A DNA stretch of 64,000 nt, taken from contig JASJOG010000091.1 in assembly GCA_030142905.1 (NCBI GenBank), positions 1,230,001 through 1,294,000 on the forward strand. The letters run 5' to 3'. Below, piece by piece: positions 1-64,000 of this stretch (its first letter is position 1; the number at the start of each line of letters is the position of its first letter). Origin of the DNA: Heliopora coerulea (Eukaryota; Cnidaria; Anthozoa; Scleralcyonacea; Helioporidae). A program made the translations under genes and the position numbers. The notes under the pieces were generated by a model. It did not search any database, was not told where the DNA came from, and was given only the letters and a program-made list of their open reading frames with translations.

Positions 1-400
1 TACTTGTCGTTGTAGATCATACTATCGGCGAAAACGTTGTTCGCTTCAGTCTTTCTCATTTCTCGGGTGGTTTGTGGATGATTACCTTCACCATGTTCGA
101 CCAGAAATGTTTTCATCAGGATTTTAACACCTCTCAGGAAAGTTTAAAACCGACTTCTTTCAGTAAATTCACCGTTGAACCCTTTGTGTTGAGGTGCCGC
201 TGAACGCTTCGTTGAAAATACGTAAGAGTTTGAAGGTTTGTACGCTACGACATTTTCTCTTTTACCAAAGTATTACAGTGGAAAAAGCACCTATTTTACC
301 TCTTTTTACTCGCTGTTCTCTCGATAGATCTTGCACAAGGTTTACTTGTCGCATTTTGTTTTATGCTTCGTATTTTCCGATTTTTGGTCAGCAATAAAAA
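1..400 (-). pseudogene. Crypton-like tyrosine recombinase fragment, broken
   Basis: Read on the minus strand, a frame around bases 150-230 gives QRHLNTKGSTVNLLKEVGF followed by a FKLS-x-EVLK pattern. This is the N-terminal core-binding region typical of Crypton/KIAA1958-like tyrosine recombinases, which cut and rejoin DNA through a catalytic tyrosine. The frame is broken by stops, and the catalytic C-terminus would lie outside the window to the left. The homologous plus-strand copy at 60690-61480 retains more of the protein. Family assignment comes from remembered motif patterns, not a search; an old non-functional copy is the only reasonable reading. Confidence 0.5.
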
Positions 401-1015
401 TGCAGAACTCTTTCATGTTTTCTTTGTTTATTTCCTCGGTTTCGTAATTTGTTTCGTCTTCGCTACTAAAGTCTTTTACTTTCCGATGAATACTTAGCAT
501 AAATCTTTATCATAGCACTTCTACTAGAAATTTGTAATTAACTTTGAGATAATGTAGGATTTATCTGTTTTTTAATACAAAAAATATCAAAAAAACTTCT
601 TTCAATCATAAACTATCCGTAATGCTGGTATCCGACCGGTAACTTATGAGAATGCTCCGCTTTTAAGACAGAAAGTGTTGCCATCTAGTAAAGTGTCTTT
701 CTTCAAAGTCAAAAAAAAGTGATAGGTTTGATCCGAAAACGACACGAAATACCTCAAGATCGCAACTAATACAGGGTCTCGATACGAACATCCATTGTTT
801 AGCAGTAGAATTGTCAGAATAGATTTCACCATTTGTGAAACCGTTAAAGGTTATTCTCACCAAATGTTTTGTTTTAATAAAACAGTCGAAAATTGCGAAC
901 GTAAATATGACGACGAGCAATTTAAATATAAAACAATTTCAAGTTTGTGTTGTTAATTTTTCTGTCCAAACGCTGTGTTTTTCTTATATTGCATACACTC
1001 TTCCTGTCACAGTAA

Positions 1016-1162
1016 AGCCTGGTTTTCATTAACTCATTAGAATCGCAATCGCAAAAATCACAATAATCCTACATTTGCGATTTAGTTGCTTGAGTCTCAA
1101 GAGTGGCGACGACTGCTACGACACGATTTTTACGATTCTTGCGACTTAATTGAAATCAGGCT
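1016..1162. mobile_element. PIF/Harbinger-like MITE with TAA target duplication
   Basis: About 147 bp with terminal inverted repeats: AGCCTGGTTTTCATTAA at the left and the reverse complement of TTAATTGAAATCAGGCT at the right. It is flanked by TAA at 1013-1015 and 1163-1165. The related repeat copy near 58230 shows the same flanks joined with a single TTA/TAC site and no insert, i.e. an empty site. The 3-bp TWA duplication suggests a PIF/Harbinger source. It has no coding capacity. Confidence 0.7.
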
Positions 1163-1469
1163 TAAGGAGGATTTGTCTTTTTGACAATTTTGAAAAATTA
1201 TCAATGTTACTTGGACAATTTTGAAAAATTGTCAGTGTTATATTGGAAAGGTGGGCGAGGGGTTGTTGCGTGTACGTATTTCTAGTTTATAATGAGTTTG
1301 AACCTATTTAAAGACAGATCACGTTGCTGTGCCCTTAAACGTTATTTTGTAATAAAAGTTGATTCCAGCTGTTTTATAATTTTATTTTCAACTTTTGGAG
1401 GAGCGGGCTCATTTTATGTTTCATTTATATTTGATTTGTATATATATATTTATATATATAATAAAGTAA

Positions 1470-1740
1470 ACTAAGGTTTCTTTGTTGTTACTCCGAGTTT
1501 CACGTCGTCGGGTTTGTTTGTCTTCAAATCTACTCGGAAATTTTCCGCCCAAACTAGCCGCTCTGCACAAAAAACTTATTGCACGGGTAGGCAACCAATC
1601 AGCGTCCGTCATTTTGCGTACAGACCGGCTAGCAAGCTCAACCATATAATATATATATATATATATATGTATAGTAAACGAAGGTTTGTTTGTTGTTACT
1701 CCGAGTTTCACGTCTTTGGACGATCTTCAGACAACTGATG
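1470..1740. repeat. Duplicated PLE terminal sequence with (TA)n tract
   Basis: A 50-bp stretch containing GTTGTTACTCCGAGTTTCACG occurs at about 1482-1505 and again at about 1690-1712, with a (TA)n microsatellite at 1645-1669 between them. A related phrase with 'ACTCGAGTTTCACG...CGATCTTCAGAC' recurs at 9790-9830. It resembles the terminal pseudo-LTR sequences of Penelope-like elements. Nothing codes here. Confidence 0.4.
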
Positions 1741-1746
1741 TTTTGA

Positions 1747-1944
1747 TCACTTTTTTATTAGGTAGTTTACATCAGTTAAGGTGTGCTCTTTGATCCGCGT
1801 TGAGAAATGGCGAGAGGTTTCACCAATGTAGCGGGAATTACAGCCTGCACAAGTAAATTCATAAGCTACGAATGATTTAAAAGCTATGGGAATCGGGTCC
1901 TTGAAACTTGAAACCTTTTTCAGTTTCAAGGATCCGATTCCCAC
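1747..1944 (-). pseudogene. PLE GIY-YIG endonuclease fragment
   Basis: The 65-residue minus-strand frame contains the pattern VAYEFTCAGCNSRYIGETSR followed by H and R residues. This is the start of the GIY-YIG endonuclease domain with its preceding zinc-binding CxxC found at the C-terminus of Penelope-like retroelement proteins. That domain nicks target DNA for reverse transcription. Only about 60 residues survive. The fragment runs into a mirrored plus-strand copy of itself (fold-back at 1816-2014), so it cannot be functional. Confidence 0.6.
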
Positions 1945-2014
1945 AGTTCTTAAGTCATTCTTAGTTTATGAATTTACTTGTGCGGGATGTAATTCCCGCT
2001 ACATTTGTGAAACC
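1816..2014. repeat. Fold-back palindrome of PLE sequence, ~95-bp arms
   Basis: The left arm runs from GGTTTCACCAATGTAGCGGG to GGGAATCGGGTCCTTGAAAC. The right arm is its imperfect reverse complement, ending CCCGCTACATTTGTGAAACC. Both arms encode the same GIY-YIG start, so this is one PLE fragment copied head-to-head on itself. Arms are diverged at roughly one base in ten, so the event is old. Confidence 0.75.
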
Positions 2015-2165
2015 TCTAGTTTACGTCACTGTTTCGGAATCGAGCAGTGACGTGATTAGCTTGATGTGGTCTGCTTCAGGTTACCTATGCGAAATTTATT
2101 TTGGTGACAGCATTTTGTTAAGGTTTCCAATCTTTTGTTTAGTAGGCGTGTATTGTCAGTCTTTA

Positions 2166-2489
2166 TTATGCACAGTTTTTGGTTTTTTGTTTTTTTTTAA
2201 TGCACAGGTTGCACCGTTTCCCTCTAGTTTCATATGCTCTTGCGCGTTTTAAGATTGACCAATTGATTACGGGTTCCCGTCCTTTGGGTTTTGGACTCCA
2301 AATGTAATTCGACAATTCTGTTTTGTTTGAGTATTTTTGGTCTGGGAAAGATTTTTTGTGGTTGTTTAAGCGTTGTTTGAATTGGTAGGACGTCATACCA
2401 AGGAGTTTCGTTTCTGTATTGTTAATGGTAGAAACTTCGGCTTTGAAGGGGACAGTTATCCTTGGTCCTGCAGTTGCAAGCATTTTCAT
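2166..2489 (-). pseudogene. PLE GIY-YIG C-terminal fragment (second family)
   Basis: A 107-residue minus-strand frame includes LLGMTSYQFKQRLNNHKKSF, then a YIW-x-LK-like stretch and INWSILKRARAY. This matches the C-terminal half of a PLE GIY-YIG nuclease (LG-x-T, R, N-x-H-x-x-SF, WSI) and is closely related to the fragment in the palindrome arms at 10.1 and 13.9 kb. The leading glycine-tyrosine motif and the whole RT are absent. Confidence 0.55.
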
Positions 2490-2615
2490 TATTGGTTTTC
2501 TCTTTTGAAAGGATGTGGGCGTTATGCTTGTTGATTATAATCTTCATGTTAACCGTACAGCAGTAGCTGACTTTAATCGTGTTTCTTTTGAATATTTTGT
2601 GTAACTTGTTGGAGC

Positions 2616-3567
2616 CAGAGGCGGACTGGCTATGTTTTGGGCCCTTGGGCCCAGGGGAATGTTGGGCCCCCTAATGAGATAGACTCAAAATTTGCACTGT
2701 AGTTAGTGCTCACTTTTCACAAATAATTTCCTTCACTTTTACGAGTTATTGAGTTTCACCTGTTTTTCTTTGAATGTGAACTTTCAAAAAATTACTCTCT
2801 GTAAAAATGACTGGCTTTATGTTAACATATGGTAGTACAATCGGTCAATTGTTACAATCCCATACCAACAAAACACGTTTTGTTAATAACCAGAAATAAA
2901 ATCACTTTTTAGACTAAAAGTAGCGAAATGAGTTCTTTGGAGGTGGCTGCCAATCTGTCAATGATTTTTTCTTTGTCTTTCTTTAACTGTATAGCCGTTT
3001 CTTTCTCCACTGCAATGAGCATCAATGACTCCAGATTTTTTTGGGTTATTGAAGATCTGAGTCTTGTCTTTGTGATTTTAAGTCTGGAGGATACTCTTTC
3101 GCAAGTGCACTGGGTAGCGCTTAGTGTTATCAAGAACTTGTAAACCGTATAGAGGTTCTCATAAGCAGCTGAACAGAGTCGGTACTGATGCAGCAGCTTG
3201 AATGCACAGGAAAGACAGCTCTTGCATGCAATTTCCTTAACTGATTTCTCTGCCACATGACCTTTAAATAATTCACTGTCTACATCACTGACATCGCTTT
3301 CATTTGTTTCATTAAATTCTTCTTCATCTGAATTATCTTCAAGCAAACCTCGTTTTAAATGCTTGAAATTTGAAGCAAAAGATACAAGCTCTTTCTTTAA
3401 AGCAACACAATCCATTTCAGGCAGACTTTTCGACAGTTTGGTTAAGTTGATCATCTGAGGACTAGAATTCACTTCATGAAATCGTTGTGGATCAAAACAA
3501 GCTATCTTTTCGTAGAGATCTTTGTGTGACATGAATCTCTTAATACTTTCAACAACTTTATCGAAGA
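2616..3567 (-). mobile_element. hAT-1, 3' part (separated by inversion)
   Basis: The outer end at 2616 starts CAGAGGCGGACTGGC, a hAT-type terminal inverted repeat. The matching end CAGGGGCGGACAGGC is at 21874, the 5' end of the main hAT-1 body. The inner end stops exactly at the YR copy beginning at 3568. The flanking octamers (CTTCTAAC at 21866 and, on the minus strand, GCTCCAAC at 2615) agree at only 5 of 8 positions, so the target duplication is eroded or the ends are misjudged. Confidence 0.75.
2909..3567 (-). pseudogene. hAT-1 transposase, C-terminal dimerisation half
   Basis: The minus-strand frame is open from the YR junction at 3567 to a stop at 2909. It begins FDKVVESIKRFMSHKDLYEK and ends with the hAT dimerisation block (LSATQCTCERVSSRLKITKT, then LESLMLIAVEK). 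hAT transposases act as dimers that excise the element and leave 8-bp target duplications; this C-terminal block is the dimer interface. The N-terminal and catalytic parts are at 22243-24713 on the opposite strand. The frame there ends one base into a codon, and this piece supplies the other two bases. An acidic stretch lies mid-protein. Confidence 0.8.
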
Positions 3568-3719
3568 TTATTACATGATCGACGCGGTTTTCTTTGTTAT
3601 TCGCAGAGCTTTATTTAACATAAATACTTGTTAAAGGCCCAACTTTCTTCAAGCCAGGGGAGGGATTTGATATTCAGCAGGGAAAAGCGGGGTTGATGAA
3701 ATGAATTGAATTAGTATTC

Positions 3720-3806
3720 AAGGGTTGTATATAGATACATCCCTCCTACCAGGGTTGTATCTAGATAAAACCTTGCCAGGAGGGATGTATCTACATACAA
3801 CCCTAA
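3720..3806. repeat. Hairpin in YR element
   Basis: AGGGTTGTATATAGATACAT near 3720 is mirrored by the reverse complement of ATGTATCTACATACAACCCT ending near 3805. A third related unit (CAGGGTTGTATCTAGAT) sits between them. The same structure recurs at 25590-25676 in the other copy. Confidence 0.65.
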
Positions 3807-3965
3807 AATGTGTAATGAGGAATTCTACGCCAGATCTTGTCTCTATTGACAAGTACGAAAATTACACCAAGCTATACTATTCGTAATATCATAGTTCACA
3901 ACATTTTACTCAGACAATCAAAAACCAAACATTATTACATAGAACCATAAAACATCAAAATGAAT

Positions 3966-4436
3966 CTAAGCCTTAAAGTCATTCCCGACATAAAACGTAC
4001 AATTACTAAATTGAACGTCCTTCTTTTCACCACTTTTAAATCCACAATTCTCAATTTTTTTTTTTATTTTGCCTCCTATCTCACCACTGTCTGTTTCTCT
4101 CTTACTGACTTTTTTTCTTACTGACGCTTCTCCGCAGTACGAATTGACCTTATCACCTAACGGTAAATCAAACGCTTTCGACATCTCAACCTTCTTTTGA
4201 ACGGTTGGTCTCTGATATTGCTGTAAGGATCTGACATTTCTGTGCCCACTTCTTTCCATCATAAACTTGTCAGGAATTCCTTTTTCAAGGCCACGAGTAG
4301 CAGTTGTTCCCCTCATGCTGTGATTCGTGTAATACCCTTGAATTCCAGCTTCCCAGCACAGATTCTTGACCGTATCACCCAACGTATTATGGCCGACTGG
4401 TTTTGACGTGAACCTTAACTTGTGGGTTAAGAAACG
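3966..4436 (-). pseudogene. Tyrosine recombinase C-terminal catalytic domain
   Basis: The minus frame is open from about 4436 to the stop at 3966 and encodes about 156 residues. Near the start is PVGHNTL, then TNHSMRGTTATR, then MMERSGHRNVRSLQQYQRP. These supply the H-x-x-R, the second histidine (GH) and the nucleophile tyrosine (QQY) of the tyrosine recombinase fold. The spacing and the GTTATR signature are like Crypton/KIAA1958-type recombinases. The first catalytic arginine (box I) and the DNA-binding N-terminus are missing, and there is no in-frame ATG before the motif, so the protein is truncated. A basic C-terminal tail follows. Identical to the copy at 24960-25430. Confidence 0.7.
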
Positions 4437-4514
4437 TCAAAAGAATCTTTACAACAGAAAGCATTGTCTGCCATTGTTATTTTGAGAAAACCTTGTCAAT
4501 CATGTAATAAGTCA

Positions 4515-4673
4515 GTTAATCACCTCGAACGTCGGCTCTTAGCCAGATCCATCCCTCGGGAGCGTAGCCCTCGGAAAGCATCCCTTGGGGCCTACGGCCC
4601 CTCGGGATGCATTCCTCGGGTCACGTCCCTTCGGGATGTATCTGGCTAAGAGCCTCCGTTCTCGGTGATTAAC
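4515..4673. repeat. GC-rich palindromic cassette in YR element
   Basis: A 159-bp imperfect palindrome. GTTAATCACCTCGAACGTCG begins it and a diverged reverse complement ends it (CCGTTCTCGGTGATTAAC). The centre consists of repeated CCTCGGG / CCCTTCGGG / GGGGCCTACGGCCCC units that form nested hairpins. It is strikingly GC-rich compared with its AT-rich surroundings. It may be a MITE inside the YR element or its recombination-site region. Mirrored at 24723-24881. Confidence 0.65.
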
Positions 4674-4682
4674 TCTCACTTA

Positions 4683-4976
4683 CTTGGTGTAAGCGCTTTG
4701 GCAATCTCCATCGCTGGTATTATAACAACAATAGTCGTGGGTGCTCGGAAGGCCATATCTAAAGGTGCTAAAGTCACTAGTAAATTCGCTAAGGCTGTCT
4801 ATAACCTGGGAAAGAAACTGGGACCATTATTGGCACCAATATTAAATGTCATCGCTCAAGCATTGTCATGGGCTGCTAAAGGTCTTGCATGGTTGGCTTC
4901 TAATCTAAGGATTCTAGCACTTGCTTTTGCATGGTTTGTGTATGACCAACACAAAGAGAGGAGGAAGAAATAAAAT
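4683..4976 (+). pseudogene. Viral structural/membrane protein, C-terminal part
   Basis: The frame continues out of the YR copy and runs to the TAA at 4974. Two long hydrophobic stretches (about residues 1-22, with SIAGIITTIVVGARKA, and 60-92) flank a lysine-rich amphipathic segment. The tail is short and basic. This looks like the membrane-active C-terminus of a minor capsid or core protein of Polinton-like viruses. The N-terminal part is at 25829-27175 on the minus strand, with codon phase compatible across the insertion, so the gene was split first by the YR element and then by the inversion. Exact function is not recognised. Confidence 0.6.
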
Positions 4977-5053
4977 GTAGCTCTATATACACACAAATGA
5001 ACATAACATATTCAGATAAAGTTTAAAAATATTCATATTCATAAAATATATAA

Positions 5054-5263
5054 ATGAACTTTGAATGTTATATTTGTTTAACCAATGAAGCGAAAAGTTT
5101 ATCGCAATTAAACTGTAATAATTTATTCCACTGTGATTGGATCGATAAATGGTTACAACAAAAAGATACGTGTCCATTATGTAGAGCAGAATTCAATGAT
5201 TTCAATGAAATAGAAAAAACAAAATCGAAAAAAAATAAATTCGAAAAAATAAATTCGAAATAG
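5054..5263 (+). pseudogene. Viral RING-finger protein, degenerate
   Basis: A 69-residue frame begins MNFECYICLTNE and ends the finger with TCPLCRAEF, the first and last Cys pairs of a RING-H2 domain. RING proteins usually act as ubiquitin E3 ligases and are common in large DNA viruses. The central ligands are damaged: where C-x-H-x-F-H-x-x-C-x-x-x-W is expected the sequence is CNNLFHCDWIDKW, lacking one His and having the Cys out of register. A lysine/glutamate-rich coiled coil continues in another frame to about 5400, so a frameshift near 5220-5250 probably truncates a longer protein. The ATG follows an AT-rich TATA-like leader. Confidence 0.6.
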
Positions 5264-5403
5264 AAATCGATAAAATAGAACAAGAATGCATCATTAAAAT
5301 AGAGGAAAAAGATAGAATAAATGAAATAAAAAAATTGAAAATCAAAGTAGATGATTTACAATCAAAAGAGAAATCAATAAAGTCTAAATTAACATATACA
5401 CAA

Positions 5404-6640
5404 ATGAACAGAACTGAGAATGAGTTAGAACCTGGATTTAGACCAAGTCATATGAGCTCTATCAAGGGTGATAGAACTAGACATGTGATCACAATGAACC
5501 TTAATAAAGCATCACTTGGTGAAGAGCTATATAACTGAAATTCTCAAACTTAAACCAGACAGTTGTCTGGTTCCTGGGTCATTACACTTACTTTTCAATT
5601 TGAAATTCAGCAACACTAAAACTCGTTTCCTAAACAATCTTTCCAAACTTCTGCAAAAACGATTCCAAATCAGGCTGGTTGGTGAAACACTTTACGTTTA
5701 TAATGGTGAAAGTTTATACAGCGTTCATAAGGACCTTTACAAAACGAAAACTCAAAGGGATAATATGATTCAATATGGTATTGCATCTGAGAATCTTAGA
5801 AAGCTTATAAGTAAAGACGACTCTGGAGCAACAAGTGGAGATACAACAAAGGTATCTGAAAAACTTATGTTTGATATTTATGGTACAAAGCAGAAGATAT
5901 GTTTGGATAGGATTATATCGGACCATGGTTTATATGCTCCATTCCAAATGAATAACAATTTCAGATACATCATAACACCTCAATCTAGTGAAATTCTAGC
6001 GGCACAAACAGGTCAGACTGCTGGAACTTATTCTTTGGAAAATCTTGTGTTGGAATATGAAGCTATTGAAAACGAATCTATTGCCAGAAGTGTTTCATCA
6101 CTTTATAGCTCTGGTCGTTTTCTATCATATGAGCATGTAACTCTTATGAAGACAGTGGTATGGGCTGCTGCATCAACTTTAATTAATGAAAATATTAATA
6201 TTCCTCGAAAGTCTATGAAGGCAGTCGTTCTTTTGTTTACCAAAACATCTAGAACGGATAGTGGGGAGTTCATATATCCGAATATGACCAGTGTAAAGGT
6301 AACAATCGAAGGAGTACCAATTCAAGTATATTCACAAGGAATTCCAAAATCTCGTTTCTATGATGACGCTAAAAGACTATTAGGAAACAAGATGGAAAAA
6401 GATGAATTCATGACACCACAGAAGTTCTACAAGGACAAGTTTGCTCTTGTTGTTGATCTGAAGACAAATGAAGAGTTGGATAATACAGGACATGGTAAAA
6501 AGATTGTAAACACCCAAAATGGTATCCTACTGGAGATCAAAAAGACTACCCACACAGGAAACATCTACTGTAACATCTTTGTAGTATCTGATGGACTGGT
6601 TAATTTCTCAAACAATGATCTCCAAAGTATCCAATACTAA
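5404..6640 (+). pseudogene. Putative major capsid protein, frameshifted
   Basis: An opening frame from the ATG at 5404 (MNRTENELEPGFRPSH...) shifts near 5520 into a 374-codon frame ending TAA at 6638-6640. Together this is about 410 residues, rich in beta-prone segments, with no signal peptide and no membrane span. Position decides the call: it lies immediately upstream of the A32-like packaging ATPase, as capsid genes do in Polintons, adintoviruses and virophages. I cannot prove the double jelly-roll from sequence alone. An alternative is a penton or other abundant structural protein. The frameshift makes this copy non-functional. Confidence 0.5.
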
Positions 6641-6660
6641 TTATAATGTAATACATACAG

Positions 6661-7263
6661 ATGGAAACACTTTTTAACATGATCATTTGTGGCATGACAA
6701 ACTGTGGAAAAATCTTCTATTTGTTAAATATGCTGGAAAAACAATTTAATAAACATTTTGATTATATCAATTTAATATGTCCAACATTCTCATGGAATAA
6801 AACTTATCAAGAATGGAAATATATCAAAGATTCTGATTTGTTTGCCATAGAGTGTGATCAGGACAAAGTAGACAAAATACCACATATTGTACAGGAAATC
6901 TTTAAAGGGACCAATAGTTTGATTATATTGGATGATTGTGCAACTAGTCAGGATGTCAAAAATTGAACAAGTGAGTTAGTTAAATTAGCTTTTTCAGCTA
7001 GGCATTATAGTTTGTCAACAATTGTTATAACCCAGCAATTAACAAGTATATCTAAGCCTTATAGAGACAATGTAGCTTGAGTAATCACTTTTTATAATCC
7101 TGATGAAGATGATGTGAATGTAATCTTTCGTAGATACTTAGGTCATAGTACCAAAAGTGATAGGAAAACAATAATTGAAAAACTAAAGAATACCAAATAC
7201 TCTACACTAGTAATCAATCTACGCTACCCATTCGACTTTAAAATCAATACACCGCAAAAATAA
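6661..7263 (+). pseudogene. A32-like genome-packaging ATPase, two stops
   Basis: The frame starts METLFNMIICGMTNCGKI: the Walker A loop of FtsK/HerA-type viral packaging ATPases, here with Ile where the usual Thr/Ser follows the Lys. Walker B is SLIILDDC, about residue 90. Further on, LAFSARHYSLSTIVITQQL gives the sensor-like glutamine region. Total length is about 200 codons, the small size typical of Polinton and virophage ATPases that pump DNA into capsids. In-frame TGA codons at about 6964 and 7078 break it, both explicable as CGA to TGA decay. It starts 21 bp after the capsid candidate. Confidence 0.8.
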
Positions 7264-7285
7264 AATATGTGTCAATAGATAGAGA

Positions 7286-7848
7286 ATGCCAAGACGTAAG
7301 AATACAAAATCTGAAACCACTGATGAGTTATTCGAAGAAGTTACAACGGCAAAAAATATTGTAGACGAGGAAATCAATAATTTATTCAGTGATAATCAAA
7401 AACCTGGCAACGTATAACCAGAAGAAAAGGTTGAACCGAAATCTGATAACACTGATTATGAAAAAAAGAGAGATGAACTTTTAAAACTGGCTGAAAATGG
7501 AGATTTGTATAAATCTGTTGCTTATACAAAGAAGGCCAGTCAGAAGGTCATCAATAAACTATACACTGAATATGAACGAAAACGTATGGAAAAGGCTAAT
7601 GATTTCTTAACTGATCTATTAATAAGTAAATTTGTTAACGCTTTGGGAGGTTTCGATGCAATCCAGTCACCAGATGTATTGTCAAAAGAATTACAAAAGA
7701 TGAATTGTTAAAAAGAGGTGTTTACTCATTAGTCGAGAAAATAACACCATTTGTTCCATTCCTTGGAATTTTATAAGGAGGGATTACAACAGCAAAGCAT
7801 GTATACGACCATAAAAGTAAAAAACAGGAAGAAGAGCCCAAAGAATAG
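7286..7848 (+). pseudogene. Viral protein of unknown function
   Basis: ATG at 7286 (MPRRKNTKSETTDELFEE). The protein is acidic and lysine-rich at the N-terminus, helical in the middle (KKRDELLKLAENGDLYKSV), with a short hydrophobic stretch and a charged tail ending in TAG at 7846. A TAA near residue 44 and a frameshift near 7700 disrupt it. Its 3' 95 bp lie inside the sequence repeated at 45644-45770. Family not recognised; the position after the ATPase suggests a virion or core component. Confidence 0.5.
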
Positions 7849-7880
7849 GTTTTTTGTATTCGTCAATTAAAATGGGTATT
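7754..7880 (+). repeat. Candidate viral terminal repeat, copy 1
   Basis: These 127 bp recur at 45644-45770 at constant offset with only a handful of substitutions (TTCCATTCCTTGG... to ...AATGGGTATT). They are direct repeats in the present sequence, but after reversing the 4683-24713 inversion they face each other at the two ends of the viral block, as Polinton terminal inverted repeats would. Similarity stops abruptly on both sides. Confidence 0.6.
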
Positions 7881-7983
7881 ACCCGAGACGTTGACCTTCT
7901 GACCTCTGGGTGTTTAACACAATAGATAAAATACCAAACATCCATAACCACTAGCCTTGCCGAAAATAGTTTTTTTGTTGACA

Positions 7984-8640
7984 TTGTTCCATTCATAAGA
8001 AGGAACAAAGGAGTAGTACGAAACGAATTTCAACTACAACTCCCGTTTTTCACACTTCTATTTTTTTATTCACCATTAGGCTTTCCCCTTCATGGTTTTC
8101 CATAAATAGCATTTTTTAATTGGTAGCTAAAATTCGCACTTGAGTACGGTTTCCCTAGATGTCAAAAATTTCCCAGGTCTTCCAAAACTCCGCTAGCTTG
8201 ATTTTAAAGCCTCCAAAAAAGTGGGGTAACTTTCGGTCGGTTCTCATCAGTAGTATGAACTTTTTCTTATTTGGTTGTACGGGGAGGTGATTTTGTTAGA
8301 ATTTTTAGAATATGTAAAAATATATCATAAGACTATTAACTATACTTGGGATTGGTCGAAGGAAAAATTGTCGTATTAAGATGTTTTGATTTCAATTAAG
8401 GATAATAAGGTATGTACTGATACGTATTGTAAATCAATGGATACACATCAGTTCTTAGATAGTAAATCATGCCATTCGAGTCATTTTAAAATAAAACATA
8501 TTACGAAGAATAAAGACCTCTTGGAAAACTCAAGATATGAGTCAAAAAAAAGACGAGTATATGAGACTGTAATACTTCGACTTTATTACAAAGTCATCAT
8601 CAGACAGAATGATTTACAAAACAAGCCAAGGTCTATATAT
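7984..8640 (+). pseudogene. PLE fragments, scrambled
   Basis: 7984-8070 shares about 80 bp (AAGAAGGAACAAAGG...) with 45265-45345. 8310-8530 reads in plus frames TWDWSKEKLSY, then ISIKDNKVCTDTYCKSMDTHQF, matching the PLE reverse transcriptase thumb region (compare DVYSKPTDTHQYLHYGSCHP at 62720). Then the GAATAAAGACCTCTTGG phrase found at both palindrome arms follows. Several stops are present. 8070-8300 shows nothing recognisable. Confidence 0.45.
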
Positions 8641-8734
8641 ACAGTGTGAACAACGGAAGTTAGGAATCCTATACCTGAGATATTAACACGACAGAACGCA
8701 CTGCTAATTACTTATTAACTCGAGAGGAATTTAT

Positions 8735-9330
8735 TTACAAGACAAAAGTCATTAACAACAACTGACCCGACAATACTGATGTGTAAGATGACGTAAGATT
8801 ACTGAGAGAGGTGAGTATCAGATGCCAAAGGTCGACAAACTGATAGAATAATCGTAAGCAATTAAGTTGACAAACGAAAGAAAGACAAAGAAAAGGAAAG
8901 AAAATAGTCGGAGTGTGAACAACGTATAAAGTGGGAGATCGGAAATATATAAAGTGCGAAGCCGTTTGGTTGAAAAGTGTGAGCTCTTTTGAAGCTTTCA
9001 GTGCGGAATTGATTTCAGGCTTATTAAATTTAATATGGAGAGCTTCGATCAACAATAGTTTATTGGTGTTAGCAGATTTACTCGAGTAAAAAATTTTGTA
9101 GTTATTAAAGGTTAAAGTTCTGATAGAGTTAGGTGAATTCGAAAAGGAGGGGAGGTTATTAAGTCGATCGTATTGACCCTGTAAGTTGGCAAGAAACTGT
9201 GCGTGTTCACATTCAGTGAGGTGTTGTGCCATAGCACTGGTGTTAAGTTGAGTACAGTGTTCTGTCAGACGTTTGTAAATGCATCTATCGGTTTTGTTAA
9301 CATAAGTTTTCATGCATCCAAAACTATCAA
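8735..9330 (-). pseudogene. PLE GIY-YIG C-terminal domain (third family)
   Basis: A 192-residue minus frame begins VDSFGCMKTYVNKTDRCIYK and contains LTEHCTQLNTSAMAQHLTEC, then KSANTNKLLLIEALHIKFNK and PEINSALKASKELTLF. This is the C-terminal, histidine-containing half of a PLE-type GIY-YIG nuclease, ending in the usual 'EAL-x-I-x-x-x-KP-x-IN' signature. Beyond about residue 120 the frame is noncoding read-through. The upstream coding sequence crosses 9318, the outer edge of the big palindrome, which indicates that the left palindrome arm is the ancestral one. Confidence 0.6.
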
Positions 9331-9513
9331 CATTTACATATTATTTACCTTATTTCCTGTAATAAACGCCCCCGGCGTTTATTAAATTTTGAAGCAATTT
9401 GGTGTGACGTATATTAAACAATCGAAAAATTGGGTTGAAACGTTTCGTCAGAGGGAATTGCCATACGAAACAATATTGTAGTAAATAAATGAATTAAGGC
9501 AAGTTTCTATATA

Positions 9514-9555
<42 letters not shown>

Positions 9556-10288
9556 TAATCTGCAGACGTACGTTTCGCTGTAGTACAGCTTATCATTGCA
9601 GCTCGGGACGAACTTCGATTGGTAAGGAACATGTGTGCTCAAAAAGCTACTCGACCGGTGGGCATTGCTTAACGCTATTGGTTATCCTTATATATCCGTA
9701 GAGTGCTGAAGAACATCGAGATGTGGGAGCGTATATATATTTATATTTATATATATTATACGTTTAATGGAAATTTAAAATAAATGAACGGTTACTCGAG
9801 TTTCACGCTGTGAAGCGATCTTCAGACTAAAAATTAAAACTATAGACAGTGATATATATAAGCAAGTCAGTTGAAAAATTAACATACGAAATATATAACA
9901 TAAAGTGTTGTATCTATAGGGACCTATAAAAATCTAAATGGATAAAATATTCTATTTGCATCTATGGATAAAAATATCTATTTACATAAAAATATCTATT
10001 TGCATAAAAATTTTACACCATACCTACACTTTGTTACCAGCTCTGATCTTTTGTTCAATAAAAAACGTTTGTCTGCGTTTAAAATCAGCAGCTTTTCCGT
10101 TGTGCACAAGTTCATGAATTGCCCCCGCTCGTGTATGGTCTGGCATGCTTAAGAATTGACCATTCAATACTATAGTTTTCGTTTTTATTCTTCAAATCCC
10201 AAATGTATCTTGACAGTGCTGTACTGGTTGCATGCTTCTTGTGATTGAAAGAGTATATGTGATTGTTGAATCTAGTTTTAAATTCGCC

Positions 10289-10332
<44 letters not shown>

Positions 10333-11388
10333 AGTTTTTCTAAAACTTTCGTTTACCTTCTTCAAACTCATAACCCTCCTTAACATACTTATAAATTTGA
10401 CATCGTAATTTACCACATTTCCTCATCCCCTCATTATCATTTTCCTACCTTCTAACCTTCGAGCGGACTTACTCATCCTCAATGTTTCTAGGTCTTTTAT
10501 AAGCAACCATGGGCTTCTCCTCAAAGACCTTTTTCATGCCATTCGATACTTGTCATATTGGCCAAAGCAAATGTATTATCTTACCAATCCCCGATAACGC
10601 TGAGTGAAAATTCAAAACCAACCACATCCTCTTAACCAGTCTATTTTCCGTGGTATCCTGATAAACAATATCATCTCGTTTCTTTGCTTTGGCCTTCTTA
10701 AACTGATTTACAATCATACTCTCCCTTAAAACCTCTTTCAAGAAAAAACACTTTAAGTTCCTTAAGTCTTTTATTAAAAATCTCATCTGAATTACAAATA
10801 ACTTGCGTCTAACTCTCAATGCCTCCCCATGAGGAATTCCTTTCTTAACATCACTCAAAAACCACGACCAGCCGACAATATAAAAAAGTACAAAATAAAA
10901 CATATTCCGAAAAATAAAGACCTCTTGGAAAACTCAAGATATGAGTCAAAACAAGACGAGTATATGAGACTGTAATACAGAGTGTATCAAAAAAAAGTAG
11001 ACAATTTTGAAATGTCTAGAAAACTATAAATTTATCAAAATATCTCATGGATTTGTGTTAGTATAGGTACTTTAGCATCTTCAGGTCAATCTAACACTAA
11101 AAACAAACTGAAAATTTAACCGCGAAAAAAGCGAGAGCGGTTTGTGGAAGCCTAATTTTGAATGGCTTGTGCAAACATGAATGAAGGGTTTAAAATCCAA
11201 TTTGAATGGGCTGAAAGTATGGGTAATTTTTTACAAAGTATCAAAATTTCAGAAAATTTGATGAACATTAAGTCAGCAGCGCATCTGCGTAAACTTGGAC
11301 TTTTTTTCTGTTTAACTCGCAGCTCGCGTAACTTTTTTCATGCACGAATGATTTCATGCATGAGTGATTGCTCGGATGACTAAGCTAA
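9318..11388 (+). repeat. Left arm of giant palindrome (2071 bp)
   Basis: It is the reverse complement of 12751-14821. Mirrored features sum to 24139 at the ends and through the inner half. A 2-bp slip at the (TA)n tract near 10300 is cancelled by another at the (TA)n tract near 9530, so both arms have equal length. Mirrored open frames (116, 73 and 62 codons) translate identically. Content, outside to inside: AT-rich and GIY-YIG-bearing PLE debris, then the first 411 bp of a mariner element. Near-identity means recent formation, gene conversion, or an assembly error. Confidence 0.9.
10080..10920 (-). pseudogene. PLE C-terminal region in left arm
   Basis: The minus strand carries IPHGEALRVRRKLFVIQMRF, then NFHSALSGIGKIIHLLWPI, the RT-thumb-to-linker region of a PLE. 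After a (TA)n tract at about 10290-10328 comes the GIY-YIG tail (EFKTRFNNHIYSFNHKKHAT, then SIEWSILKHARPYTSGG). The microsatellite sits where the GIY-YIG start should be, removing the catalytic Tyr/Gly motifs. Mirrored at 13220-14060. The element at 63.0 kb is related (FHSALSGIGKIVDSL). Confidence 0.55.
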
Positions 11389-13161
11389 GAGTGGATAATC
11401 TTTTTTCATTCTTTTGTTTAATAAAAGGTTATGTTAATTACGCCTTGGGGGGATGCAAGAGGAATGTCCGGTTTAGGAATGGTGAATCAAATTCATTTGC
11501 TAGCTTGTTTTTCATATCAAACATTTGAAAAATAGTAAGACCGCAGTACACTCCACAGCAGAAAACTTTTTTGGTGACAGAATACCACTGTAATAACAGG
11601 AACGTGACGAGAGTGCTGGAAAGGTTTCGAGAACAGTATCCTGATGTGCGTTGTCCATCTAGAGCTGCAGTTTACAAGAATGTGGCTAAGTACAGTGCCA
11701 ATGGGATAAGTTGCAACCTCGACCGGGGAAGATCAGGACGTCTGAGAACAGCAAGGACTCAAGAAAACATCGAAGCCGTACGAAATGAGATCGAAAATCA
11801 GCGGCCAGGTGAGGAGAGAATAAGCGCTCGGCGGAATGGTCTTGATTTATCATTTGCGATCTTTAATTGTATCACAAGGTTGGACTTACGATTTCACCCA
11901 TTCCAAATGATACTGAGCCATCAATTGCTTGCAGGTGATTACCAACGGCGAGAACGGTTTTGCCAGGGCCTTCTGAACTGACCAGCGCGATTTCTTGAAA
12001 ACGTACTTATTGGAGACGAAGCAGGATTTGCCCTTAATGCCTCTGTCAACACCCATAACATCCGAGAGTACTGTCCCCGTGGTCAACAACCCATAGACTT
12101 TGAGTATCAGCGACATGATGAGCGTCACAAGGTAACTGTATGGGTTGGGTTGATTGGCAATGGAACTATCATTGGTCCTTTCTTCTTTCGGCAGAACATA
12201 GAGGGCGATAACTACCTGCAAATGATAAATGAGCAAGTGGTTCCTGAATTGAGGGAAATACGCCGTTTCGCTGCGAACGAAAATGGCCGGTTTCAGCGGC
12301 TTTGGTGGATACAAGACGGAGCACCACCTCACAGGAGACGAATTGTTTCTGAGCGTTTGGAACAATTGTTTGGAAACCGAGTTATTGCTTTAAATCGTCC
12401 CGTAGAATGGCCACCGAGATCTCCATTGGCTCTATTGGATTTTTTCCTTTGGGGTTACCTAAAGTCTAAGGTTTATGCCACTCCACCAGCAAACCTGGAC
12501 GAGAATGATGCGAGAAATCAACACGGAATGGATACTCTGAAACAGAACAGGCAAATGGTTCGTCGTGTCGTTTTTAGCATAAGAAGGAGGGCAAGACTTT
12601 GCGTGGAAAGAAACGGCGGACATGTTGAGGACTGAAGATAACTTTTGTAAATTCCGCTCTTGTTTGCTTTTGTATGCTTTAACGTTTTTGTGTAACAAAT
12701 AATTTTTTATGCAAGTTTCTAAATGTAATTTATTTTTGACAACACCATTGTTAGCTTAGTCATCCGAGCAATCACTCATGCATGAAATCATTCGTGCATG
12801 AAAAAAGTTACGCGAGCTGCGAGTTAAACAGAAAAAAAGTCCAAGTTTACGCAGATGCGCTGCTGACTTAATGTTCATCAAATTTTCTGAAATTTTGATA
12901 CTTTGTAAAAAATTACCCATACTTTCAGCCCATTCAAATTGGATTTTAAACCCTTCATTCATGTTTGCACAAGCCATTCAAAATTAGGCTTCCACAAACC
13001 ACTCTCGCTTTTTTCGCGGTTAAATTTTCAGTTTGTTTTTAGTGTTAGATTGACCTGAAGATGCTAAAGTACCTATACTAACACAAATCCATGAGATATT
13101 TTGATAAATTTATAGTTTTCTAGACATTTCAAAATTGTCTACTTTTTTTTGATACACTCTG
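10978..13161 (+). mobile_element. Mariner-type DNA transposon with 411-bp inverted repeats
   Basis: The ends read CAGAGTGTATCAAAAAAAAG inward from both sides and each is flanked by TA (10976-10977 and 13162-13163), the target duplication of Tc1/mariner elements. The inverted-repeat portion 10978-11388 is continuous with the larger palindrome arm. Transposase sequence fills the single-copy centre. At 2184 bp it is longer than a classical mariner because of the long inverted repeats. Transposase damage makes it non-autonomous. Confidence 0.85.
11571..12635 (+). pseudogene. Mariner-type transposase, one stop, damaged DDE
   Basis: A helix-turn-helix N-terminal region (LERFREQYPDVRCPSRAAVY, DUF4817-like) is followed by the DDE_3 catalytic domain. 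The first acidic residue is in LENVLIGDEAGF and the second in WWIQDGAPPH. The third should lie just after WPPRSP, but the sequence there is WPPRSPLALLDFFLWGYLK, one residue short and lacking the expected Asp. An in-frame TGA at 11979 splits the frame; the rest stays in phase to TGA at 12633, ending CVERNGGHVED. This enzyme cuts and pastes the element at TA sites. Start codon uncertain: the frame is open from a GTG-like position, so the true N-terminus may be lost. Confidence 0.8.
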
Positions 13162-13806
13162 TATTACAGTCTCATATACTCGTCTTGTTTTGACTCATAT
13201 CTTGAGTTTTCCAAGAGGTCTTTATTTTTCGGAATATGTTTTATTTTGTACTTTTTTATATTGTCGGCTGGTCGTGGTTTTTGAGTGATGTTAAGAAAGG
13301 AATTCCTCATGGGGAGGCATTGAGAGTTAGACGCAAGTTATTTGTAATTCAGATGAGATTTTTAATAAAAGACTTAAGGAACTTAAAGTGTTTTTTCTTG
13401 AAAGAGGTTTTAAGGGAGAGTATGATTGTAAATCAGTTTAAGAAGGCCAAAGCAAAGAAACGAGATGATATTGTTTATCAGGATACCACGGAAAATAGAC
13501 TGGTTAAGAGGATGTGGTTGGTTTTGAATTTTCACTCAGCGTTATCGGGGATTGGTAAGATAATACATTTGCTTTGGCCAATATGACAAGTATCGAATGG
13601 CATGAAAAAGGTCTTTGAGGAGAAGCCCATGGTTGCTTATAAAAGACCTAGAAACATTGAGGATGAGTAAGTCCGCTCGAAGGTTAGAAGGTAGGAAAAT
13701 GATAATGAGGGGATGAGGAAATGTGGTAAATTACGATGTCAAATTTATAAGTATGTTAAGGAGGGTTATGAGTTTGAAGAAGGTAAACGAAAGTTTTAGA
13801 AAAACT

Positions 13807-13852
<46 letters not shown>

Positions 13853-14585
13853 GGCGAATTTAAAACTAGATTCAACAATCACATATACTCTTTCAATCAC
13901 AAGAAGCATGCAACCAGTACAGCACTGTCAAGATACATTTGGGATTTGAAGAATAAAAACGAAAACTATAGTATTGAATGGTCAATTCTTAAGCATGCCA
14001 GACCATACACGAGCGGGGGCAATTCATGAACTTGTGCACAACGGAAAAGCTGCTGATTTTAAACGCAGACAAACGTTTTTTATTGAACAAAAGATCAGAG
14101 CTGGTAACAAAGTGTAGGTATGGTGTAAAATTTTTATGCAAATAGATATTTTTATGTAAATAGATATTTTTATCCATAGATGCAAATAGAATATTTTATC
14201 CATTTAGATTTTTATAGGTCCCTATAGATACAACACTTTATGTTATATATTTCGTATGTTAATTTTTCAACTGACTTGCTTATATATATCACTGTCTATA
14301 GTTTTAATTTTTAGTCTGAAGATCGCTTCACAGCGTGAAACTCGAGTAACCGTTCATTTATTTTAAATTTCCATTAAACGTATAATATATATAAATATAA
14401 ATATATATACGCTCCCACATCTCGATGTTCTTCAGCACTCTACGGATATATAAGGATAACCAATAGCGTTAAGCAATGCCCACCGGTCGAGTAGCTTTTT
14501 GAGCACACATGTTCCTTACCAATCGAAGTTCGTCCCGAGCTGCAATGATAAGCTGTACTACAGCGAAACGTACGTCTGCAGATTA

Positions 14586-14625
<40 letters not shown>

Positions 14626-14821
14626 TATATAGAAACTTGCCTTAATTCATTTATTTACTACAATATTGTTTCGTATGGCAATTCCCTCTGACGAAACGTT
14701 TCAACCCAATTTTTCGATTGTTTAATATACGTCACACCAAATTGCTTCAAAATTTAATAAACGCCGGGGGCGTTTATTACAGGAAATAAGGTAAATAATA
14801 TGTAAATGTTGATAGTTTTGG
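12751..14821 (-). repeat. Right arm of giant palindrome (2071 bp)
   Basis: The reverse complement of 9318-11388, ending with GATAGTTTTGG at 14821. Beyond this the right flank is unrelated to the left flank. On the left the PLE reading frame runs uninterrupted through the mirrored position, whereas here it breaks off at 14821. This arm therefore looks like the derived copy. Confidence 0.9.
13220..14060 (+). pseudogene. PLE C-terminal region in right arm
   Basis: The mirror image of 10080-10920, plus strand: the 116-codon frame ending in SALSGIGKIIHLLWPI at 13236-13586, then a (TA)n tract at about 13812-13849, then the GIY-YIG tail at 13849-14028. Same truncations as the left arm. Confidence 0.55.
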
Positions 14822-15245
14822 CAACGAAAGTAAAATATAAAGTATAGACCACTTCAATATTTTCACACAAACGTTCCCGCTCTATTAGCTCTTCAGGTGT
14901 AAATACATTATGAAAGTGGCAGCGTTATTTATAATTATCTAAACCAGGGGTGTCCAACCTACGGCCAGCGGGCCAAATGTGGCCCGCGGAGGATATTCAT
15001 TTGGCGCACCTTCGCAAAATCCTAAGTTTTATTATTACGTTAAATTGGTTAAATTTGCTAAACTGCCGCTAAACTTAAACCTGGCTGTGAGCCCTACGAC
15101 GGCTAAGATCAGTTTGGAATTGCTGAAGATCAGACGATTACGAGTAGAAACTTTGTCATCCGCCGTCCTTTTTCTAACCGCATGGAGTGCACGCGTGAAA
15201 TATTGCACAGGATCCACGAAATCGAGGCCAGTCAAGCATCATGCA

Positions 15246-17300
15246 ATGGCGTCAAAATGTAAGAAAAGGAAAATAAGCGATGAAAATCGCCGATCCCAAG
15301 AGCTTTGGGAGAAAAAGTATCTTGTGGAAGAAGATAAAGGAAACGTTTTATGTCTAGTGTACAAAGAGAGTATCAGTTGTAAGAAAGAGTACAACATTAG
15401 ACGGCACTACGATACAAAGCATAAATCGAACTACCATCACTTGAGTGATGCTCAGAAAGCTACAAAGGTATGTGGATATTTTTGCTTATACACTTGTAGA
15501 TATAATGAAAAATGTTTCTCATTAAACTGTTGGTAACTAGCAATTCCCTTTTTCTGGATGTTTGCTTTTTTGTCAACCCAAATACGTAGCACCATAATCT
15601 TTCACTTGCCTGTTGTAATCAATGTAATGTTTATGTGAAAAAGTTGCTCCCGGTCAATAGGTTAACGTTAAAGTATTTTATTTTTTGATTATAATAGTTA
15701 CAAGAGCTCAAAAACGGCCTCAAAAGGCAACAAAATGTGATGGGAAGACCAGCAGAGCAGTCTAAGAAGGCAGCATTGACCAGTTATGAGATTTCCTTTC
15801 TCCTATTCAAGAAGGATAAGCCATTCCTTGACGGTGAACTGGTGAAAGACTGTATTGCAGTTGCTGCTAGACACGTTTGCCCTGAACAAGTAGATGATCT
15901 TTCAAAGATAGGTCCCTCGCGGCAAACGGTTACAAGGAGAGCTGAGACAATTGGTACTGACTTGAAAGAACAGCTAAAAGACCTTGCCAAGAACCTTGAG
16001 CAGTATTCGTTTGCTCTTGACGGGTCAACAGATGAAGTAGATACAGCGCAATTAGCTGTTTTTGTAAGAGGGGTTGATGACAACTTCAATGTCACAGAAG
16101 AGTTAGCTGGACTTTGCAGTCTTAAGGAAACAACCACTGGACAAGATATCTTTCGTGAATTGGAAAATACAATGCAAGCTCTTGACTTGGATTATAATAA
16201 GTTGGTTGGTATCACAACAGATGGTGCTCCATCAATGGCTGGTGTTAGATCAGGTCTTGTTGGTCTTGTTGTGGGCAAAATTGCTTCTTTGGGATTGGAT
16301 CAGCCTCATTTCTCTCACTGCATATTACACCAACAGAAACTTTGTGCCAAGTAGCTGCAAATGGAACATGTTATGAGTATTGTGAAGCATGCTGTCAACT
16401 TTATTAGGTCAAGGAGAATGAAGCACCGCCAATTTCGCTCCTTTCTTGCTGATATCGAGTCAGCCTACAACGATGTAGTTTATTACAGCGAGGTACGCCG
16501 GCTGAGCAGAGGTACGATGTTGAAGCAAGCATTTCAACTCAGAAAGAAAATTGCTGATTTCATGGCAAGGAATAACAAAAGGGGTCCTGAATTTGATGAG
16601 CAAAATTTTATCAATGATTTTTCTTTTCTACTTGATATCACCACGCACCTTAATGTTTTGAACTGTAAACTACAAGGACCTAAGCAACTTATCTGTGATA
16701 TGTATCACCATGTTACTGCTTTCCAAGCAAAGTTGCAACTTTGAAAGGAACAGCTACAAAATCAAATGACTCCCCACTTTCCCACACTGTCTGAGCAGCC
16801 TAACATTAATCATGCAAGGTGCTTTCATCTTCTTGATGACCTTGAGAAACGGTTTTGTTGAAGGTTTCAGGATTTTAAGACTTATTCAGTCAACATCGTA
16901 ACGTTTAGCAATACCAAGGTTATGAATCCTTCAGATGTTTCACCAGCAATGCAGATGGAGATTATCGAATTGAAAACTGGCCCCCAGATGACGGAACAGT
17001 TCAGGGATGATATACCAATACTTGACAGTTACAAATCTCTTTCATCACTGAAGTATCCTAATCTCGGGAAACATGGTTATAAGTATGCATCTCTATTTGG
17101 CAGTACTTACATTTGCGAGTAAATGTTTTCTCACATGAATTACATCAAATCGAAATATAGGACCAGTCTTACGGATAACCATCTGGCTGATATATTAAGG
17201 ATGTCAGTAACTAATCCTCAACCAAGATTTAAAGATATTGTAAAAACAAGCAATGCCAGATATCTCATTAATTATTTACAATTTTACAATTTTACATTAT
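15246..17300 (+). pseudogene. hAT-3 transposase, spliced, four nonsense codons
   Basis: Exon 1 (15246-15467) encodes MASKCKKRKISDE... with a BED-like zinc finger (VLCLVYKESISCKKEYNIRR...YDTKHK), where the second cysteine is replaced by tyrosine. An intron with AAG|GTATGT and TAATAG|TT borders spans 15468-15697, and phase is preserved. Exon 2 continues in one frame with RNase-H-like catalytic patches (FALDGSTDE, LVGITTDGAPSMAG) and the C-terminal hAT block (SKYRTSLTDNHLADILRMSV, after GSTYICE). Stops at 16352 (TAG), 16742 (TGA), about 16857 (TGA) and 17120 (TAA) are the only lesions I find; no frameshift. The protein resembles GTF2IRD2/ZBED5-like transposases. Confidence 0.85.
15468..15697 (+). 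other. Intron in hAT-3 transposase
   Basis: 230 bp, GTATGT donor and TTATAATAG acceptor with a T-rich tract before it. Removing it joins ...AQKATK to LQELKNGLKR in the same frame. It shows that the genome is eukaryotic and that splicing was used by this element. Confidence 0.75.
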
Positions 17301-17689
17301 CTATTATGACTTATGGAAAGGCATTAAAATTTAAAGTGTATAACTTACCATTTTACCAGATTTTTCTTGTAACTGTTTCAATTTACTTTAGCATGATTTC
17401 ATTAAAACAAAAAATAACCACTCATATCTTGTCCATTACATTGGATTAGTTCATTAGATGTGTGCCGATGACGTGGCGCCCCAAATATTGCTAAAATCGA
17501 ATTTGGCCGATTGGCCGAAAAGGTTGGGCACCCCTGATCTAAACCGTTATTTTATCTTATTGGAATGTGGTAGTTAATTACAGTGTTAGTCATGGTTGAA
17601 ATTTTACGGCTTGTTATTTATATGCTCATAAAATTAAGATAACGATTTACATGCACTTAAAGTATGTTTAGGTTAGGGTTAAGAACGTT

Positions 17690-18970
17690 GATAATATCAT
17701 TTCCTTTGATTGGCGATGTAGTCGGCTTTGGTCTTCGCACTGATAAATAGGCATAATTTTGAATTCACCGCCTCTACATGACACTAAGTGTTTGCTAATT
17801 GTCAAATGTCGGTATTCTTCGTGTCGTATTTGTTCTTTGTGTAGGTTACCCTTTTCCGCAAGTTTTCTGTTTGGCCAAGATAAAAGGAGTCACATGTTTC
17901 ACATAAAATGAAGTAGATAACGTTTCTGGCTTTACAATTCATTACTCATTTTATTTCCCAGGATTTTCCATTTTTGAGGTTAATCATATTTCCTGTGATG
18001 ATGTGTTCACATGTCCCGCACCCGGGTTCTTCGCTTGGTTTTACAGTCGGCTGAGATCTTTTACCGTTGTTTTAAATTTTTTGGTTGTCGTTGGCTTACT
18101 ATTAGATTCGTGTTGTCCATTATTCGTTTTAGTGATAGCGAATTGTCAAGGAATTTAATATTTTGTCTGATCCTTCCGCCTATCTGTGAATTGTTTGGGT
18201 TGTGCGTAATGATGAGTGGAAGTATTTGTTTATCGTTCAATCTGTCATTTTTCGGTGCTCTGAGGTTTTCTGATGGTATCGAAGTGCTTTTTTTTATTCC
18301 TTCGGTGATAATTTTCAGTGGTTAAATTTGTTGTAATAGGAATTCCATCAACTTTTGTAAGCGCCTGTCTCGAACCTCCGTTTTTGACACAATGCTACAT
18401 ATTCTTCTCTCAAGCGAGTAGGGTATGCTTTGTTTGATATGTTTCGGGTGGGAGGATTTAAAATATAGATATTGGTGTGCGTCGATTTCCTTATAAAACA
18501 TATTAGTGTGTTGTCTTGTACCTTTCTTGTAAAGCAGGACGTCGAGAAATGGTAGTTCTTTGTCGCCCTTTTCCACGGTAAACTTAATTTTTTTGCGTAA
18601 ACTATTTAACAACGAATGGTATCCGTTTAATTTGTCCTCGTTGTCATTCCATGGGAAGAAGCAATCGTCTAAAAATCTTTTAAACTTTTTCATAAGGCCT
18701 TCTTTGTTTACACCGCCGTAAGTTGTTTCGTATTTGCCATATAATTGCTTCTCCAAATATCCCATTACCAGTGTGGCATACTTCGGCGCCATTTTTGTCC
18801 CCATTGTGGTTTTTTGGAGGTGTTTATACAGATTGCCATCGAAATGAAACGTGTTTTCTTTCAGAACGGTTGAAATTCCTTCCAGGATAAATTCTTTGGA
18901 AAATAGTCGCATCAAGGATGTATGGTAGTTGTCTAACCAGTATTCTATTGCTATTAGATCTTGGTCGTGA
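17690..18970 (-). pseudogene. Penelope-like element, RT plus GIY-YIG
   Basis: A minus-strand 197-residue frame (18322-18915) contains QKTTMGTKMAPKYATLVMGY and KRFLDDCFFPW. These are the PLE RT palm motif with (F)LDD in place of YADD, then ELPFLDVLLYKKG and the HQYL-x-x-x-SSHPKH thumb motif. Downstream at 18.0-17.7 kb other frames give GCGTCEHIITGNMI and VIYFILCETCDSFYLGQTEN, the zinc-binding linker and GIY-YIG start. Stops separate the parts. PLE proteins copy their RNA at nicked DNA. 5'-truncated near 18970. Confidence 0.75.
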
Positions 18971-19189
18971 GTAATGTTCGTGTAAAGACTAAGTCAAAGG
19001 ATACCAAAAATGTGTTTTAGTCAATCTGTTACGGAATCTGATTAAGAAAGTCTCTGTCGTCTCGTATATAGCTGAGAATATAGCTCGTATATAGAAAATT
19101 GCATGGGGCCTACTAGTGGAGAAAGCAAAAGTTGAAGTTAATTCGCGAGAAGACTTCGAAAAGGACCATGATTAGGACGACGAAGATCG

Positions 19190-20060
19190 AAGTGATTTGT
19201 TAGACGTTCTACTAAATTGGGAACGGCTATTGGTACAAAATTTGCGCTGGCTTTTGCGAATATATTTATGGGAAATTTGGAGGAATCTTTCCTTCAGATA
19301 TGTTCATAGAAGCCATGGATATGGTGGCATTTTTTATATTATGAAACTATCAAGTTCACTTGAGAAACTTGTGAAGGTATAATATCATCTTTGGATGCTG
19401 TGGTTAGTATAAACGACAGGAGGTTTGTAGCTGATGTTTATCATAAACTTACAGATACACATCAGTACTTAAACTGTAAATCTTGACATCCTCCATACGT
19501 CAAAAAAGCCACTTTGTAATTCTAAGGAGATTTATGAATTTAGTGTGAATGAATTAAAGAGCTTTCTTATTAACAGAGGTTATAAGGTGGATTTTGTGGA
19601 CAGACAGATCAGTTGTGGCAATGGTCTTGATTCAAGTTGTCTTCTTAAGATTAGAGAAAAACTAAGTAAGAAACTTGGTTATGATCATGAAATAATTTTG
19701 GTTTTGGATTTTCATCCGACTTTGATGATGTTTACAGAGTGCTTCGGCATTTACAGAGTTTGGTTGATTTTTCATCGTCATTTAAGAAGCTTTTACCTGT
19801 TGTCCTTATGGCAAGCTTCAGAAAGCCTAAAAACTCGAAAGATTTATTGGTAAGAGCCAAAGTTAGACCGTTGGAGGAGAAAATTAGGGAATGTTTTGCT
19901 GTAGAAAGAACAGATGCCAGGTTTATAAATTTGTTAAAACAGGCCAGACGTTTATTGTTAATGTGGAGCAATGGTCTTTCTACAACAATCATGGATTTGA
20001 TTATGATTTCAGTGGGTAGTATATCTTATGACATTTAAGAGATGCAATAACCAATATGTG
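19190..20060 (+). pseudogene. Penelope-like element fragment, plus strand
   Basis: Frames near 19222-19300 read GTKFALAFANIFMGNLEESF (RT motif preceding the catalytic DD). 19395-19480 reads SINDRRFVADVYHKLTDTHQ, and 19739-20000 reads MLRHLQSLVDFSSSFKKLLP then SFRKPKNSKDLLVRAKVRPL, the RT thumb and linker of a PLE. Several frameshifts occur, and the catalytic DD segment is missing or unreadable. It abuts the fold-back PLE that follows. Confidence 0.65.
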
Positions 20061-20100
20061 AGGAGGACAATAATATCTTTTAGGTTTTGGTTTAATAATT

Positions 20101-20355
20101 TGATAGCCTGTCAAGGAAGACACTAATACAACGATCAAGAAAAACCTCGGGATAACCGTTACTGACAAGTGTCTTTTTCAGCTAAAGTATTTCAGAATGG
20201 AAAAGGTGGTATGACGAACAAATTTTAAAATAACGATCGAGAAGAGTGTAGACCAGACCACGTTTAAACGATAAGGGAATGAAACTATCAAAGTTTGTAA
20301 ATAAGCCAGTGAAAGAGGGTTTCCGGTAGACTGAGGTGGTAAAGCCGTCAGAGCG
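20101..20355 (-). repeat. Inverted 5' copy of PLE segment
   Basis: The reverse complement matches about 20795-21050 of the adjoining PLE with roughly 10% differences: the frame here reads GLFTNFDSFIPLSFKRGLVY just as the downstream copy does. PLEs often carry inverted partial copies at their 5' end, so this is part of the same insertion unit. Confidence 0.7.
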
Positions 20356-21553
20356 GTACCCTTTTACCAACATCCCGCTTGACGAGAGAATAGATATTAT
20401 AATTAATAAGGCTTTCCAAAACTCCACTTTATTCGAAGGTTTCTCGATTTCGGAACTCGGTAAACTCTTATGTTTATTAGTTAAGAATTGTCATTTTATT
20501 TTTAGTAACTCATTATATGAACAGGTAGATTGCGTAGGTATGGGTTCTCCCCTTGGTCCTCTTTTCGCAAATACTTTTTTCTCTTTTAACGAACTTGCTT
20601 GGTTGACTAATTGTCCATCTGAAATTAAACCTCTTTTCTTCCGGCGTTACGTTGACGATTGTTTTGTTATTTTCCGTTCTCGAGACCATGTGCGCCTTTT
20701 CGAAGATTATCTTAATTCACAACACCCCAAAATTTCGTTTACAGTTGTGAATTAGAGGACAAATCCACTCTACCTTTTTCAGATGTTTCGATTGACCGCT
20801 CTGAGGCTTTACCACCCCAAACTACCGAAACCCTCTTTCACTGGCTTATTTACAAACTTTGATAGTTTCATTCCCTTATCGTTTAAACGTGGTCTTGTCT
20901 ACACTCTTCTCGATCGTTATTTTAAGATTTGTTCGTCATACCACCTTTTCCATTCTGAAATATTTAAGCTCAAAAAGACACTTGTCAGTAACGGCTATCC
21001 CGAGGTTTTTCTTGATCGTTCTATTCTTGTCTTTCTTGACAGGCTATTTTGTCCACCGCCTCACGATACAAATGTTTCTCAAAAAACTGTTATCAATTTC
21101 TCTTTTCCCTTCAGAGGGTCTCACTCTCTACAGATCAGAACACAAATCATGAAATTGTGTTCTTCCGACTTCCCAGATGTGTCTTTACGCTTTATTTTCC
21201 AATCTGGCTGGCGCTTATCTAGTTTCTTTCCCTTCAAAGACCAGATTCCCATGTTAATGAGATCGCGTATTGTTTATAGCTACAGGTATCGATGCTGCGG
21301 TGCATCGTATTTGGGGCAAACACGCCGCCATTTACATACACGTATCTGGGAGCACATGGGAGTTTCGCCATTGACGGGAAAGAAACGGGCTATTCACTCA
21401 CTCTCAAGTGTTCTTGCTCATACTCATCGAACCGGACATAGCATCTCTCCCGACGACTTTACTATTGTTTCTTCTTGCCGTTCTAATTCAAATTTTGAAC
21501 TTCTTCTTCGGGAAAGCCCACTTATTTCTAAGCTCAAACCTCCGCTAAACTAA
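20336..21553 (+). pseudogene. Penelope-like element RT-endonuclease
   Basis: The first frame (20336-20755) holds NIPLDERIDIIINKAF, VGMGSPLGPLFANTFFSF and FFRRYVDDCFVIF: RT motifs with an intact YVDD catalytic box. After a stop at 20753, a second frame (20783-21553) carries GLFTNFDSFIPLSFKRGLVY, a linker, then the GIY-YIG nuclease YRCCGASYLGQTRRHLHTRI with the downstream H/E residues and an INSALKASKE-like end replaced by SKLKPPLN. The N-terminal RT is missing. 3' sequence to about 21780 includes AAGATGTTGCATGTCGCAAC, a PLE terminal motif. Closely related to the PLE at 42.7-44.6 kb. Confidence 0.8.
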
Positions 21554-22242
21554 AATATCTCTTCCACACCACTTTCTTTGTTTTTGTCATTATTTTTCTC
21601 GTAGCTTCTTATTTGTCACCTTATTTTGATTGGTCTATTATTTAATTAACCACATGTAAATAGATATATTATTCTCGCCAACCTTGTAATTTAACATTCT
21701 GAAGATGTTGCATGTCGCAACGAAACGTTAGCATTCAACTTATTTTAAAATATTTGAACTTGTCTTGCCTTGTTTTGATCATGGTTCTTCACCTGAAAAT
21801 TTTGAGCTGGGCTCTCACTTTTATCTTGCGACTTTCCATGAACCTTATTGATAAACATTTCCCCACTTCTAACCAGGGGCGGACAGGCCTATCGGGCGCT
21901 TGGGCATTGCCCGAGGGCCCAATGAATCGAGGGGGCAAACAAACGCTTTGAACTTTTCAAAAGAGAGTGGAGTGATCCTATTTTCTTGCAACATTAATTC
22001 AGCTTTGTTTTTTGTTGGGGTTTTTTTTTTAAGGTAAATAGTAAACACAGAATAGACAGACATCGTTTTGAATCTCTAATCTTCTGGAAAAGATTTTTGA
22101 TTATGGAATTCTAGAGCTTGTGTGAATCGGAAGTGTAGTTGCATTGACATTACCGAGAATTTCGGCAAATACTAAGAAAATGGAAATTGTACGGAGTGGC
22201 CGACATTTGGATAAATTTACAGTAACAAAATGAGTAATCATT

Positions 22243-24713
22243 ATGGATGAACAAGTAAATAAGCCAAAATATAAATATAAAAGTAGGGCCCAAAAGAGAA
22301 AAGAAAAGAGGAAAGAGCTTGAAGACTTGAAATCTATTGGAAATATCCAAAACTATTTCGGTCGATTGGTTTCAGTAGCGGAACGGTCGACTGAAAATGT
22401 TGCTGGGAGTGCATTGTCTCAATCACGTTTTGTGGCTGAACATTCAACTGAAAATGTTGCTGAGAGCGCGTTGTCTCAGTCAGTTTTAGTGGCTGAACAT
22501 TCAACTGAAAATGTTGCAGCGAGTGCGTTGTCTCAGTTAGTTTTAGTGACTGAACATTCAACTGAAAATGTTGCTGCGAGTGTGTTGTCTCAGTCGGTTT
22601 TAGTGCCTGAACATTCAACTGAAAATGTTGCTGCGACTGCGTTGTCTCAGTCAGTTTTAGTGATTGAACATTCAACTGAAAACGTTGCTGGGAATGCGTT
22701 GTCTCAGTCAGTTTTAGTGGCTGAACATTCAACTGAAAATGTTGCAGCGAGTGCGTTGTCTCAGTCAGTTTTAGTGACTGAACATTCAACTGAAAATGTT
22801 GCTGCGAGTGCGCCAGTTCTTTTGGAAAAGTGCAATATTTATGAACCTCCATGCAAACAAAAAAAAACAGGATGAGACCAATTATAGCCCTGAGCCAAAG
22901 ACTGCGGAGCATGAAGAAAAAGGAGAGGACATGCCTGACAAATATCCAGAAGATCAACCTCTACCGATCAGTATGGACGCACTTTTTACAAAATCAAATG
23001 TTGTATCCGAGCAAGCGTTCTGGAATTTTCACCCAAATCAGCCAAAAGAGGGGATAACATTCAATAGTAAGTTAACATATTTTCGAAAAAATATAAGCGG
23101 ACGTTGTGTTCAAAGAAAATGGCTTTCTTACAATAATGACAAGCAAGCATTATATTGTTCATTCTGTGTGATGTATGCCCCTGAAAAATCGCGGAAAAAT
23201 CAACTAATTCAAGGTTGCTCAGACTGGAGACATATTACTGTTCGAATAGCTGAACATGAAAAGTCACAGTGCCATCAACAATCAAGCGAAGCTTATTTTG
23301 TGAACATTAAGGGCCAATCAGTCAAACACAAGTTGATGCACAAACAGTTGTCTATTAGGCAAAAACAAGTTCTTGAACGGCGTGCTGTGATGAGGTGTGT
23401 GATTGACATCATATCCTTCATTGGCTTCCAAGCTCTCTCCTACAGAAGCAAACACTCAGAGGCAATAGTTGAGGTATTTGATGATGATGACGACAAAATT
23501 TTGTACAACAGAGAAAACTTTTTAGAAGCTGTGAAACTACTGGCTGATTACGATCCAACTTTACGAGCTCATCTGAAAAGAGTCACTGAAAAAGCAAAGA
23601 AACGTGATCCAACTAAGAGGGGACGCGGAAGCCTAGTAACATTCCTAAGTAAACCGACTGTGATTAAGATCTTTAACATCATCGGAGAAATTATCAAAAA
23701 AGTTGTAGTTAAAGATGTAAAAGATGCAGGCATGTTTTTCGTACAGTTGGATTTAACGCAAGATGTTTCTTTCCACGATCAGTGCGCAGTTGTGGTGAGA
23801 TAGGTAAAGGATGACAAGGCAAGGGAAAAGCTGTTGCGAATGGTCAACGTGACAGATTCCAAAGCCCAAAGTCTTCATGAGCTACTTGTGGCATCCCTAT
23901 CAGAAGTAGGGCTAAAATTGGACACATGCGTCGGAGATTGCTTTGATGGGGCTGCCAACATGAACGGAGCATATAATGGTCTACAAGCTTTACTGAAGCA
24001 AGTTCGTCCAAGTCACATACACACCTGGTGCTATGCTCATGTTTTAAATTTAGTAATTGCTGATGCAAGTAGCGTATGTATTCAAGCTATAAGTTTGTTT
24101 GGAATTTTAAACCATTTGGCAAAATTTTTTAGAGTCCTATAAAAGGATGAAGGTGTGGGAGGACCAGCTAAAAGAGACAACTGGGCAAGGAAAACTTCGA
24201 AAGCTGAAATTAGTTGGTCAGACTAGGTGGTAAAGCAGGGCAAGGCATTAAGGAAACTGTTTGGAAGTTACACTGGTCATACCAAAGAATTATATTCCAG
24301 TTTGGTTGTAACATTGAAGCATGTTGGTGAATCAGCTGACTTGTCGTTATCTGTTCGTCATGAAGCAACAACTTTAGGAGACAACCTCCGCAAGTTTGAG
24401 ACAGTCCTGGTTGCCTTTGTGTACATTCGCATATTTGACATCACAACACCAGTTTCTGACTATCTCCAAACATCTGGATTAGACCTGCTACAAGCATGGA
24501 GGATGGTAACAGATGTGACATTGAGGTTAAAAAACATTTCCAGAGACTTTGAATGTGTGTATGAACGAGCAGCTGAATTCACTAAAATCGTCAATACAAA
24601 GCTGTCTTCAGACGATATACTGGTCTCATCGGAGCTGTCTTCAATTCGCTCGACGCGAAGAATTCCTGGTGATGGTGATCAAAAAAAGCAGTTTGAAGTT
24701 GTCTACCAAAATA
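22243..24713 (+). pseudogene. hAT-1 transposase, N-terminal and catalytic part
   Basis: Starts MDEQVNKPKYKYKSRAQKRK. A 57-bp tandem repeat region follows, then a frameshift at the A-run near 22858. Next is a TTF-type zinc finger (RKWLSYNNDKQALYCSFCVM ... GCSDWRHITVRIAEHEKS) and RNase-H-like catalytic patches: FVQLDLTQDVSFHDQ, and after TAG at 23801 and another frame change, CFDGAANMNGAYNGLQ and HTWCYAHVLNLVI. Stops at 24140 and about 24225 precede the last frame, which ends in VVYQN at the YR junction. The C-terminus is at 2909-3567. ZMYM/TTF-hAT type. Confidence 0.8.
22387..22810 (+). repeat. 57-bp in-frame tandem repeats in hAT-1
   Basis: Seven 19-residue units of the form STENVA-x-SALSQSVLV-x-EH, each beginning at 57-bp intervals from 22387, then a partial eighth. 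The units differ at a few codons, mostly at the residue after VA and the one before EH. The antisense strand is also open through it, a by-product of the repeat. The repeat lies between the basic N-terminus and the zinc finger and is a linker expansion of unknown function. Confidence 0.9.
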
Positions 24714-24722
24714 TAAGTGAGA

Positions 24723-24881
24723 GTTAATCACCGAGAACGGAGGCTCTTAGCCAGATACATCCCGAAGGGACGTGACCCGAGGAATGCATCCCGAGGGGCC
24801 GTAGGCCCCAAGGGATGCTTTCCGAGGGCTACGCTCCCGAGGGATGGATCTGGCTAAGAGCCGACGTTCGAGGTGATTAAC
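24723..24881. repeat. GC-rich palindromic cassette, right copy
   Basis: Mirror of 4515-4673. Ends are GTTAATCACCGAGAACGG and CGACGTTCGAGGTGATTAAC around repeated CCCGAGG/CCCGAAGGG hairpin units. Confidence 0.65.
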
Positions 24882-24959
24882 TGACTTATTACATGATTGA
24901 CAAGGTTTTCTCAAAATAACAATGGCAGACAATGCTTTCTGTTGTAAAGATTCTTTTGA

Positions 24960-25430
24960 CGTTTCTTAACCCACAAGTTAAGGTTCACGTCAAAACCAGT
25001 CGGCCATAATACGTTGGGTGATACGGTCAAGAATCTGTGCTGGGAAGCTGGAATTCAAGGGTATTACACGAATCACAGCATGAGGGGAACAACTGCTACT
25101 CGTGGCCTTGAAAAAGGAATTCCTGACAAGTTTATGATGGAAAGAAGTGGGCACAGAAATGTCAGATCCTTACAGCAATATCAGAGACCAACCGTTCAAA
25201 AGAAGGTTGAGATGTCGAAAGCGTTTGATTTACCGTTAGGTGATAAGGTCAATTCGTACTGCGGAGAAGCGTCAGTAAGAAAAAAAGTCAGTAAGAGAGA
25301 AACAGACAGTGGTGAGATAGGAGGCAAAATAAAAAAAAAAATTGAGAATTGTGGATTTAAAAGTGGTGAAAAGAAGGACGTTCAATTTAGTAATTGTACG
25401 TTTTATGTCGGGAATGACTTTAAGGCTTAG
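24960..25430 (+). pseudogene. Tyrosine recombinase C-terminal catalytic domain, right copy
   Basis: The frame is open from 24960 to TAG at 25428-25430. It contains PVGHNTL, then TNHSMRGTTATR (H-x-x-R), ERSGHRNV (second His) and QQYQRP (nucleophile Tyr), followed by a lysine-rich tail. Box I arginine and N-terminal domain are absent and no ATG precedes the catalytic motif, so it is a truncated enzyme unless spliced to upstream sequence after insertion. Translation is identical to the left copy. Confidence 0.7.
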
Positions 25431-25828
25431 ATTCATTTTGATGTTTTATGGTTCTATGTAATAATGTTTGGTTTTTGATTGTCTGAGTAAAATGTTGTGA
25501 ACTATGATATTACGAATAGTATAGCTTGGTGTAATTTTCGTACTTGTCAATAGAGACAAGATCTGGCGTAGAATTCCTCATTACACATTTTAGGGTTGTA
25601 TGTAGATACATCCCTCCTGGCAAGGTTTTATCTAGATACAACCCTGGTAGGAGGGATGTATCTATATACAACCCTTGAATACTAATTCAATTCAATTCAT
25701 CAACCCCGCTTTTCCCTGCTGAATATCAAATCCCTCCCCTGGCTTGAAGAAAGTTGGGCCTTTAACAAGTATTTATGTTAAATAAAGCTCTGCGAATAAC
25801 AAAGAAAACCGCGTCGATCATGTAATAA

Positions 25829-27175
25829 GTTCTCTTTTGCCCACTTTTTGAATCGTCCTAGTCTTTTCAAAATCGTTTATTGATTCATTATCATCTGCTG
25901 TTTAATCGATAATTTCTTTAGCTTCATTGTTTTCTGGTTGTTCATCCTTCTCTGTTAATCTTATGTAATCAGCTTTTAAATATGCGGTTTCACTTATATT
26001 TTTATAGAGTTGTTCTCTCCTAGGGTCGGCCTCTTTCAATGCTTCTAATCTGAAATGTTTGCCTTGTGTTCCTGGTGAATCTATCTTATTGTCTACAGTA
26101 CCGGTTGGGTTTAAAAAATTGATGCCTCTCTTAATTCTTTGTCAGTTATGGTTAATGCTTCTATTGAGGTGGCTTTGTCTTCTAGTCTAGTATGTATTTT
26201 TTCCACTGAATCTGAAACTATTTCATCTATTACTTCTTTTGGCATGTCTGGTAAAATTATATCGTCACTACCATCATTGTTGAATACACTTTGAAGAATA
26301 TTTCTTAATTCTCTTCTTAGAGATTCTATTTTTTGTCCAGGCTCTGGTTTTTTATGGTATTTATTTTTTTCTATGACCATCTCCCTGATTTGTTCTTGTG
26401 TTTGGGTTACATATAGAGGCCTCTCTTTGCTTTCTGATATTATGTTTTCAACTTTTTTTTTCGGTATTTTGGTCTCTTTTGATGTTTCTTCAACTATTTT
26501 TCTGTTTTCTTCGAATAGTTTATTTAATAAGCTATTGAACTCATCAGCTTCTGGTGTATTTTGATTGAGTCTTTTTGATGGAATATTTTTTGATGTATTC
26601 ACTTCTATTAGATCGATACCTTTGTAAGACAGTATTGTTGTGAAATTATTGAATGACCCACCTCTACTGTAGGAAATATTCTTTAAAAACAGATGTCTTG
26701 TATCATTGTTAAGAAGAGGTCTAGTTCCCCTACCATTATCAAATGCAAGAAATGATCTGGTTAGCTTTATGAAATCTTGTTGAATCCACTTCATTTTTTT
26801 GTTTTCCCTGAAGTTTCCATCTCGTTTGAAAATGTTACCTATGAAGTTATTGATACTGTTCTTTGTTCCCTTATTTGACATTACTGTTTTGTGTTTCATT
26901 TCATAATCTATGTCTTCGTCTATCCAACTGGTACTCTTAAAGGGGCTTTCTGTTTTAATACAGAGTTCAAGCTTGTCTATGTATTTTCTCCTTTTGATAA
27001 TTTCAGTGAATTCATGGTAGTTAGAGGTGTTACCATTTGCAATTTCACCAAGAATCATAGACTCACGTTTTAATAGTGATTGATCTTTATCATTAAGTTA
27101 TTCCAAACCTATATTACCGTATTCATCGTATACGGGGTATTCTTGCGTTTCAAAATTATCAAATCCTTCAGCCAT
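25829..27175 (-). pseudogene. Viral structural protein, N-terminal part
   Basis: ATG at 27175 (minus), reading MAEGFDNFETQEYPVYDEYG. A TAA near residue 26 precedes a 315-codon open stretch (27058-26111), then frame changes at about 26115 and near the YR junction. Much of it is charged and helical, e.g. KYHKKPEPGQKIESLRRELR, with acidic loops. The C-terminal hydrophobic part lies at 4683-4976. Reading it across the inversion gives a protein of roughly 550 residues whose domain order (soluble helical body, then membrane-active tail) would suit a minor capsid or internal virion protein. Family unrecognised. hAT-2 lies 11 bp upstream of the ATG, between it and the integrase gene. Confidence 0.5.
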
Positions 27176-27185
27176 TTGTATATAT

Positions 27186-30100
27186 CAAGCCCGGAGCTGG
27201 TTCTCAATTTCGGGGGGGGGGCATTGCCGTACACATAGCCGCGACGCAGACCAAAAATTGAGCTGGGAGTCTGTAGTCGTCTCTGGAGGGTTTGTTCCCA
27301 AGGGGATCCTGGTCGCATTCTGGGAAAATTTTATAAATACGTTCTTCGGTTATTTTAGATCTTCAGACTTCAGAGTTATTAAACGTCTAAAATAAAAATC
27401 GGGACTGTGTAATAAACGAAAACAAAGCAAAATTTCGGCACAAAAGCCACAACATAGGAAGAGTGGAACTGTGGAAGACCATATAAAGCGTCTCATTTCA
27501 CAAGTAAGTTTAGGTTGGTAAGATGATTTTGGTGTGAGAGGACGGAAAATTAAAGACTGAACCCCATATTAGCCAGACAAGATGTAATAACTCAAGGAGT
27601 TGCTTACAAAACAACCGTGCAAGATGACATCCGTTTATAAGTAATATTAACTTTTAATTTTTGTACAATACAAGTACAATAGCAACTGTTGAAATAGTAA
27701 ACATGGATGCCTGAGCAGCTTTTATTGTCAGCTTAAAAGCTATAAATAAACAAAACTACGACAAAAGTAACACAAAACTAATGAAGTCACCATTACTAAG
27801 TGCTGCAAAATCCGCCATGTAACGTCACATTTGTAGTGACAATGCTCTTGGTTTTGATTTCCATGCTTTATAAAAATCGTCAAAAGTAATGTCATTCACC
27901 AGTACTTCACTTTCGAAGGCTAGATAAGCAAGATTTGCCTACCTCTCTGTTTTCATTGATCTCCGTTGAGAGGCATCAACTCTTGTCAAAGACGAAAAAA
28001 CGCATTCAACTCTCGTTGATGTGAAACCAGAGGTTATAGCCAACTTATACAAGGAAGATAGTATTGGGGCTCCTTTCTGGTGGTTTTTCGTGACAATGTT
28101 GGCAACCTCGTTCAAATCAATTTTAGGATTTTTGTCGTTTCCATTCTTGGGCCATTCTTTGTCTTTAAAAACACGAGAGAATATTCTCCACTCAGCTTCT
28201 AAATCTTTGGCTGACAGTTTTTCTTTTAGATAGAAATCTCTCAGCACTGGAATCGTCTCTGCATAATCAAATAAATGCTTGAGTGTCATAATCAAGATAA
28301 ACATCTGACGACGGTGATGAGGCGGACATAGCTTCCCAGAGTGCGATGTTTCCCATGGAAAATCTCCGGATGAATTCTGCATATAGCAAATCCAAGCATT
28401 CGATAAAAATTTAAATGTTGGGGAGTCTATTGTTTTCACTTGGGACCCTTTCAGTGACTAAAAAATCATCAAAATGAGAGGGAATTGCGGTGTTTCTTCT
28501 GGGTCGGCGTTGCACGCCGTTGGTTGTTGTGACTCTCACACTTTCCAACAAATCATCGATCATCTTCCTAACCTTATCGTTCGTGATATTTTTGCATTTC
28601 AATTTGATATTTTCTTTGACACCGTTGACTACGTCTAATGCTGAGATGAAATTTTCGTCAGAGGATTGTAATTCTTTGACAATAATATCAATGGGTCTCA
28701 ACACATTCATTAGTATACAATTAATGAAGACAAATGAATGGTCTTCGCGATCGTCCATTTGGTTAAGGAGTCCAATTGTCAATGGTTTGTCTTCTCAGGA
28801 TAACTTCTTGTTTTTTGACGCCACTAAAAGAGCTTGAATCAAATCACCGTAATTTTTGTTTACATGACTTGCACTTTCAAAGTGACCAGACCATCGCGTT
28901 TCAATCAGGCGTTTCAGTGCAGTGCCGTCATATGATTCTAACTGTACAGCGCCGTTGCAGTGCTAAAATATTCCTTTACTTCGTCAAGATTTTGCATGAC
29001 GAAAGTCACAACGAGATGAATTTTGTGGAGGAAGCAGTGCACATATAAGATGTACCGTTCGCAGAAATCACTAATCAGCTTTTGCAACCCGTTATAGTCC
29101 CCTAACATTACGTTAGCTCCATCGAAAGACTGCGATACAAGACCACCAACTGAAATCTTAAATTCGGCCAAGGTTTCTTTGATAAAGTTGAAAATACCTT
29201 TTGCAGAGCGGTCATCAATTCCCTTTACGTTTAGGCAGTGCTCTTTAACTTCCCCATCTGAAGATAAATAGCGGCAAACTATACCTTGAATTTCCTTCCT
29301 GTTTTTATCAGTAGTCCCATCTGCCATAATGGTAAACAGTTCTGCTTTGCGTACATCATCAGCAATTTTATTCTTTACTGAGGAAGCTAAGGTTTCGATT
29401 GCTTCATTCTGTATATCATGAGAAGTTTACTTAGCGTTTTTTGGAAGATTCTTGTGAATTTTTTCTATTTTTGTTCCAAAGGGAACAAAAGTTGAGAAAT
29501 AGTTCTTAAAAATAAACCATCTCCTGTATCAATATCCGATTCATCTGAATCACGAAACGGGAGGGCATTTGCACATAAGAATCTTGAGACACTGAAAACA
29601 GCAAACAACCGCTGCTTATGGTCAGTATTGATTGGCACAAGAGATGCTATGACAGTGCACATGCGTGAATTTCGCATTTTTGCTTCTTCGTAAGTCTCCT
29701 TCGCCTTCGTGTGATCGTTCGAAGATTGATGTTGGTCGAATGCTTTTCCCTTCTCCTTGGCGTGTTTCCAGTCACGATAACCATTTTTAGTGAATGTAGT
29801 TTCCTTTGGATTTGGTAAAAACATTCGACACGGAAAACAGAAACAAGCATCCAACTCCTTGTTATATTCCAACCACTTATATTCATTATACCAATTAGTA
29901 TTGAAGCGTCGTAATTTACTTTCAAATCGTGTTCCTGGGAATACCTTCAAATTTGGTTGACATGGATCCTCCTTATTATCAAAAAAAGAAGGTCTTCTAG
30001 ATTGGTCGTTTCTCCGCGGTTCTTCTGCCTGACTTTGCACACGATTCTCATGATTTGTCAGATGTGAATCCAAGTCTGTTAGACACGGCTTGCTTTCATC

Positions 30101-30683
30101 AGCTGTCATAACAATCGGCATTTCGCTTCTTGGCTCTTTATGCACGTCGATTGTTTGAGAATGGAAAAGTTCATTAAGTTCCTCACGTGAATTCAGGTCT
30201 ACACTCGTATTATTTTCATCAAATTCATCAAAAACCGAAATCGACATTCTAGATATGTTCTCTTGACTTTCCACGGAAGAATGCTCTTGCCCATGCGAAA
30301 CACTTTCATATTCACTGCAGGGTTTTTTTCGATTTTTCGCAAAATAATTGAACATCGTGTTCTTCTTCGGCATTGTTATATCGTCTTTAATATAAAAAAA
30401 AACTGTTTTTGTTTTCAGACCTGATACAGTGCTTCCACAGAAAATGCTAGATTTCCTTTTGAATTCCACGATTCTCCTCGATTTTCCTTCAATTTTACTG
30501 CAAATTTCCTAATTCTGGAATAATCTGATTCTTACTAAAAAGTGCCGAGGCAATATAACTTCAGTGCGAAATTAAATGAATAAAATTTAAATATTATTTT
30601 TTGTTTGTAGGGAGGGCACGACTTTCATTATATTGTGGTTGAGGGGACACTGCCCCCCAAGCCCCTCCTCAACTCCGGGCCTG
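27186..30683 (-). mobile_element. hAT-2 transposon inserted in the virus
   Basis: Termini are CAAGCCCGGAGCTGG at 27186 and, inverted, CAGGCCCGGAGTTGAGGAGG at 30683, with G-rich stretches inside each. The flanking octamer GTATATAT is perfectly duplicated at 27178-27185 and 30684-30691. 3498 bp with one transposase gene on the minus strand. Removing it and one octamer joins viral sequence between the integrase stop and the structural gene. Confidence 0.95.
27829..30373 (-). pseudogene. hAT-2 transposase (TTF zinc finger type)
   Basis: Likely start is the ATG at 30373 (MPKKNTMFNYFAKNRKKPCS). A low-complexity acidic N-terminus is followed by the TTF zinc finger (YKWLEYNKELDACFCFPCRM ... GYRDWKHAKEKGKAFDQHQS). 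After frameshifts come FTIMADGTTDKNRKEIQGIV and SQSFDGANVMLGDYNGLQKL (two catalytic acidic patches) and the C-terminal dimerisation block (GFTSTRVECVFSSLTRVDAS). The final exon-like stretch runs in another frame to about 27829. At least four frame changes. Resembles ZMYM1/P52rIPK-like hAT proteins. Confidence 0.85.
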
Positions 30684-30690
30684 GTATATA

Positions 30691-31795
30691 TTACTCTATA
30701 TTTTGTATATCACTCTCAGGAACCCAACTATTATGTTTACTATCATAAACTAACCATTTAACAAGAACCATTTTTTTACCTTTTACTTTTTTTCTTTTTA
30801 GTATTTTTTCAACATTAAAGACATCGTCCTTTTTATCAACACTTGACAACTCCTCTTCATAAAACTTACCAAGAATTGGTTCACCTTCTAGATCTTCTAT
30901 TTCATAAACAGTTGGGTCGCCACGTATAACCCTTGACCACTTTGAACAATTCTACAGTGAAATTGGCTTCATAACCTTTAGTAAAGGTGCTTTTATATTT
31001 TGATATTCGGACCGTGTCTCCTACCTTAAATTTAGGTATCGGTGGCTCAGCACAGTGATGACCATATAGAGAGGTTCAAACTTTGTCTTCATTCTTTTTG
31101 TTAACATCCTTTGGTCTCATTAATATGATGCTGTGCTTAGTACTGTTGTAATTATACACCAATTGGTCCAATATGTCAATCCATTTATAAGTTCCTTTAC
31201 TATAGAAGTATTTCCACACAGCAGTTTTAAGTGTTCTGTTAAATCTTTCTACAACGGCGGCCTTTTTATCAGAGTTTGTGGAGAAATACTTAATATCATG
31301 TTTTTCTAACAACGATTTTACACCAACATTGTAAAACTCCTTTCCATCATCAAATTGAGCTAATTCAGGGTAATCACCAAATCTGTCTTTAAATTGCCTC
31401 AATAGTTCTGTGACTGCTTTTGTCATATTATCGGTATCTTTTCTGTAAACAGGAATAGCAAATGTATACCTACTAAGAATTTCAATAAATGTTAATATCC
31501 AGTAATAACTTTTATTTTTGTTTTTATATGAACCCATGTCAACGAGATCCATCTGTATCTGCTCACCAAGATAGTTAACTTTAGTTTGTCTAAATTTGTG
31601 TCTTCTAAAAATTGGTTTATATCTGGTGTATATGTCTTGTGAACTTAATCAGTCTTTCACCTGCTCTCTGCTGACATTTAAACCATCTTCTAATGCTTTT
31701 TGATATAATCTTTCTGCAGATTGGTAGCCAGTTTTAGGATTATAATAAAGATCTCTCAATCCTTGTTCTGTCTCTATATCTTTACCCATATACAT
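30691..31795 (-). pseudogene. Polinton-type rve integrase with chromodomain
   Basis: ATG at 31795 (MYMGKDIETEQGLRDLYYNP). An N-terminal helical domain, a TGA near residue 50 (probably once Trp), then the rve core: D in EQIQMDLVDMGS, D in LAQFDDGKEFYN, E in KKAAVVERFNRTLK, giving the DDE triad. After frameshifts near 31075, an SH3-like stretch (FKVGDTVRISKYKSTFTKGY) and a chromodomain (VLVKWLVYDSKHNSWVPESD) end at TAA 30691-30693. The integrase inserts viral DNA into host chromosomes; the chromodomain may tether it to chromatin. hAT-2 landed on its stop codon. It overlaps the next minus-strand gene's end by a few bases. Confidence 0.85.
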
Positions 31796-31799
31796 TGCA

Positions 31800-32451
31800 C
31801 TACATTATATATAAGTCTAATAATACTTTACCGATACTTATTGTGTTTCCATCTTGGTCCTTGACATTGAAATTGATCTTATTAATAACACCCTTATCAA
31901 TTGGTACTCTGGATTCAATGTCGAAAAAAATGCTGGACACTACCTTTCAATGACTGTGTAGTTGTTATCGGTTATACCGCTATAACGTCACTTCTTTTGC
32001 CGTTTGTATTTACATTATCAATCATTTTGACCAAACTACAAGTGACATGTGTTGCAATCCATTGTTTATATTGACTGAGTTACCGCTTTTTGTCTTTGTA
32101 TTAGCGTTTATTGCTTGGTCTTTGTTAAATCCTAATATGGGTCCTATAGTTTTCATATTTATTGCATTGTCACTAGTAATAGAGCACGTTCCATCATATT
32201 CAAATGACACAAACGCTACCATAACTCTCAATCTCCTTCTTGGCCATATTAAATGTCCAATGACTTTTCTGTATCGTCTTCTTGTTGCCGTTATATGTTA
32301 ATTCAGTGTTCTCATCAGTGATATTATTTTAATCCCAGAATAAAGTAGCCTTTTTGACTAACAGATACGGATTATCATTATTTACTAAAAATGACTCATG
32401 CAGGTACAATTCCTTTGAGGAACCATTAATCAAAACACTTAGTCTCTTCAT
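31800..32451 (-). pseudogene. Viral structural protein, penton candidate
   Basis: ATG at 32451 (MKRLSVLINGSSKELYLHES). Readable patches follow in shifting frames: KATLFWD, a block around 32022-32231 ending MSLVVWSK, and near the end PIDKGVINKINFNVKDQDGN with a stop at 31800. The beta-rich patches and about 210-codon size are compatible with a single jelly-roll penton or spike-base protein, but this is a guess from size and position. At least four lesions. It is divergently transcribed from the gene at 32479, sharing a 27-bp intergenic region. Confidence 0.4.
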
Positions 32452-32454
32452 ATG

Positions 32455-32479
32455 TATATAATATATGATATATTATATA
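32455..32479. promoter_or_regulatory. Divergent viral promoter palindrome
   Basis: Between the minus-strand ATG (32451) and the plus-strand ATG (32479) the only sequence is a perfect palindrome of A and T around a central G (32467). It is built of TATAATATAT units facing both ways. It would offer a TATA-like element to each gene. Similar TATATA-rich sequence lies just upstream of most other viral starts. Confidence 0.5.
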
Positions 32480-33075
32480 TGGTGACTAAAGAGTTAAGAA
32501 AACAAGCAGAAAAGATATTTAAAAAGGAATATCCTAATGCAAAACTGGATGAATTCGAATTTGGATATAACTTAGATAATCATGGTAAATTGAAATCTAT
32601 TGATGTTTTTTATAAAGTCACACCAAAATACTCAGATTGGATATTAATAACAGATCCAAGATTTAAAAATAATTCAGAATTTAAAAAAGATCTTTATGGA
32701 AGAACAGTCAACAAACCTGAAAAACATGTAACAGATAATCTAACGACAGTAAAAAGAAAACCAATAAATAATGCAGAAAGATTCCCAAAAATATGGCAAT
32801 CAAATGGTACAATACAAAAAATTCCTGAGCGAAATATGCAATATGTTGAAGGATATCGTCTCACTGATAAATATCCAGATCACTACATATTGAATTACGA
32901 AATTGAGAATTTCAGAATATATATCAACAACCAAGAGTATTTCCTGTCAAAGATTCCAAAATTGAATATTACCCCAGATTGTAATAAAGCCGAATGGGAT
33001 GATAATGAAAGCTATTATCAAGTATGTTTTGCAGTATATTGTGCATCATATTGTTGTGGATTTTCCAGCATCTAA
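32479..33075 (+). CDS. Viral protein, unknown, possibly truncated
   Basis: I chose the ATG at 32479 (MVTKELRKQAEKIFKKEYPN) because the upstream ATG at 32452 lies inside the promoter palindrome. About 198 codons, lysine-rich, mixed alpha/beta, no membrane span. The last 20 residues (VCFAVYCASYCCGFSSI) look like read-through: near 33030-33080 the sequence changes character and resembles retroelement terminal DNA (CATCATCAGACGTTC). Continuation of the same gene may resume at 33210. Family unknown. Confidence 0.5.
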   Translation: MVTKELRKQAEKIFKKEYPNAKLDEFEFGYNLDNHGKLKSIDVFYKVTPKYSDWILITDPRFKNNSEFKKDLYGRTVNKPEKHVTDNLTTVKRKPINNAERFPKIWQSNGTIQKIPERNMQYVEGYRLTDKYPDHYILNYEIENFRIYINNQEYFLSKIPKLNITPDCNKAEWDDNESYYQVCFAVYCASYCCGFSSI

Positions 33076-33209
33076 CACCATCATCAGACGTTCATCCGAT
33101 TATAACATCACTAATGCGATTCCATTTATATTTTACTGTCAGACGATTGATAAAAAGAATGCAAGGACAAGAAAAGATGTAAGCTATATCAAGAGAGTTT
33201 TCATCTGGT

Positions 33210-33510
33210 GAATTCTATAGAAATATGGAACACATACGTAGGAATATGATATATAGAACAAAGGGTGGAATTGTCTATCAACTCTTCCCCAGTACATTAC
33301 AGAGTGATTGTAAAAGATATATTCCTGTAAAAAGCAATGGATTAACAAAAATAGGAATACAGTATATAAACGAGGCTATTGAAGCCTTTATTTATTCCAT
33401 ATTAGGAAGTTAAGCAAGCACAAAACAATCAATTTATAGTAATAGGGCAAGTGCATTAGAAACACAACAAGAGTTCAAAAAATCGTTGAAGATAGTGTTA
33501 TAAATTGACT
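33210..33510 (+). pseudogene. Continuation or separate small viral gene
   Basis: The frame 33225-33413 reads MEHIRRNMIYRTKGGIVYQL, IPVKSNGLTKIGIQYINEAI and stops at TAA 33411. Further coding-like text follows to about 33503 (ALETQQEFKKSLKIVL). It could be the 3' end of the gene begun at 32479, separated by a small insertion at about 33030-33200. Function unknown. Confidence 0.4.
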
Positions 33511-33543
33511 CAAGTGTTTAGATAAACAATATGAATCAAGACA

Positions 33544-33816
33544 GTGACTGATACAAACGTGGTTTTCAATATCGCTGTTAGTCCCATTCTCTGGTTGTTA
33601 CCTAGTAATTTCATATTGTTAAACACACCTATTCCAGGGTATAACAACAAGCTTAAAATATCTGATAAAAGTATGAAATTTGGTTTAAATGAGGATATAA
33701 ATAGAGCACCTATTAAAAAGTCAAAAATTGATATGTTGGGAGATGAAAAACCAAAAAAGGAACACCAAGAGACAGTATTCAAAGAAAACCCAATCAGCAC
33801 AGAAAAACCAAACTAA
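33544..33816 (+). CDS. Small viral membrane protein
   Basis: 90 residues: NVVFNIAVSPILWLLPSNFI forms a hydrophobic N-terminal segment, then a proline-containing hinge and a long charged tail rich in Lys and Glu. The real start may be the ATG at 33531, with a stop after five codons. No family recognised. A short reading continues after the TAA (about 33830-33910) ending in ITKYIT, suggesting a nonsense mutation removed a second hydrophobic segment. Confidence 0.45.
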   Translation: MTDTNVVFNIAVSPILWLLPSNFILLNTPIPGYNNKLKISDKSMKFGLNEDINRAPIKKSKIDMLGDEKPKKEHQETVFKENPISTEKPN

Positions 33817-33919
33817 GAAAAAGAAAAAACGATCGATGATGAAAATGATTTAATACCATTATTCGCTGTGTTAGGAATAAGAACATATTTAATAACAAAA
33901 TATATCACATAATATAGCA

Positions 33920-34954
33920 ATGAGTTTATATTACGGCTATGAAGATAAGACAAAAAATGACATTGAAGAATTGAAATCTGATGCCGAAAAAAATCTCTCT
34001 CTATCAGGAGGAACTATGAAGGGTGATATAAATATGAGTCTATGGGCCATTAGAGAAAATTCTGATCCTATTTTTGATGATCAGCTTATTAGAAAGAAAT
34101 ATACAGACGATAAGCTTGTAACAATAACTGACTTCAGAAAACAACTATCTGAAACTCTTATATGGGAGTATTTCAAAAAATATAGTTCTTCTGTATATAG
34201 GTTTGATAGAGGGATAAATAATAGTGAGTTGATTTATGACGCCACAACAAGGAATGTATCTAAGGTAATAGATCAGGCGACTCAAGGTAATGATGCTGCT
34301 CAAAACACCACAAATTTAGAACCTACATTCAGTACGAAATCTGAAAGAATCAGTTATCGATATTTTCTAAAGTTTGACGGAACAAATCGTATGGTTAGTG
34401 ATATCAATTTAAATACAGCAAGTGGATCAAAGGACATAGTTAATATCTTCATCGTATATAGATTAAAATCTTTTTTTGCGAATAACTTTTGGGTGAGCAA
34501 CGGTCTGTTTGGACATGATAATGGAGGATATGATAAATTTACATCTTTCAGTCTTTCAGGGTGATAAAAATAATTTCAATGTTATCGGTAGAAACTCTGT
34601 TGCACGTAAATATCCTATACTGTAGGTGCTTATAAGACGAAGGCAAATGCTGGAGAGATGAACAAATGGGTATGCTTATCAGTACATTGGGATAACTATA
34701 CAACACCAGCTGGTAATAACAGCTCAGTATATTGTAATGCTAAGAAGCTTGCTAATTTTGAGAGTAAAAGTACGACTGGTTCAACACAGATGGCATTAGG
34801 TGACCTAAATCCAAATGGTGTCGCCCCTCTGGATGGTGATATAGCATTTTTTGCTTTATACAAAGATAAATTGACAGCTGAAAAAGAAATTCTAGTACAT
34901 CATCATGTACTTTGCAATTGGTTTTATATTGACCATGATGATTTCAATTTTTAA
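33920..34954 (+). pseudogene. Viral fibre-like protein with LamG/lectin-type domain
   Basis: ATG at 33920. Residues about 28-60 read LSLSGGTMKGDINM then IRENSDPIFDDQLIRKKYTD, the shape of the neck repeat of phage and viral tail-fibre proteins (GGTM-x-GDINM ... DP-x-x-x-DL-x-x-KKY-x-DDK). The rest resembles a concanavalin/LamG jelly-roll: YFLKFDGTNRMVSDINL, IVNIFIVYRLKS, later WVCLSVHWD, PLDGDIAFFALYKDKLTAEK. A TGA at 34562 and a frameshift near 34600-34655 break it; the second part is 34658-34954. By analogy it would form a trimeric spike binding host glycans. Confidence 0.6.
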
Positions 34955-34969
34955 TATATGTTATAATAC

Positions 34970-35385
34970 ATGCCAAGAAGGAAGAGTATTGTTGACAATC
35001 ACATCAGCAAAAATTTGTCTGAGGATGAAGTAATCAAACTTAAACAATGGTATTTATACTACCATAAGCTTTACACTTGCTACAAATGGAAGTACAAGAA
35101 ACTGAAGAAAACAAAACTTTCTCTAAATATGGTAATTTTAGGTCTAACAGTATCCGGTACTATAGCTGGCGGTATCACTTTGAATCCTATTATTTTCGGA
35201 TGTATTAGTGGTCCAGGTATTTTAATCCAATGATATTTTTAAAAAAGTAATATCAATACCAAGACAGATATGTGTAGATTCACTTACACATCATATCAAA
35301 AAATTCTGACACAGTTAAAGTCATATTTGCCTAATCTCAAGAGGAATATCAAAGCTTAGCAAAACATCTTTATGAAAGTCATCGA
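34970..35385 (+). pseudogene. Viral membrane protein, frameshifted
   Basis: ATG at 34970 (MPRRKSIVDNHISKNLSEDE). A basic helical N-terminus of about 55 residues, then a hydrophobic span (SLNMVILGLTVSGTIAGGIT) and a second one to the TGA at 35231. Coding continues out of frame at 35270-35357 (MCRFTYTSYQKILTQLKSYL). 35410-35610 is then a PLE-terminal-like insertion. Likely an inner-membrane or virion membrane protein; family unknown. Confidence 0.5.
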
Positions 35386-35409
35386 GTCAGACACAGAAGT
35401 AAAATCATA

Positions 35410-35610
35410 ATATTTAATAAAGTTCTAACGTTTCGTTGTATCATCACAACATCATCAGAGAATAATTTACATAACTGCCTAAAGCCTAAGTATATAGTTA
35501 CAGGGTGTAACAATATTCATGCATTAACCAATCAGAGGACGTACTAAAAATAAAAGTTACAGGTATGAGTAACACTAACAACATGGAAGAGTGAAAGAAG
35601 AAATTATGAG
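35410..35610 (+). repeat. Short PLE terminal fragment inside the virus
   Basis: Contains AACGTTTCGTTGTATCATCA and CAACATCATCAGAGAATAAT, phrases like the terminal (pLTR) regions of the other PLEs in the window. It separates two viral genes and has no open frame of note. Confidence 0.4.
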
Positions 35611-35618
35611 AGAGAAAA

Positions 35619-35867
35619 ATGCGTGATAAAATAGAGTCCGAAAGAAATCAGGAGAATGGTAGTGGTGATAATTCAGTAATCAATTATGGGTTTTTATTTG
35701 GCTTCTTAGGAACAGCAGTCGCAATTGGTTCACTGTACTACACAAGAAAAGATTATGAAGGAGAGACCAAAAAACTAGAGACTATTAAAGAGGAGCCTAA
35801 AAAAGTCAAAATCGAAAGAATTGATCACAGGCCACCAAAAAATAGTCTCGATACATTTGATTAAAAA
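35619..35867 (+). CDS. Small viral single-span membrane protein
   Basis: 81 residues: a charged N-terminus, one hydrophobic span (VINYGFLFGFLGTAVAIGSL), then a Lys/Glu-rich tail ending in PPKNSLDTFD. The start is uncertain because the fragment before it replaced the native upstream sequence. Resembles the other small membrane proteins of this virus in design. Confidence 0.5.
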
Positions 35868-35992
35868 ACATAGAATATAATGGTTTTAAGGGCACTTTGA
35901 ATACTCCACCAATTTGGCAGGAAATTAAAGAAATAATATATTTGTCGAATTAACTGAAAAATTATATAAGGATATATATAACAGTGTATAAT

Positions 35993-36376
35993 ATGTCATT
36001 AACAGTCAAGAAATTTGATAACAAAGATTTGAATATATCCCTTGATGCTTATGCTGATAGTAAGCAGAATATTTGGTTCAAGGGTAAAGACGTCGCCACA
36101 TTATCGGGATATAAGGATTCAGATCAATCAATAAGGAAACATGTCGACTCTGAAGACACTAAAAGCTTCCCCGTCGAATCGATGGGTCAGGTACGTATGT
36201 GTAATATCATCAATGAAAGTGGCTTTTACTCACTTACTGTCAGTTCTAAATTAGAAACTTCTAAAAAGTTCAAAAGATGGGTTACAAAAGACGTATTACC
36301 ATCTATAAGGAAGTATGGACACTATAGAATGTTCAATAACCCTAACACACTTACCTTCAAAATAGAAGATGAATAA
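35993..36376 (+). CDS. BRO-N domain protein
   Basis: Start ATG at 35993 (MSLTVKKFDNKDLNISLDAY), preferred over 35984 because that one is part of the TATA-like leader. The 127 residues match the BRO-N fold: IWFKGKDVATLSGYKDSDQS, IRKHVDSEDTKSF, INESGFYSLTVSSKLETSKK, FKRWVTKDVLPSIRKYGHY. BRO-N proteins of baculoviruses, NCLDVs and phages bind DNA. The C-terminal partner domain is absent, but the next gene is a nuclease with a zinc finger, 54 bp downstream. Intact in this copy. Confidence 0.85.
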   Translation: MSLTVKKFDNKDLNISLDAYADSKQNIWFKGKDVATLSGYKDSDQSIRKHVDSEDTKSFPVESMGQVRMCNIINESGFYSLTVSSKLETSKKFKRWVTKDVLPSIRKYGHYRMFNNPNTLTFKIEDE

Positions 36377-36430
36377 GATCTACATACTAAAGTGGTTCAA
36401 TTCATTAGGTGATTTAAGCCAGATATATTA

Positions 36431-36805
36431 ATGACTGCTGGACTTGGAAAAAACCAAGACACCAAAGACAAACGTATCAAATCATTTAAAAAGGGTTACA
36501 TGAAAGGACAACCTGATCTAATAATTCAAAAGCTTCATAAGCATTATAATGGTCTATGTATAGAGTTTAGAACCCCTCAGTGTAGTGGTATTATTACAGA
36601 CCAACAGAAGCAGCTAATAGAGAGATATGAGGAAAATGGGTATAAATGCATTGTCTCAAATGACTATGACCTAATAATTAAGGAATTAAACGACTATATG
36701 CTTAATATTCGCATCAGATGTAAATACTGTAGACGGAAATTCATATCCAAGAATACGTTATTTAGACATGTTAAGTATTTCCATAGAATAAAATATAATC
36801 TATAA
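36431..36805 (+). CDS. VRR-NUC nuclease with C-terminal zinc finger
   Basis: 124 residues. GQPDLIIQKLHKHYNGLCIE followed by FRTPQCSGIITDQQKQLIER is the PD-(D/E)xK core of a VRR-NUC domain (PD, E, and Q-x-x-W/L helix). The usual KTP is FRTP here, so the catalytic Lys may be replaced by Arg. A C2H2 finger (CKYCRRKFISKNTLFRHVKYFH) follows. Such enzymes nick or resolve branched DNA in phages and large viruses. The first 17 residues are basic. Start ATG is preceded by GATATATTA. Confidence 0.8.
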   Translation: MTAGLGKNQDTKDKRIKSFKKGYMKGQPDLIIQKLHKHYNGLCIEFRTPQCSGIITDQQKQLIERYEENGYKCIVSNDYDLIIKELNDYMLNIRIRCKYCRRKFISKNTLFRHVKYFHRIKYNL

Positions 36806-36817
36806 TATATACACATT

Positions 36818-37051
36818 ATGACAACAGTAAACAAGAAAGAATTGATGAACGAAACTTATGACGCTGCATTAGTAACAGGAGGTGTTGTGGTTCTATCGAT
36901 GGCAACCAAGAAACTCCTGGGTGAAAAGTTTACAGACGCATCCTCTTTAAAGGACACAGCAAAGTTAGCAGTTGGAGTCGTAGCTAGCACAATGCTTGTA
37001 AAATGGACACAGGATAAAAAGTATCTACTGGTTGATCCATTTAAAATGTAG
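36818..37051 (+). CDS. Small viral protein, 77 residues
   Basis: ATG after a TATAATATATACACATT leader. Two mildly hydrophobic segments: YDAALVTGGVVVLSMATKKL and LKDTAKLAVGVVASTMLVKW. Ends VDPFKM. Probably a membrane-associated virion protein; no family recognised. Begins 12 bp after the nuclease gene. Confidence 0.6.
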   Translation: MTTVNKKELMNETYDAALVTGGVVVLSMATKKLLGEKFTDASSLKDTAKLAVGVVASTMLVKWTQDKKYLLVDPFKM

Positions 37052-37066
37052 TCTATTATATAGATT

Positions 37067-37492
37067 ATGGCAAGTATTGTAAGATCATTATTACAAACAA
37101 CTTTTGCTGCAGTCAGTTTTGCCGGTGCCGGCTATCTTTTTAAAGCTTTTGATAAAAATGGATATGAAGCTGAAGTTAAAAGACATAATAAAGCACTAGA
37201 AGAATTAGCAAAGGCAAAAGAGGCGTTTTATCAGAATGAAGTAAAAGAACATGACAGAATACAACAATTTAAACAACAGTTAGCAGGTGCTAATAATGGC
37301 ATTGAGGATAGAAACAGAGCTCTTGCGCAGTTAAGACAGGCTCAATTAATACAATATAATGGACAAATATTGGATAGAGAGTCTCAATTAAATGATTTTT
37401 ACCATCCAAGTGATAAAATGAAAGAATATCAGTATATCACTATTGGTGTAGTTGGTGTTGGAACGGGATATCTAGTTAGTAGATATATTTAA
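37067..37492 (+). CDS. Viral coiled-coil membrane protein
   Basis: 141 residues: an N-terminal hydrophobic span (SLLQTTFAAVSFAGAGYLFK), a central coiled coil of about 80 residues (KALEELAKAKEAFYQNEVKE and on), and a C-terminal span (YITIGVVGVGTGYLVSRYI). Intact. Two spans joined by a coil suggest a membrane-bridging or fibre-anchoring role; that is inference. Confidence 0.65.
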   Translation: MASIVRSLLQTTFAAVSFAGAGYLFKAFDKNGYEAEVKRHNKALEELAKAKEAFYQNEVKEHDRIQQFKQQLAGANNGIEDRNRALAQLRQAQLIQYNGQILDRESQLNDFYHPSDKMKEYQYITIGVVGVGTGYLVSRYI

Positions 37493-37521
37493 AATCTAAT
37501 CGATATTAATATATAAAACTA

Positions 37522-38111
37522 ATGGATGCATTAGAAGCTTTATGTTATGGGTTCAAATTTGAAGAATTAGTTGAAAATATAAATGATTTACCAGCTCTTT
37601 ATAACAATAGAGAAAATGGAAAAAAGCAACAATATTCTGAAAACTATTGCAAGAAATGTAAAATAGAGATGACGATAATAGATGGTATTTACATATGTGA
37701 TAAATGTGATATAGTTGGTGATAATGTGGTAGTTAATGAATGGATTGAAAACATATGGTTGCATAGAAACAAGTCAAAATATGTTAGAAATCGAAATATA
37801 AGAAACAGTATAGAGAAATACTTTCATAAATCCATGTTCGTTATGTTTTTGAAGACTTCCTTTTGGTTGTTAAAGTTTTGATAAATAATAGATTGATAAA
37901 TAAAAATATATCCAGGTATGACTACTACAAAATAAGACTTTCTAGTAGAATCAATGCAATACTAATAAAGAAACCAAAAGATCTGGTTCACAGTAGTACT
38001 AGAAAACTGTTTGATGACAGACTTTTTGGTAAGGTTTATCCGATTTTGGGATATGATAAAAACTGTAGGTGTAAGTATTATTTAATATGGAAAAGAACAT
38101 TTAAAAAATAA
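37522..38111 (+). pseudogene. Zinc-ribbon protein, VLTF3-like candidate
   Basis: The first frame (37522-37881) has a zinc ribbon YCKKCKIEMTIIDGIYICDKC, then YVRNRNIRNSIEKYFHKSM. After a frameshift near 37860 a second frame (37863-38111) reads SSRINAILIKKPKDLVHSST and ends CRCKYYLIWKRTFKK. CxxC-x15-CxxC followed by a Y-x-R-x-x-x-x-x-x-x-I helix and a compact C-terminus is the layout of poxvirus late transcription factor 3 and its relatives in NCLDVs and Polinton-like viruses. Similarity is pattern-level only. If right, it would activate late (capsid) promoters. Confidence 0.45.
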
Positions 38112-38137
38112 TTTTATTTATATATAGTATATAAAAT

Positions 38138-38311
38138 ATGACTGTAAACCCAAATCCCGACAAGATAGATTACTCATCAGAGAAAGATGAATATGAGGAA
38201 GATTTTATAGATGATCGAGTTGTTGAGGATGTTGACTATGGTATAGAATATTATGATGATGAGGACGAAGAGGATGATTATGATGATGATTATATAGAAT
38301 ATATAGGATAA
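38138..38311 (+). CDS. Short acidic viral protein
   Basis: 57 residues, ATG at 38138 directly after TATATATAGTATATAAAAT. Composition is extreme: Asp, Glu and Tyr dominate (VEDVDYGIEYYDDEDEEDDY). No domain can be named. Such acidic proteins may mimic DNA or bind basic viral proteins. Confidence 0.55.
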   Translation: MTVNPNPDKIDYSSEKDEYEEDFIDDRVVEDVDYGIEYYDDEDEEDDYDDDYIEYIG

Positions 38312-38372
38312 AAAAATAAAATCATGTTTTTTTCACTTAAAAATAATTTTCTGTATATGGTATATAGAAAAT

Positions 38373-38827
38373 ATGAATTGCACAGGAGATAATATTCCAC
38401 ATGTGATCAGACCCTTATGGAATACACGATTACATGACTCTTCAGACGTCCATTCAGAAGAACTAGACAAATTGTTTAATTCAGTTACTAAAGCATCCCA
38501 AAAATATAAACAAACAATTGAATATTATATGGTAAGAAGATATAATGTACAATATTTTTGGAATGAGACACATAGTAAAGTCTTTGATGAAATCAATTAT
38601 TACTTAACTCGTCTAAAATTACCACATAAATATGATTATTCTCACATTTCTTCAGATATTAATTTACAACCAGATGGACATTATTATAAAACTATTCTAT
38701 TTTTTATCTAAGCAAAATAGCTGAAAAATACAGACATGAATTGGGTATGAGTGAAGAAGATCTTCAAAAATTGTATCGTCGGGTTGATGAGAACTATCGA
38801 GAATTTAAAAAAGGTGATCAAGAATAA
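38373..38827 (+). pseudogene. Viral protein, unknown, frameshifted
   Basis: ATG at 38373 (MNCTGDNIPHVIRPLWNTRL) after TGTATATGGTATATAGAAAA, almost the same leader as the preceding gene. 112 codons to TAA at 38709, but the sense clearly continues in the next frame to 38827 (SKIAEKYRHELGMSEEDLQK, LYRRVDENYREFKKGDQE). A T-run near 38700 is the likely slip. Mixed helical protein, family unknown. Confidence 0.55.
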
Positions 38828-38881
38828 TTATCGTTTATTTCACTTAAATATTATTTTATATAACATTATACATATATTGTT

Positions 38882-39105
38882 ATGACTAAAACGAAAAATA
38901 TTGAAAAACCAAAGCGTGGAGTTGGAAGACCCAAGAAGTATTTCACTGATGAAGAGAAAAAACAAGCAGACAAACGATATGTAAAGCAATGTATGGAGAA
39001 TAACCCATTTCATTGCAGCGTTTGTGATCACATCATATGGCAAGTAAAAGCAAACACTTAAAAAGTAGAAAACATATAAGAAACATTGAAAAGAAGATAC
39101 AATAA
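38882..39105 (+). pseudogene. Viral C2H2-like zinc finger protein
   Basis: ATG at 38882 after ATTATACATATATTGTT. The N-terminus is basic (KPKRGVGRPKKYFTDEEKKQ, an AT-hook-like GRP followed by a helix). A single finger starts HCSVCDH and ends, after a one-base shift near 39055, HLKSRKH then TAA at 39103. Probably a DNA-binding regulator or polymerase accessory. One frameshift. Confidence 0.55.
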
Positions 39106-39119
39106 TGTGTTCAAAATAT

Positions 39120-41751
39120 TTAATGATATTATTTTTTTTCATGCGTTCTGACTTAAAGAATTTTTTTATATATACCATATTATATAGTACATACAGCATT
39201 TTTATGTATATTGCAAAGAGAACTGGTTTGAAAAGAAAGAACTTACAAAGAGTTATTAAGGAACCTAAACGTTTCGTAAACCCTCTAACGAGTAACTATG
39301 TACTAAAAGCAACATATAATACAGCCTTACGTGAGAAGCAGAGAAGAGAGAGGGTATAGCAGGAAACACTGAGAAAGGTGGATGAGATGTCACACTTCAT
39401 GGATCAAAAAGTAGAGAAGAAAGTTAGTAATTCGATCAAATTACCTGAAATCGATTTGACACTCTTTGATGCCAGAAATTATGAGATAGATATTCTAATA
39501 GAAAAGCGTAAGGCACGGTTTATTAAAGGATCCAAATTTGTTAACTTATTTAAAAATGGCATAGGACCAGTGAGAAATAACGGGGAAAGTGATTCAGTCA
39601 CAATAGACCCTGTAATCAGAGACGATAGTGCACCTATATCTATACAGGATAGGAAAATAACATTTGGACCATATGAAGATAAAATGCCAATAGGATTATC
39701 AATGCATGATAAATATCAGTTTTTAATGTACATGTTGCTAAAAGACGATAGATTCAGTCCACAATCGGGTGAACATGTCGTAAGTATAGGCGGAGTGATT
39801 GCAAAACTCCGGAAGCTAAATATGACTGACATTCGTATGGGAGACACTAGACATATGAGGACCCTTGTGGACAAATGCAACAATGAAAAAAGAATAACTC
39901 AGAATAAAGGCTCCTGTCTGCAGGACTATATTTATGAAGCTTGTAAGGGGGAAAATGGATTCAAAAGATACACTAAAACATCCCTTACTGAAGAAATCAA
40001 TAAATATGTGTTTGATAAACATGCCAAAAGACCTTCAACTAGAGAAATATTAGATTGGAGGAATAACTGTCACACTAATGTGTCTATATATGCTTTGGAC
40101 CCCTTCTATAATAAGTTTGTGTCCTCTCCAGCACCTACGAATAACGGAAAAACCATTCGTCTGTGCTTTACATGCAAAGATGGTCACTGTTTTCCGATAT
40201 TAAATGAAAACCTTATAACTAAGATGACAAAAGGATCTCCATTATTAAACCACATAGATCTCATAAAGTGGAATTCTAAACAAAATGAGGATAAAATAGA
40301 AATCTGTAAAATGAAAGAAGACTATTATGATATTATAAATCACTCCAAAAATTGAGCTATATTTGCAAATTCTGATAAAACAAAGGATTATGAAAACTAT
40401 CTGAATGTGCTTCCTGATGGACACAGTGGTAAAGATATGACGGTACAGACCATGCAAAGAGCACAAACGTATATAGAGTTTTTCCATTAGGATGGAAGGA
40501 ACCAAATTGATGGGTTCATAACTCCTGATTTGAAAAATATGGTTTCCGTAAATAATGACTATGAACTGAGGAAAAATATTTGTGACCAGCTTATTGAAAA
40601 ATATCCAGCAGATGCTTTCAAATTTAACAACCAAGGTCTGACTTCAATAGCAGTAAATCTGTTTAAACAAGTTTATGGGCACTTAAAAAGTTCCAATTAT
40701 AACAAGCACGTGATATCAATAATAGATGACTACCATCCAAAGGCAGTGCAGCATACATTCCATAAAGAATTCAATAAGGATGACGCAAAAAATGATGAGG
40801 AAGTGGAGCTAACTGCTTTAGATGTTGCAAAAGACTACCCATCAGTGCTGCTAAGTAACGATCGTGATATACCATTATATAATATAAACAATAAAATAAT
40901 AAAATTTGATGAGAAACTAAAGACAGGTGAATACTATATCAATGAAACACTCATAAAGAAGTATAGACCACTAAATAATAACTCAATAACAATAGAAGCT
41001 GGATTTTATAGAAGAAATCTGATTGACTACCTACTAAAAAAGAAATTCATAACACTCCAAGATATAAAACTGCAACTAGTAACTGATAAGTCGATCAAAC
41101 ATAGTGTATTCAGAGGGTACGTTAAACATATTTTTGACAATTTTGACGAATCCACTGCTAAAAAGTTGCCAAACCAATTTATTGGATACTTAGGAACGAA
41201 ATATGATAAAAGTAGCAAAGGTTTTACTTCCACTGGTTATGACACTGCTTGCCTTGTTTGGACTGATGCTCTTAAAAATAACGAAAAAGTGAGTATCCAT
41301 AAGGAAGATGATTTCTTTCTAAACCGCAAAGTAGATATTAAAAGAAGGATGGTTGAAAACTGCTCTATTAATAGACACGTGATTTCGGGATGCATTATAA
41401 GCTTTTGGAACTTATAGAAGAAGCTTGTGATAAGCATACGGTAATTCATGGATACAATACTGATGCTGTCTATTGTGAAAGTCCATGTATAGAATACCTA
41501 ATGAAAGACAAACAACAAAGTTTAATCCAGCGTTCTGTATGACAGTATACAAATACCAAGGAGCAGAGATAGACCAACACTATAACAATTTTAATACAGA
41601 GGCCATGAACAAGAAACAATTATATACAGCATTAAGTAGGACAACAAAATTCGAATACATACATGCAGAAAACTTGAATGCAAAGTATACGTACAATTCT
41701 AAGAACAATCATGAAGTAGTTTCAATAGAAACGAAACTTCACAATTAACCT
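39120..41751 (+). pseudogene. Family-B-like DNA polymerase with SF1 helicase end
   Basis: Several frames in series. 39201-39359 and 39378-40355: N-terminal region containing QDYIYEACKGENGFKRYTKT and CHTNVSIYALDPFYNKF. 40530-41417: LDVAKDYPSVLLSNDRDIPL (polymerase motif A, D-x-x-x-x-YPS). 41440-41500: HGYNTDAVYCESP (motif C, with the NTD form of DTD). 41485-41748: FNPAFCMTVYKYQGAEID, then KKQLYTALSRTTKFEYIH, which are the last motifs of an SF1 helicase. The helicase Walker A and B are missing, so about 1 kb is deleted between polymerase and helicase. Stops at 40353 and 40488 and others. It would replicate the viral genome. Confidence 0.65.
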
Positions 41752-42440
41752 ACGCTGCTGAAGTCAACTGAAAAATGTTGACTCGAACGGGATTTGAACT
41801 CGCACCTTCGGGATAACCGGTCCGCCGCTCTACCTGTCGAACTATCGAGTCCACAGGGATTGTAGGCGAGTTTTTATCCAATTTAAGTGCACGAAATATT
41901 CTCGCGACAGCTTAACGCTATTCGTGAGGATGGATGTGCAGTGTTTCAATTCTATTTCAGAATCATCCTCAGGGTATTATGAAATGATAACTTCATAATT
42001 AACCTACACTGTTGAATTCAACTGAAAAATGTTGACTCGAGCGGGATTTGAGATAGCTCAACAGGTAGAGCGGCGGACCGGTATCCCGAAGGTGCGAGTT
42101 CAAATCCCGCTCGAGTCAACATTTTTCAGTTGACTTCAGCAGTGTAGGTTAATTATGAAGTTTCGTTTCATAATATCCTGAGGATGATTCTGAAATAGAA
42201 TTGAAACACTGCACATCCATCCTCATGGATAGCGTTAAGTTGTCGCGAGAATATTTCGTGCACTTAAATTGGATAATAACTTGCCTCCAATCCCTGTGGA
42301 CTCGATAGCTCGACAGGTAGAGCGACAGATCGATATTCCGAAGGTGCGAGTTCAAATCCCGCTCGAGTCAACATTTTTCAGTTGACTTCAGCAGTGTAGG
42401 TTAATTGTGAAGTTTCGTTTCAAAATACCCTGAGGATGAT
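41716..42440. repeat. tRNA-derived SINE-like repeats, inverted array
   Basis: Three tRNA-like blocks: 41777-41852 (minus), 42050-42120 (plus, with an inverted partner ending at its 5' side) and 42296-42370 (plus). Each has 7-bp acceptor arms GACTCGA/TCGAGTC, an A-box-like TAGCTCGACAGGTAGAGCG and a B-box-like GAGTTCAAATCCC. Each is followed by a shared body (TTTTTCAGTTGACTTCAGCA, then TGAGGATGATTCTGAAATA). The first copy overlaps the end of the viral helicase frame. These look like Pol III-derived SINE units arranged head-to-head, not functional tRNA genes. Confidence 0.7.
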
Positions 42441-42559
42441 TCTGAAATATTCACTAAAGATTTACCGGGCGGAAATCTTAGACGTAAAATGAAGATGAGA
42501 GCCCAGCTCAAAATTCGGAGATGTAGTGTCATCATTCAGGAATAGACAAAAACACACGA

Positions 42560-44600
42560 ATAAAGTTTAATAGAAGTTCACTGACATTTCGTTGCCGACG
42601 CGCAACATTTTCAAAGTAATTACAGATGGAAATATTAAGATATTTATAATTACAAAAGGTATCACATTAGGATTAAAGCCAATGAGAATAAGGGAGGTGA
42701 AAGATGAGACGAGACAAGTAGAGGAGCGAGAGAATTAAAATAAGGCAAGCGGAACGGAAGTGATGTTTTCATTAAGAGAAGGTTTATGTTTATTGATGAG
42801 TAGACTTTCTCTGATAAATAATTCAAGGGGTGAATTGCAAGAGAAAAGAATAGAGAAGTCATGAAAGGAGATGGAGTGGCTAGTTTGGGTTGAATGTGTA
42901 AGAATGCTAGATCGTGAAGGATGTGAAACTTTCTTGCCAGTCAAAGGCGAAATTCCCATGTGTTCTGAAATACGCGTGTGTAGGTGACGGCGTGTTTGCC
43001 CAATATACAACGCTGCGCAGCATTGACACTTAAATTGATAAACTACATGCGATTTCAGAAACTTGGGAATAGGGTCTTTGAACTGGAAGAAGGTAGAAAG
43101 ACGTTTACCAGGTTTTAATACGACACGAAGGTCTATTTGAGGGAAGCAGGAAGAAACAAGTTTGATGAGCTTGGTTCGGATTTGTAAAGAATGAGCACTG
43201 TAAAAGGGAGGCAGAAATAGACAACACGTTTAGGGACAGTGATATTGTTAATGGGAGGAGAAAAGGTCTTGTCGAGAAAAATACTTAGGCAGCGGTCAAA
43301 AAGAGCGACGGGGTAACCATTGTTAACAAAAAATTCTTTAAGTTTAAGGACCTCAGAATGAAATATATGATAGGATGAGTATATTCTAAAATATCGGTTG
43401 AGCAATGAGTAAATAAGACCACGTTTGAACGATAATGGGATAAAACTATCAAAGTTGGTAAAAAGGCCTGTAAAAGTGGGTTTTCGATAAACAGAGGTAG
43501 AGAAGCCATCAATTCGATTAATTGAAACGTCTAAGAAAGGTAAACACCCGTTAACCTCGGGCTCACTAGTAAATTTAATATTACGGTGTTTAGAATTTAA
43601 GTAATTAAGAAAAGGTTGAACAGGGTCTTGGGATTTGAAGATAATAAAACAATCATCAACATATCGTCAGAAATGAAGGGGTTTAAATTCAGGTGAGCAA
43701 TTGTCTAACCAGGTGCGTTCGTGAAAAGATAAAAAAATATTAGCAAACAGTGGACCAAAGGGGGATCCCATGGCAACACCGTCCACCTTTTCGTAAGGGT
43801 GGCCATTAAAAAGAAAATGACAATTTTTGACGGCTAATGACAATAATTCCTTAAACCGTGCACGAGTAAAACCAAGGTGGTGGGTTGAGTTCAGAAAAAG
43901 CTTAGAAATAATGATATCAATCGTTTCGTCGAGAGGGACGTTAGTAAAAAGTGAAGATATGTCAAAACTGGTCATGAAGATGTGATCAGTGTCCAGATTT
44001 AAATTGCGTAACTCATCAATAAACGAAAAAGTATCTGAAATGATAAAGGGACTAATGGAGATATCATGAAGAAGTGAAACAAGATATTTAGAAAGGTTGT
44101 AGGAGTGCGTACCTATGGTGGATAGAATGGGACGAAGAGGGATATTGACTTTATGTATTTTGGGTAGTCCATATAGAATGCCAAGTCTGGAGCCTGTTGG
44201 AATCAGTTTTTCATATAATTCACCAGAGATTATGCTCTCGTTCCTTAAACTACGTAGGAAGCCACGGATCTTGTTTTCTCGGTTGGTGGTGGTTTTCAGA
44301 GGGTCTGACGTAAGGCGCTTGAACTTAGATTTGTCTTGAAGAATGGCTTCCATCGTAAAGCAATAGTCTGCTTTGTCGAGGATTACGATGCTGTTACCCT
44401 TGTCCGGTTTCACCAAAACAATTCCAGTGTCGTCCCTCAGTCCCTTCAAGATTTTATAATCATCTCTAGTCAATAAAAAGTTAGGTGGCGAGAAGTTCTT
44501 GTATCCCGAAAGGGCAATATCTTTCAATCTGGTTTTAAAAAACTCTTCGTTAGTATCATGGTTTTGTTGACATGGTTTCACATTTCAGTTTGCGTTGGAG
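42560..44600 (-). pseudogene. Penelope-like element, near-complete RT plus GIY-YIG
   Basis: The minus strand from 44581 contains NFLLTRDDYKILKGLRDDTG, KPDKGNSIVILDKADY, GILYGLPKIHKVNIPLRPIL, SFDISSLFTNVPLDETI and GVAMGSPFGPLFANIFLSFH, then (after a stop at 43667) RYVDDCFIIF: the whole PLE RT. 43405-43133 and 43010-42735 hold the thumb/linker and GIY-YIG (MYIGQTRRHLHTRISEHMGI ... LINKHKPSLNEN). About 5 lesions. The 3' region near 42570-42640 has the terminal phrase ACATTTCGTTGCCGACGCGC. It is inserted beside the SINE array, splitting the viral right end. Confidence 0.8.
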
Positions 44601-44649
44601 CATCTCGTTGGAGTATCTATAGTTTCAATAGGGCACACAGAATATCAAA

Positions 44650-45075
44650 AAGATAAAATTTATAAAACATAATTCGAAGACGGAAGCATATATATCGGAT
44701 CTACGATAAAGACCATAGAAACCAGACTAAAAAAGCATTTATCTGACACCAAAACTATAGTATACAAAAATAAAGACAAAAATCCTAAAATATTATTAGT
44801 TATAGATTGCCCGTGGGAAAATAAACATAAATTAGAAAAGATAGAAAAGAAACACATAAACGATTACGCCAAAAACCGTGGTGTAATAAAGTGCTCAATA
44901 AACGAGGAAATGAAGAGATCAAAGAAAAACCAGAAATCAAATACAGTTTCAAAATAGAAAAAGAGGAAGATCTGTTAAATAGAATAGAAAAAATGGTCGC
45001 AATCAAAAATGATGAAAAGAATAAAGAACTTGAGAAAATATGGAGATTGCGCATCCAGGTTGAGACATAATTATT
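44650..45075 (+). pseudogene. Viral-type GIY-YIG nuclease, frameshifted
   Basis: 44676 onward reads EDGSIYIGSTIKTIETRLKK HLSDTK (GIY-YIG motif as IYIGS, R and H following), then KIEKKHINDYAKNRG. This differs from the PLE nucleases: there is no preceding CxxC and it is a short freestanding enzyme. After a shift near 44930 a Lys/Glu coiled coil (NRIEKMVAIKNDEKNKELEK) ends at 45071. Probably the rightmost gene of the virus, stranded beyond the SINE and PLE insertions. 45080-45250 holds low-grade coding-like sequence of the same composition. Confidence 0.55.
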
Positions 45076-45254
45076 GTATATTTAATAAATTTAGTCAGAG
45101 AACGTGTCTCAAAATTAATAAAGAGCTTAATATCAAGTTTTAAAATGGTGGGAAAAGGGTCAAAGTTACCAAGCGTTATGGAAATATATCACTTGCTGAA
45201 GCAATGGATTACATGAAAGTTCAACAAAAATCATTGAAACTGCAACTTATTTAA

Positions 45255-45640
45255 CTGAGATATATTTGTCATAAGAAGGAACAAAGGGGTAGCACGAAAC
45301 AAATTTCAACTACCACTCCCGTTTTTCACACTTCTATTTTTTTATTCACCATTTTTTTATTCACCATTCAGTAATATACCGTATATCTCTTAGACCCGTC
45401 AATATCTTATTTACTGACTTAGACAAACTCTCCACTGGGTTCCTTTCTATTTTTTTTCGTAAATAACACCATTACCTAGTTGATTGCAAGCTTATTTACA
45501 ATAATCCTCCAGAGATCCCGAACCACATTAGCTGAGCCTTTATCCGCCCGCTTCATCATTACATCTCTATAATTCCTTAGGTCTTTTAAATCTTTCCACT
45601 CTTCTCTACATAGATTGCTATAATTATTTGTTGACTCCGT
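45255..45640 (-). pseudogene. PLE RT N-terminal fragment
   Basis: The minus strand reads CREEWKDLKDLRNYRDVMMK then RADKGSANVVWDL, the start of a PLE RT domain. The 3' end shares about 80 bp with 7984-8070. It lies between the viral GIY-YIG gene and the terminal-repeat candidate. Confidence 0.5.
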
Positions 45641-45643
45641 TTT

Positions 45644-45770
45644 TTCCATTCCTTGGGATTTTATAAGGAAGGATTACAACAGCAAAGCATGTATACGACC
45701 ATAAAAGTAAAAAACAGGAAGAAGAGCCCAAAGAATAGGTTTTTTGTACTCATCAATTAAAATGGGTATT
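45644..45770 (+). repeat. Candidate viral terminal repeat, copy 2
   Basis: Matches 7754-7880 at constant offset with few differences (for example TTGGGATTTTATAAGGAAGG versus TTGGAATTTTATAAGGAGGG). Its outer end coincides with the gypsy LTR that begins at 45770, so any further terminal sequence or target duplication has been lost. Confidence 0.6.
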
Positions 45771-45914
45771 GTAATATGTTTTATTCAGCCATATATTGTG
45801 ATATTAAGTACAAACACAACCTAGTTCGCTATAACCATAATCGCTTTCTTGATGTCTACTTTTCCCGCTCTTTTTTGTCACGTGTTGGTCCTCATGCAAT
45901 ACGTCATCATTACA
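45770..45914 (-). repeat. Gypsy-1 3' LTR
   Basis: On the minus strand it starts TGTAATGATGACG and ends CATATTACA, with matching TGTAAT/ATTACA tips; 145 bp. It is preceded on the minus strand by the polypurine tract GGTGGGGAGAAG. The 5' LTR is absent, since the element is truncated at 47650. Confidence 0.65.
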
Positions 45915-46068
45915 CTTCTCCCCACCTTCAGGCATCGTGCATCCTCACTTACGGATTTGTAAAACTAACTCAACGTTTTTCCTGACATAAGACTATAGTT
46001 TATTTGTTGTGTTTTTTTTTCTTTTAATGAGTCACTATTGCAGAGTTCAGATCATGATAAAAGATTGT

Positions 46069-47650
46069 CTATTGTCTATCTCTTACTGGGTATCTTCTCA
46101 CTTCTTCTTCGTTTACTTGATCCTGTCCATTTCTTGTTGTCTCATCCCCTTCATCATCCGAGAGACCATCATCAACATGTTGATGCTGCTCATCATCTCC
46201 GAAGTTGATACGCTTGAAGTAAGATATGTTTCTGGTTATTTGATGAGAGTTTCTTTGAACTGTAATAGTGGAATCAATCACTTTGATCACCTTGTAGGGA
46301 AGAGAGTAGAATTTAGTTGAAAACTTGTTCTTCTTTTCCTGTTTGTAAATGACTAAATCACCAACACTGATCAGGATTTTCTTTGTATGTCTTCTCTGGT
46401 CAGCATACTTTTTCATCTGAGTTTTGAACTTTTGGTCATTTTCCCTGGCAACTGCATGCTTGTTGAGTAGTTGTGATGACGTAGTTGGTTGTGGTAGTTT
46501 AGTACGAATGACTCTGTTAAACAAGAGCTCAGCAGGTGGAATTCGGGTCGTACTATGCGGCGTTGCTCGATAATTTAGGAGGAATGTATATAATTCTTTT
46601 TTCCAGTTTCTGCCTTCTGTGCGTGCTGTTAGAATAGATTTTAGCAGTGGTTTCATGAATGATTCTGCTTCCGAGTTTCCTTGTGGCCATAACGGGGTGA
46701 CTGTGTTGAACTCGATGCCACACATCTCCATGCATCTCTTGATTTCATGACCATTGAATGGTGGTCCATTATCTGATATCACTTTGTGTGACATTCCATG
46801 TGTAGAAAAGATTCTGTCTAGCTTTGGTATGACGGTCGGGGCTGTTGTTGAACGTATGACTTCGACTTCCGGGTACCGTGAGTAGGCATCTATGGCAACT
46901 AGTAGTAGCTCTCCAGTAGGAAGTGGGCCCATAAAGTCTATGTGCACCGTGTGCCAGGGAGTTGGTGGCATCTTTGACATCTTAAGAGGTACCGGAGGGT
47001 TGGCTGGTGTGGTACGTTGACAGGGAATACAGAAGTCTATGATGCGTTTCACTGTACCATCAATGAACGGGAACCAGATTTTCTCTCGGATTAACTGTTT
47101 AGTTTTTGTCAAGCCTTGATGACCTTCATGGGCAAGGTCAATGGCCCTTTTTCTCAGTGATGTTGGCATTACAATGCGGGTCGATTTCAAGACCAAGTCA
47201 TTGTCTCTGCTTGCGGTCAGTTCGTGTCGAACACTGTGGAAGATATTAAGTTCTTGCTTGTTTATGTTTGGATCCGTCATGTTTCGTGTTTCGTGCCATT
47301 TCCCATCATGAATACACTTGATAACCGCCTGAAGAGTTGCATCATCCTTCGTTTGCTGTTTGACTTCTTTGACGCTGATGGACTTTGGTGTAGTGTGTTG
47401 TACAATAAAGTTAATGTGTTCTTCCGCAACATCTCCAGGACGGCGTGTTTCTTTGGTGTCGACTGGGTGTCTAGACATATAATCAGAGGGATTGTCCTTC
47501 CCGGGGCGGTATTTTACTGTGAAGAGATACTTGTGGAGGCGTAAGAACCATCGTTCGATTCGTGCTGGTGGTCTTGAGTTTGGATTATTGCAAATTAGTT
47601 CTAATGGTTTGTGGTCTGAATAAAGTACGAATTCACTTCCGTAGAGAAGT
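46069..47650 (-). pseudogene. Gypsy-1 Pol: RNase H end and integrase
   Basis: A single open minus frame of about 520 element-derived residues. It begins inside RNase H (YGSEFVLYSDHKPLELI, RIERWFLRLHKYLFTVKYRP), then the integrase zinc finger (HEGHQGLTKTKQLIREKIWF ... FCIPCQ). The rve core has HIDFMGPLP, VISDNGPPF and GNSEAES. The C-terminal domain is DLVIYKQEKKNKFSTKFYSL, and the protein ends RRYPVRDRQ. No internal stops, so the retained part is young, but gag, protease, RT and the 5' LTR are gone. The first about 35 codons of the frame (47650-47742) are filler, not gypsy. Confidence 0.9.
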
Positions 47651-47744
47651 GAATTCGATTGAATGTAAAAAGTGTTGATTGAATGAAAAGAATTGATTGA
47701 ATGTATGAAGTGTTTAAAACTGTTCGTTAGAAGCACAATCACAT

Positions 47745-48070
47745 CGTTTAGAAAGAGGTTTAATAATTACAAGAGTTCGTTAGTAAGATATGGAAAAGGT
47801 CAGAGGGGAATAGCTGGGAGCATTATATGCACATTTTTTTCAGCAGGGACATCAGGGATTGGAGGAGATTAGAATAATGATTATTGATAAAACAGATGTA
47901 AGTAAGCCTGAGGAGAGGGAGGGGTTTTGGGCGTATAAACTGAATACGTTCATTCCAAATGGACTCAATCTTAGGGATTTTACTTCATTATGAATTTTAA
48001 TTAGTTGCTTAATTTATATTTAAGTGTATTACTGACTTCTGTATTACGACCTTGAGAAAGGGGCTTGCCC
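47745..48070 (+). pseudogene. PLE GIY-YIG C-terminal fragment
   Basis: Begins FNNYKSSLVRYGKGQRGIAG and, after a shift, continues with sequence matching EDIQVKIIDRTDVNDPTNRE of the intact domain at 63307-63666. The terminal phrase GGGGCTTGCCCCGAAACGTC at 48060-48080 is PLE-type. Truncated at the 5' side against the filler beside gypsy-1. Confidence 0.55.
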
Positions 48071-48164
48071 CGAAACGTCGGAGATGAAATAAAAATTTTT
48101 TAAATGAGTTTTTTATGGTTATCTTATATGAAGTTTAAACTCAGGAATTGTATCGGCTATTTGA

Positions 48165-48240
48165 TTTATATATATATATATATATAAATACATACATACA
48201 TACATACATACATACATACATACATACATGCATACATTCC
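48165..48240. repeat. (TA)n and (CATA)n microsatellites
   Basis: An uninterrupted TA tract followed by about eleven CATA units. Other (TA)n tracts lie at 9520-9552, 10290-10328, 13812-13850, 14588-14622, 48697-48745 and 59785-59822. These generate spurious open frames. Confidence 0.9.
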
Positions 48241-48458
48241 AATCATCCAAAAACTGTTTAAAAACTTTATTTCGCCATCGTTTCGGGGACCTGCACCTTT
48301 ATCAAGACACCTAAGCATACATATATATGCGTATATGTGTATATATACGTGTTTTATGTAATGTTTAATAAACGACAAGCAGTGTTTTATCAGAGTTTCT
48401 CAAACTGATTAATAATTCATAAAGCAAAAACAAAAGAAATACATAATTAATCAGTATT

Positions 48459-48580
48459 TAGAAATCGGAGGAAGATTACAGCTTAATTTTTCCAACTTTT
48501 GTATAGATTTTCGCCTAAAATACTGGTTTGTTTGAGATGTAATTTCAAACATTCGTTTAGTGTTCTTCCTCCGATTTCTA
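48459..48580. mobile_element. Small MITE-like inverted repeat element
   Basis: TAGAAATCGGAGGAAGA at the left and its reverse complement TCTTCCTCCGATTTCTA at the right enclose about 88 bp of AT-rich noncoding DNA. The adjoining TATT/GATA bases do not give a clear duplication. A further partial copy of the end lies at 48640-48660. Confidence 0.55.
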
Positions 48581-48692
48581 GATACCTCGAAACTTGTTAA
48601 AAAAAATATCGGCTTCGCCTCGTTTTTCAACTCGTTTCTCGGTATCTAGAAATCAGAGAAAGAACACCAACTCGTACTGAGTTTCTTATGGT

Positions 48693-48751
<59 letters not shown>

Positions 48752-48859
48752 ATAAGGGTAGTAGACGTTGTGGTACGAAGTGTAATCCATAGCAAATGTT
48801 TTGAATAACTGCTTCTAATTCCGTGTCATATTTAGATGATTGGCGTATCGATTCCACTT

Positions 48860-51250
48860 AAGGACAGGGACGACTCTTGTTTCGGTGAAATGAACGTATC
48901 CACTGATTATCTTTCTTCTGGTAATATTCTTGGAGAAATGGGACTTTTGACTACATCTTCTCGTAATGCTACTGTAATATGTGAAACCACAGTGCAGGTG
49001 AGCCCATTCAAATAATCATCCCGCCTCCCTTGTTGTGGGAAAATGATTTCTCCATGAACATGTAGTGGTAAATTTAAAATTTAACTCTAAATATGTAAGT
49101 ATATGTACCCCAAAGTAGGCAATTCCGTTATTGCAGTTAAGGAGCAATCTACAAAGAGCTTTTTCAAAACATGAACATCTTCTTGGAATGCTTCCGTTGT
49201 CTGTGAAACATACTAAGGGTGAACCTTCACTTAACTAAAAGGTATCCTAAGATTCAATAAAAACATATGAAATCTAATTAATTAACTAAAGCTAAATTGC
49301 ACTTGCTGCTTTGCTAGCCATTGAAACTACAAATTTGAAACTTTGTGATTTTGAAATAAACCACATTGTTTGTGCTCAGTGAACCTGAGGGGAAGAAACC
49401 ACACAACGCATTTTATATTAATCCATAAGCCATGAAATATGAGGATGGAGTTGGGTAGGCGGCGGATATATTTTAATTGTTGAAAACGTCTTAAGTTATT
49501 GGTGGACCAAAGTGAATGACTGACGTTTCGAATTGCTTGGTCGGTTAAATAATTCACCAAAAGAAATTAGTATTCTAATTCGTAAACTTATTGACCTTGA
49601 CTAAACCTACTTAATGATGTTATTTGGATAATATCCATTTAAAGTTGTTTTTTTTATCCTGTACACGACAGACATGATAATAACGTACTTAAATCCTTAT
49701 TAGACAGAAGACATAAAAATCCTATTCAGGGGGAAAATATTTCATTTGCGTTCCAGAAATATCTATGTGGTATAGTTTAGTGAAGTTTAAAAGGTGGTAT
49801 ATATTTATTTAATAATTAAATATTAATAATTAATAATTTATTGAATTATTTGAATAATACCCAGCATTTAATTTGATATGTCTTGGTGATTATGATTGTC
49901 TGATGAAAACATTATTTTCATCATTCAACATGAAAACATTATTTTCAACGAAAAGTGGAAATAGTTACCACTATTTCCACTTTTCGTGCCACCTCACCAA
50001 TTCACGTTAAAACACAACTACGCACGACTTTGTAGACAATATAACAAGAGTTTTGGAAGTGGTTTTCTAGGTGAAATTAGGTGGTAATCTTATACTAGAG
50101 TTATTGGAGAGTTATATTGCCGTGGACAAACTTATCGAGTTTTGTGAGAAATTTTTTGCTGTAGCTTTTTCCTTCTTATTTCAATTCCAGTCATCCTAGA
50201 AAAATTATAACCTTGGTTACACCCGTGCAGAATTATATCGAAATAGGAAGTGAGAACTTATAACTTGGCTTATTATTAATACACACTTTAAGAAATGTGC
50301 TAAACTTACATACGTTTCTTTTCCAGTGTTTAATGCCCAATAAGTTTGTGTTAGCAACAACACACCCAGTGTGCTTTCATAGGACACTCCAAAGTGTGTT
50401 CTTGCTGTCCAGTGTCTAACACACGGTAAAGCATTTTTCCTGGATAGGTGTGTATTTGCGTGTATCAATGTATTTTACAACAAACAAGTTGTGTTACTTT
50501 AAAACATCTTAACATATGTTACTTCAACACACCTAGAGTTGAGTTGCAGAAAAACATTGTGCTGTTACAACTGATTAGGCGCAAGGATAGCACACCAGAA
50601 AATGTTTCTTTTGCACAATACCAGCATTGGATACAAACACGTAATTGAGTCCTCTTTGATGGGTTTCCTAATGCCCGAGACATCAAGCAATATCTAGGAG
50701 ACGTAACTCAAAATCGGAAAATGGAATCAACGCAAAAAAATGGGGAAAATATCTTGAGAAAGAGATAAAGTTGATCAGTACAAGAAGCTTAGTGCTGTAG
50801 GGGAAATGCACGGTTAGATTTAAACCATTCACTCTCGGAGTTGTACTGTGAAAGGCGAAGGTCGAGGATGTTCCAATCTAATGGTTGGTTATTGTCGAAA
50901 CCTTCTGATCAGAATAAGGAATAAAATAGAGTGAAATAACAAAACACGTAACGTCCACATACTCGACCTACCGATTTAACCTGTCCTAGAACATCCCCAA
51001 TGATGATGAAAAAAGTATAATGTTAATTGATTTTGACTGTTCAAAGTTTATATTAGCAGAGACAGGTGTAACAGACGCAAAAATTAAGGGAACCTGCATA
51101 GCCTACATGGGGTGGTTCTATAACATGTTAACGGAAAAATTGTTCCCATAGATTCATCAGTGGAGAAGAATGGTTTTGTCGAATATGGGCCATTCATATC
51201 TTACCTGCAAGAGGGCAGTTGTATTTTAGTTGAACTTGAGCCTTGGAGTC
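48860..51250. other. No recognisable gene
   Basis: This 2.4-kb stretch is AT-rich with no long open frame or motif I recognise on either strand. It includes a clean 17-bp-arm hairpin at 49949-49986 and a block near 50330-50430 rich in the word ACACAC/GTGTGT that may be the end of an unidentified repeat. Confidence 0.5.
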
Positions 51251-51254
51251 ATTA

Positions 51255-51410
51255 AATGAGTCGACCCTTCCGAAGTTTCTACCGCATTCTTGTACGGTGT
51301 GCGAAACTACTGGGGCGAGCGCACGACTCAGCAATCCTTCCCTTATTTTTTCCAATATTTACGACTGTGCATTCACTTAAACGTCAATTATCTCGCTGTT
51401 TAAAGTTGGT
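51255..51410 (+). repeat. Repeat shared with 62430-62600
   Basis: The phrase GCGAAACTACTGGGGCGAGC and about 120 bp after it match, with many substitutions, the minus strand of 62430-62600 (GCAAAACTACTGGGGCAAGT). The plus frame here and the minus frame there read similarly (CAKLLGRAHDSAILP versus GAKLLGQVYVSLIVP), so the family may once have been coding. Gypsy-2 inserted at its right edge. Confidence 0.55.
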
Positions 51411-51413
51411 TAC

Positions 51414-51532
51414 TGTAATGTTCACAAGTTCACGTGAATAACCCAACTGCTTTGTTAATCGAATGAGTAGAAGATATATACATGTTGGTTAATATTAACT
51501 TACTAAAGTTCGATCCTAAACATATCAGTACA
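51414..51532 (-). repeat. Gypsy-2 3' LTR
   Basis: 119 bp. Minus strand begins TGTACTGATATGTTTAGG and ends GTGAACATTACA. A few substitutions distinguish it from the 5' LTR (for example AATAACCC versus AATGACCC), indicating some age since insertion. Confidence 0.95.
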
Positions 51533-51759
51533 TCTCCCCTTTTAAGTATGGCCAGATTGAGTCAATGAAGTCAACAAAGATTAAACCATACGAGAGAATG
51601 TTTAGGTAGACTATTTTAACTACGAATATCAAGATATTACTAAATTATAACTAAAATAATCAGATATTGTAAATGTTAAGTTCTTACAAATGGAATCCTA
51701 GGACGTTCTATTACTTCAGTCTCTGGTACCTTGTGTAAACCCAAGGTGGACAGGAGGCT

Positions 51760-52142
51760 TGATGACACGGCCAGATCTGGTTGAGACCATATTAGACCTC
51801 TCTGTCTGCACGTCATTTATCGTATGTGGATCTGTCATACAGCTTGACCACTGGGACTCCCTGTTGCTGTACGCTGGACCTGGAACCCGATTTGAAGATA
51901 CTTGTTTCAGCAGATGTCTTCTATTCCTTCTGTATTCTTGCCCGTTGGATTTGACAAATGTACGAGCGTGGTTCTTCAGCAGCCTTTACTACTGTTGCTG
52001 GAGTCCATATCCCTTTTCCTTCATCTCGAAGGTATACTTCATCCCCTGGTTTGAGTGCCTCCAGTGGTTTTGTATTTCGATCGTAGTAGTGCTTCTGTTT
52101 GGTCTGTTGTTCTTCGAGGCTGGGTTTGATCTGCTCTGTGCT
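51760..52142 (-). pseudogene. Gypsy-2 integrase C-terminal tail
   Basis: Downstream of the integrase stop the minus strand still reads coding-like sequence: KPSLEEQQTKQKHYYDRNTK, then LEALKPGDEVYLRDEG, the SH3-like tail of gypsy integrases. A basic stretch follows (KNHARTFVKSNGQEYRRNRR) to about 51760. Multiple stops. Confidence 0.6.
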
Positions 52143-52808
52143 TTAATTGGATTGTAGTAACTTAGAAGTGGTTGGTAACAGGGTCCTTGTTCGACGTCCC
52201 ATTAAGATTTGGACTGGTGATAAACCGACACCAAAAATCGGTGTGTAGCGGTAATCCAAGAGAGCTATGTTGGGGTCACTGCCATGTTTTCTTGCTTTTG
52301 CTAGGATGCCCTTTGCAGTTTGGACTGTTCGTTCCGCTAAGCCGTTGGACTGAGGGTACTTTGGCGAGGAAGTAATGTGCTTGAATTGGTAGTTCTTCGC
52401 AAAACTTGAGAATTCGGTACCGCTGAACTGCGGTCCGTTGTCACTGACGACAACTTCTGGGATTCCGTATCTTGCAAAGTGTGGTTTGAGGTGTTTAATC
52501 GTTGCTGCACTCGTTGTACTGGTAAGTTTTGTGATTTGAAAGAACTTGGAGAAGTAATCCGTTATTACCAGGTAATTTTCTTTGTCTAATTCGAACAGGT
52601 CCAGGCCAACTTTTTGCCATGGTCTTTCTGGTAATTCGTGGCCTCTCATCGGCTCTTTCTGTTGGCGTCTTTGAAAGGTTGCACAAGTGTCACATTTTAT
52701 AATTAGATTAGTTATTTGGTCGTTCATTCCTGGCCAATATAGCACATCGCGAGCTCTTTGTTTGCACTTCTTGATGCCGAGATGATTTCTATGTATAATA
52801 CTCAGCAT
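52143..52808 (-). pseudogene. Gypsy-2 integrase
   Basis: The 221-codon frame begins at MLSIIHRNHLGIKKCKQRAR, inside the zinc-binding H2C2 domain (ends CDTCATFQRR). The rve core has GLDLFELDKENYLVITDYFS, VVVSDNGPQFSG and PQSNGLAERTVQ, giving D, D and E. A stop at 52809-52811 separates it from the preceding RNase H/connection frame in the same reading phase, and another follows at 52143. Confidence 0.9.
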
Positions 52809-53672
52809 TTAATGTAGTAATGTTTTTGGTACAATCAGACGTTCCCCTCGTAATAGGAATCCATCTTGCAGGCTAATTTCATTTCTAATCGACCAGTATT
52901 CTCGTATATCTGGGTCAACTGCGGACTTGGAACCTGGCCAACCAGTTTGTACAATGTGTTGTAGTTTCCGTAAGATTGGATCTGCACTCGTCTCCGGATG
53001 AAATTGTGCTAATCTTTGTGGTGTTACCGGCGGTTGCTGGACTGTATGTACTTGATATGGATCTTCGTCTTCTGTGTGGTCAGTTGTTCCTGGACCTCTA
53101 CTGAGAGTGTCAGCTATATATAGGTTCTCGCTTGGCTTGTATACGACATGCAGTTCGTACTTCTGGAGTGCAAGCATCATACGCTGTAATCTAGGTGGCG
53201 CGGCGATGAGTGGCTTTCGAAAGAGGTACTCCAGTGGCTTGTGGTCTATCTCAATTGTCACTGGTTTGGCGTAGATATATTGGCGGAATTTGCAGTACTC
53301 AAAGACTATAGCAAGAAGTTCCTTCTCGATCTGTGCGTAATTTTTTTCGGACTTGTTTAATGTGCGTGATGCGTATGAGACTGGACGCCCATCCTGCAGC
53401 AAGCAAGCACCTAACTCGTATGACGATGAATCACCTGATATGGTTACTGGCTTTGCTACGTCGTAGTACTTCAAGACATTCTCGTCAGTCAACCTCTTCT
53501 TTATTTCATTAAAGGCCTGTGCGTGTATGTCGGTCCAGTGCCAAACTACCGCCCTTTGCAGTAGCTCTCGAAGTGGTTGCGTACAATCAGACAGGTTGCG
53601 TAGAAACTTGCCTAGGTAATTTACCATACCCATAAATCGGAGGAGCTCTTTCTTATCTTTGGGAACTTGCAT
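52809..53672 (-). pseudogene. Gypsy-2 RNase H and connection
   Basis: 287 codons: thumb/connection (KKELLRFMGMVNYLGKFLRN), then RNase H with ISGDSSSYELGACLLQDGRP, EKELLAIVFEYCKFRQYIY and IEIDHKPLEYLFRKP, then a linker. The first acidic position reads GDSS where AxDAS is usual. Frame is open until TAA next to the integrase. Confidence 0.9.
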
Positions 53673-54983
53673 CTCCGTGATGGCCTTGACTTTCGCTGGG
53701 TCAGGCTTTATGCCTTGGGCGGTGAAGATATGGCCAATGTAGTTTACCTCGCGTGTCTGTATTTTGGACTTCTTTCCATTCAGTTTCAGGTTGATATCTC
53801 GAGGTCTCTGTAGAACTTGTTTTAGGCGGTTGTTGTGCTGTGCTTCGTTCTTACCTCAAACAAGAATATCATATATGATCACATTTGTTCCGTCGATATC
53901 TTCAAAGGCTTGGGACATCCGTCGTTGGAACACTTCCGGTGCTGAATTTATGCCAAAACGTAGCCTAAGAAATCGGTATCTCCCAAATGGTGTGTTGAAC
54001 GTTGTTAATCTGGAACTTTCTTCGTCAAGTTTTATGTGCCAAAATCCAGAATAGGCGTCTGAAGTGCTAAACACTGTTGTACCTTCTAACTCTGCTGCCA
54101 CTTCTTCCACAGTTTTCATGGGGTAATGTTCTCGTAGTATAACTTTATTCAAATCTCTCGGGTCGAGGCAGACACGCACGTCTCCGTTCTTTTTCTCCGT
54201 TATCACAATCGAATTGACCCACTCTGACGGCTGCGTCACTTTTGCAATGGCTCCAATTTTTTCCATTCTGCATAGTTCAGCTTTAAATTTTTCTTTCAGT
54301 GCAAACGTGACCTTGCGAGGTGGATGTACGACCGGTTGGATAGATGGATCGATTTTAATGTGGTATTCTCCTTCGAGACAATCCAGACCTTGGAAAACAT
54401 CTGTGTATTTATCCATTATTAACCTTGCATCTGATCTCTGTGCGTGGCGTTGTTTATTGTCTATTTCACGTGTCCGTTGCATTGCCACTGCTTCATGTTG
54501 TAATGGTCTTGTGTTGCGCGAGACAGCGTTCTCCGGAGAGTGGCCGATCTTTGGGTCAACTGTGTAAACTCGTTGTATCAAGTCCATTTCCAGACATGTT
54601 GATAGGCCATGTACCGGAATCGCACCTTGTTGGTTAATCAGTTGAAACTCGATTAGGTGGTACTTTCCTTTGTGGGTGACTACCATGCTGTCCTTTCCGA
54701 CGGTGGGAATTCTATGTCCTGAATAAGAAAGTAACTTGGTGTTGGACTTCATAAACTTATCTGTCGTAAGTTTACTGTAGACTGATAAAGGCAAGACGTT
54801 ACATTGAGCGCCTGTATCGAGTTTTAATTTAACGGGAATGTTGTTGATTTCGAGGGTCACGTTCCATTCGTTTGTGTCTTTACCTGAGTTCGTATTTATT
54901 GTGTCAATGAACAAGTCTGTGTTATCGATATATTCCATGTCCACTGTGTATAAATTAGATTGGCGCTGCGCCAGTCGACACAT
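53673..54983 (-). pseudogene. Gypsy-2 protease and reverse transcriptase
   Basis: CCHC knuckle end (HYARMC), a spacer, the aspartic protease (KLKLDTGAQCNVLPLSVYSK), a linker, then RT: SIVITEKKNGDVRVCLDPRD LN, FSTSDAYSGFWHIKLDEESS and GINSAPEVFQRRMSQ. The catalytic box reads IIYDILV, two codons short of the usual Y-x-D-D-I-L-V, followed by TGA at 53856 where a Trp codon is normal. The frame continues past that stop to 53673. Loss of one catalytic aspartate neighbourhood inactivates this RT. Confidence 0.9.
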
Positions 54984-54999
54984 CCTGGCATAGTGATTT

Positions 55000-55744
55000 C
55001 TTTTGTGGCAGTTTCTGCACTCCTGTCCTTAAGCAGGACACTTCCGAGGCTCATGTTTCCTTCCACAGTTAGGGCAATTGACGGATCTGATCGTCATATT
55101 GGATTTGGAAGTTCTACCTCCTCAACTGTTATTTTGGCGCCTTCAGACCTCAGTTGGGTGGGACCATGTTGTGTTGTTTTGACTGCATTGACGAGTTTGT
55201 CTTGACTCTCAACGATATCCTTAAGTTGACTTTTACTTAACTCCGGCGTTCGACACATATTTATAGCTTTATTCAACGTCAGGTCGCTTTCTCTGAGCAG
55301 CCTAGCTCTTACTTCGTCGCTGTGGATTCCGCAAACGATTCGGTCTCGGATTAATGAGTCACAGAGCTCGCCTAACTCGCACCTCTTGGCTAATTTCCGC
55401 AATTCGGTAACATAACTGTCGAAGGTTTCGTCAATTCTTTGGTTGCGGGTATTGAACACATGTCGCTCAAACGTGACATTCTTCTTGGGAATGCAATTAG
55501 CTTCAAATTTAGAAATCAAAGCTTCTAGTTTATCGGTTTCAGCTGTTGTAAAGGTAAACGTATTATAAAGTTGGACAGCGTCTTTTCCGGCTATTGTAAG
55601 CAACGTCGAACACTGCACTTTTTCTGGTTTCTTGTCTCGTCCCGTTGCATTTAAGTAGAGGCGAAATTGTTGGACCCACCGTCGCCAATTCTCGGCGACG
55701 TTTCCTTCGAATGACAATGAATGTGGAGGTTTCAAAAGGTCCAT
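55000..55744 (-). pseudogene. Gypsy-2 Gag
   Basis: ATG at 55744 (MDLLKPPHSLSFEGNVAENW). The retrotransposon Gag helical region includes RRWVQQFRLYLNATGRDKKP and FDSYVTELRKLAKRCELGEL. The frame ends at 55094. Two CCHC zinc knuckles follow in the pol frame at 55000-55075 (NCPNCGRKHEPRKCPA, stop, GQECRNCHKRNHYARMC). It forms the particle that packages the element RNA. Confidence 0.85.
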
Positions 55745-55757
55745 ACTCCTGACACCA

Positions 55758-55876
55758 TGTAATGTTCACAAGTTCACGTGAATGACCCAACTGCTTTGTT
55801 TATCGAATGAGAAGAAGATATATACATGTTGGTTAATATTAACTTACTAAAGTTCGATCCTAAACATATCAGTACA
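55758..55876 (-). repeat. Gypsy-2 5' LTR
   Basis: 119 bp, nearly identical to 51414-51532. Followed on the minus strand by the TGG-starting primer-binding site and then gag within about 15 bp, an unusually short leader. Confidence 0.95.
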
Positions 55877-56019
55877 GTTACATATTTGCTGCAGCCAAAA
55901 TTTCTGATCTAAAGTGTTTTGATTGGTATTAATGGTGTATCGCTACCAACCTACTGAAGGAACAGCTAGAACATGACGATATTTTCCATTCCTCAATCGC
56001 TTCGCTTTGATCGATCGAT

Positions 56020-57079
56020 TGATTGAAAAGCTTTATTTAAACAGGGTAACCCACTCAGCTACGAGACTGATATCCAAAGAGGCCCTGTATATATGATATA
56101 ACTAATTATTTACCATATTAAACCTAATAATTAAAACTCTAAATATACAAACAACTAAATTTGAATGTGAGCCATATGTTTAAATCAACATCACTGATTA
56201 AGAAAATGTTTGTAAACGAGACTTTTAAAAATTCTAAGAGAACGCCAATGTCTAACTTCATCAGAAAGATTATTAAAATAAACAGTTCCAGTGTATCTAA
56301 AATTTCTCTTTCAGAGATTGTGTTTTAGATTTGGAAGATGTAGGTCGTGTTTTCTTCTCGTATTATAACTATGGAAACTACTATTTTTAACAAAATAGTC
56401 CCGAAGATATCCTGGTACAAAATTATTTTGACACTTGAAAACTTGTATGCATTTGTGCATTTTTCTTCTGGATGCTAAATTAATCCATTTCATTAAACGA
56501 AATGTATTTTGGGAGGATCCGCATTGTAGAATTATATGGGCTGCACGATTTTGCAGGCGTTGCAGTTCTTGACTACATCCCTCTGATAGATCTCCCCAGG
56601 CAGAATCAATATAATCAAACAAAGGTTGAACGATTACATTGTAGACACATTTAGATGCTTTCATAGTAAGACATTTCCGTACACGAGATATTAAGCCCAA
56701 GCGCTTACAAACTTTCTGGCTCACTGACTAAATATGTTCCCACCAGGTCAACTACTCATCTAGTACTACTCCTAAGTATTTAAATTTTGAGACTTATTCT
56801 ATTTATTCTCCGTATATCTGTATTAGCAGATCATCATTTTCCTCGAGCTTTTGTCTTGTACCAAATATCATCGATTTTGTTTTAGTTCGATTAAGGATTA
56901 ACCTGTTCCTTTCCATCCATTTTCTCACATTATCCATGTCATCTTGAGGTGTGCTTCTTATCTCAATAATAGAATGTCCCGTAAAATAGATGACAGTATC
57001 ATCTGCATACATATCTATGGAGCAGTTGATAAGGGATTTCGGCAGATCATTTATATACAGAACAAATAGTAAAGGCAGA
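56020..57079 (-). pseudogene. LINE, 5'-truncated, RT C-terminal half
   Basis: The minus strand starts at LPLLFVLYINDLPKSLINCS, includes IDMYADDTVIYF (catalytic YADD) and WMERNRLILNRTKTKSMIFG. After stops come FKYLGVVLDE and LTWWEHI, and the C-terminal domain (56724-56311, ending LPNLKHNL). The 3' end near 56030-56060 reads, on the minus strand, GGTTACCCTGTTTAAATAAA, a 3' signature common in CR1-like LINEs. The 5' end abuts PLE terminal sequence at 57080. Confidence 0.8.
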
Positions 57080-57240
57080 GCCCAGCTCAGAATTCTTAAG
57101 TGTATCACCAAAGTGAAAGAGGCAAGTCGAAAAGTTTTAAAACATGTTTACAGACGTTTCGTTGCGGCGTGCAACATCTTAAGAGTGTAGGTTTACAGGG
57201 ATGAGAAAAAACTATATATATATATATGAATCTATAATTA
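57080..57240 (-). repeat. PLE terminal sequence
   Basis: Contains GAGCCCAGCTCAGAATTCTT (compare GAGCCCAGCTCAAAATTCGG at 42502) and GACGTTTCGTTGCGGCGTGC / AACATCTTAAGAG (compare 42590-42620 and 21710). These are pLTR-like ends of one PLE family, present here without the coding region. Confidence 0.6.
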
Positions 57241-57249
57241 CATACTAGA

Positions 57250-58117
57250 TTCATATATTTAGTTGCAGTTTGCATAGTAAAATTTTCTGCCACTCTTGGT
57301 GTCAAAATATTTGGCATACTAAAACCTGCGTTAAAACAACTGCACAATTTTTGAGCAATTGTTACGAAGAACGTATTTAATTTAGTTGCTGTCAGGCAAA
57401 AATGAGTCTGAACATCGGCATTCTTGGACAATTTTTCTTTTGGAAGAATACTATTAATAATTTTCCATGTTTCTTTAGAGTCTTGCTTCCCTGCTAGTTG
57501 TGTCGAGTAATAAGGAAAACATTTTCTAGTGTTAAGGGGCTCAAGCTTAGCGAGTTATAGGCTGAACTTATTTCCAGAGCATATGAAGCATGTGAACTTA
57601 ATTTTCTGAAAAAATTTTAGCAGGAAAAAGTCTAATTAAAGATGCAGGAATAGTACTTGTAAAGCTTGGCATCAGACGGCGTTAAAACTGGCTCAACAGA
57701 GCGAAAGGAAGTAGCGTGGATTGATGATGGGCCAGAATGGTTGAAAGTCGACGAGAGATAATTATTCGAAAACATCCTGAGAATAAAAGTTGTCCCATTT
57801 GGGTAATTTTGAATTCCGTTCCTGTCAACTTCTCAAATTCTCTCACGGGTGGTGCCAGAGGAAGAGAAAGAGAAGGGCTGCTACCCTCCGTCAGGAAACT
57901 TTTACCTCCCTGATTGGGAAAAATTTACAATTCATCCGGGAACTTTCACTTATGATAACACATAAATTATAGAAATCTTAAATACTTGTTATTTATTTAA
58001 CGAATAGAGATAACCGTACTTCTTTCTTGTAAAATCTAAAAGTAAACAGTTTCTAGACAGTTGTTACGATTATTCTTGCAAAAAATAACATGATGTTTTC
58101 AACCTTTAAGTAAAACT
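57250..58117. other. No recognisable gene
   Basis: No open frame of interest and no motif recognised on either strand. 57540-57660 and 57800-57950 have mixed composition that could be old repeat debris. Confidence 0.4.
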
Positions 58118-58770
58118 AGAAATACGTGCACGCAACAACCCCTCGCCCACCCTTCCAATATATCTCTTGAGAGTCCAAGTAACATTGATAATTTTTCAAA
58201 ATTGTCAAAAAGACAAATCCCCCTTACTATAACTGGAAGAAGGTATGCAATATAAGAAAAACACAACATTTGTACACGAATATTAACAACAGAAACTGGG
58301 ATTTGTTTCTATGTTTAAACTGTTCGTCGTCATATTTACGTTTAAAAGTTTGACTCTATTTTATTATAACAAAACGTTTGGAGAGAATAACCTTTAACGG
58401 TTTTGTAAATAATGGGATCCATCCTGACAATTCTACTGCTAAACAATGGATGTTTGTATCAAGACCCTGTATTAGTTGCGATCTTTCCGTATTTCGTGTC
58501 GTTTTTGGATGAAACTAATCACTTTTTTTTTTCACTTTGAAGAAAGACATTTTAGTTGGTGGCAACACTTTCCATCTTAAAAGCGGAACATTCTCACAGG
58601 TTACGGGTCAGATACTAGCGTTACGGATAACTTAAAAAATTTTTTGATATTTTTTGTATTAAAAAATTGATAAATCCTATATTGTCTTAAAGTTAATTAA
58701 AAATTTCTAGTAGAAGTGCTATGATGAAGATTTATGCTAGGTATTCATCCGGAAGTAAAAGACTTTGGTA
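58118..58770 (+). repeat. Crypton-family repeat, copy B
   Basis: Homologous to the minus strand of 1290-470, including ACAACCCCTCGCCCACCCTT and GAGAATAACCTTTAACGGTT. It lacks the MITE found in copy A. It breaks at about 58770, where a repeat containing TCAACAACATACCAGTCCCC begins (also at 61860). Confidence 0.7.
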
Positions 58771-58777
58771 AGCATGG

Positions 58778-59780
58778 TTTGGTCAAACCTAAGCATGGTT
58801 TGGTCAACAACATACCAGTCCCCGAGCTTGCACACGGCATTTCTTAGTAACCGGAGTCCATGGATGTATTTATATATATATATCTATCCGCATGAAACAT
58901 GATTTATCCTACAGTGAGGGAAAAAAATACGACTGGACTCAGACTTTTGACCCCCACTGTATATACATCCTGATTTTTGCCGGCAAATTCCAATTGCTGA
59001 TTCTACCAAGCTAAGGATTTCCTTAAGGATTTCCAATTGAACGGTTGTAATGAATAAAACAGAATATGATAACCAAGTCCATGACTCACTTCAAGATGAT
59101 AAGACGTACCATCAAACTACTGATAAAAGCAAAACCCAACGTCTTGAACGGAATCCGATCTTCAAAGAAAACTATTAAGTATGAAGAAATTGGGAAATCT
59201 GACAGAGGCAGAATATTGGAGTTTAAGACCTTCGAATTCCCCACCAGCATCCTTCAATGGGCTTCCAAAAATCCATGAAGTAAAGCTTCAACTTAAAGAC
59301 GACCAATTTCCTCTCTCAGAAGATAATGCAAGTTATGTACCACTACGGCCAATCAACAATTGCAAAGAAGTGCCAACTTACCTGGACTCGAAGCATTTGG
59401 CTTCTATTTTCAAATATCTTGAGAGCAAAACCGAATACTCAATCAAGAATTTTAATGAGTTTGCTATATATGTTGGTAAACAAAAGGAGAACACAGACGA
59501 TCATCCTTTATATATATACATATATATACAATTTTCGCTTTGTGTATGTTTCTAAATGTATATATATAACTACAGACGGAACCGTTTCGGCCTATTGGGC
59601 CTTATCAGTGTAGTGCTGATGAAGAGGATGGAGTAGCCTACATTATATAGGCAACTCAAATGTTCCACGCTCGTGGTACATCTAAGCCATGCCAGAGCGC
59701 TCTAACTAAAGACTAGTGAGCGTGCGCAAATGCACTGGCGGCATGACTCATCCTGTAGAGCGCTCAATATGAACCAAAAG

Positions 59781-59826
<46 letters not shown>

Positions 59827-59950
59827 GAAACATACATAAAGCGAAAATTGTTCTCCCTAGTCACCACGCGTGTAACAGGACTCCACGCATGTCGATATTA
59901 GTACCCTCGCACCGCGCTTCGCGCGGTGGGCGACGGGATAACTGAAAGAG
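58778..59950. repeat. Composite repeat block with PLE insert
   Basis: The end pieces recur together at 61850-62060: ACATACCAGTCCCCGAGC at 58809 and 61868, and TAGTCACCACGCGTGTAACA at 59858 and 61978 with the GC-rich hairpin ACCGCGCTTCGCGCGGT. In this copy about 900 bp of other repeats (PLE fragment, (TA)n tract, a TATTGGGCCTTATCAG-bearing block) lie between the end pieces. At 61.9 kb they are close together. Confidence 0.55.
59040..59510 (+). pseudogene. PLE RT N-terminal fragment
   Basis: The frame 59181-59520 reads NLTEAEYWSLRPSNSPPASF NGLPKIHEV and YVPLRPINNC, the PLE RT finger motif (FYGLPKIHK ... PLRPI), then KHLASIFKYLESKTEYSIKN. Truncated at a (TA)n tract near 59510. Two frames overlap upstream, so one shift occurs near 59180. 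Confidence 0.65.
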
Positions 59951-59959
59951 GCAATGCAA

Positions 59960-60690
59960 TAAAGAAAACACAATATTTGGCCACAAATATTAACAACCCA
60001 AACTGGAAATTATTTTACATTCAAACTGCTTTTCGTCATATCTAGGTTCAAAATTTCTATTCTGTTTTATTACAACAAAACGTTTGGTGAGAATAACCTT
60101 TAACGGTTTAATAAATCATAAGAGATCCATTCTGACATTTCTACTCCTTATCAATGGATGTTCATAGCAAAATCCTGAATTAATTGCAATCTTGAGATAT
60201 TTTGAGTCGTTTTCCAATCAAAAAATTTTCACTCATTTTGCTTTAAAGAAAGATTTTTAATTAGATAGCCAGGCTTTCTGTCTTAAAATCGGATCATTCT
60301 CAAAGGTTACCACTCGGATATCAACATCACGGACAGCTCATGAGTGAAAATTATTTTTTTTAATATTTTTTGTCTTAAACCACTGACAAATTCTATATTA
60401 TTTCAAAGTTGGTTAAAAATGTCTGTTAGAAGTGCTATGAAGAAGATTTATGCTAAGTATTCATCCGACGGTACTGCACTTTGTTGACGAAGATGAAACG
60501 AAATACGAAACGGCCGAAATAAACAAAGGAAACATGAATGAGTTCTGTATTTTTATCGCTGACCAAAAATAGGAAAATACAAAACATAAAACAAAGTACG
60601 ACAAGCAAACCTTGTGCAAGTTTTGTCGAAAGAAGAACGAGAAGAGGGAAGTAAAAGACGTACTTTTTCAATGGTAAAACATCAATAAAA
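59960..60690 (+). repeat. Crypton-family repeat, copy C, 5' part
   Basis: Overlaps copy B in content (GAGAATAACCTTTAACGGTT at 60091 and TATGCTAAGTATTCATCC at 60450) and continues into the YR remnant. Diverged from copy B at roughly one base in six. Confidence 0.7.
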
Positions 60691-61480
60691 AAGGAAAATG
60701 GCGTACAAACCTGCAACTCTTGCGTATTTTCAACTAAGCATTCAGTGGCACCTCAGTACAAAGGGTTCTAAGGTAAATTTACACAAACACGACTTTAAAC
60801 TTTCTAGAGAGATTTTAAATCCTGATAAAAGTATTACTGGTCGAATACGGTGAAGGTCATCACTCTCGAAGCGAGAAAGACTGAAGTGGACAACTGTTTT
60901 GCCGAAGGATAATTTGGTGACCAAAATCAAGTAGCTTTGCAGCGAGTTACCTGATGGCTGTTTACCTTGCATTTTTGTTTCGAGCTAAAGTTACATCCTA
61001 ACGTCTTCAGTAGGGCGACATTTCATAAGGAAAAAAGTCCTGATTGAGGCGATGAAATCTTTTTATGGAAAGCGGAGAAACCATCCAAAGACTGTCATGG
61101 CCTGGACACCTTTTCTAGACGATGAGTGTGCTATCCTACTTCTCAAACAACTGACTATGAACGCTGTTCATTTAAATACTGCAAAATGTTCAAAAGTAAT
61201 CGTCCTACAGAGACGAATAAACCAGAATCTTCATTCCGCTTAGCTAATAAACACCAACAAAGTCCAGGCGGTAATATTTGGTAGAAGAAGTCTTCCTTAG
61301 GGAAGAATGAAGTCGAAAAGCTACTTTTGAAAGCTGCTCAATACAATTCCGTTCGCAGAACTTGTATTTCAAAGCTACTCGATTCAGACGTACCTGTGAT
61401 TGTGTAGCTCAGGTAAGTGGTTACCAGAACGTGAAAAGTCCCAAGATTTATACAAATCGGCATCTATTGAACTTCAGCGA
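60690..61480 (+). pseudogene. Crypton-like tyrosine recombinase remnant
   Basis: Broken frames contain, in order, ALQRV-T-stop-WLFTLHFCFE, a stretch with KPESSFRLANKHQQSP, SSLGKNEVEKLLLKAAQYNS and RRTCISKLLDSDVP. These match the middle and C-terminal parts of Crypton recombinases. The segment carrying the first H of H-x-x-R is deleted between KAAQYNS and RRTC, and the GH...Y region is reduced to VVTRT and VPRFIQIG-like residue patches. Many stops. Homologous to the fragment at 1-400, so two inverted Crypton copies bracket the window. Confidence 0.6.
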
Positions 61481-61499
61481 AGAATGTCGTTTTAATACA

Positions 61500-62640
61500 C
61501 TTTGTCGCTTACAAATGTCCTGACAGCAAGCGAGTTTCCTTACGTCTTTTATTCATATAAATCAGAAAGAACCAAGACAAAGCGTTGCTGCAAAAAGTGA
61601 ACAGTTGTCAAATGCATATTCCAAGGAGCTAACTTTGAGAACTGCTCTTTCAATTCATAAATTGTCCAGTTACTGAGGTGGTCCTCAAAAGCGAAACCAG
61701 CCGCAGGCACCAAGAAAACCATTTTATTTGCCGGTCTTAAATCATTTACTGGCTTCAGTGTTCAAATAATGTAAGTAACTTTCGAGAGATCCACACATGG
61801 GATAAAAAGAAGGAGACCAAATCGATTTGCTTTAATACGGTACCTAGGTATGGTTTGTTCAACAACATACCAGTCCCCGAGCTGGCACACGGCATACTTG
61901 AGTGACCGGAATCCTTAAATATATACCTAGAAGTATACCAACATAAATTATTCCAAAACTGCGAAAATTTTTCTTCCTAGTCACCACGCGTGTAACAGGA
62001 CTCCAGGCACGTCGAGATTAGTACCCTCGCACCGCACTTCGCGCGGTGGGCGAGGGGAAAATTTTAAGGAGCATGTGGTCCTGGCAACTATTGTTTAGCC
62101 TTTCGTCGTGGTCGTTAGCACTTGCGTCAGGGAATTCTTTATGCCACCTCGGAATACGCTTATTGTATGTTTCGTAGATTTGCTCCTGGGAAAATTTCAT
62201 TCGAATATTTAGTTCATATGCTCCAAATGCTCTGACAGCAAGTTCAATCTTTCTCTTACTTTATTTGAGACCGGTCCATTAATCAAAGACAGAAAATCTT
62301 TCATCGAAGCGACAGTCCAATGAAGAAAATCGTCGTATTCTAGCCATTCCTCTTGTTGTTTGGTCGCTGGACACCAGAAAATCTTGGTTATACCTAATAT
62401 TCTGCTGACGTTTAAGAGAAAAATAATGTTCAAAAGAGTGCATAGACCTAACACGAGGAAAGTAAAAAGGAACTATAAGTGAAACGTACACTTGCCCCAG
62501 TAGTTTTGCACCTTCTGCAAAATGGCAGTAAAAATCTTGGAAGGATCCATTGCACAACAGTTGTCGACCCTTAGGCCTAAATTTTTCCTGCACCAATATA
62601 TTTAGTAAATAAAGAGTTTCTGGTTCAAACTATCTGAAAA
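61500..62640. repeat. Mixed old repeats, no intact gene
   Basis: Holds the second copy of the composite repeat (61850-62060, including a GC-rich hairpin at 62025-62045) and the copy at 62430-62600 related to 51255-51410. The minus frame at 62018-62200 (MKFSQEQIYETYNKRIPRWH) is not recognised and is open for only 60 codons. Confidence 0.45.
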
Positions 62641-63666
62641 GAATTAAGTATACTTGGGAATGGTCAGTCAAGAGGCTTCCGTACCTGGATGTAATGATTT
62701 TGGTTGAAGATGAAAGGATTTTGACTGATGTGTATTCTAAACCTACGGATACACATCAGTATTTGCATTATGGGTCATGTCACCCGACGCATGTTAAGAA
62801 GAGAATCCCCTATGGTCAAGCCCTCAGGATGAGACGTATATGTAGCACAAAAGAAACTTATAATAGGAGAACAGAGATGCTCCAAGGGAATTTTTAAAAA
62901 AGGGGTTTTAATAAAGGTTTTGTTGATTCCCAATATAATTAGGCCAAAGGGATCTTTGGAGATAGCCTACTTTGTCGGGAAGAGAGATAAGGAAAAAAAG
63001 AGGGATATGACTCCATTAGTTATGACTTTCCATTCAGCGTTATCGGGGATAGGAAAAATTGTTGATTCTCTCTAGCCCATCTTACAGGTGTCGGATGGGA
63101 CGACTAAAATCTTTAGCGAGAAACCTAAGATAGCGTATCGGATTCCAAAAAACTAAAGAGATAGTTTGGTGAGGGCAAGGGTTAGGATGGGAGATATAGA
63201 TGATAAAGGAATGAGGAAATGTGGTAAATCACGCTGCCAGATTTGCAACGTTGCTGAAGAGGGAAGTAGTTTTGAGGATGGTTGGGGGCATATGTATAAA
63301 TTTTAGTTGTATGTATATATAAATTTTAGTTTTGATTGTGATTCGGCAGGGGTGGTTTACTTATTAACTTGTAAGAGATGTTCAAAAATGTACGTGGGTA
63401 GTACTGTTACATCCTTTCAAAAGAGGTTTAATAAACATAAAAGTAGCTTGAAACGGTTAGGAAAAGGTCAAAGAGGGATTGCGGGTGAGCATTTGTATGC
63501 TTATTTTTTTGAAGAAGGACATAAGGGAATTGAAGATATTCAAGTTAAGATAATAGACCGTACAGATGTAAATGACCCTACGAATAGAGAAGGCTGCGTA
63601 TACAAATGGTTGCATATCTACGCTAATGAATGTCGGTTGAATAAATTGAATGTGTTTTTGTGTTAA
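62640..63666 (+). pseudogene. Penelope-like element, 3' half
   Basis: Thumb region VKRLPYLDVMILVEDERILT DVYSKPTDTHQYLHYGSCHP (62660-62800), then with frameshifts the linker (FHSALSGIGKI at about 63030; a CGKSRC-x-IC zinc motif near 63225). Finally an intact 63307-63666 GIY-YIG domain: AGVVYLLTCKRCSKMYVGST, KRFNKHKSSLKRLGKGQRGI, EGCVYKWLHIYANECRLNKL. GIY appears as VVY and YIG as YVG, with R, H and E present, so the nuclease looks catalytically complete, though the RT is truncated at about 62640. Confidence 0.75.
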
Positions 63667-63669
63667 TGA

Positions 63670-64000
63670 GTTTGAGTTTAGCGTTAATGATAATGTATTT
63701 TCTGACATAGAACAGCAAAAGTTGTAAAGCTATAGATTCGACTTCTCAGTCCTGATTTGTTTGAGGCTCATTACCTATATCGAAGTACGAAATTATTTTC
63801 TCAAAATCTCTGGAATTTGCATCCTTTTCCATGATGCCAAAGTCAACATCCTTTATTGACATTTTTGGAATTGCGTACAAAAACAGCAATACCATGCATC
63901 CGGCGAAAGTAAAATGTACATGTTTTTCTGTTCATAACCAGAAAATATAAAATCATTATCACCAACTTCGAGCTCATTAACGCCAAGATACATTCATTTT
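63670..64000. other. No recognisable gene
   Basis: AT-rich sequence after the PLE stop. No motif recognised on either strand before the window ends. Confidence 0.4.

Follow-up and report, generated by a model that had tools for sequence, protein, structure and literature searches.

Evidence for a base-exact 20-kb inversion between near-identical Crypton derivatives in Heliopora coerulea

A split hAT transposon and a split integrated virus

The window, the whole 64,000-nucleotide stretch of Heliopora coerulea DNA analysed here, contained two genes whose halves lie far apart on opposite strands. The 5′ end and N-terminal part of the transposon hAT-1 (21874..24713), recognized by relatives and end pattern, reached 24713 on the forward strand, now the wrong one, with three in-frame stops. 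The C-terminal part and 3′ end (2616..3567), assigned by the same means and by a hAT dimerisation domain (Dimer_Tnp_hAT 7e-5, above the curated cut-off), started from 3567 on the reverse strand, and both parts were found where the preliminary description had placed the split. Of two further hAT elements in the window, hAT-3 was matched weakly by the C-terminal part (E 0.002), and alignments to hAT-2 stayed short of significance (E 2.5 or worse). Between the DGA motif and the C-terminal motif, each recognized by eye, we counted 1,226 nt in hAT-1 across the flip, versus 1,113 nt in hAT-2 in the same window. A PDB search with the hAT-1 N-terminal part and the recombinase fragment (see below) gave no match at 0.01.

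The hAT-type ends at 21874 and 2616 are now both in forward orientation and would be inverted after flipping 4683-24713. The end pattern CAGRGGCGGACWGGC was composed to match both ends, and 20 of 100 shuffles gave at least two matches at the tolerance applied. The end-to-end alignment beat about 99.9% of 5,000 shuffles, and another direct match in the hAT-1 region outscored it. A search at the ends for an 8-base target duplication, allowing one mismatch, found none; five of eight bases agreed there by eye. The in-window end evidence for a flip of hAT-1 is modest, the real test being the relatives across the genome.

The second split gene was viral. Its N part (25829..27097, reverse strand) and C part (4683..4973, forward strand) were recognized from ORFs and viral relatives. 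The gene had been said to stop at 25829; the N part does reach that position and the C part does start from 4683, but "stops" was loosely worded, as the frame is decayed (ORF 26111-27097 ends at 26111, and the remainder is in a different frame, interrupted by a stop). The next viral genes (5498..6966, forward strand) were a 380-aa ORF and an A32-type ATPase fragment (Pox_A32 4.7e-6). The 380-aa ORF had no family match and may be capsid-like. In PHROGs, the ATPase fragment gave two weak matches, the other three viral pieces gave none, and the recombinase fragment matched integrase families. Viral contigs scanned with the 380-aa ORF, the viral N part and the ATPase fragment yielded no relative, and neither did scans with the recombinase fragment, the hAT-1 N part and two end patterns. 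At present the viral integrase and N part are on the reverse strand, and the C part, the 380-aa ORF and the ATPase fragment on the forward strand, so that flipping 4683-24713 would bring the viral genes onto one strand. The repeats 7744-7880/45634-45770 and 7993-8077/45269-45353 are candidate viral ends; their orientation suits the unflipped order, with their order swapped.

Relatives in the same genome carried the halves of both genes together. Full-length hAT copies with separated halves had been named earlier as evidence against an inversion; eight of the nine other hAT-1 places kept the halves adjacent, six with exactly 3 bases between them and two with small indels, and the ninth had only the N part in the fetched stretch. 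For the virus, the best 40 of 144 candidates were scored and 30 places fetched, one of them the window. Fourteen of the 30 showed both pieces, always adjacent and with a gap of 3 bases (14/14), where the pair closest to adjacency was used in places with several matches and the N match was just 35-36 bases in three places (L059, L060, L062). The other 16, window included, were without the N piece at blastn sensitivity. Flipping 4683-24713 thus rejoins both genes, as had been proposed. Since the halves are 3 bases apart in the exact hAT and viral relatives, the segment 4683..24713 (20,031 bp), delimited by these empty sites, is read as inverted, neither junction having lost or gained a base. Chance rejoining was rejected, with 6 hAT and 14 viral relatives joining the halves via the same 3-base gap. 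The comparison shows that insertion of a Crypton derivative cut both the old transposon hAT-1 and the old integrated virus.

Crypton copies at the breakpoints

Both breakpoints coincided exactly with Crypton copies in opposite orientation. The arms 3568-4682 and 24714-25828, 1,115 bp each, matched at 1,114 of 1,115 bases, the sole mismatch being at 3701/25695, and comparison of the two arms gave no similarity past either end. The inverted arms lay at the coordinates of the preliminary description, though not as the fully identical copies it had claimed, and their final 3 bases (4680-4682 and 24714-24716) belong to the target rather than to the element. Copy A (3568..4679, forward strand) is a non-autonomous Crypton of 1,112 bp, TTATTACA...AACTCTCAC, and copy B (24717..25828, reverse strand) is the same derivative, inverted and with one mismatch. 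Flank comparison identified the TTA right of copy A (4680..4682, forward strand) as viral target site, and the TTA at 24714..24716 (reverse strand; TAA on the forward strand) as hAT target site. Relative to the empty sites in the hAT and viral relatives, the flanks of the two copies are swapped.

What had been called a YR element is, judged by its recombinase domain and by longer copies, an internal-deletion derivative of a ~2.35-kb Crypton with DUF3504 and tyrosine-recombinase domains. One longer copy, L075, had a 540-aa frame with DUF3504 (5.5e-33), QRICH1 and Phage_integrase (1e-11) domains. Copies A and B held only the integrase C-terminal part, as a 156-aa fragment in A (3966..4436, reverse strand; Pfam Phage_integrase 6.6e-10) and the same ORF in B (24960..25430, forward strand); compared with the longer copies, the upstream part of the gene in A is deleted. 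For the wider family, we scored the best 40 of 467 candidates (34 were close to full length and six matched 1-847), took 30 of the 40 places into loci and fetched the six 1-847 places separately. All copies were found by similarity to the derivative, which biases the proportion of short versus long ones.

The left end TTATTACATGAT was present in 30 of 30 fetched copies, and the right end AACTCTCAC in 29, with AACTCTTAC in L011. At the right junctions of A and B we found the same TCTCAC followed by the same TTA; the left-junction 6-mers differed (CGAAGA and GAGAAC). One element end was a near-palindrome (4514..4674), 77% self-complementary over 161 bases, and the folding energy of 4505-4682 was -61.9 kcal/mol, where 200 shuffles averaged -21.9. 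The element also had a 26-bp inverted repeat (23/26 matches), with one copy terminal and the other subterminal; the inner copy, at element positions 918-943, stops 172 bases short of the right end of the 1,115-bp arm.

Neither a target duplication nor terminal direct repeats were found in the 30 fetched copies and their flanks, in agreement with the empty hAT and viral sites. A direct-repeat target duplication for the derivative was rejected on flank comparison. The preferred target was TAW-N6-WTA (27 copies scored), a motif taken from the same sites that were later scored, so that the comparison is not independent. The target-site comparison used 29 sites, including the two unflipped ones, and the motif scoring 27; the sets were without L001, L002 and L015, the flanks of L015 being those of L014. 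These alignments suggest that the derivative inserts at one edge of a 6-base target spacer without duplication, a testable integration rule.

Among the 30 copies examined, A and B formed a clade with a support of 0.996. They had five variants in common that were private against the 28 other copies, and differed at one site, versus 19 differences for the median pair. Some unlinked pairs differed by only 3 to 5 sites (L023/L024, 3; L020/L021, 4; L022/L025, 5), so the closeness of A and B alone is not unique; the sister relationship follows from the private variants together with the tree and their 21-kb spacing. Probably one of the two served as template for the other, either by being copied or by overwriting it; this grouping is new relative to the preliminary description. 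Two separate insertions from the general pool without homogenisation are disfavoured by the one difference against the median of 19 and by the five private variants.

Origin of the inversion

We favour, with moderate confidence, a real 20-kb inversion that arose by reciprocal crossover between Crypton sisters, host homologous recombination being the likeliest route. The 1,112-bp non-autonomous Crypton inserted into the old hAT and the old integrated virus without target duplication. One copy would recently have been made from the other, 20 kb off and in opposite orientation, or gene conversion would have overwritten one of them. A reciprocal crossover between the inverted copies would then have flipped 4683-24713 and swapped their flanks. 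Its agent was most likely host homologous recombination across 1.1 kb of near-identical inverted DNA, and the crossover may have been triggered by breakage at the terminal palindrome. In Drosophila, chimeric copies were the proof of homologous recombination and identical copies the mark of hybrid-element insertion, according to portions of PMC2775673. Here the copies have one differing site and a chimeric pattern could not show; because of this near-identity, proof of the Drosophila type cannot be seen. The unflipped order with both copies present was not seen. Recombination between the copies, as first proposed, is supported by the relatives with adjacent halves, leaving the homologous and recombinase routes as alternatives.

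Simple tyrosine recombinases flip DNA between inverted sites. The Crypton enzyme, supplied by a fuller copy, could have made the crossover, most simply at the identical right ends, where both junctions have TCTCAC and then TTA; we regard this as rather unlikely. The 540-aa frame of L075, with its DUF3504, QRICH1 and integrase domains, would be a source, and chromosome inversions by an archaeal tyrosine recombinase are known (PMC5495485, in part). However, A and B hold just the C-terminal part of the enzyme, their left-junction 6-mers CGAAGA and GAGAAC differ, and nothing points to a crossover at the element end rather than inside, as the copies are near-identical throughout. We give slightly less credence to a single aberrant transposition, hybrid-element or replicative, by which one original copy gave both the second copy and the inversion. 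It would explain near-identical sisters with the changes of one aged copy, a hybrid-element pattern (PMC2775673, in part), but hybrid-element insertion is described there for the ends of two co-transposing copies, the derivative has no target duplication and looks recombinase-inserted, and gene conversion or a local hop accounts equally well for the identity of A and B.

Mis-assembly or a rare allele may be the source of the flipped order. Identical inverted repeats are a classic cause of assembler flips, and near-identical ones lie at both breakpoints, yet the copies are just 1.1 kb long. The assembly spans 429.8 Mb in 769 contigs (largest seen, 9.9 Mb), the window contains zero N, and a 2.08-kb, 99.7% palindrome was crossed in it; the crossed palindrome and the few contigs point to long reads behind the assembly. 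A mis-join is unlikely, and a segment flipped by the assembler between these repeats seems to us highly improbable.

Comparison with known systems and implications

The locus resembles the Galileo inversion 2z3 of Drosophila buzzatii, where opposite element copies bound the inversion, flanks are exchanged and the uninverted sites are known. Galileo has 7-bp target duplications and chimeric copies, in contrast to the Crypton here, with near-identical copies and no duplication (PMC2775673, in part). Like the animal Cryptons CryptonA and CryptonI, the element has a DUF3504-type recombinase, short non-autonomous derivatives, and neither terminal direct repeats nor target duplication. Animal Cryptons were reported without inverted terminal repeats, and the portions of PMC3212892 used here do not mention the 26-bp inverted repeat, terminal palindrome and TAW-N6-WTA target found at this locus. 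The integrase of Thermococcus pTN3 likewise shows that a mobile-element tyrosine recombinase can flip chromosome segments, but that case is archaeal and experimentally shown, whereas this one is eukaryotic and only possible (PMC5495485, in part). SE-6945/SE-6283 and Tn1549 likewise use tyrosine recombinases, and their crossover regions are short, 6 bp for SE-6945 and 5-7 nt for Tn1549; an SE can circularise without an unoccupied donor site and Tn1549 uses AT-rich targets (both from parts of PMC9345347 and PMC5871717). These elements are bacterial, and the tests made in this analysis gave no relationship to the Crypton.

A long shot, less probable again than the one-step transposition, is that the constant right ends of short derivatives are served in trans by a Crypton recombinase, which copies the derivatives to nearby targets without donor loss and flips whatever lies between oppositely oriented copies. 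Animal Cryptons would then serve as inversion sites, and pairs of them as switchable segments of a eukaryotic chromosome. If true, the near-constant right TCTCAC and the target-derived left 6-mer of the examined copies would reflect strand-biased exchange.

On the favoured reading, the locus is a young, base-exact inversion bounded by mobile elements, for which related natural copies elsewhere in the genome preserve both empty sites. Crypton boundaries have been called difficult to characterise (PMC3212892, in part). The same copies yield a testable integration rule for an animal-type Crypton, namely no duplication, a TAW-N6-WTA target and insertion at one edge of a 6-base spacer. Were the enzyme responsible for the flip as well, this would be a natural tyrosine-recombinase inversion in a eukaryotic chromosome.

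The inverted arms and the genes they divide

The preliminary description placed inverted 1115-bp copies at 3568–4682 (arm A) and 24714–25828 (arm B), and they were confirmed: the reverse complement of one arm agrees with the other at all but one of 1,115 bases, and the match ends sharply at both limits, without extension. They are separated by 20,031 bases. Each carries a 156-aa frame corresponding to the C-terminal part of a tyrosine recombinase (Pfam Phage_integrase, 6.6e-10, in arm A).

The transposon hAT-1 is split by the arms. Its N part (22778–24712, + strand) is interrupted by three stops and weakly matches zinc-finger and DUF4371 families, under the curated cut-offs, and its C part (3565 to 2912, − strand) matches the hAT dimerisation domain. 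We searched the assembly (429.8 Mb, 769 contigs) with 24100–24713 and obtained 10 places, including the window itself. Exactly 3 bases lay between the bases matching 24713 and 3567 in six of the nine other places (L032, L033, L035–L038). The halves adjoined with small indels in L034 and L040, and L039 had the N part alone in the fetched stretch. The proposed reunion of hAT-1 by turning back 4683–24713 was thus supported, the halves adjoining in 8/9 other places. The next-best match of the search stretch had 95% identity, and no second near-identical copy was found in the assembly.

Within the window, modest evidence for the flip came from two hAT-like ends, at 21874 and 2616, which point in the same direction, as predicted if one half was flipped. 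The pattern CAGRGGCGGACWGGC was composed to fit both ends, and at least two matches to it occurred in 20 of 100 shuffles (up to three mismatches allowed). Against 5,000 shuffles the pair reached roughly the 99.9th percentile, and a different direct match in the region outscores it. An 8-base duplication was looked for at these ends and none was found. The distance from the DGA motif to the C-terminal motif, both chosen by eye, was 1,226 nt in hAT-1 across the flip and 1,113 in hAT-2, another hAT gene of the window. The 5′ part of hAT-1 also contained a 57-bp tandem repeat (22311–22867) with an open frame.

For the viral gene, whose N piece ends at 25829 on the − strand and whose C piece begins at 4683 on the + strand, we searched with 4683–5300, scored the best 40 of 144 candidates and fetched 30, among them the window. 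The N piece (25829–26828, − strand) was present beside the C piece in 14 of the 30, always in the same orientation and exactly 3 bases apart (TTA 11, CTA 2, TTG 1), the N match being only 35–36 bases long in three of them. The other 16, including the window's own stretch, gave no N piece at the search sensitivity and are uninformative either way. At the level of separate pieces, which were what the searches used, the claim that un-inversion also reunites the viral gene held.

Gene content of the virus included an rve integrase, a Bro-N gene and an A32-type ATPase fragment; it is putatively Polinton/adintovirus-like. The block at 31000–41400 had the rve integrase, the Bro-N gene and a weak VRR_NUC match. 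Towards the two edges of the viral block there were two short 95% repeats (7744–7880/45634–45770 and 7993–8077/45269–45353), whose orientation suits inverted ends once unflipped, but whose order is swapped. Three tRNA-like matches within repeated, partly inverted units (41728–42449) probably represent a tRNA-derived SINE cluster.

Since hAT and viral relatives join their halves through a 3-base gap, each gene was intact until two insertions and one inversion took place. The empty sites in the relatives have the target triplet alone between the halves and each window site has this triplet once, so that neither junction lost or gained a base.

The window contained another pair of inverted arms (9318–11394/12745–14821; 2.08 kb, 99.7% identity, with 1,350 bp between them). 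Together they make an unusually long and almost perfect palindrome enclosing a broken, presumably mariner-like gene with a DUF4817 and a weak DDE_3 match. The assembly runs through this palindrome, which together with the contig sizes suggests that it was built from long reads able to span a 1.1-kb repeat.

A shortened Crypton and its target sites

Of 467 candidate copies of the element in the arms, 40 were scored; 34 were near full length and 30 of these were fetched. The left end TTATTACATGAT was constant in all 30, and 29 of them shared the right end AACTCTCAC, the remaining copy having AACTCTTAC. Variation began with the 3 bases that follow, so the element measures 1,112 bases and the last TTA of each arm is target. 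L014 and L015, which lie on two small contigs, had zero differences and the same flanks; they are likely to be haplotypes left uncollapsed or one contig present in duplicate.

Six of the 40 scored places matched element positions 1–847 only and then diverged. In L071, L072, L075 and L076 the right end lay 2.34–2.44 kb from the left end and recombinase frames were present; L074 was a different short form (~1.2 kb) and L073 reads N beyond 847. The 540-aa open frame of L075 matched DUF3504 (5.5e-33), QRICH1 (2e-20) and Phage_integrase (1e-11), with QRICH1 also the best PDB match (1.4e-20). DUF3504 is described as Crypton-derived (PMC3212892), and the 1,112-base element is thus an internal-deletion derivative of a Crypton. 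Animal Cryptons are reported in that source to be without terminal repeats. This element has a 26-bp inverted repeat (23/26 matches), of which one copy lies at the left end and the other at element positions 918–943. Its right end carries a near-palindrome, and another hairpin is located around positions 154–237.

Target preference was counted over 29 sites, namely 27 copies (L003–L030 without L015) and the two unflipped window sites. On the left, 21 sites had T at −9, 23 had A at −8 and 28 had A/T at −7; on the right, 27 sites had A/T at +1, 23 had T at +2 and 26 had A at +3. The derived motif, TAW-N6-WTA, is a dyad with a 6-base spacer. Five or six of its six positions were matched in 23/27 copies, compared with 3.6% of positions across the flanks around them, a comparison that is not independent, the motif being drawn from the same sites. 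No target duplication was found at the insertion sites examined. The left 6-mer is supplied by the target, and the right-end TCTCAC is nearly invariant.

Origin of the two copies and of the inversion

Copies A and B, the elements inside the arms, had a single difference. Pairwise comparison of all 30 copies gave a median of 19, but some unlinked pairs had only 3 to 5 differences. Five variants were common to A and B and absent from the 28 other copies, and the two formed a clade (FastTree support 0.996). Its stem (0.0057) was similar to the median terminal branch (0.0048), so that the sequence common to A and B resembles that of a single copy which had aged as the others did. The second copy was either made recently from the first, 20 kb away, or gene conversion overwrote one of them. 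Of the best 40 of 467 candidate places, A and B lie closest together, with 0.08 pairs so close expected at random.

A reciprocal exchange at any point within the element would produce the present order. The Crypton recombinase itself is a possible driver: TCTCAC-TTA is common to both right ends, and the genome has a fuller recombinase frame at another locus. However, the left 6-mers are unlike (CGAAGA and GAGAAC). Parallels to a recombinase-driven flip are described for the pTN3 integrase of Thermococcus (PMC5495485) and for bacterial elements whose crossover region spans 5–7 bases, among them a group that circularises and leaves no empty donor site (PMC9345347, PMC5871717). Titles and opening parts of abstracts of the papers listed for Crypton inversion, ectopic recombination, recombinase or replicative inversion in eukaryotes, and Crypton target sites mentioned neither a Crypton-bounded inversion nor the TAW-N6-WTA motif.

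Alternatively, one aberrant transposition of the hybrid-element type could have made both the second copy and the inversion. We keep this one-step explanation because the account of Galileo in Drosophila (PMC2775673) treats identical copies as the hallmark of hybrid-element insertion, and A and B are near-identical. The same account takes chimeric copies as proof of homologous recombination, a pattern that is not applicable to copies as alike as A and B.

Homologous recombination between element copies, described in that account for Galileo, is what we propose for A and B: where inverted DNA is near-identical over 1.1 kb, the host's own homologous recombination is the simplest agent of the flip.
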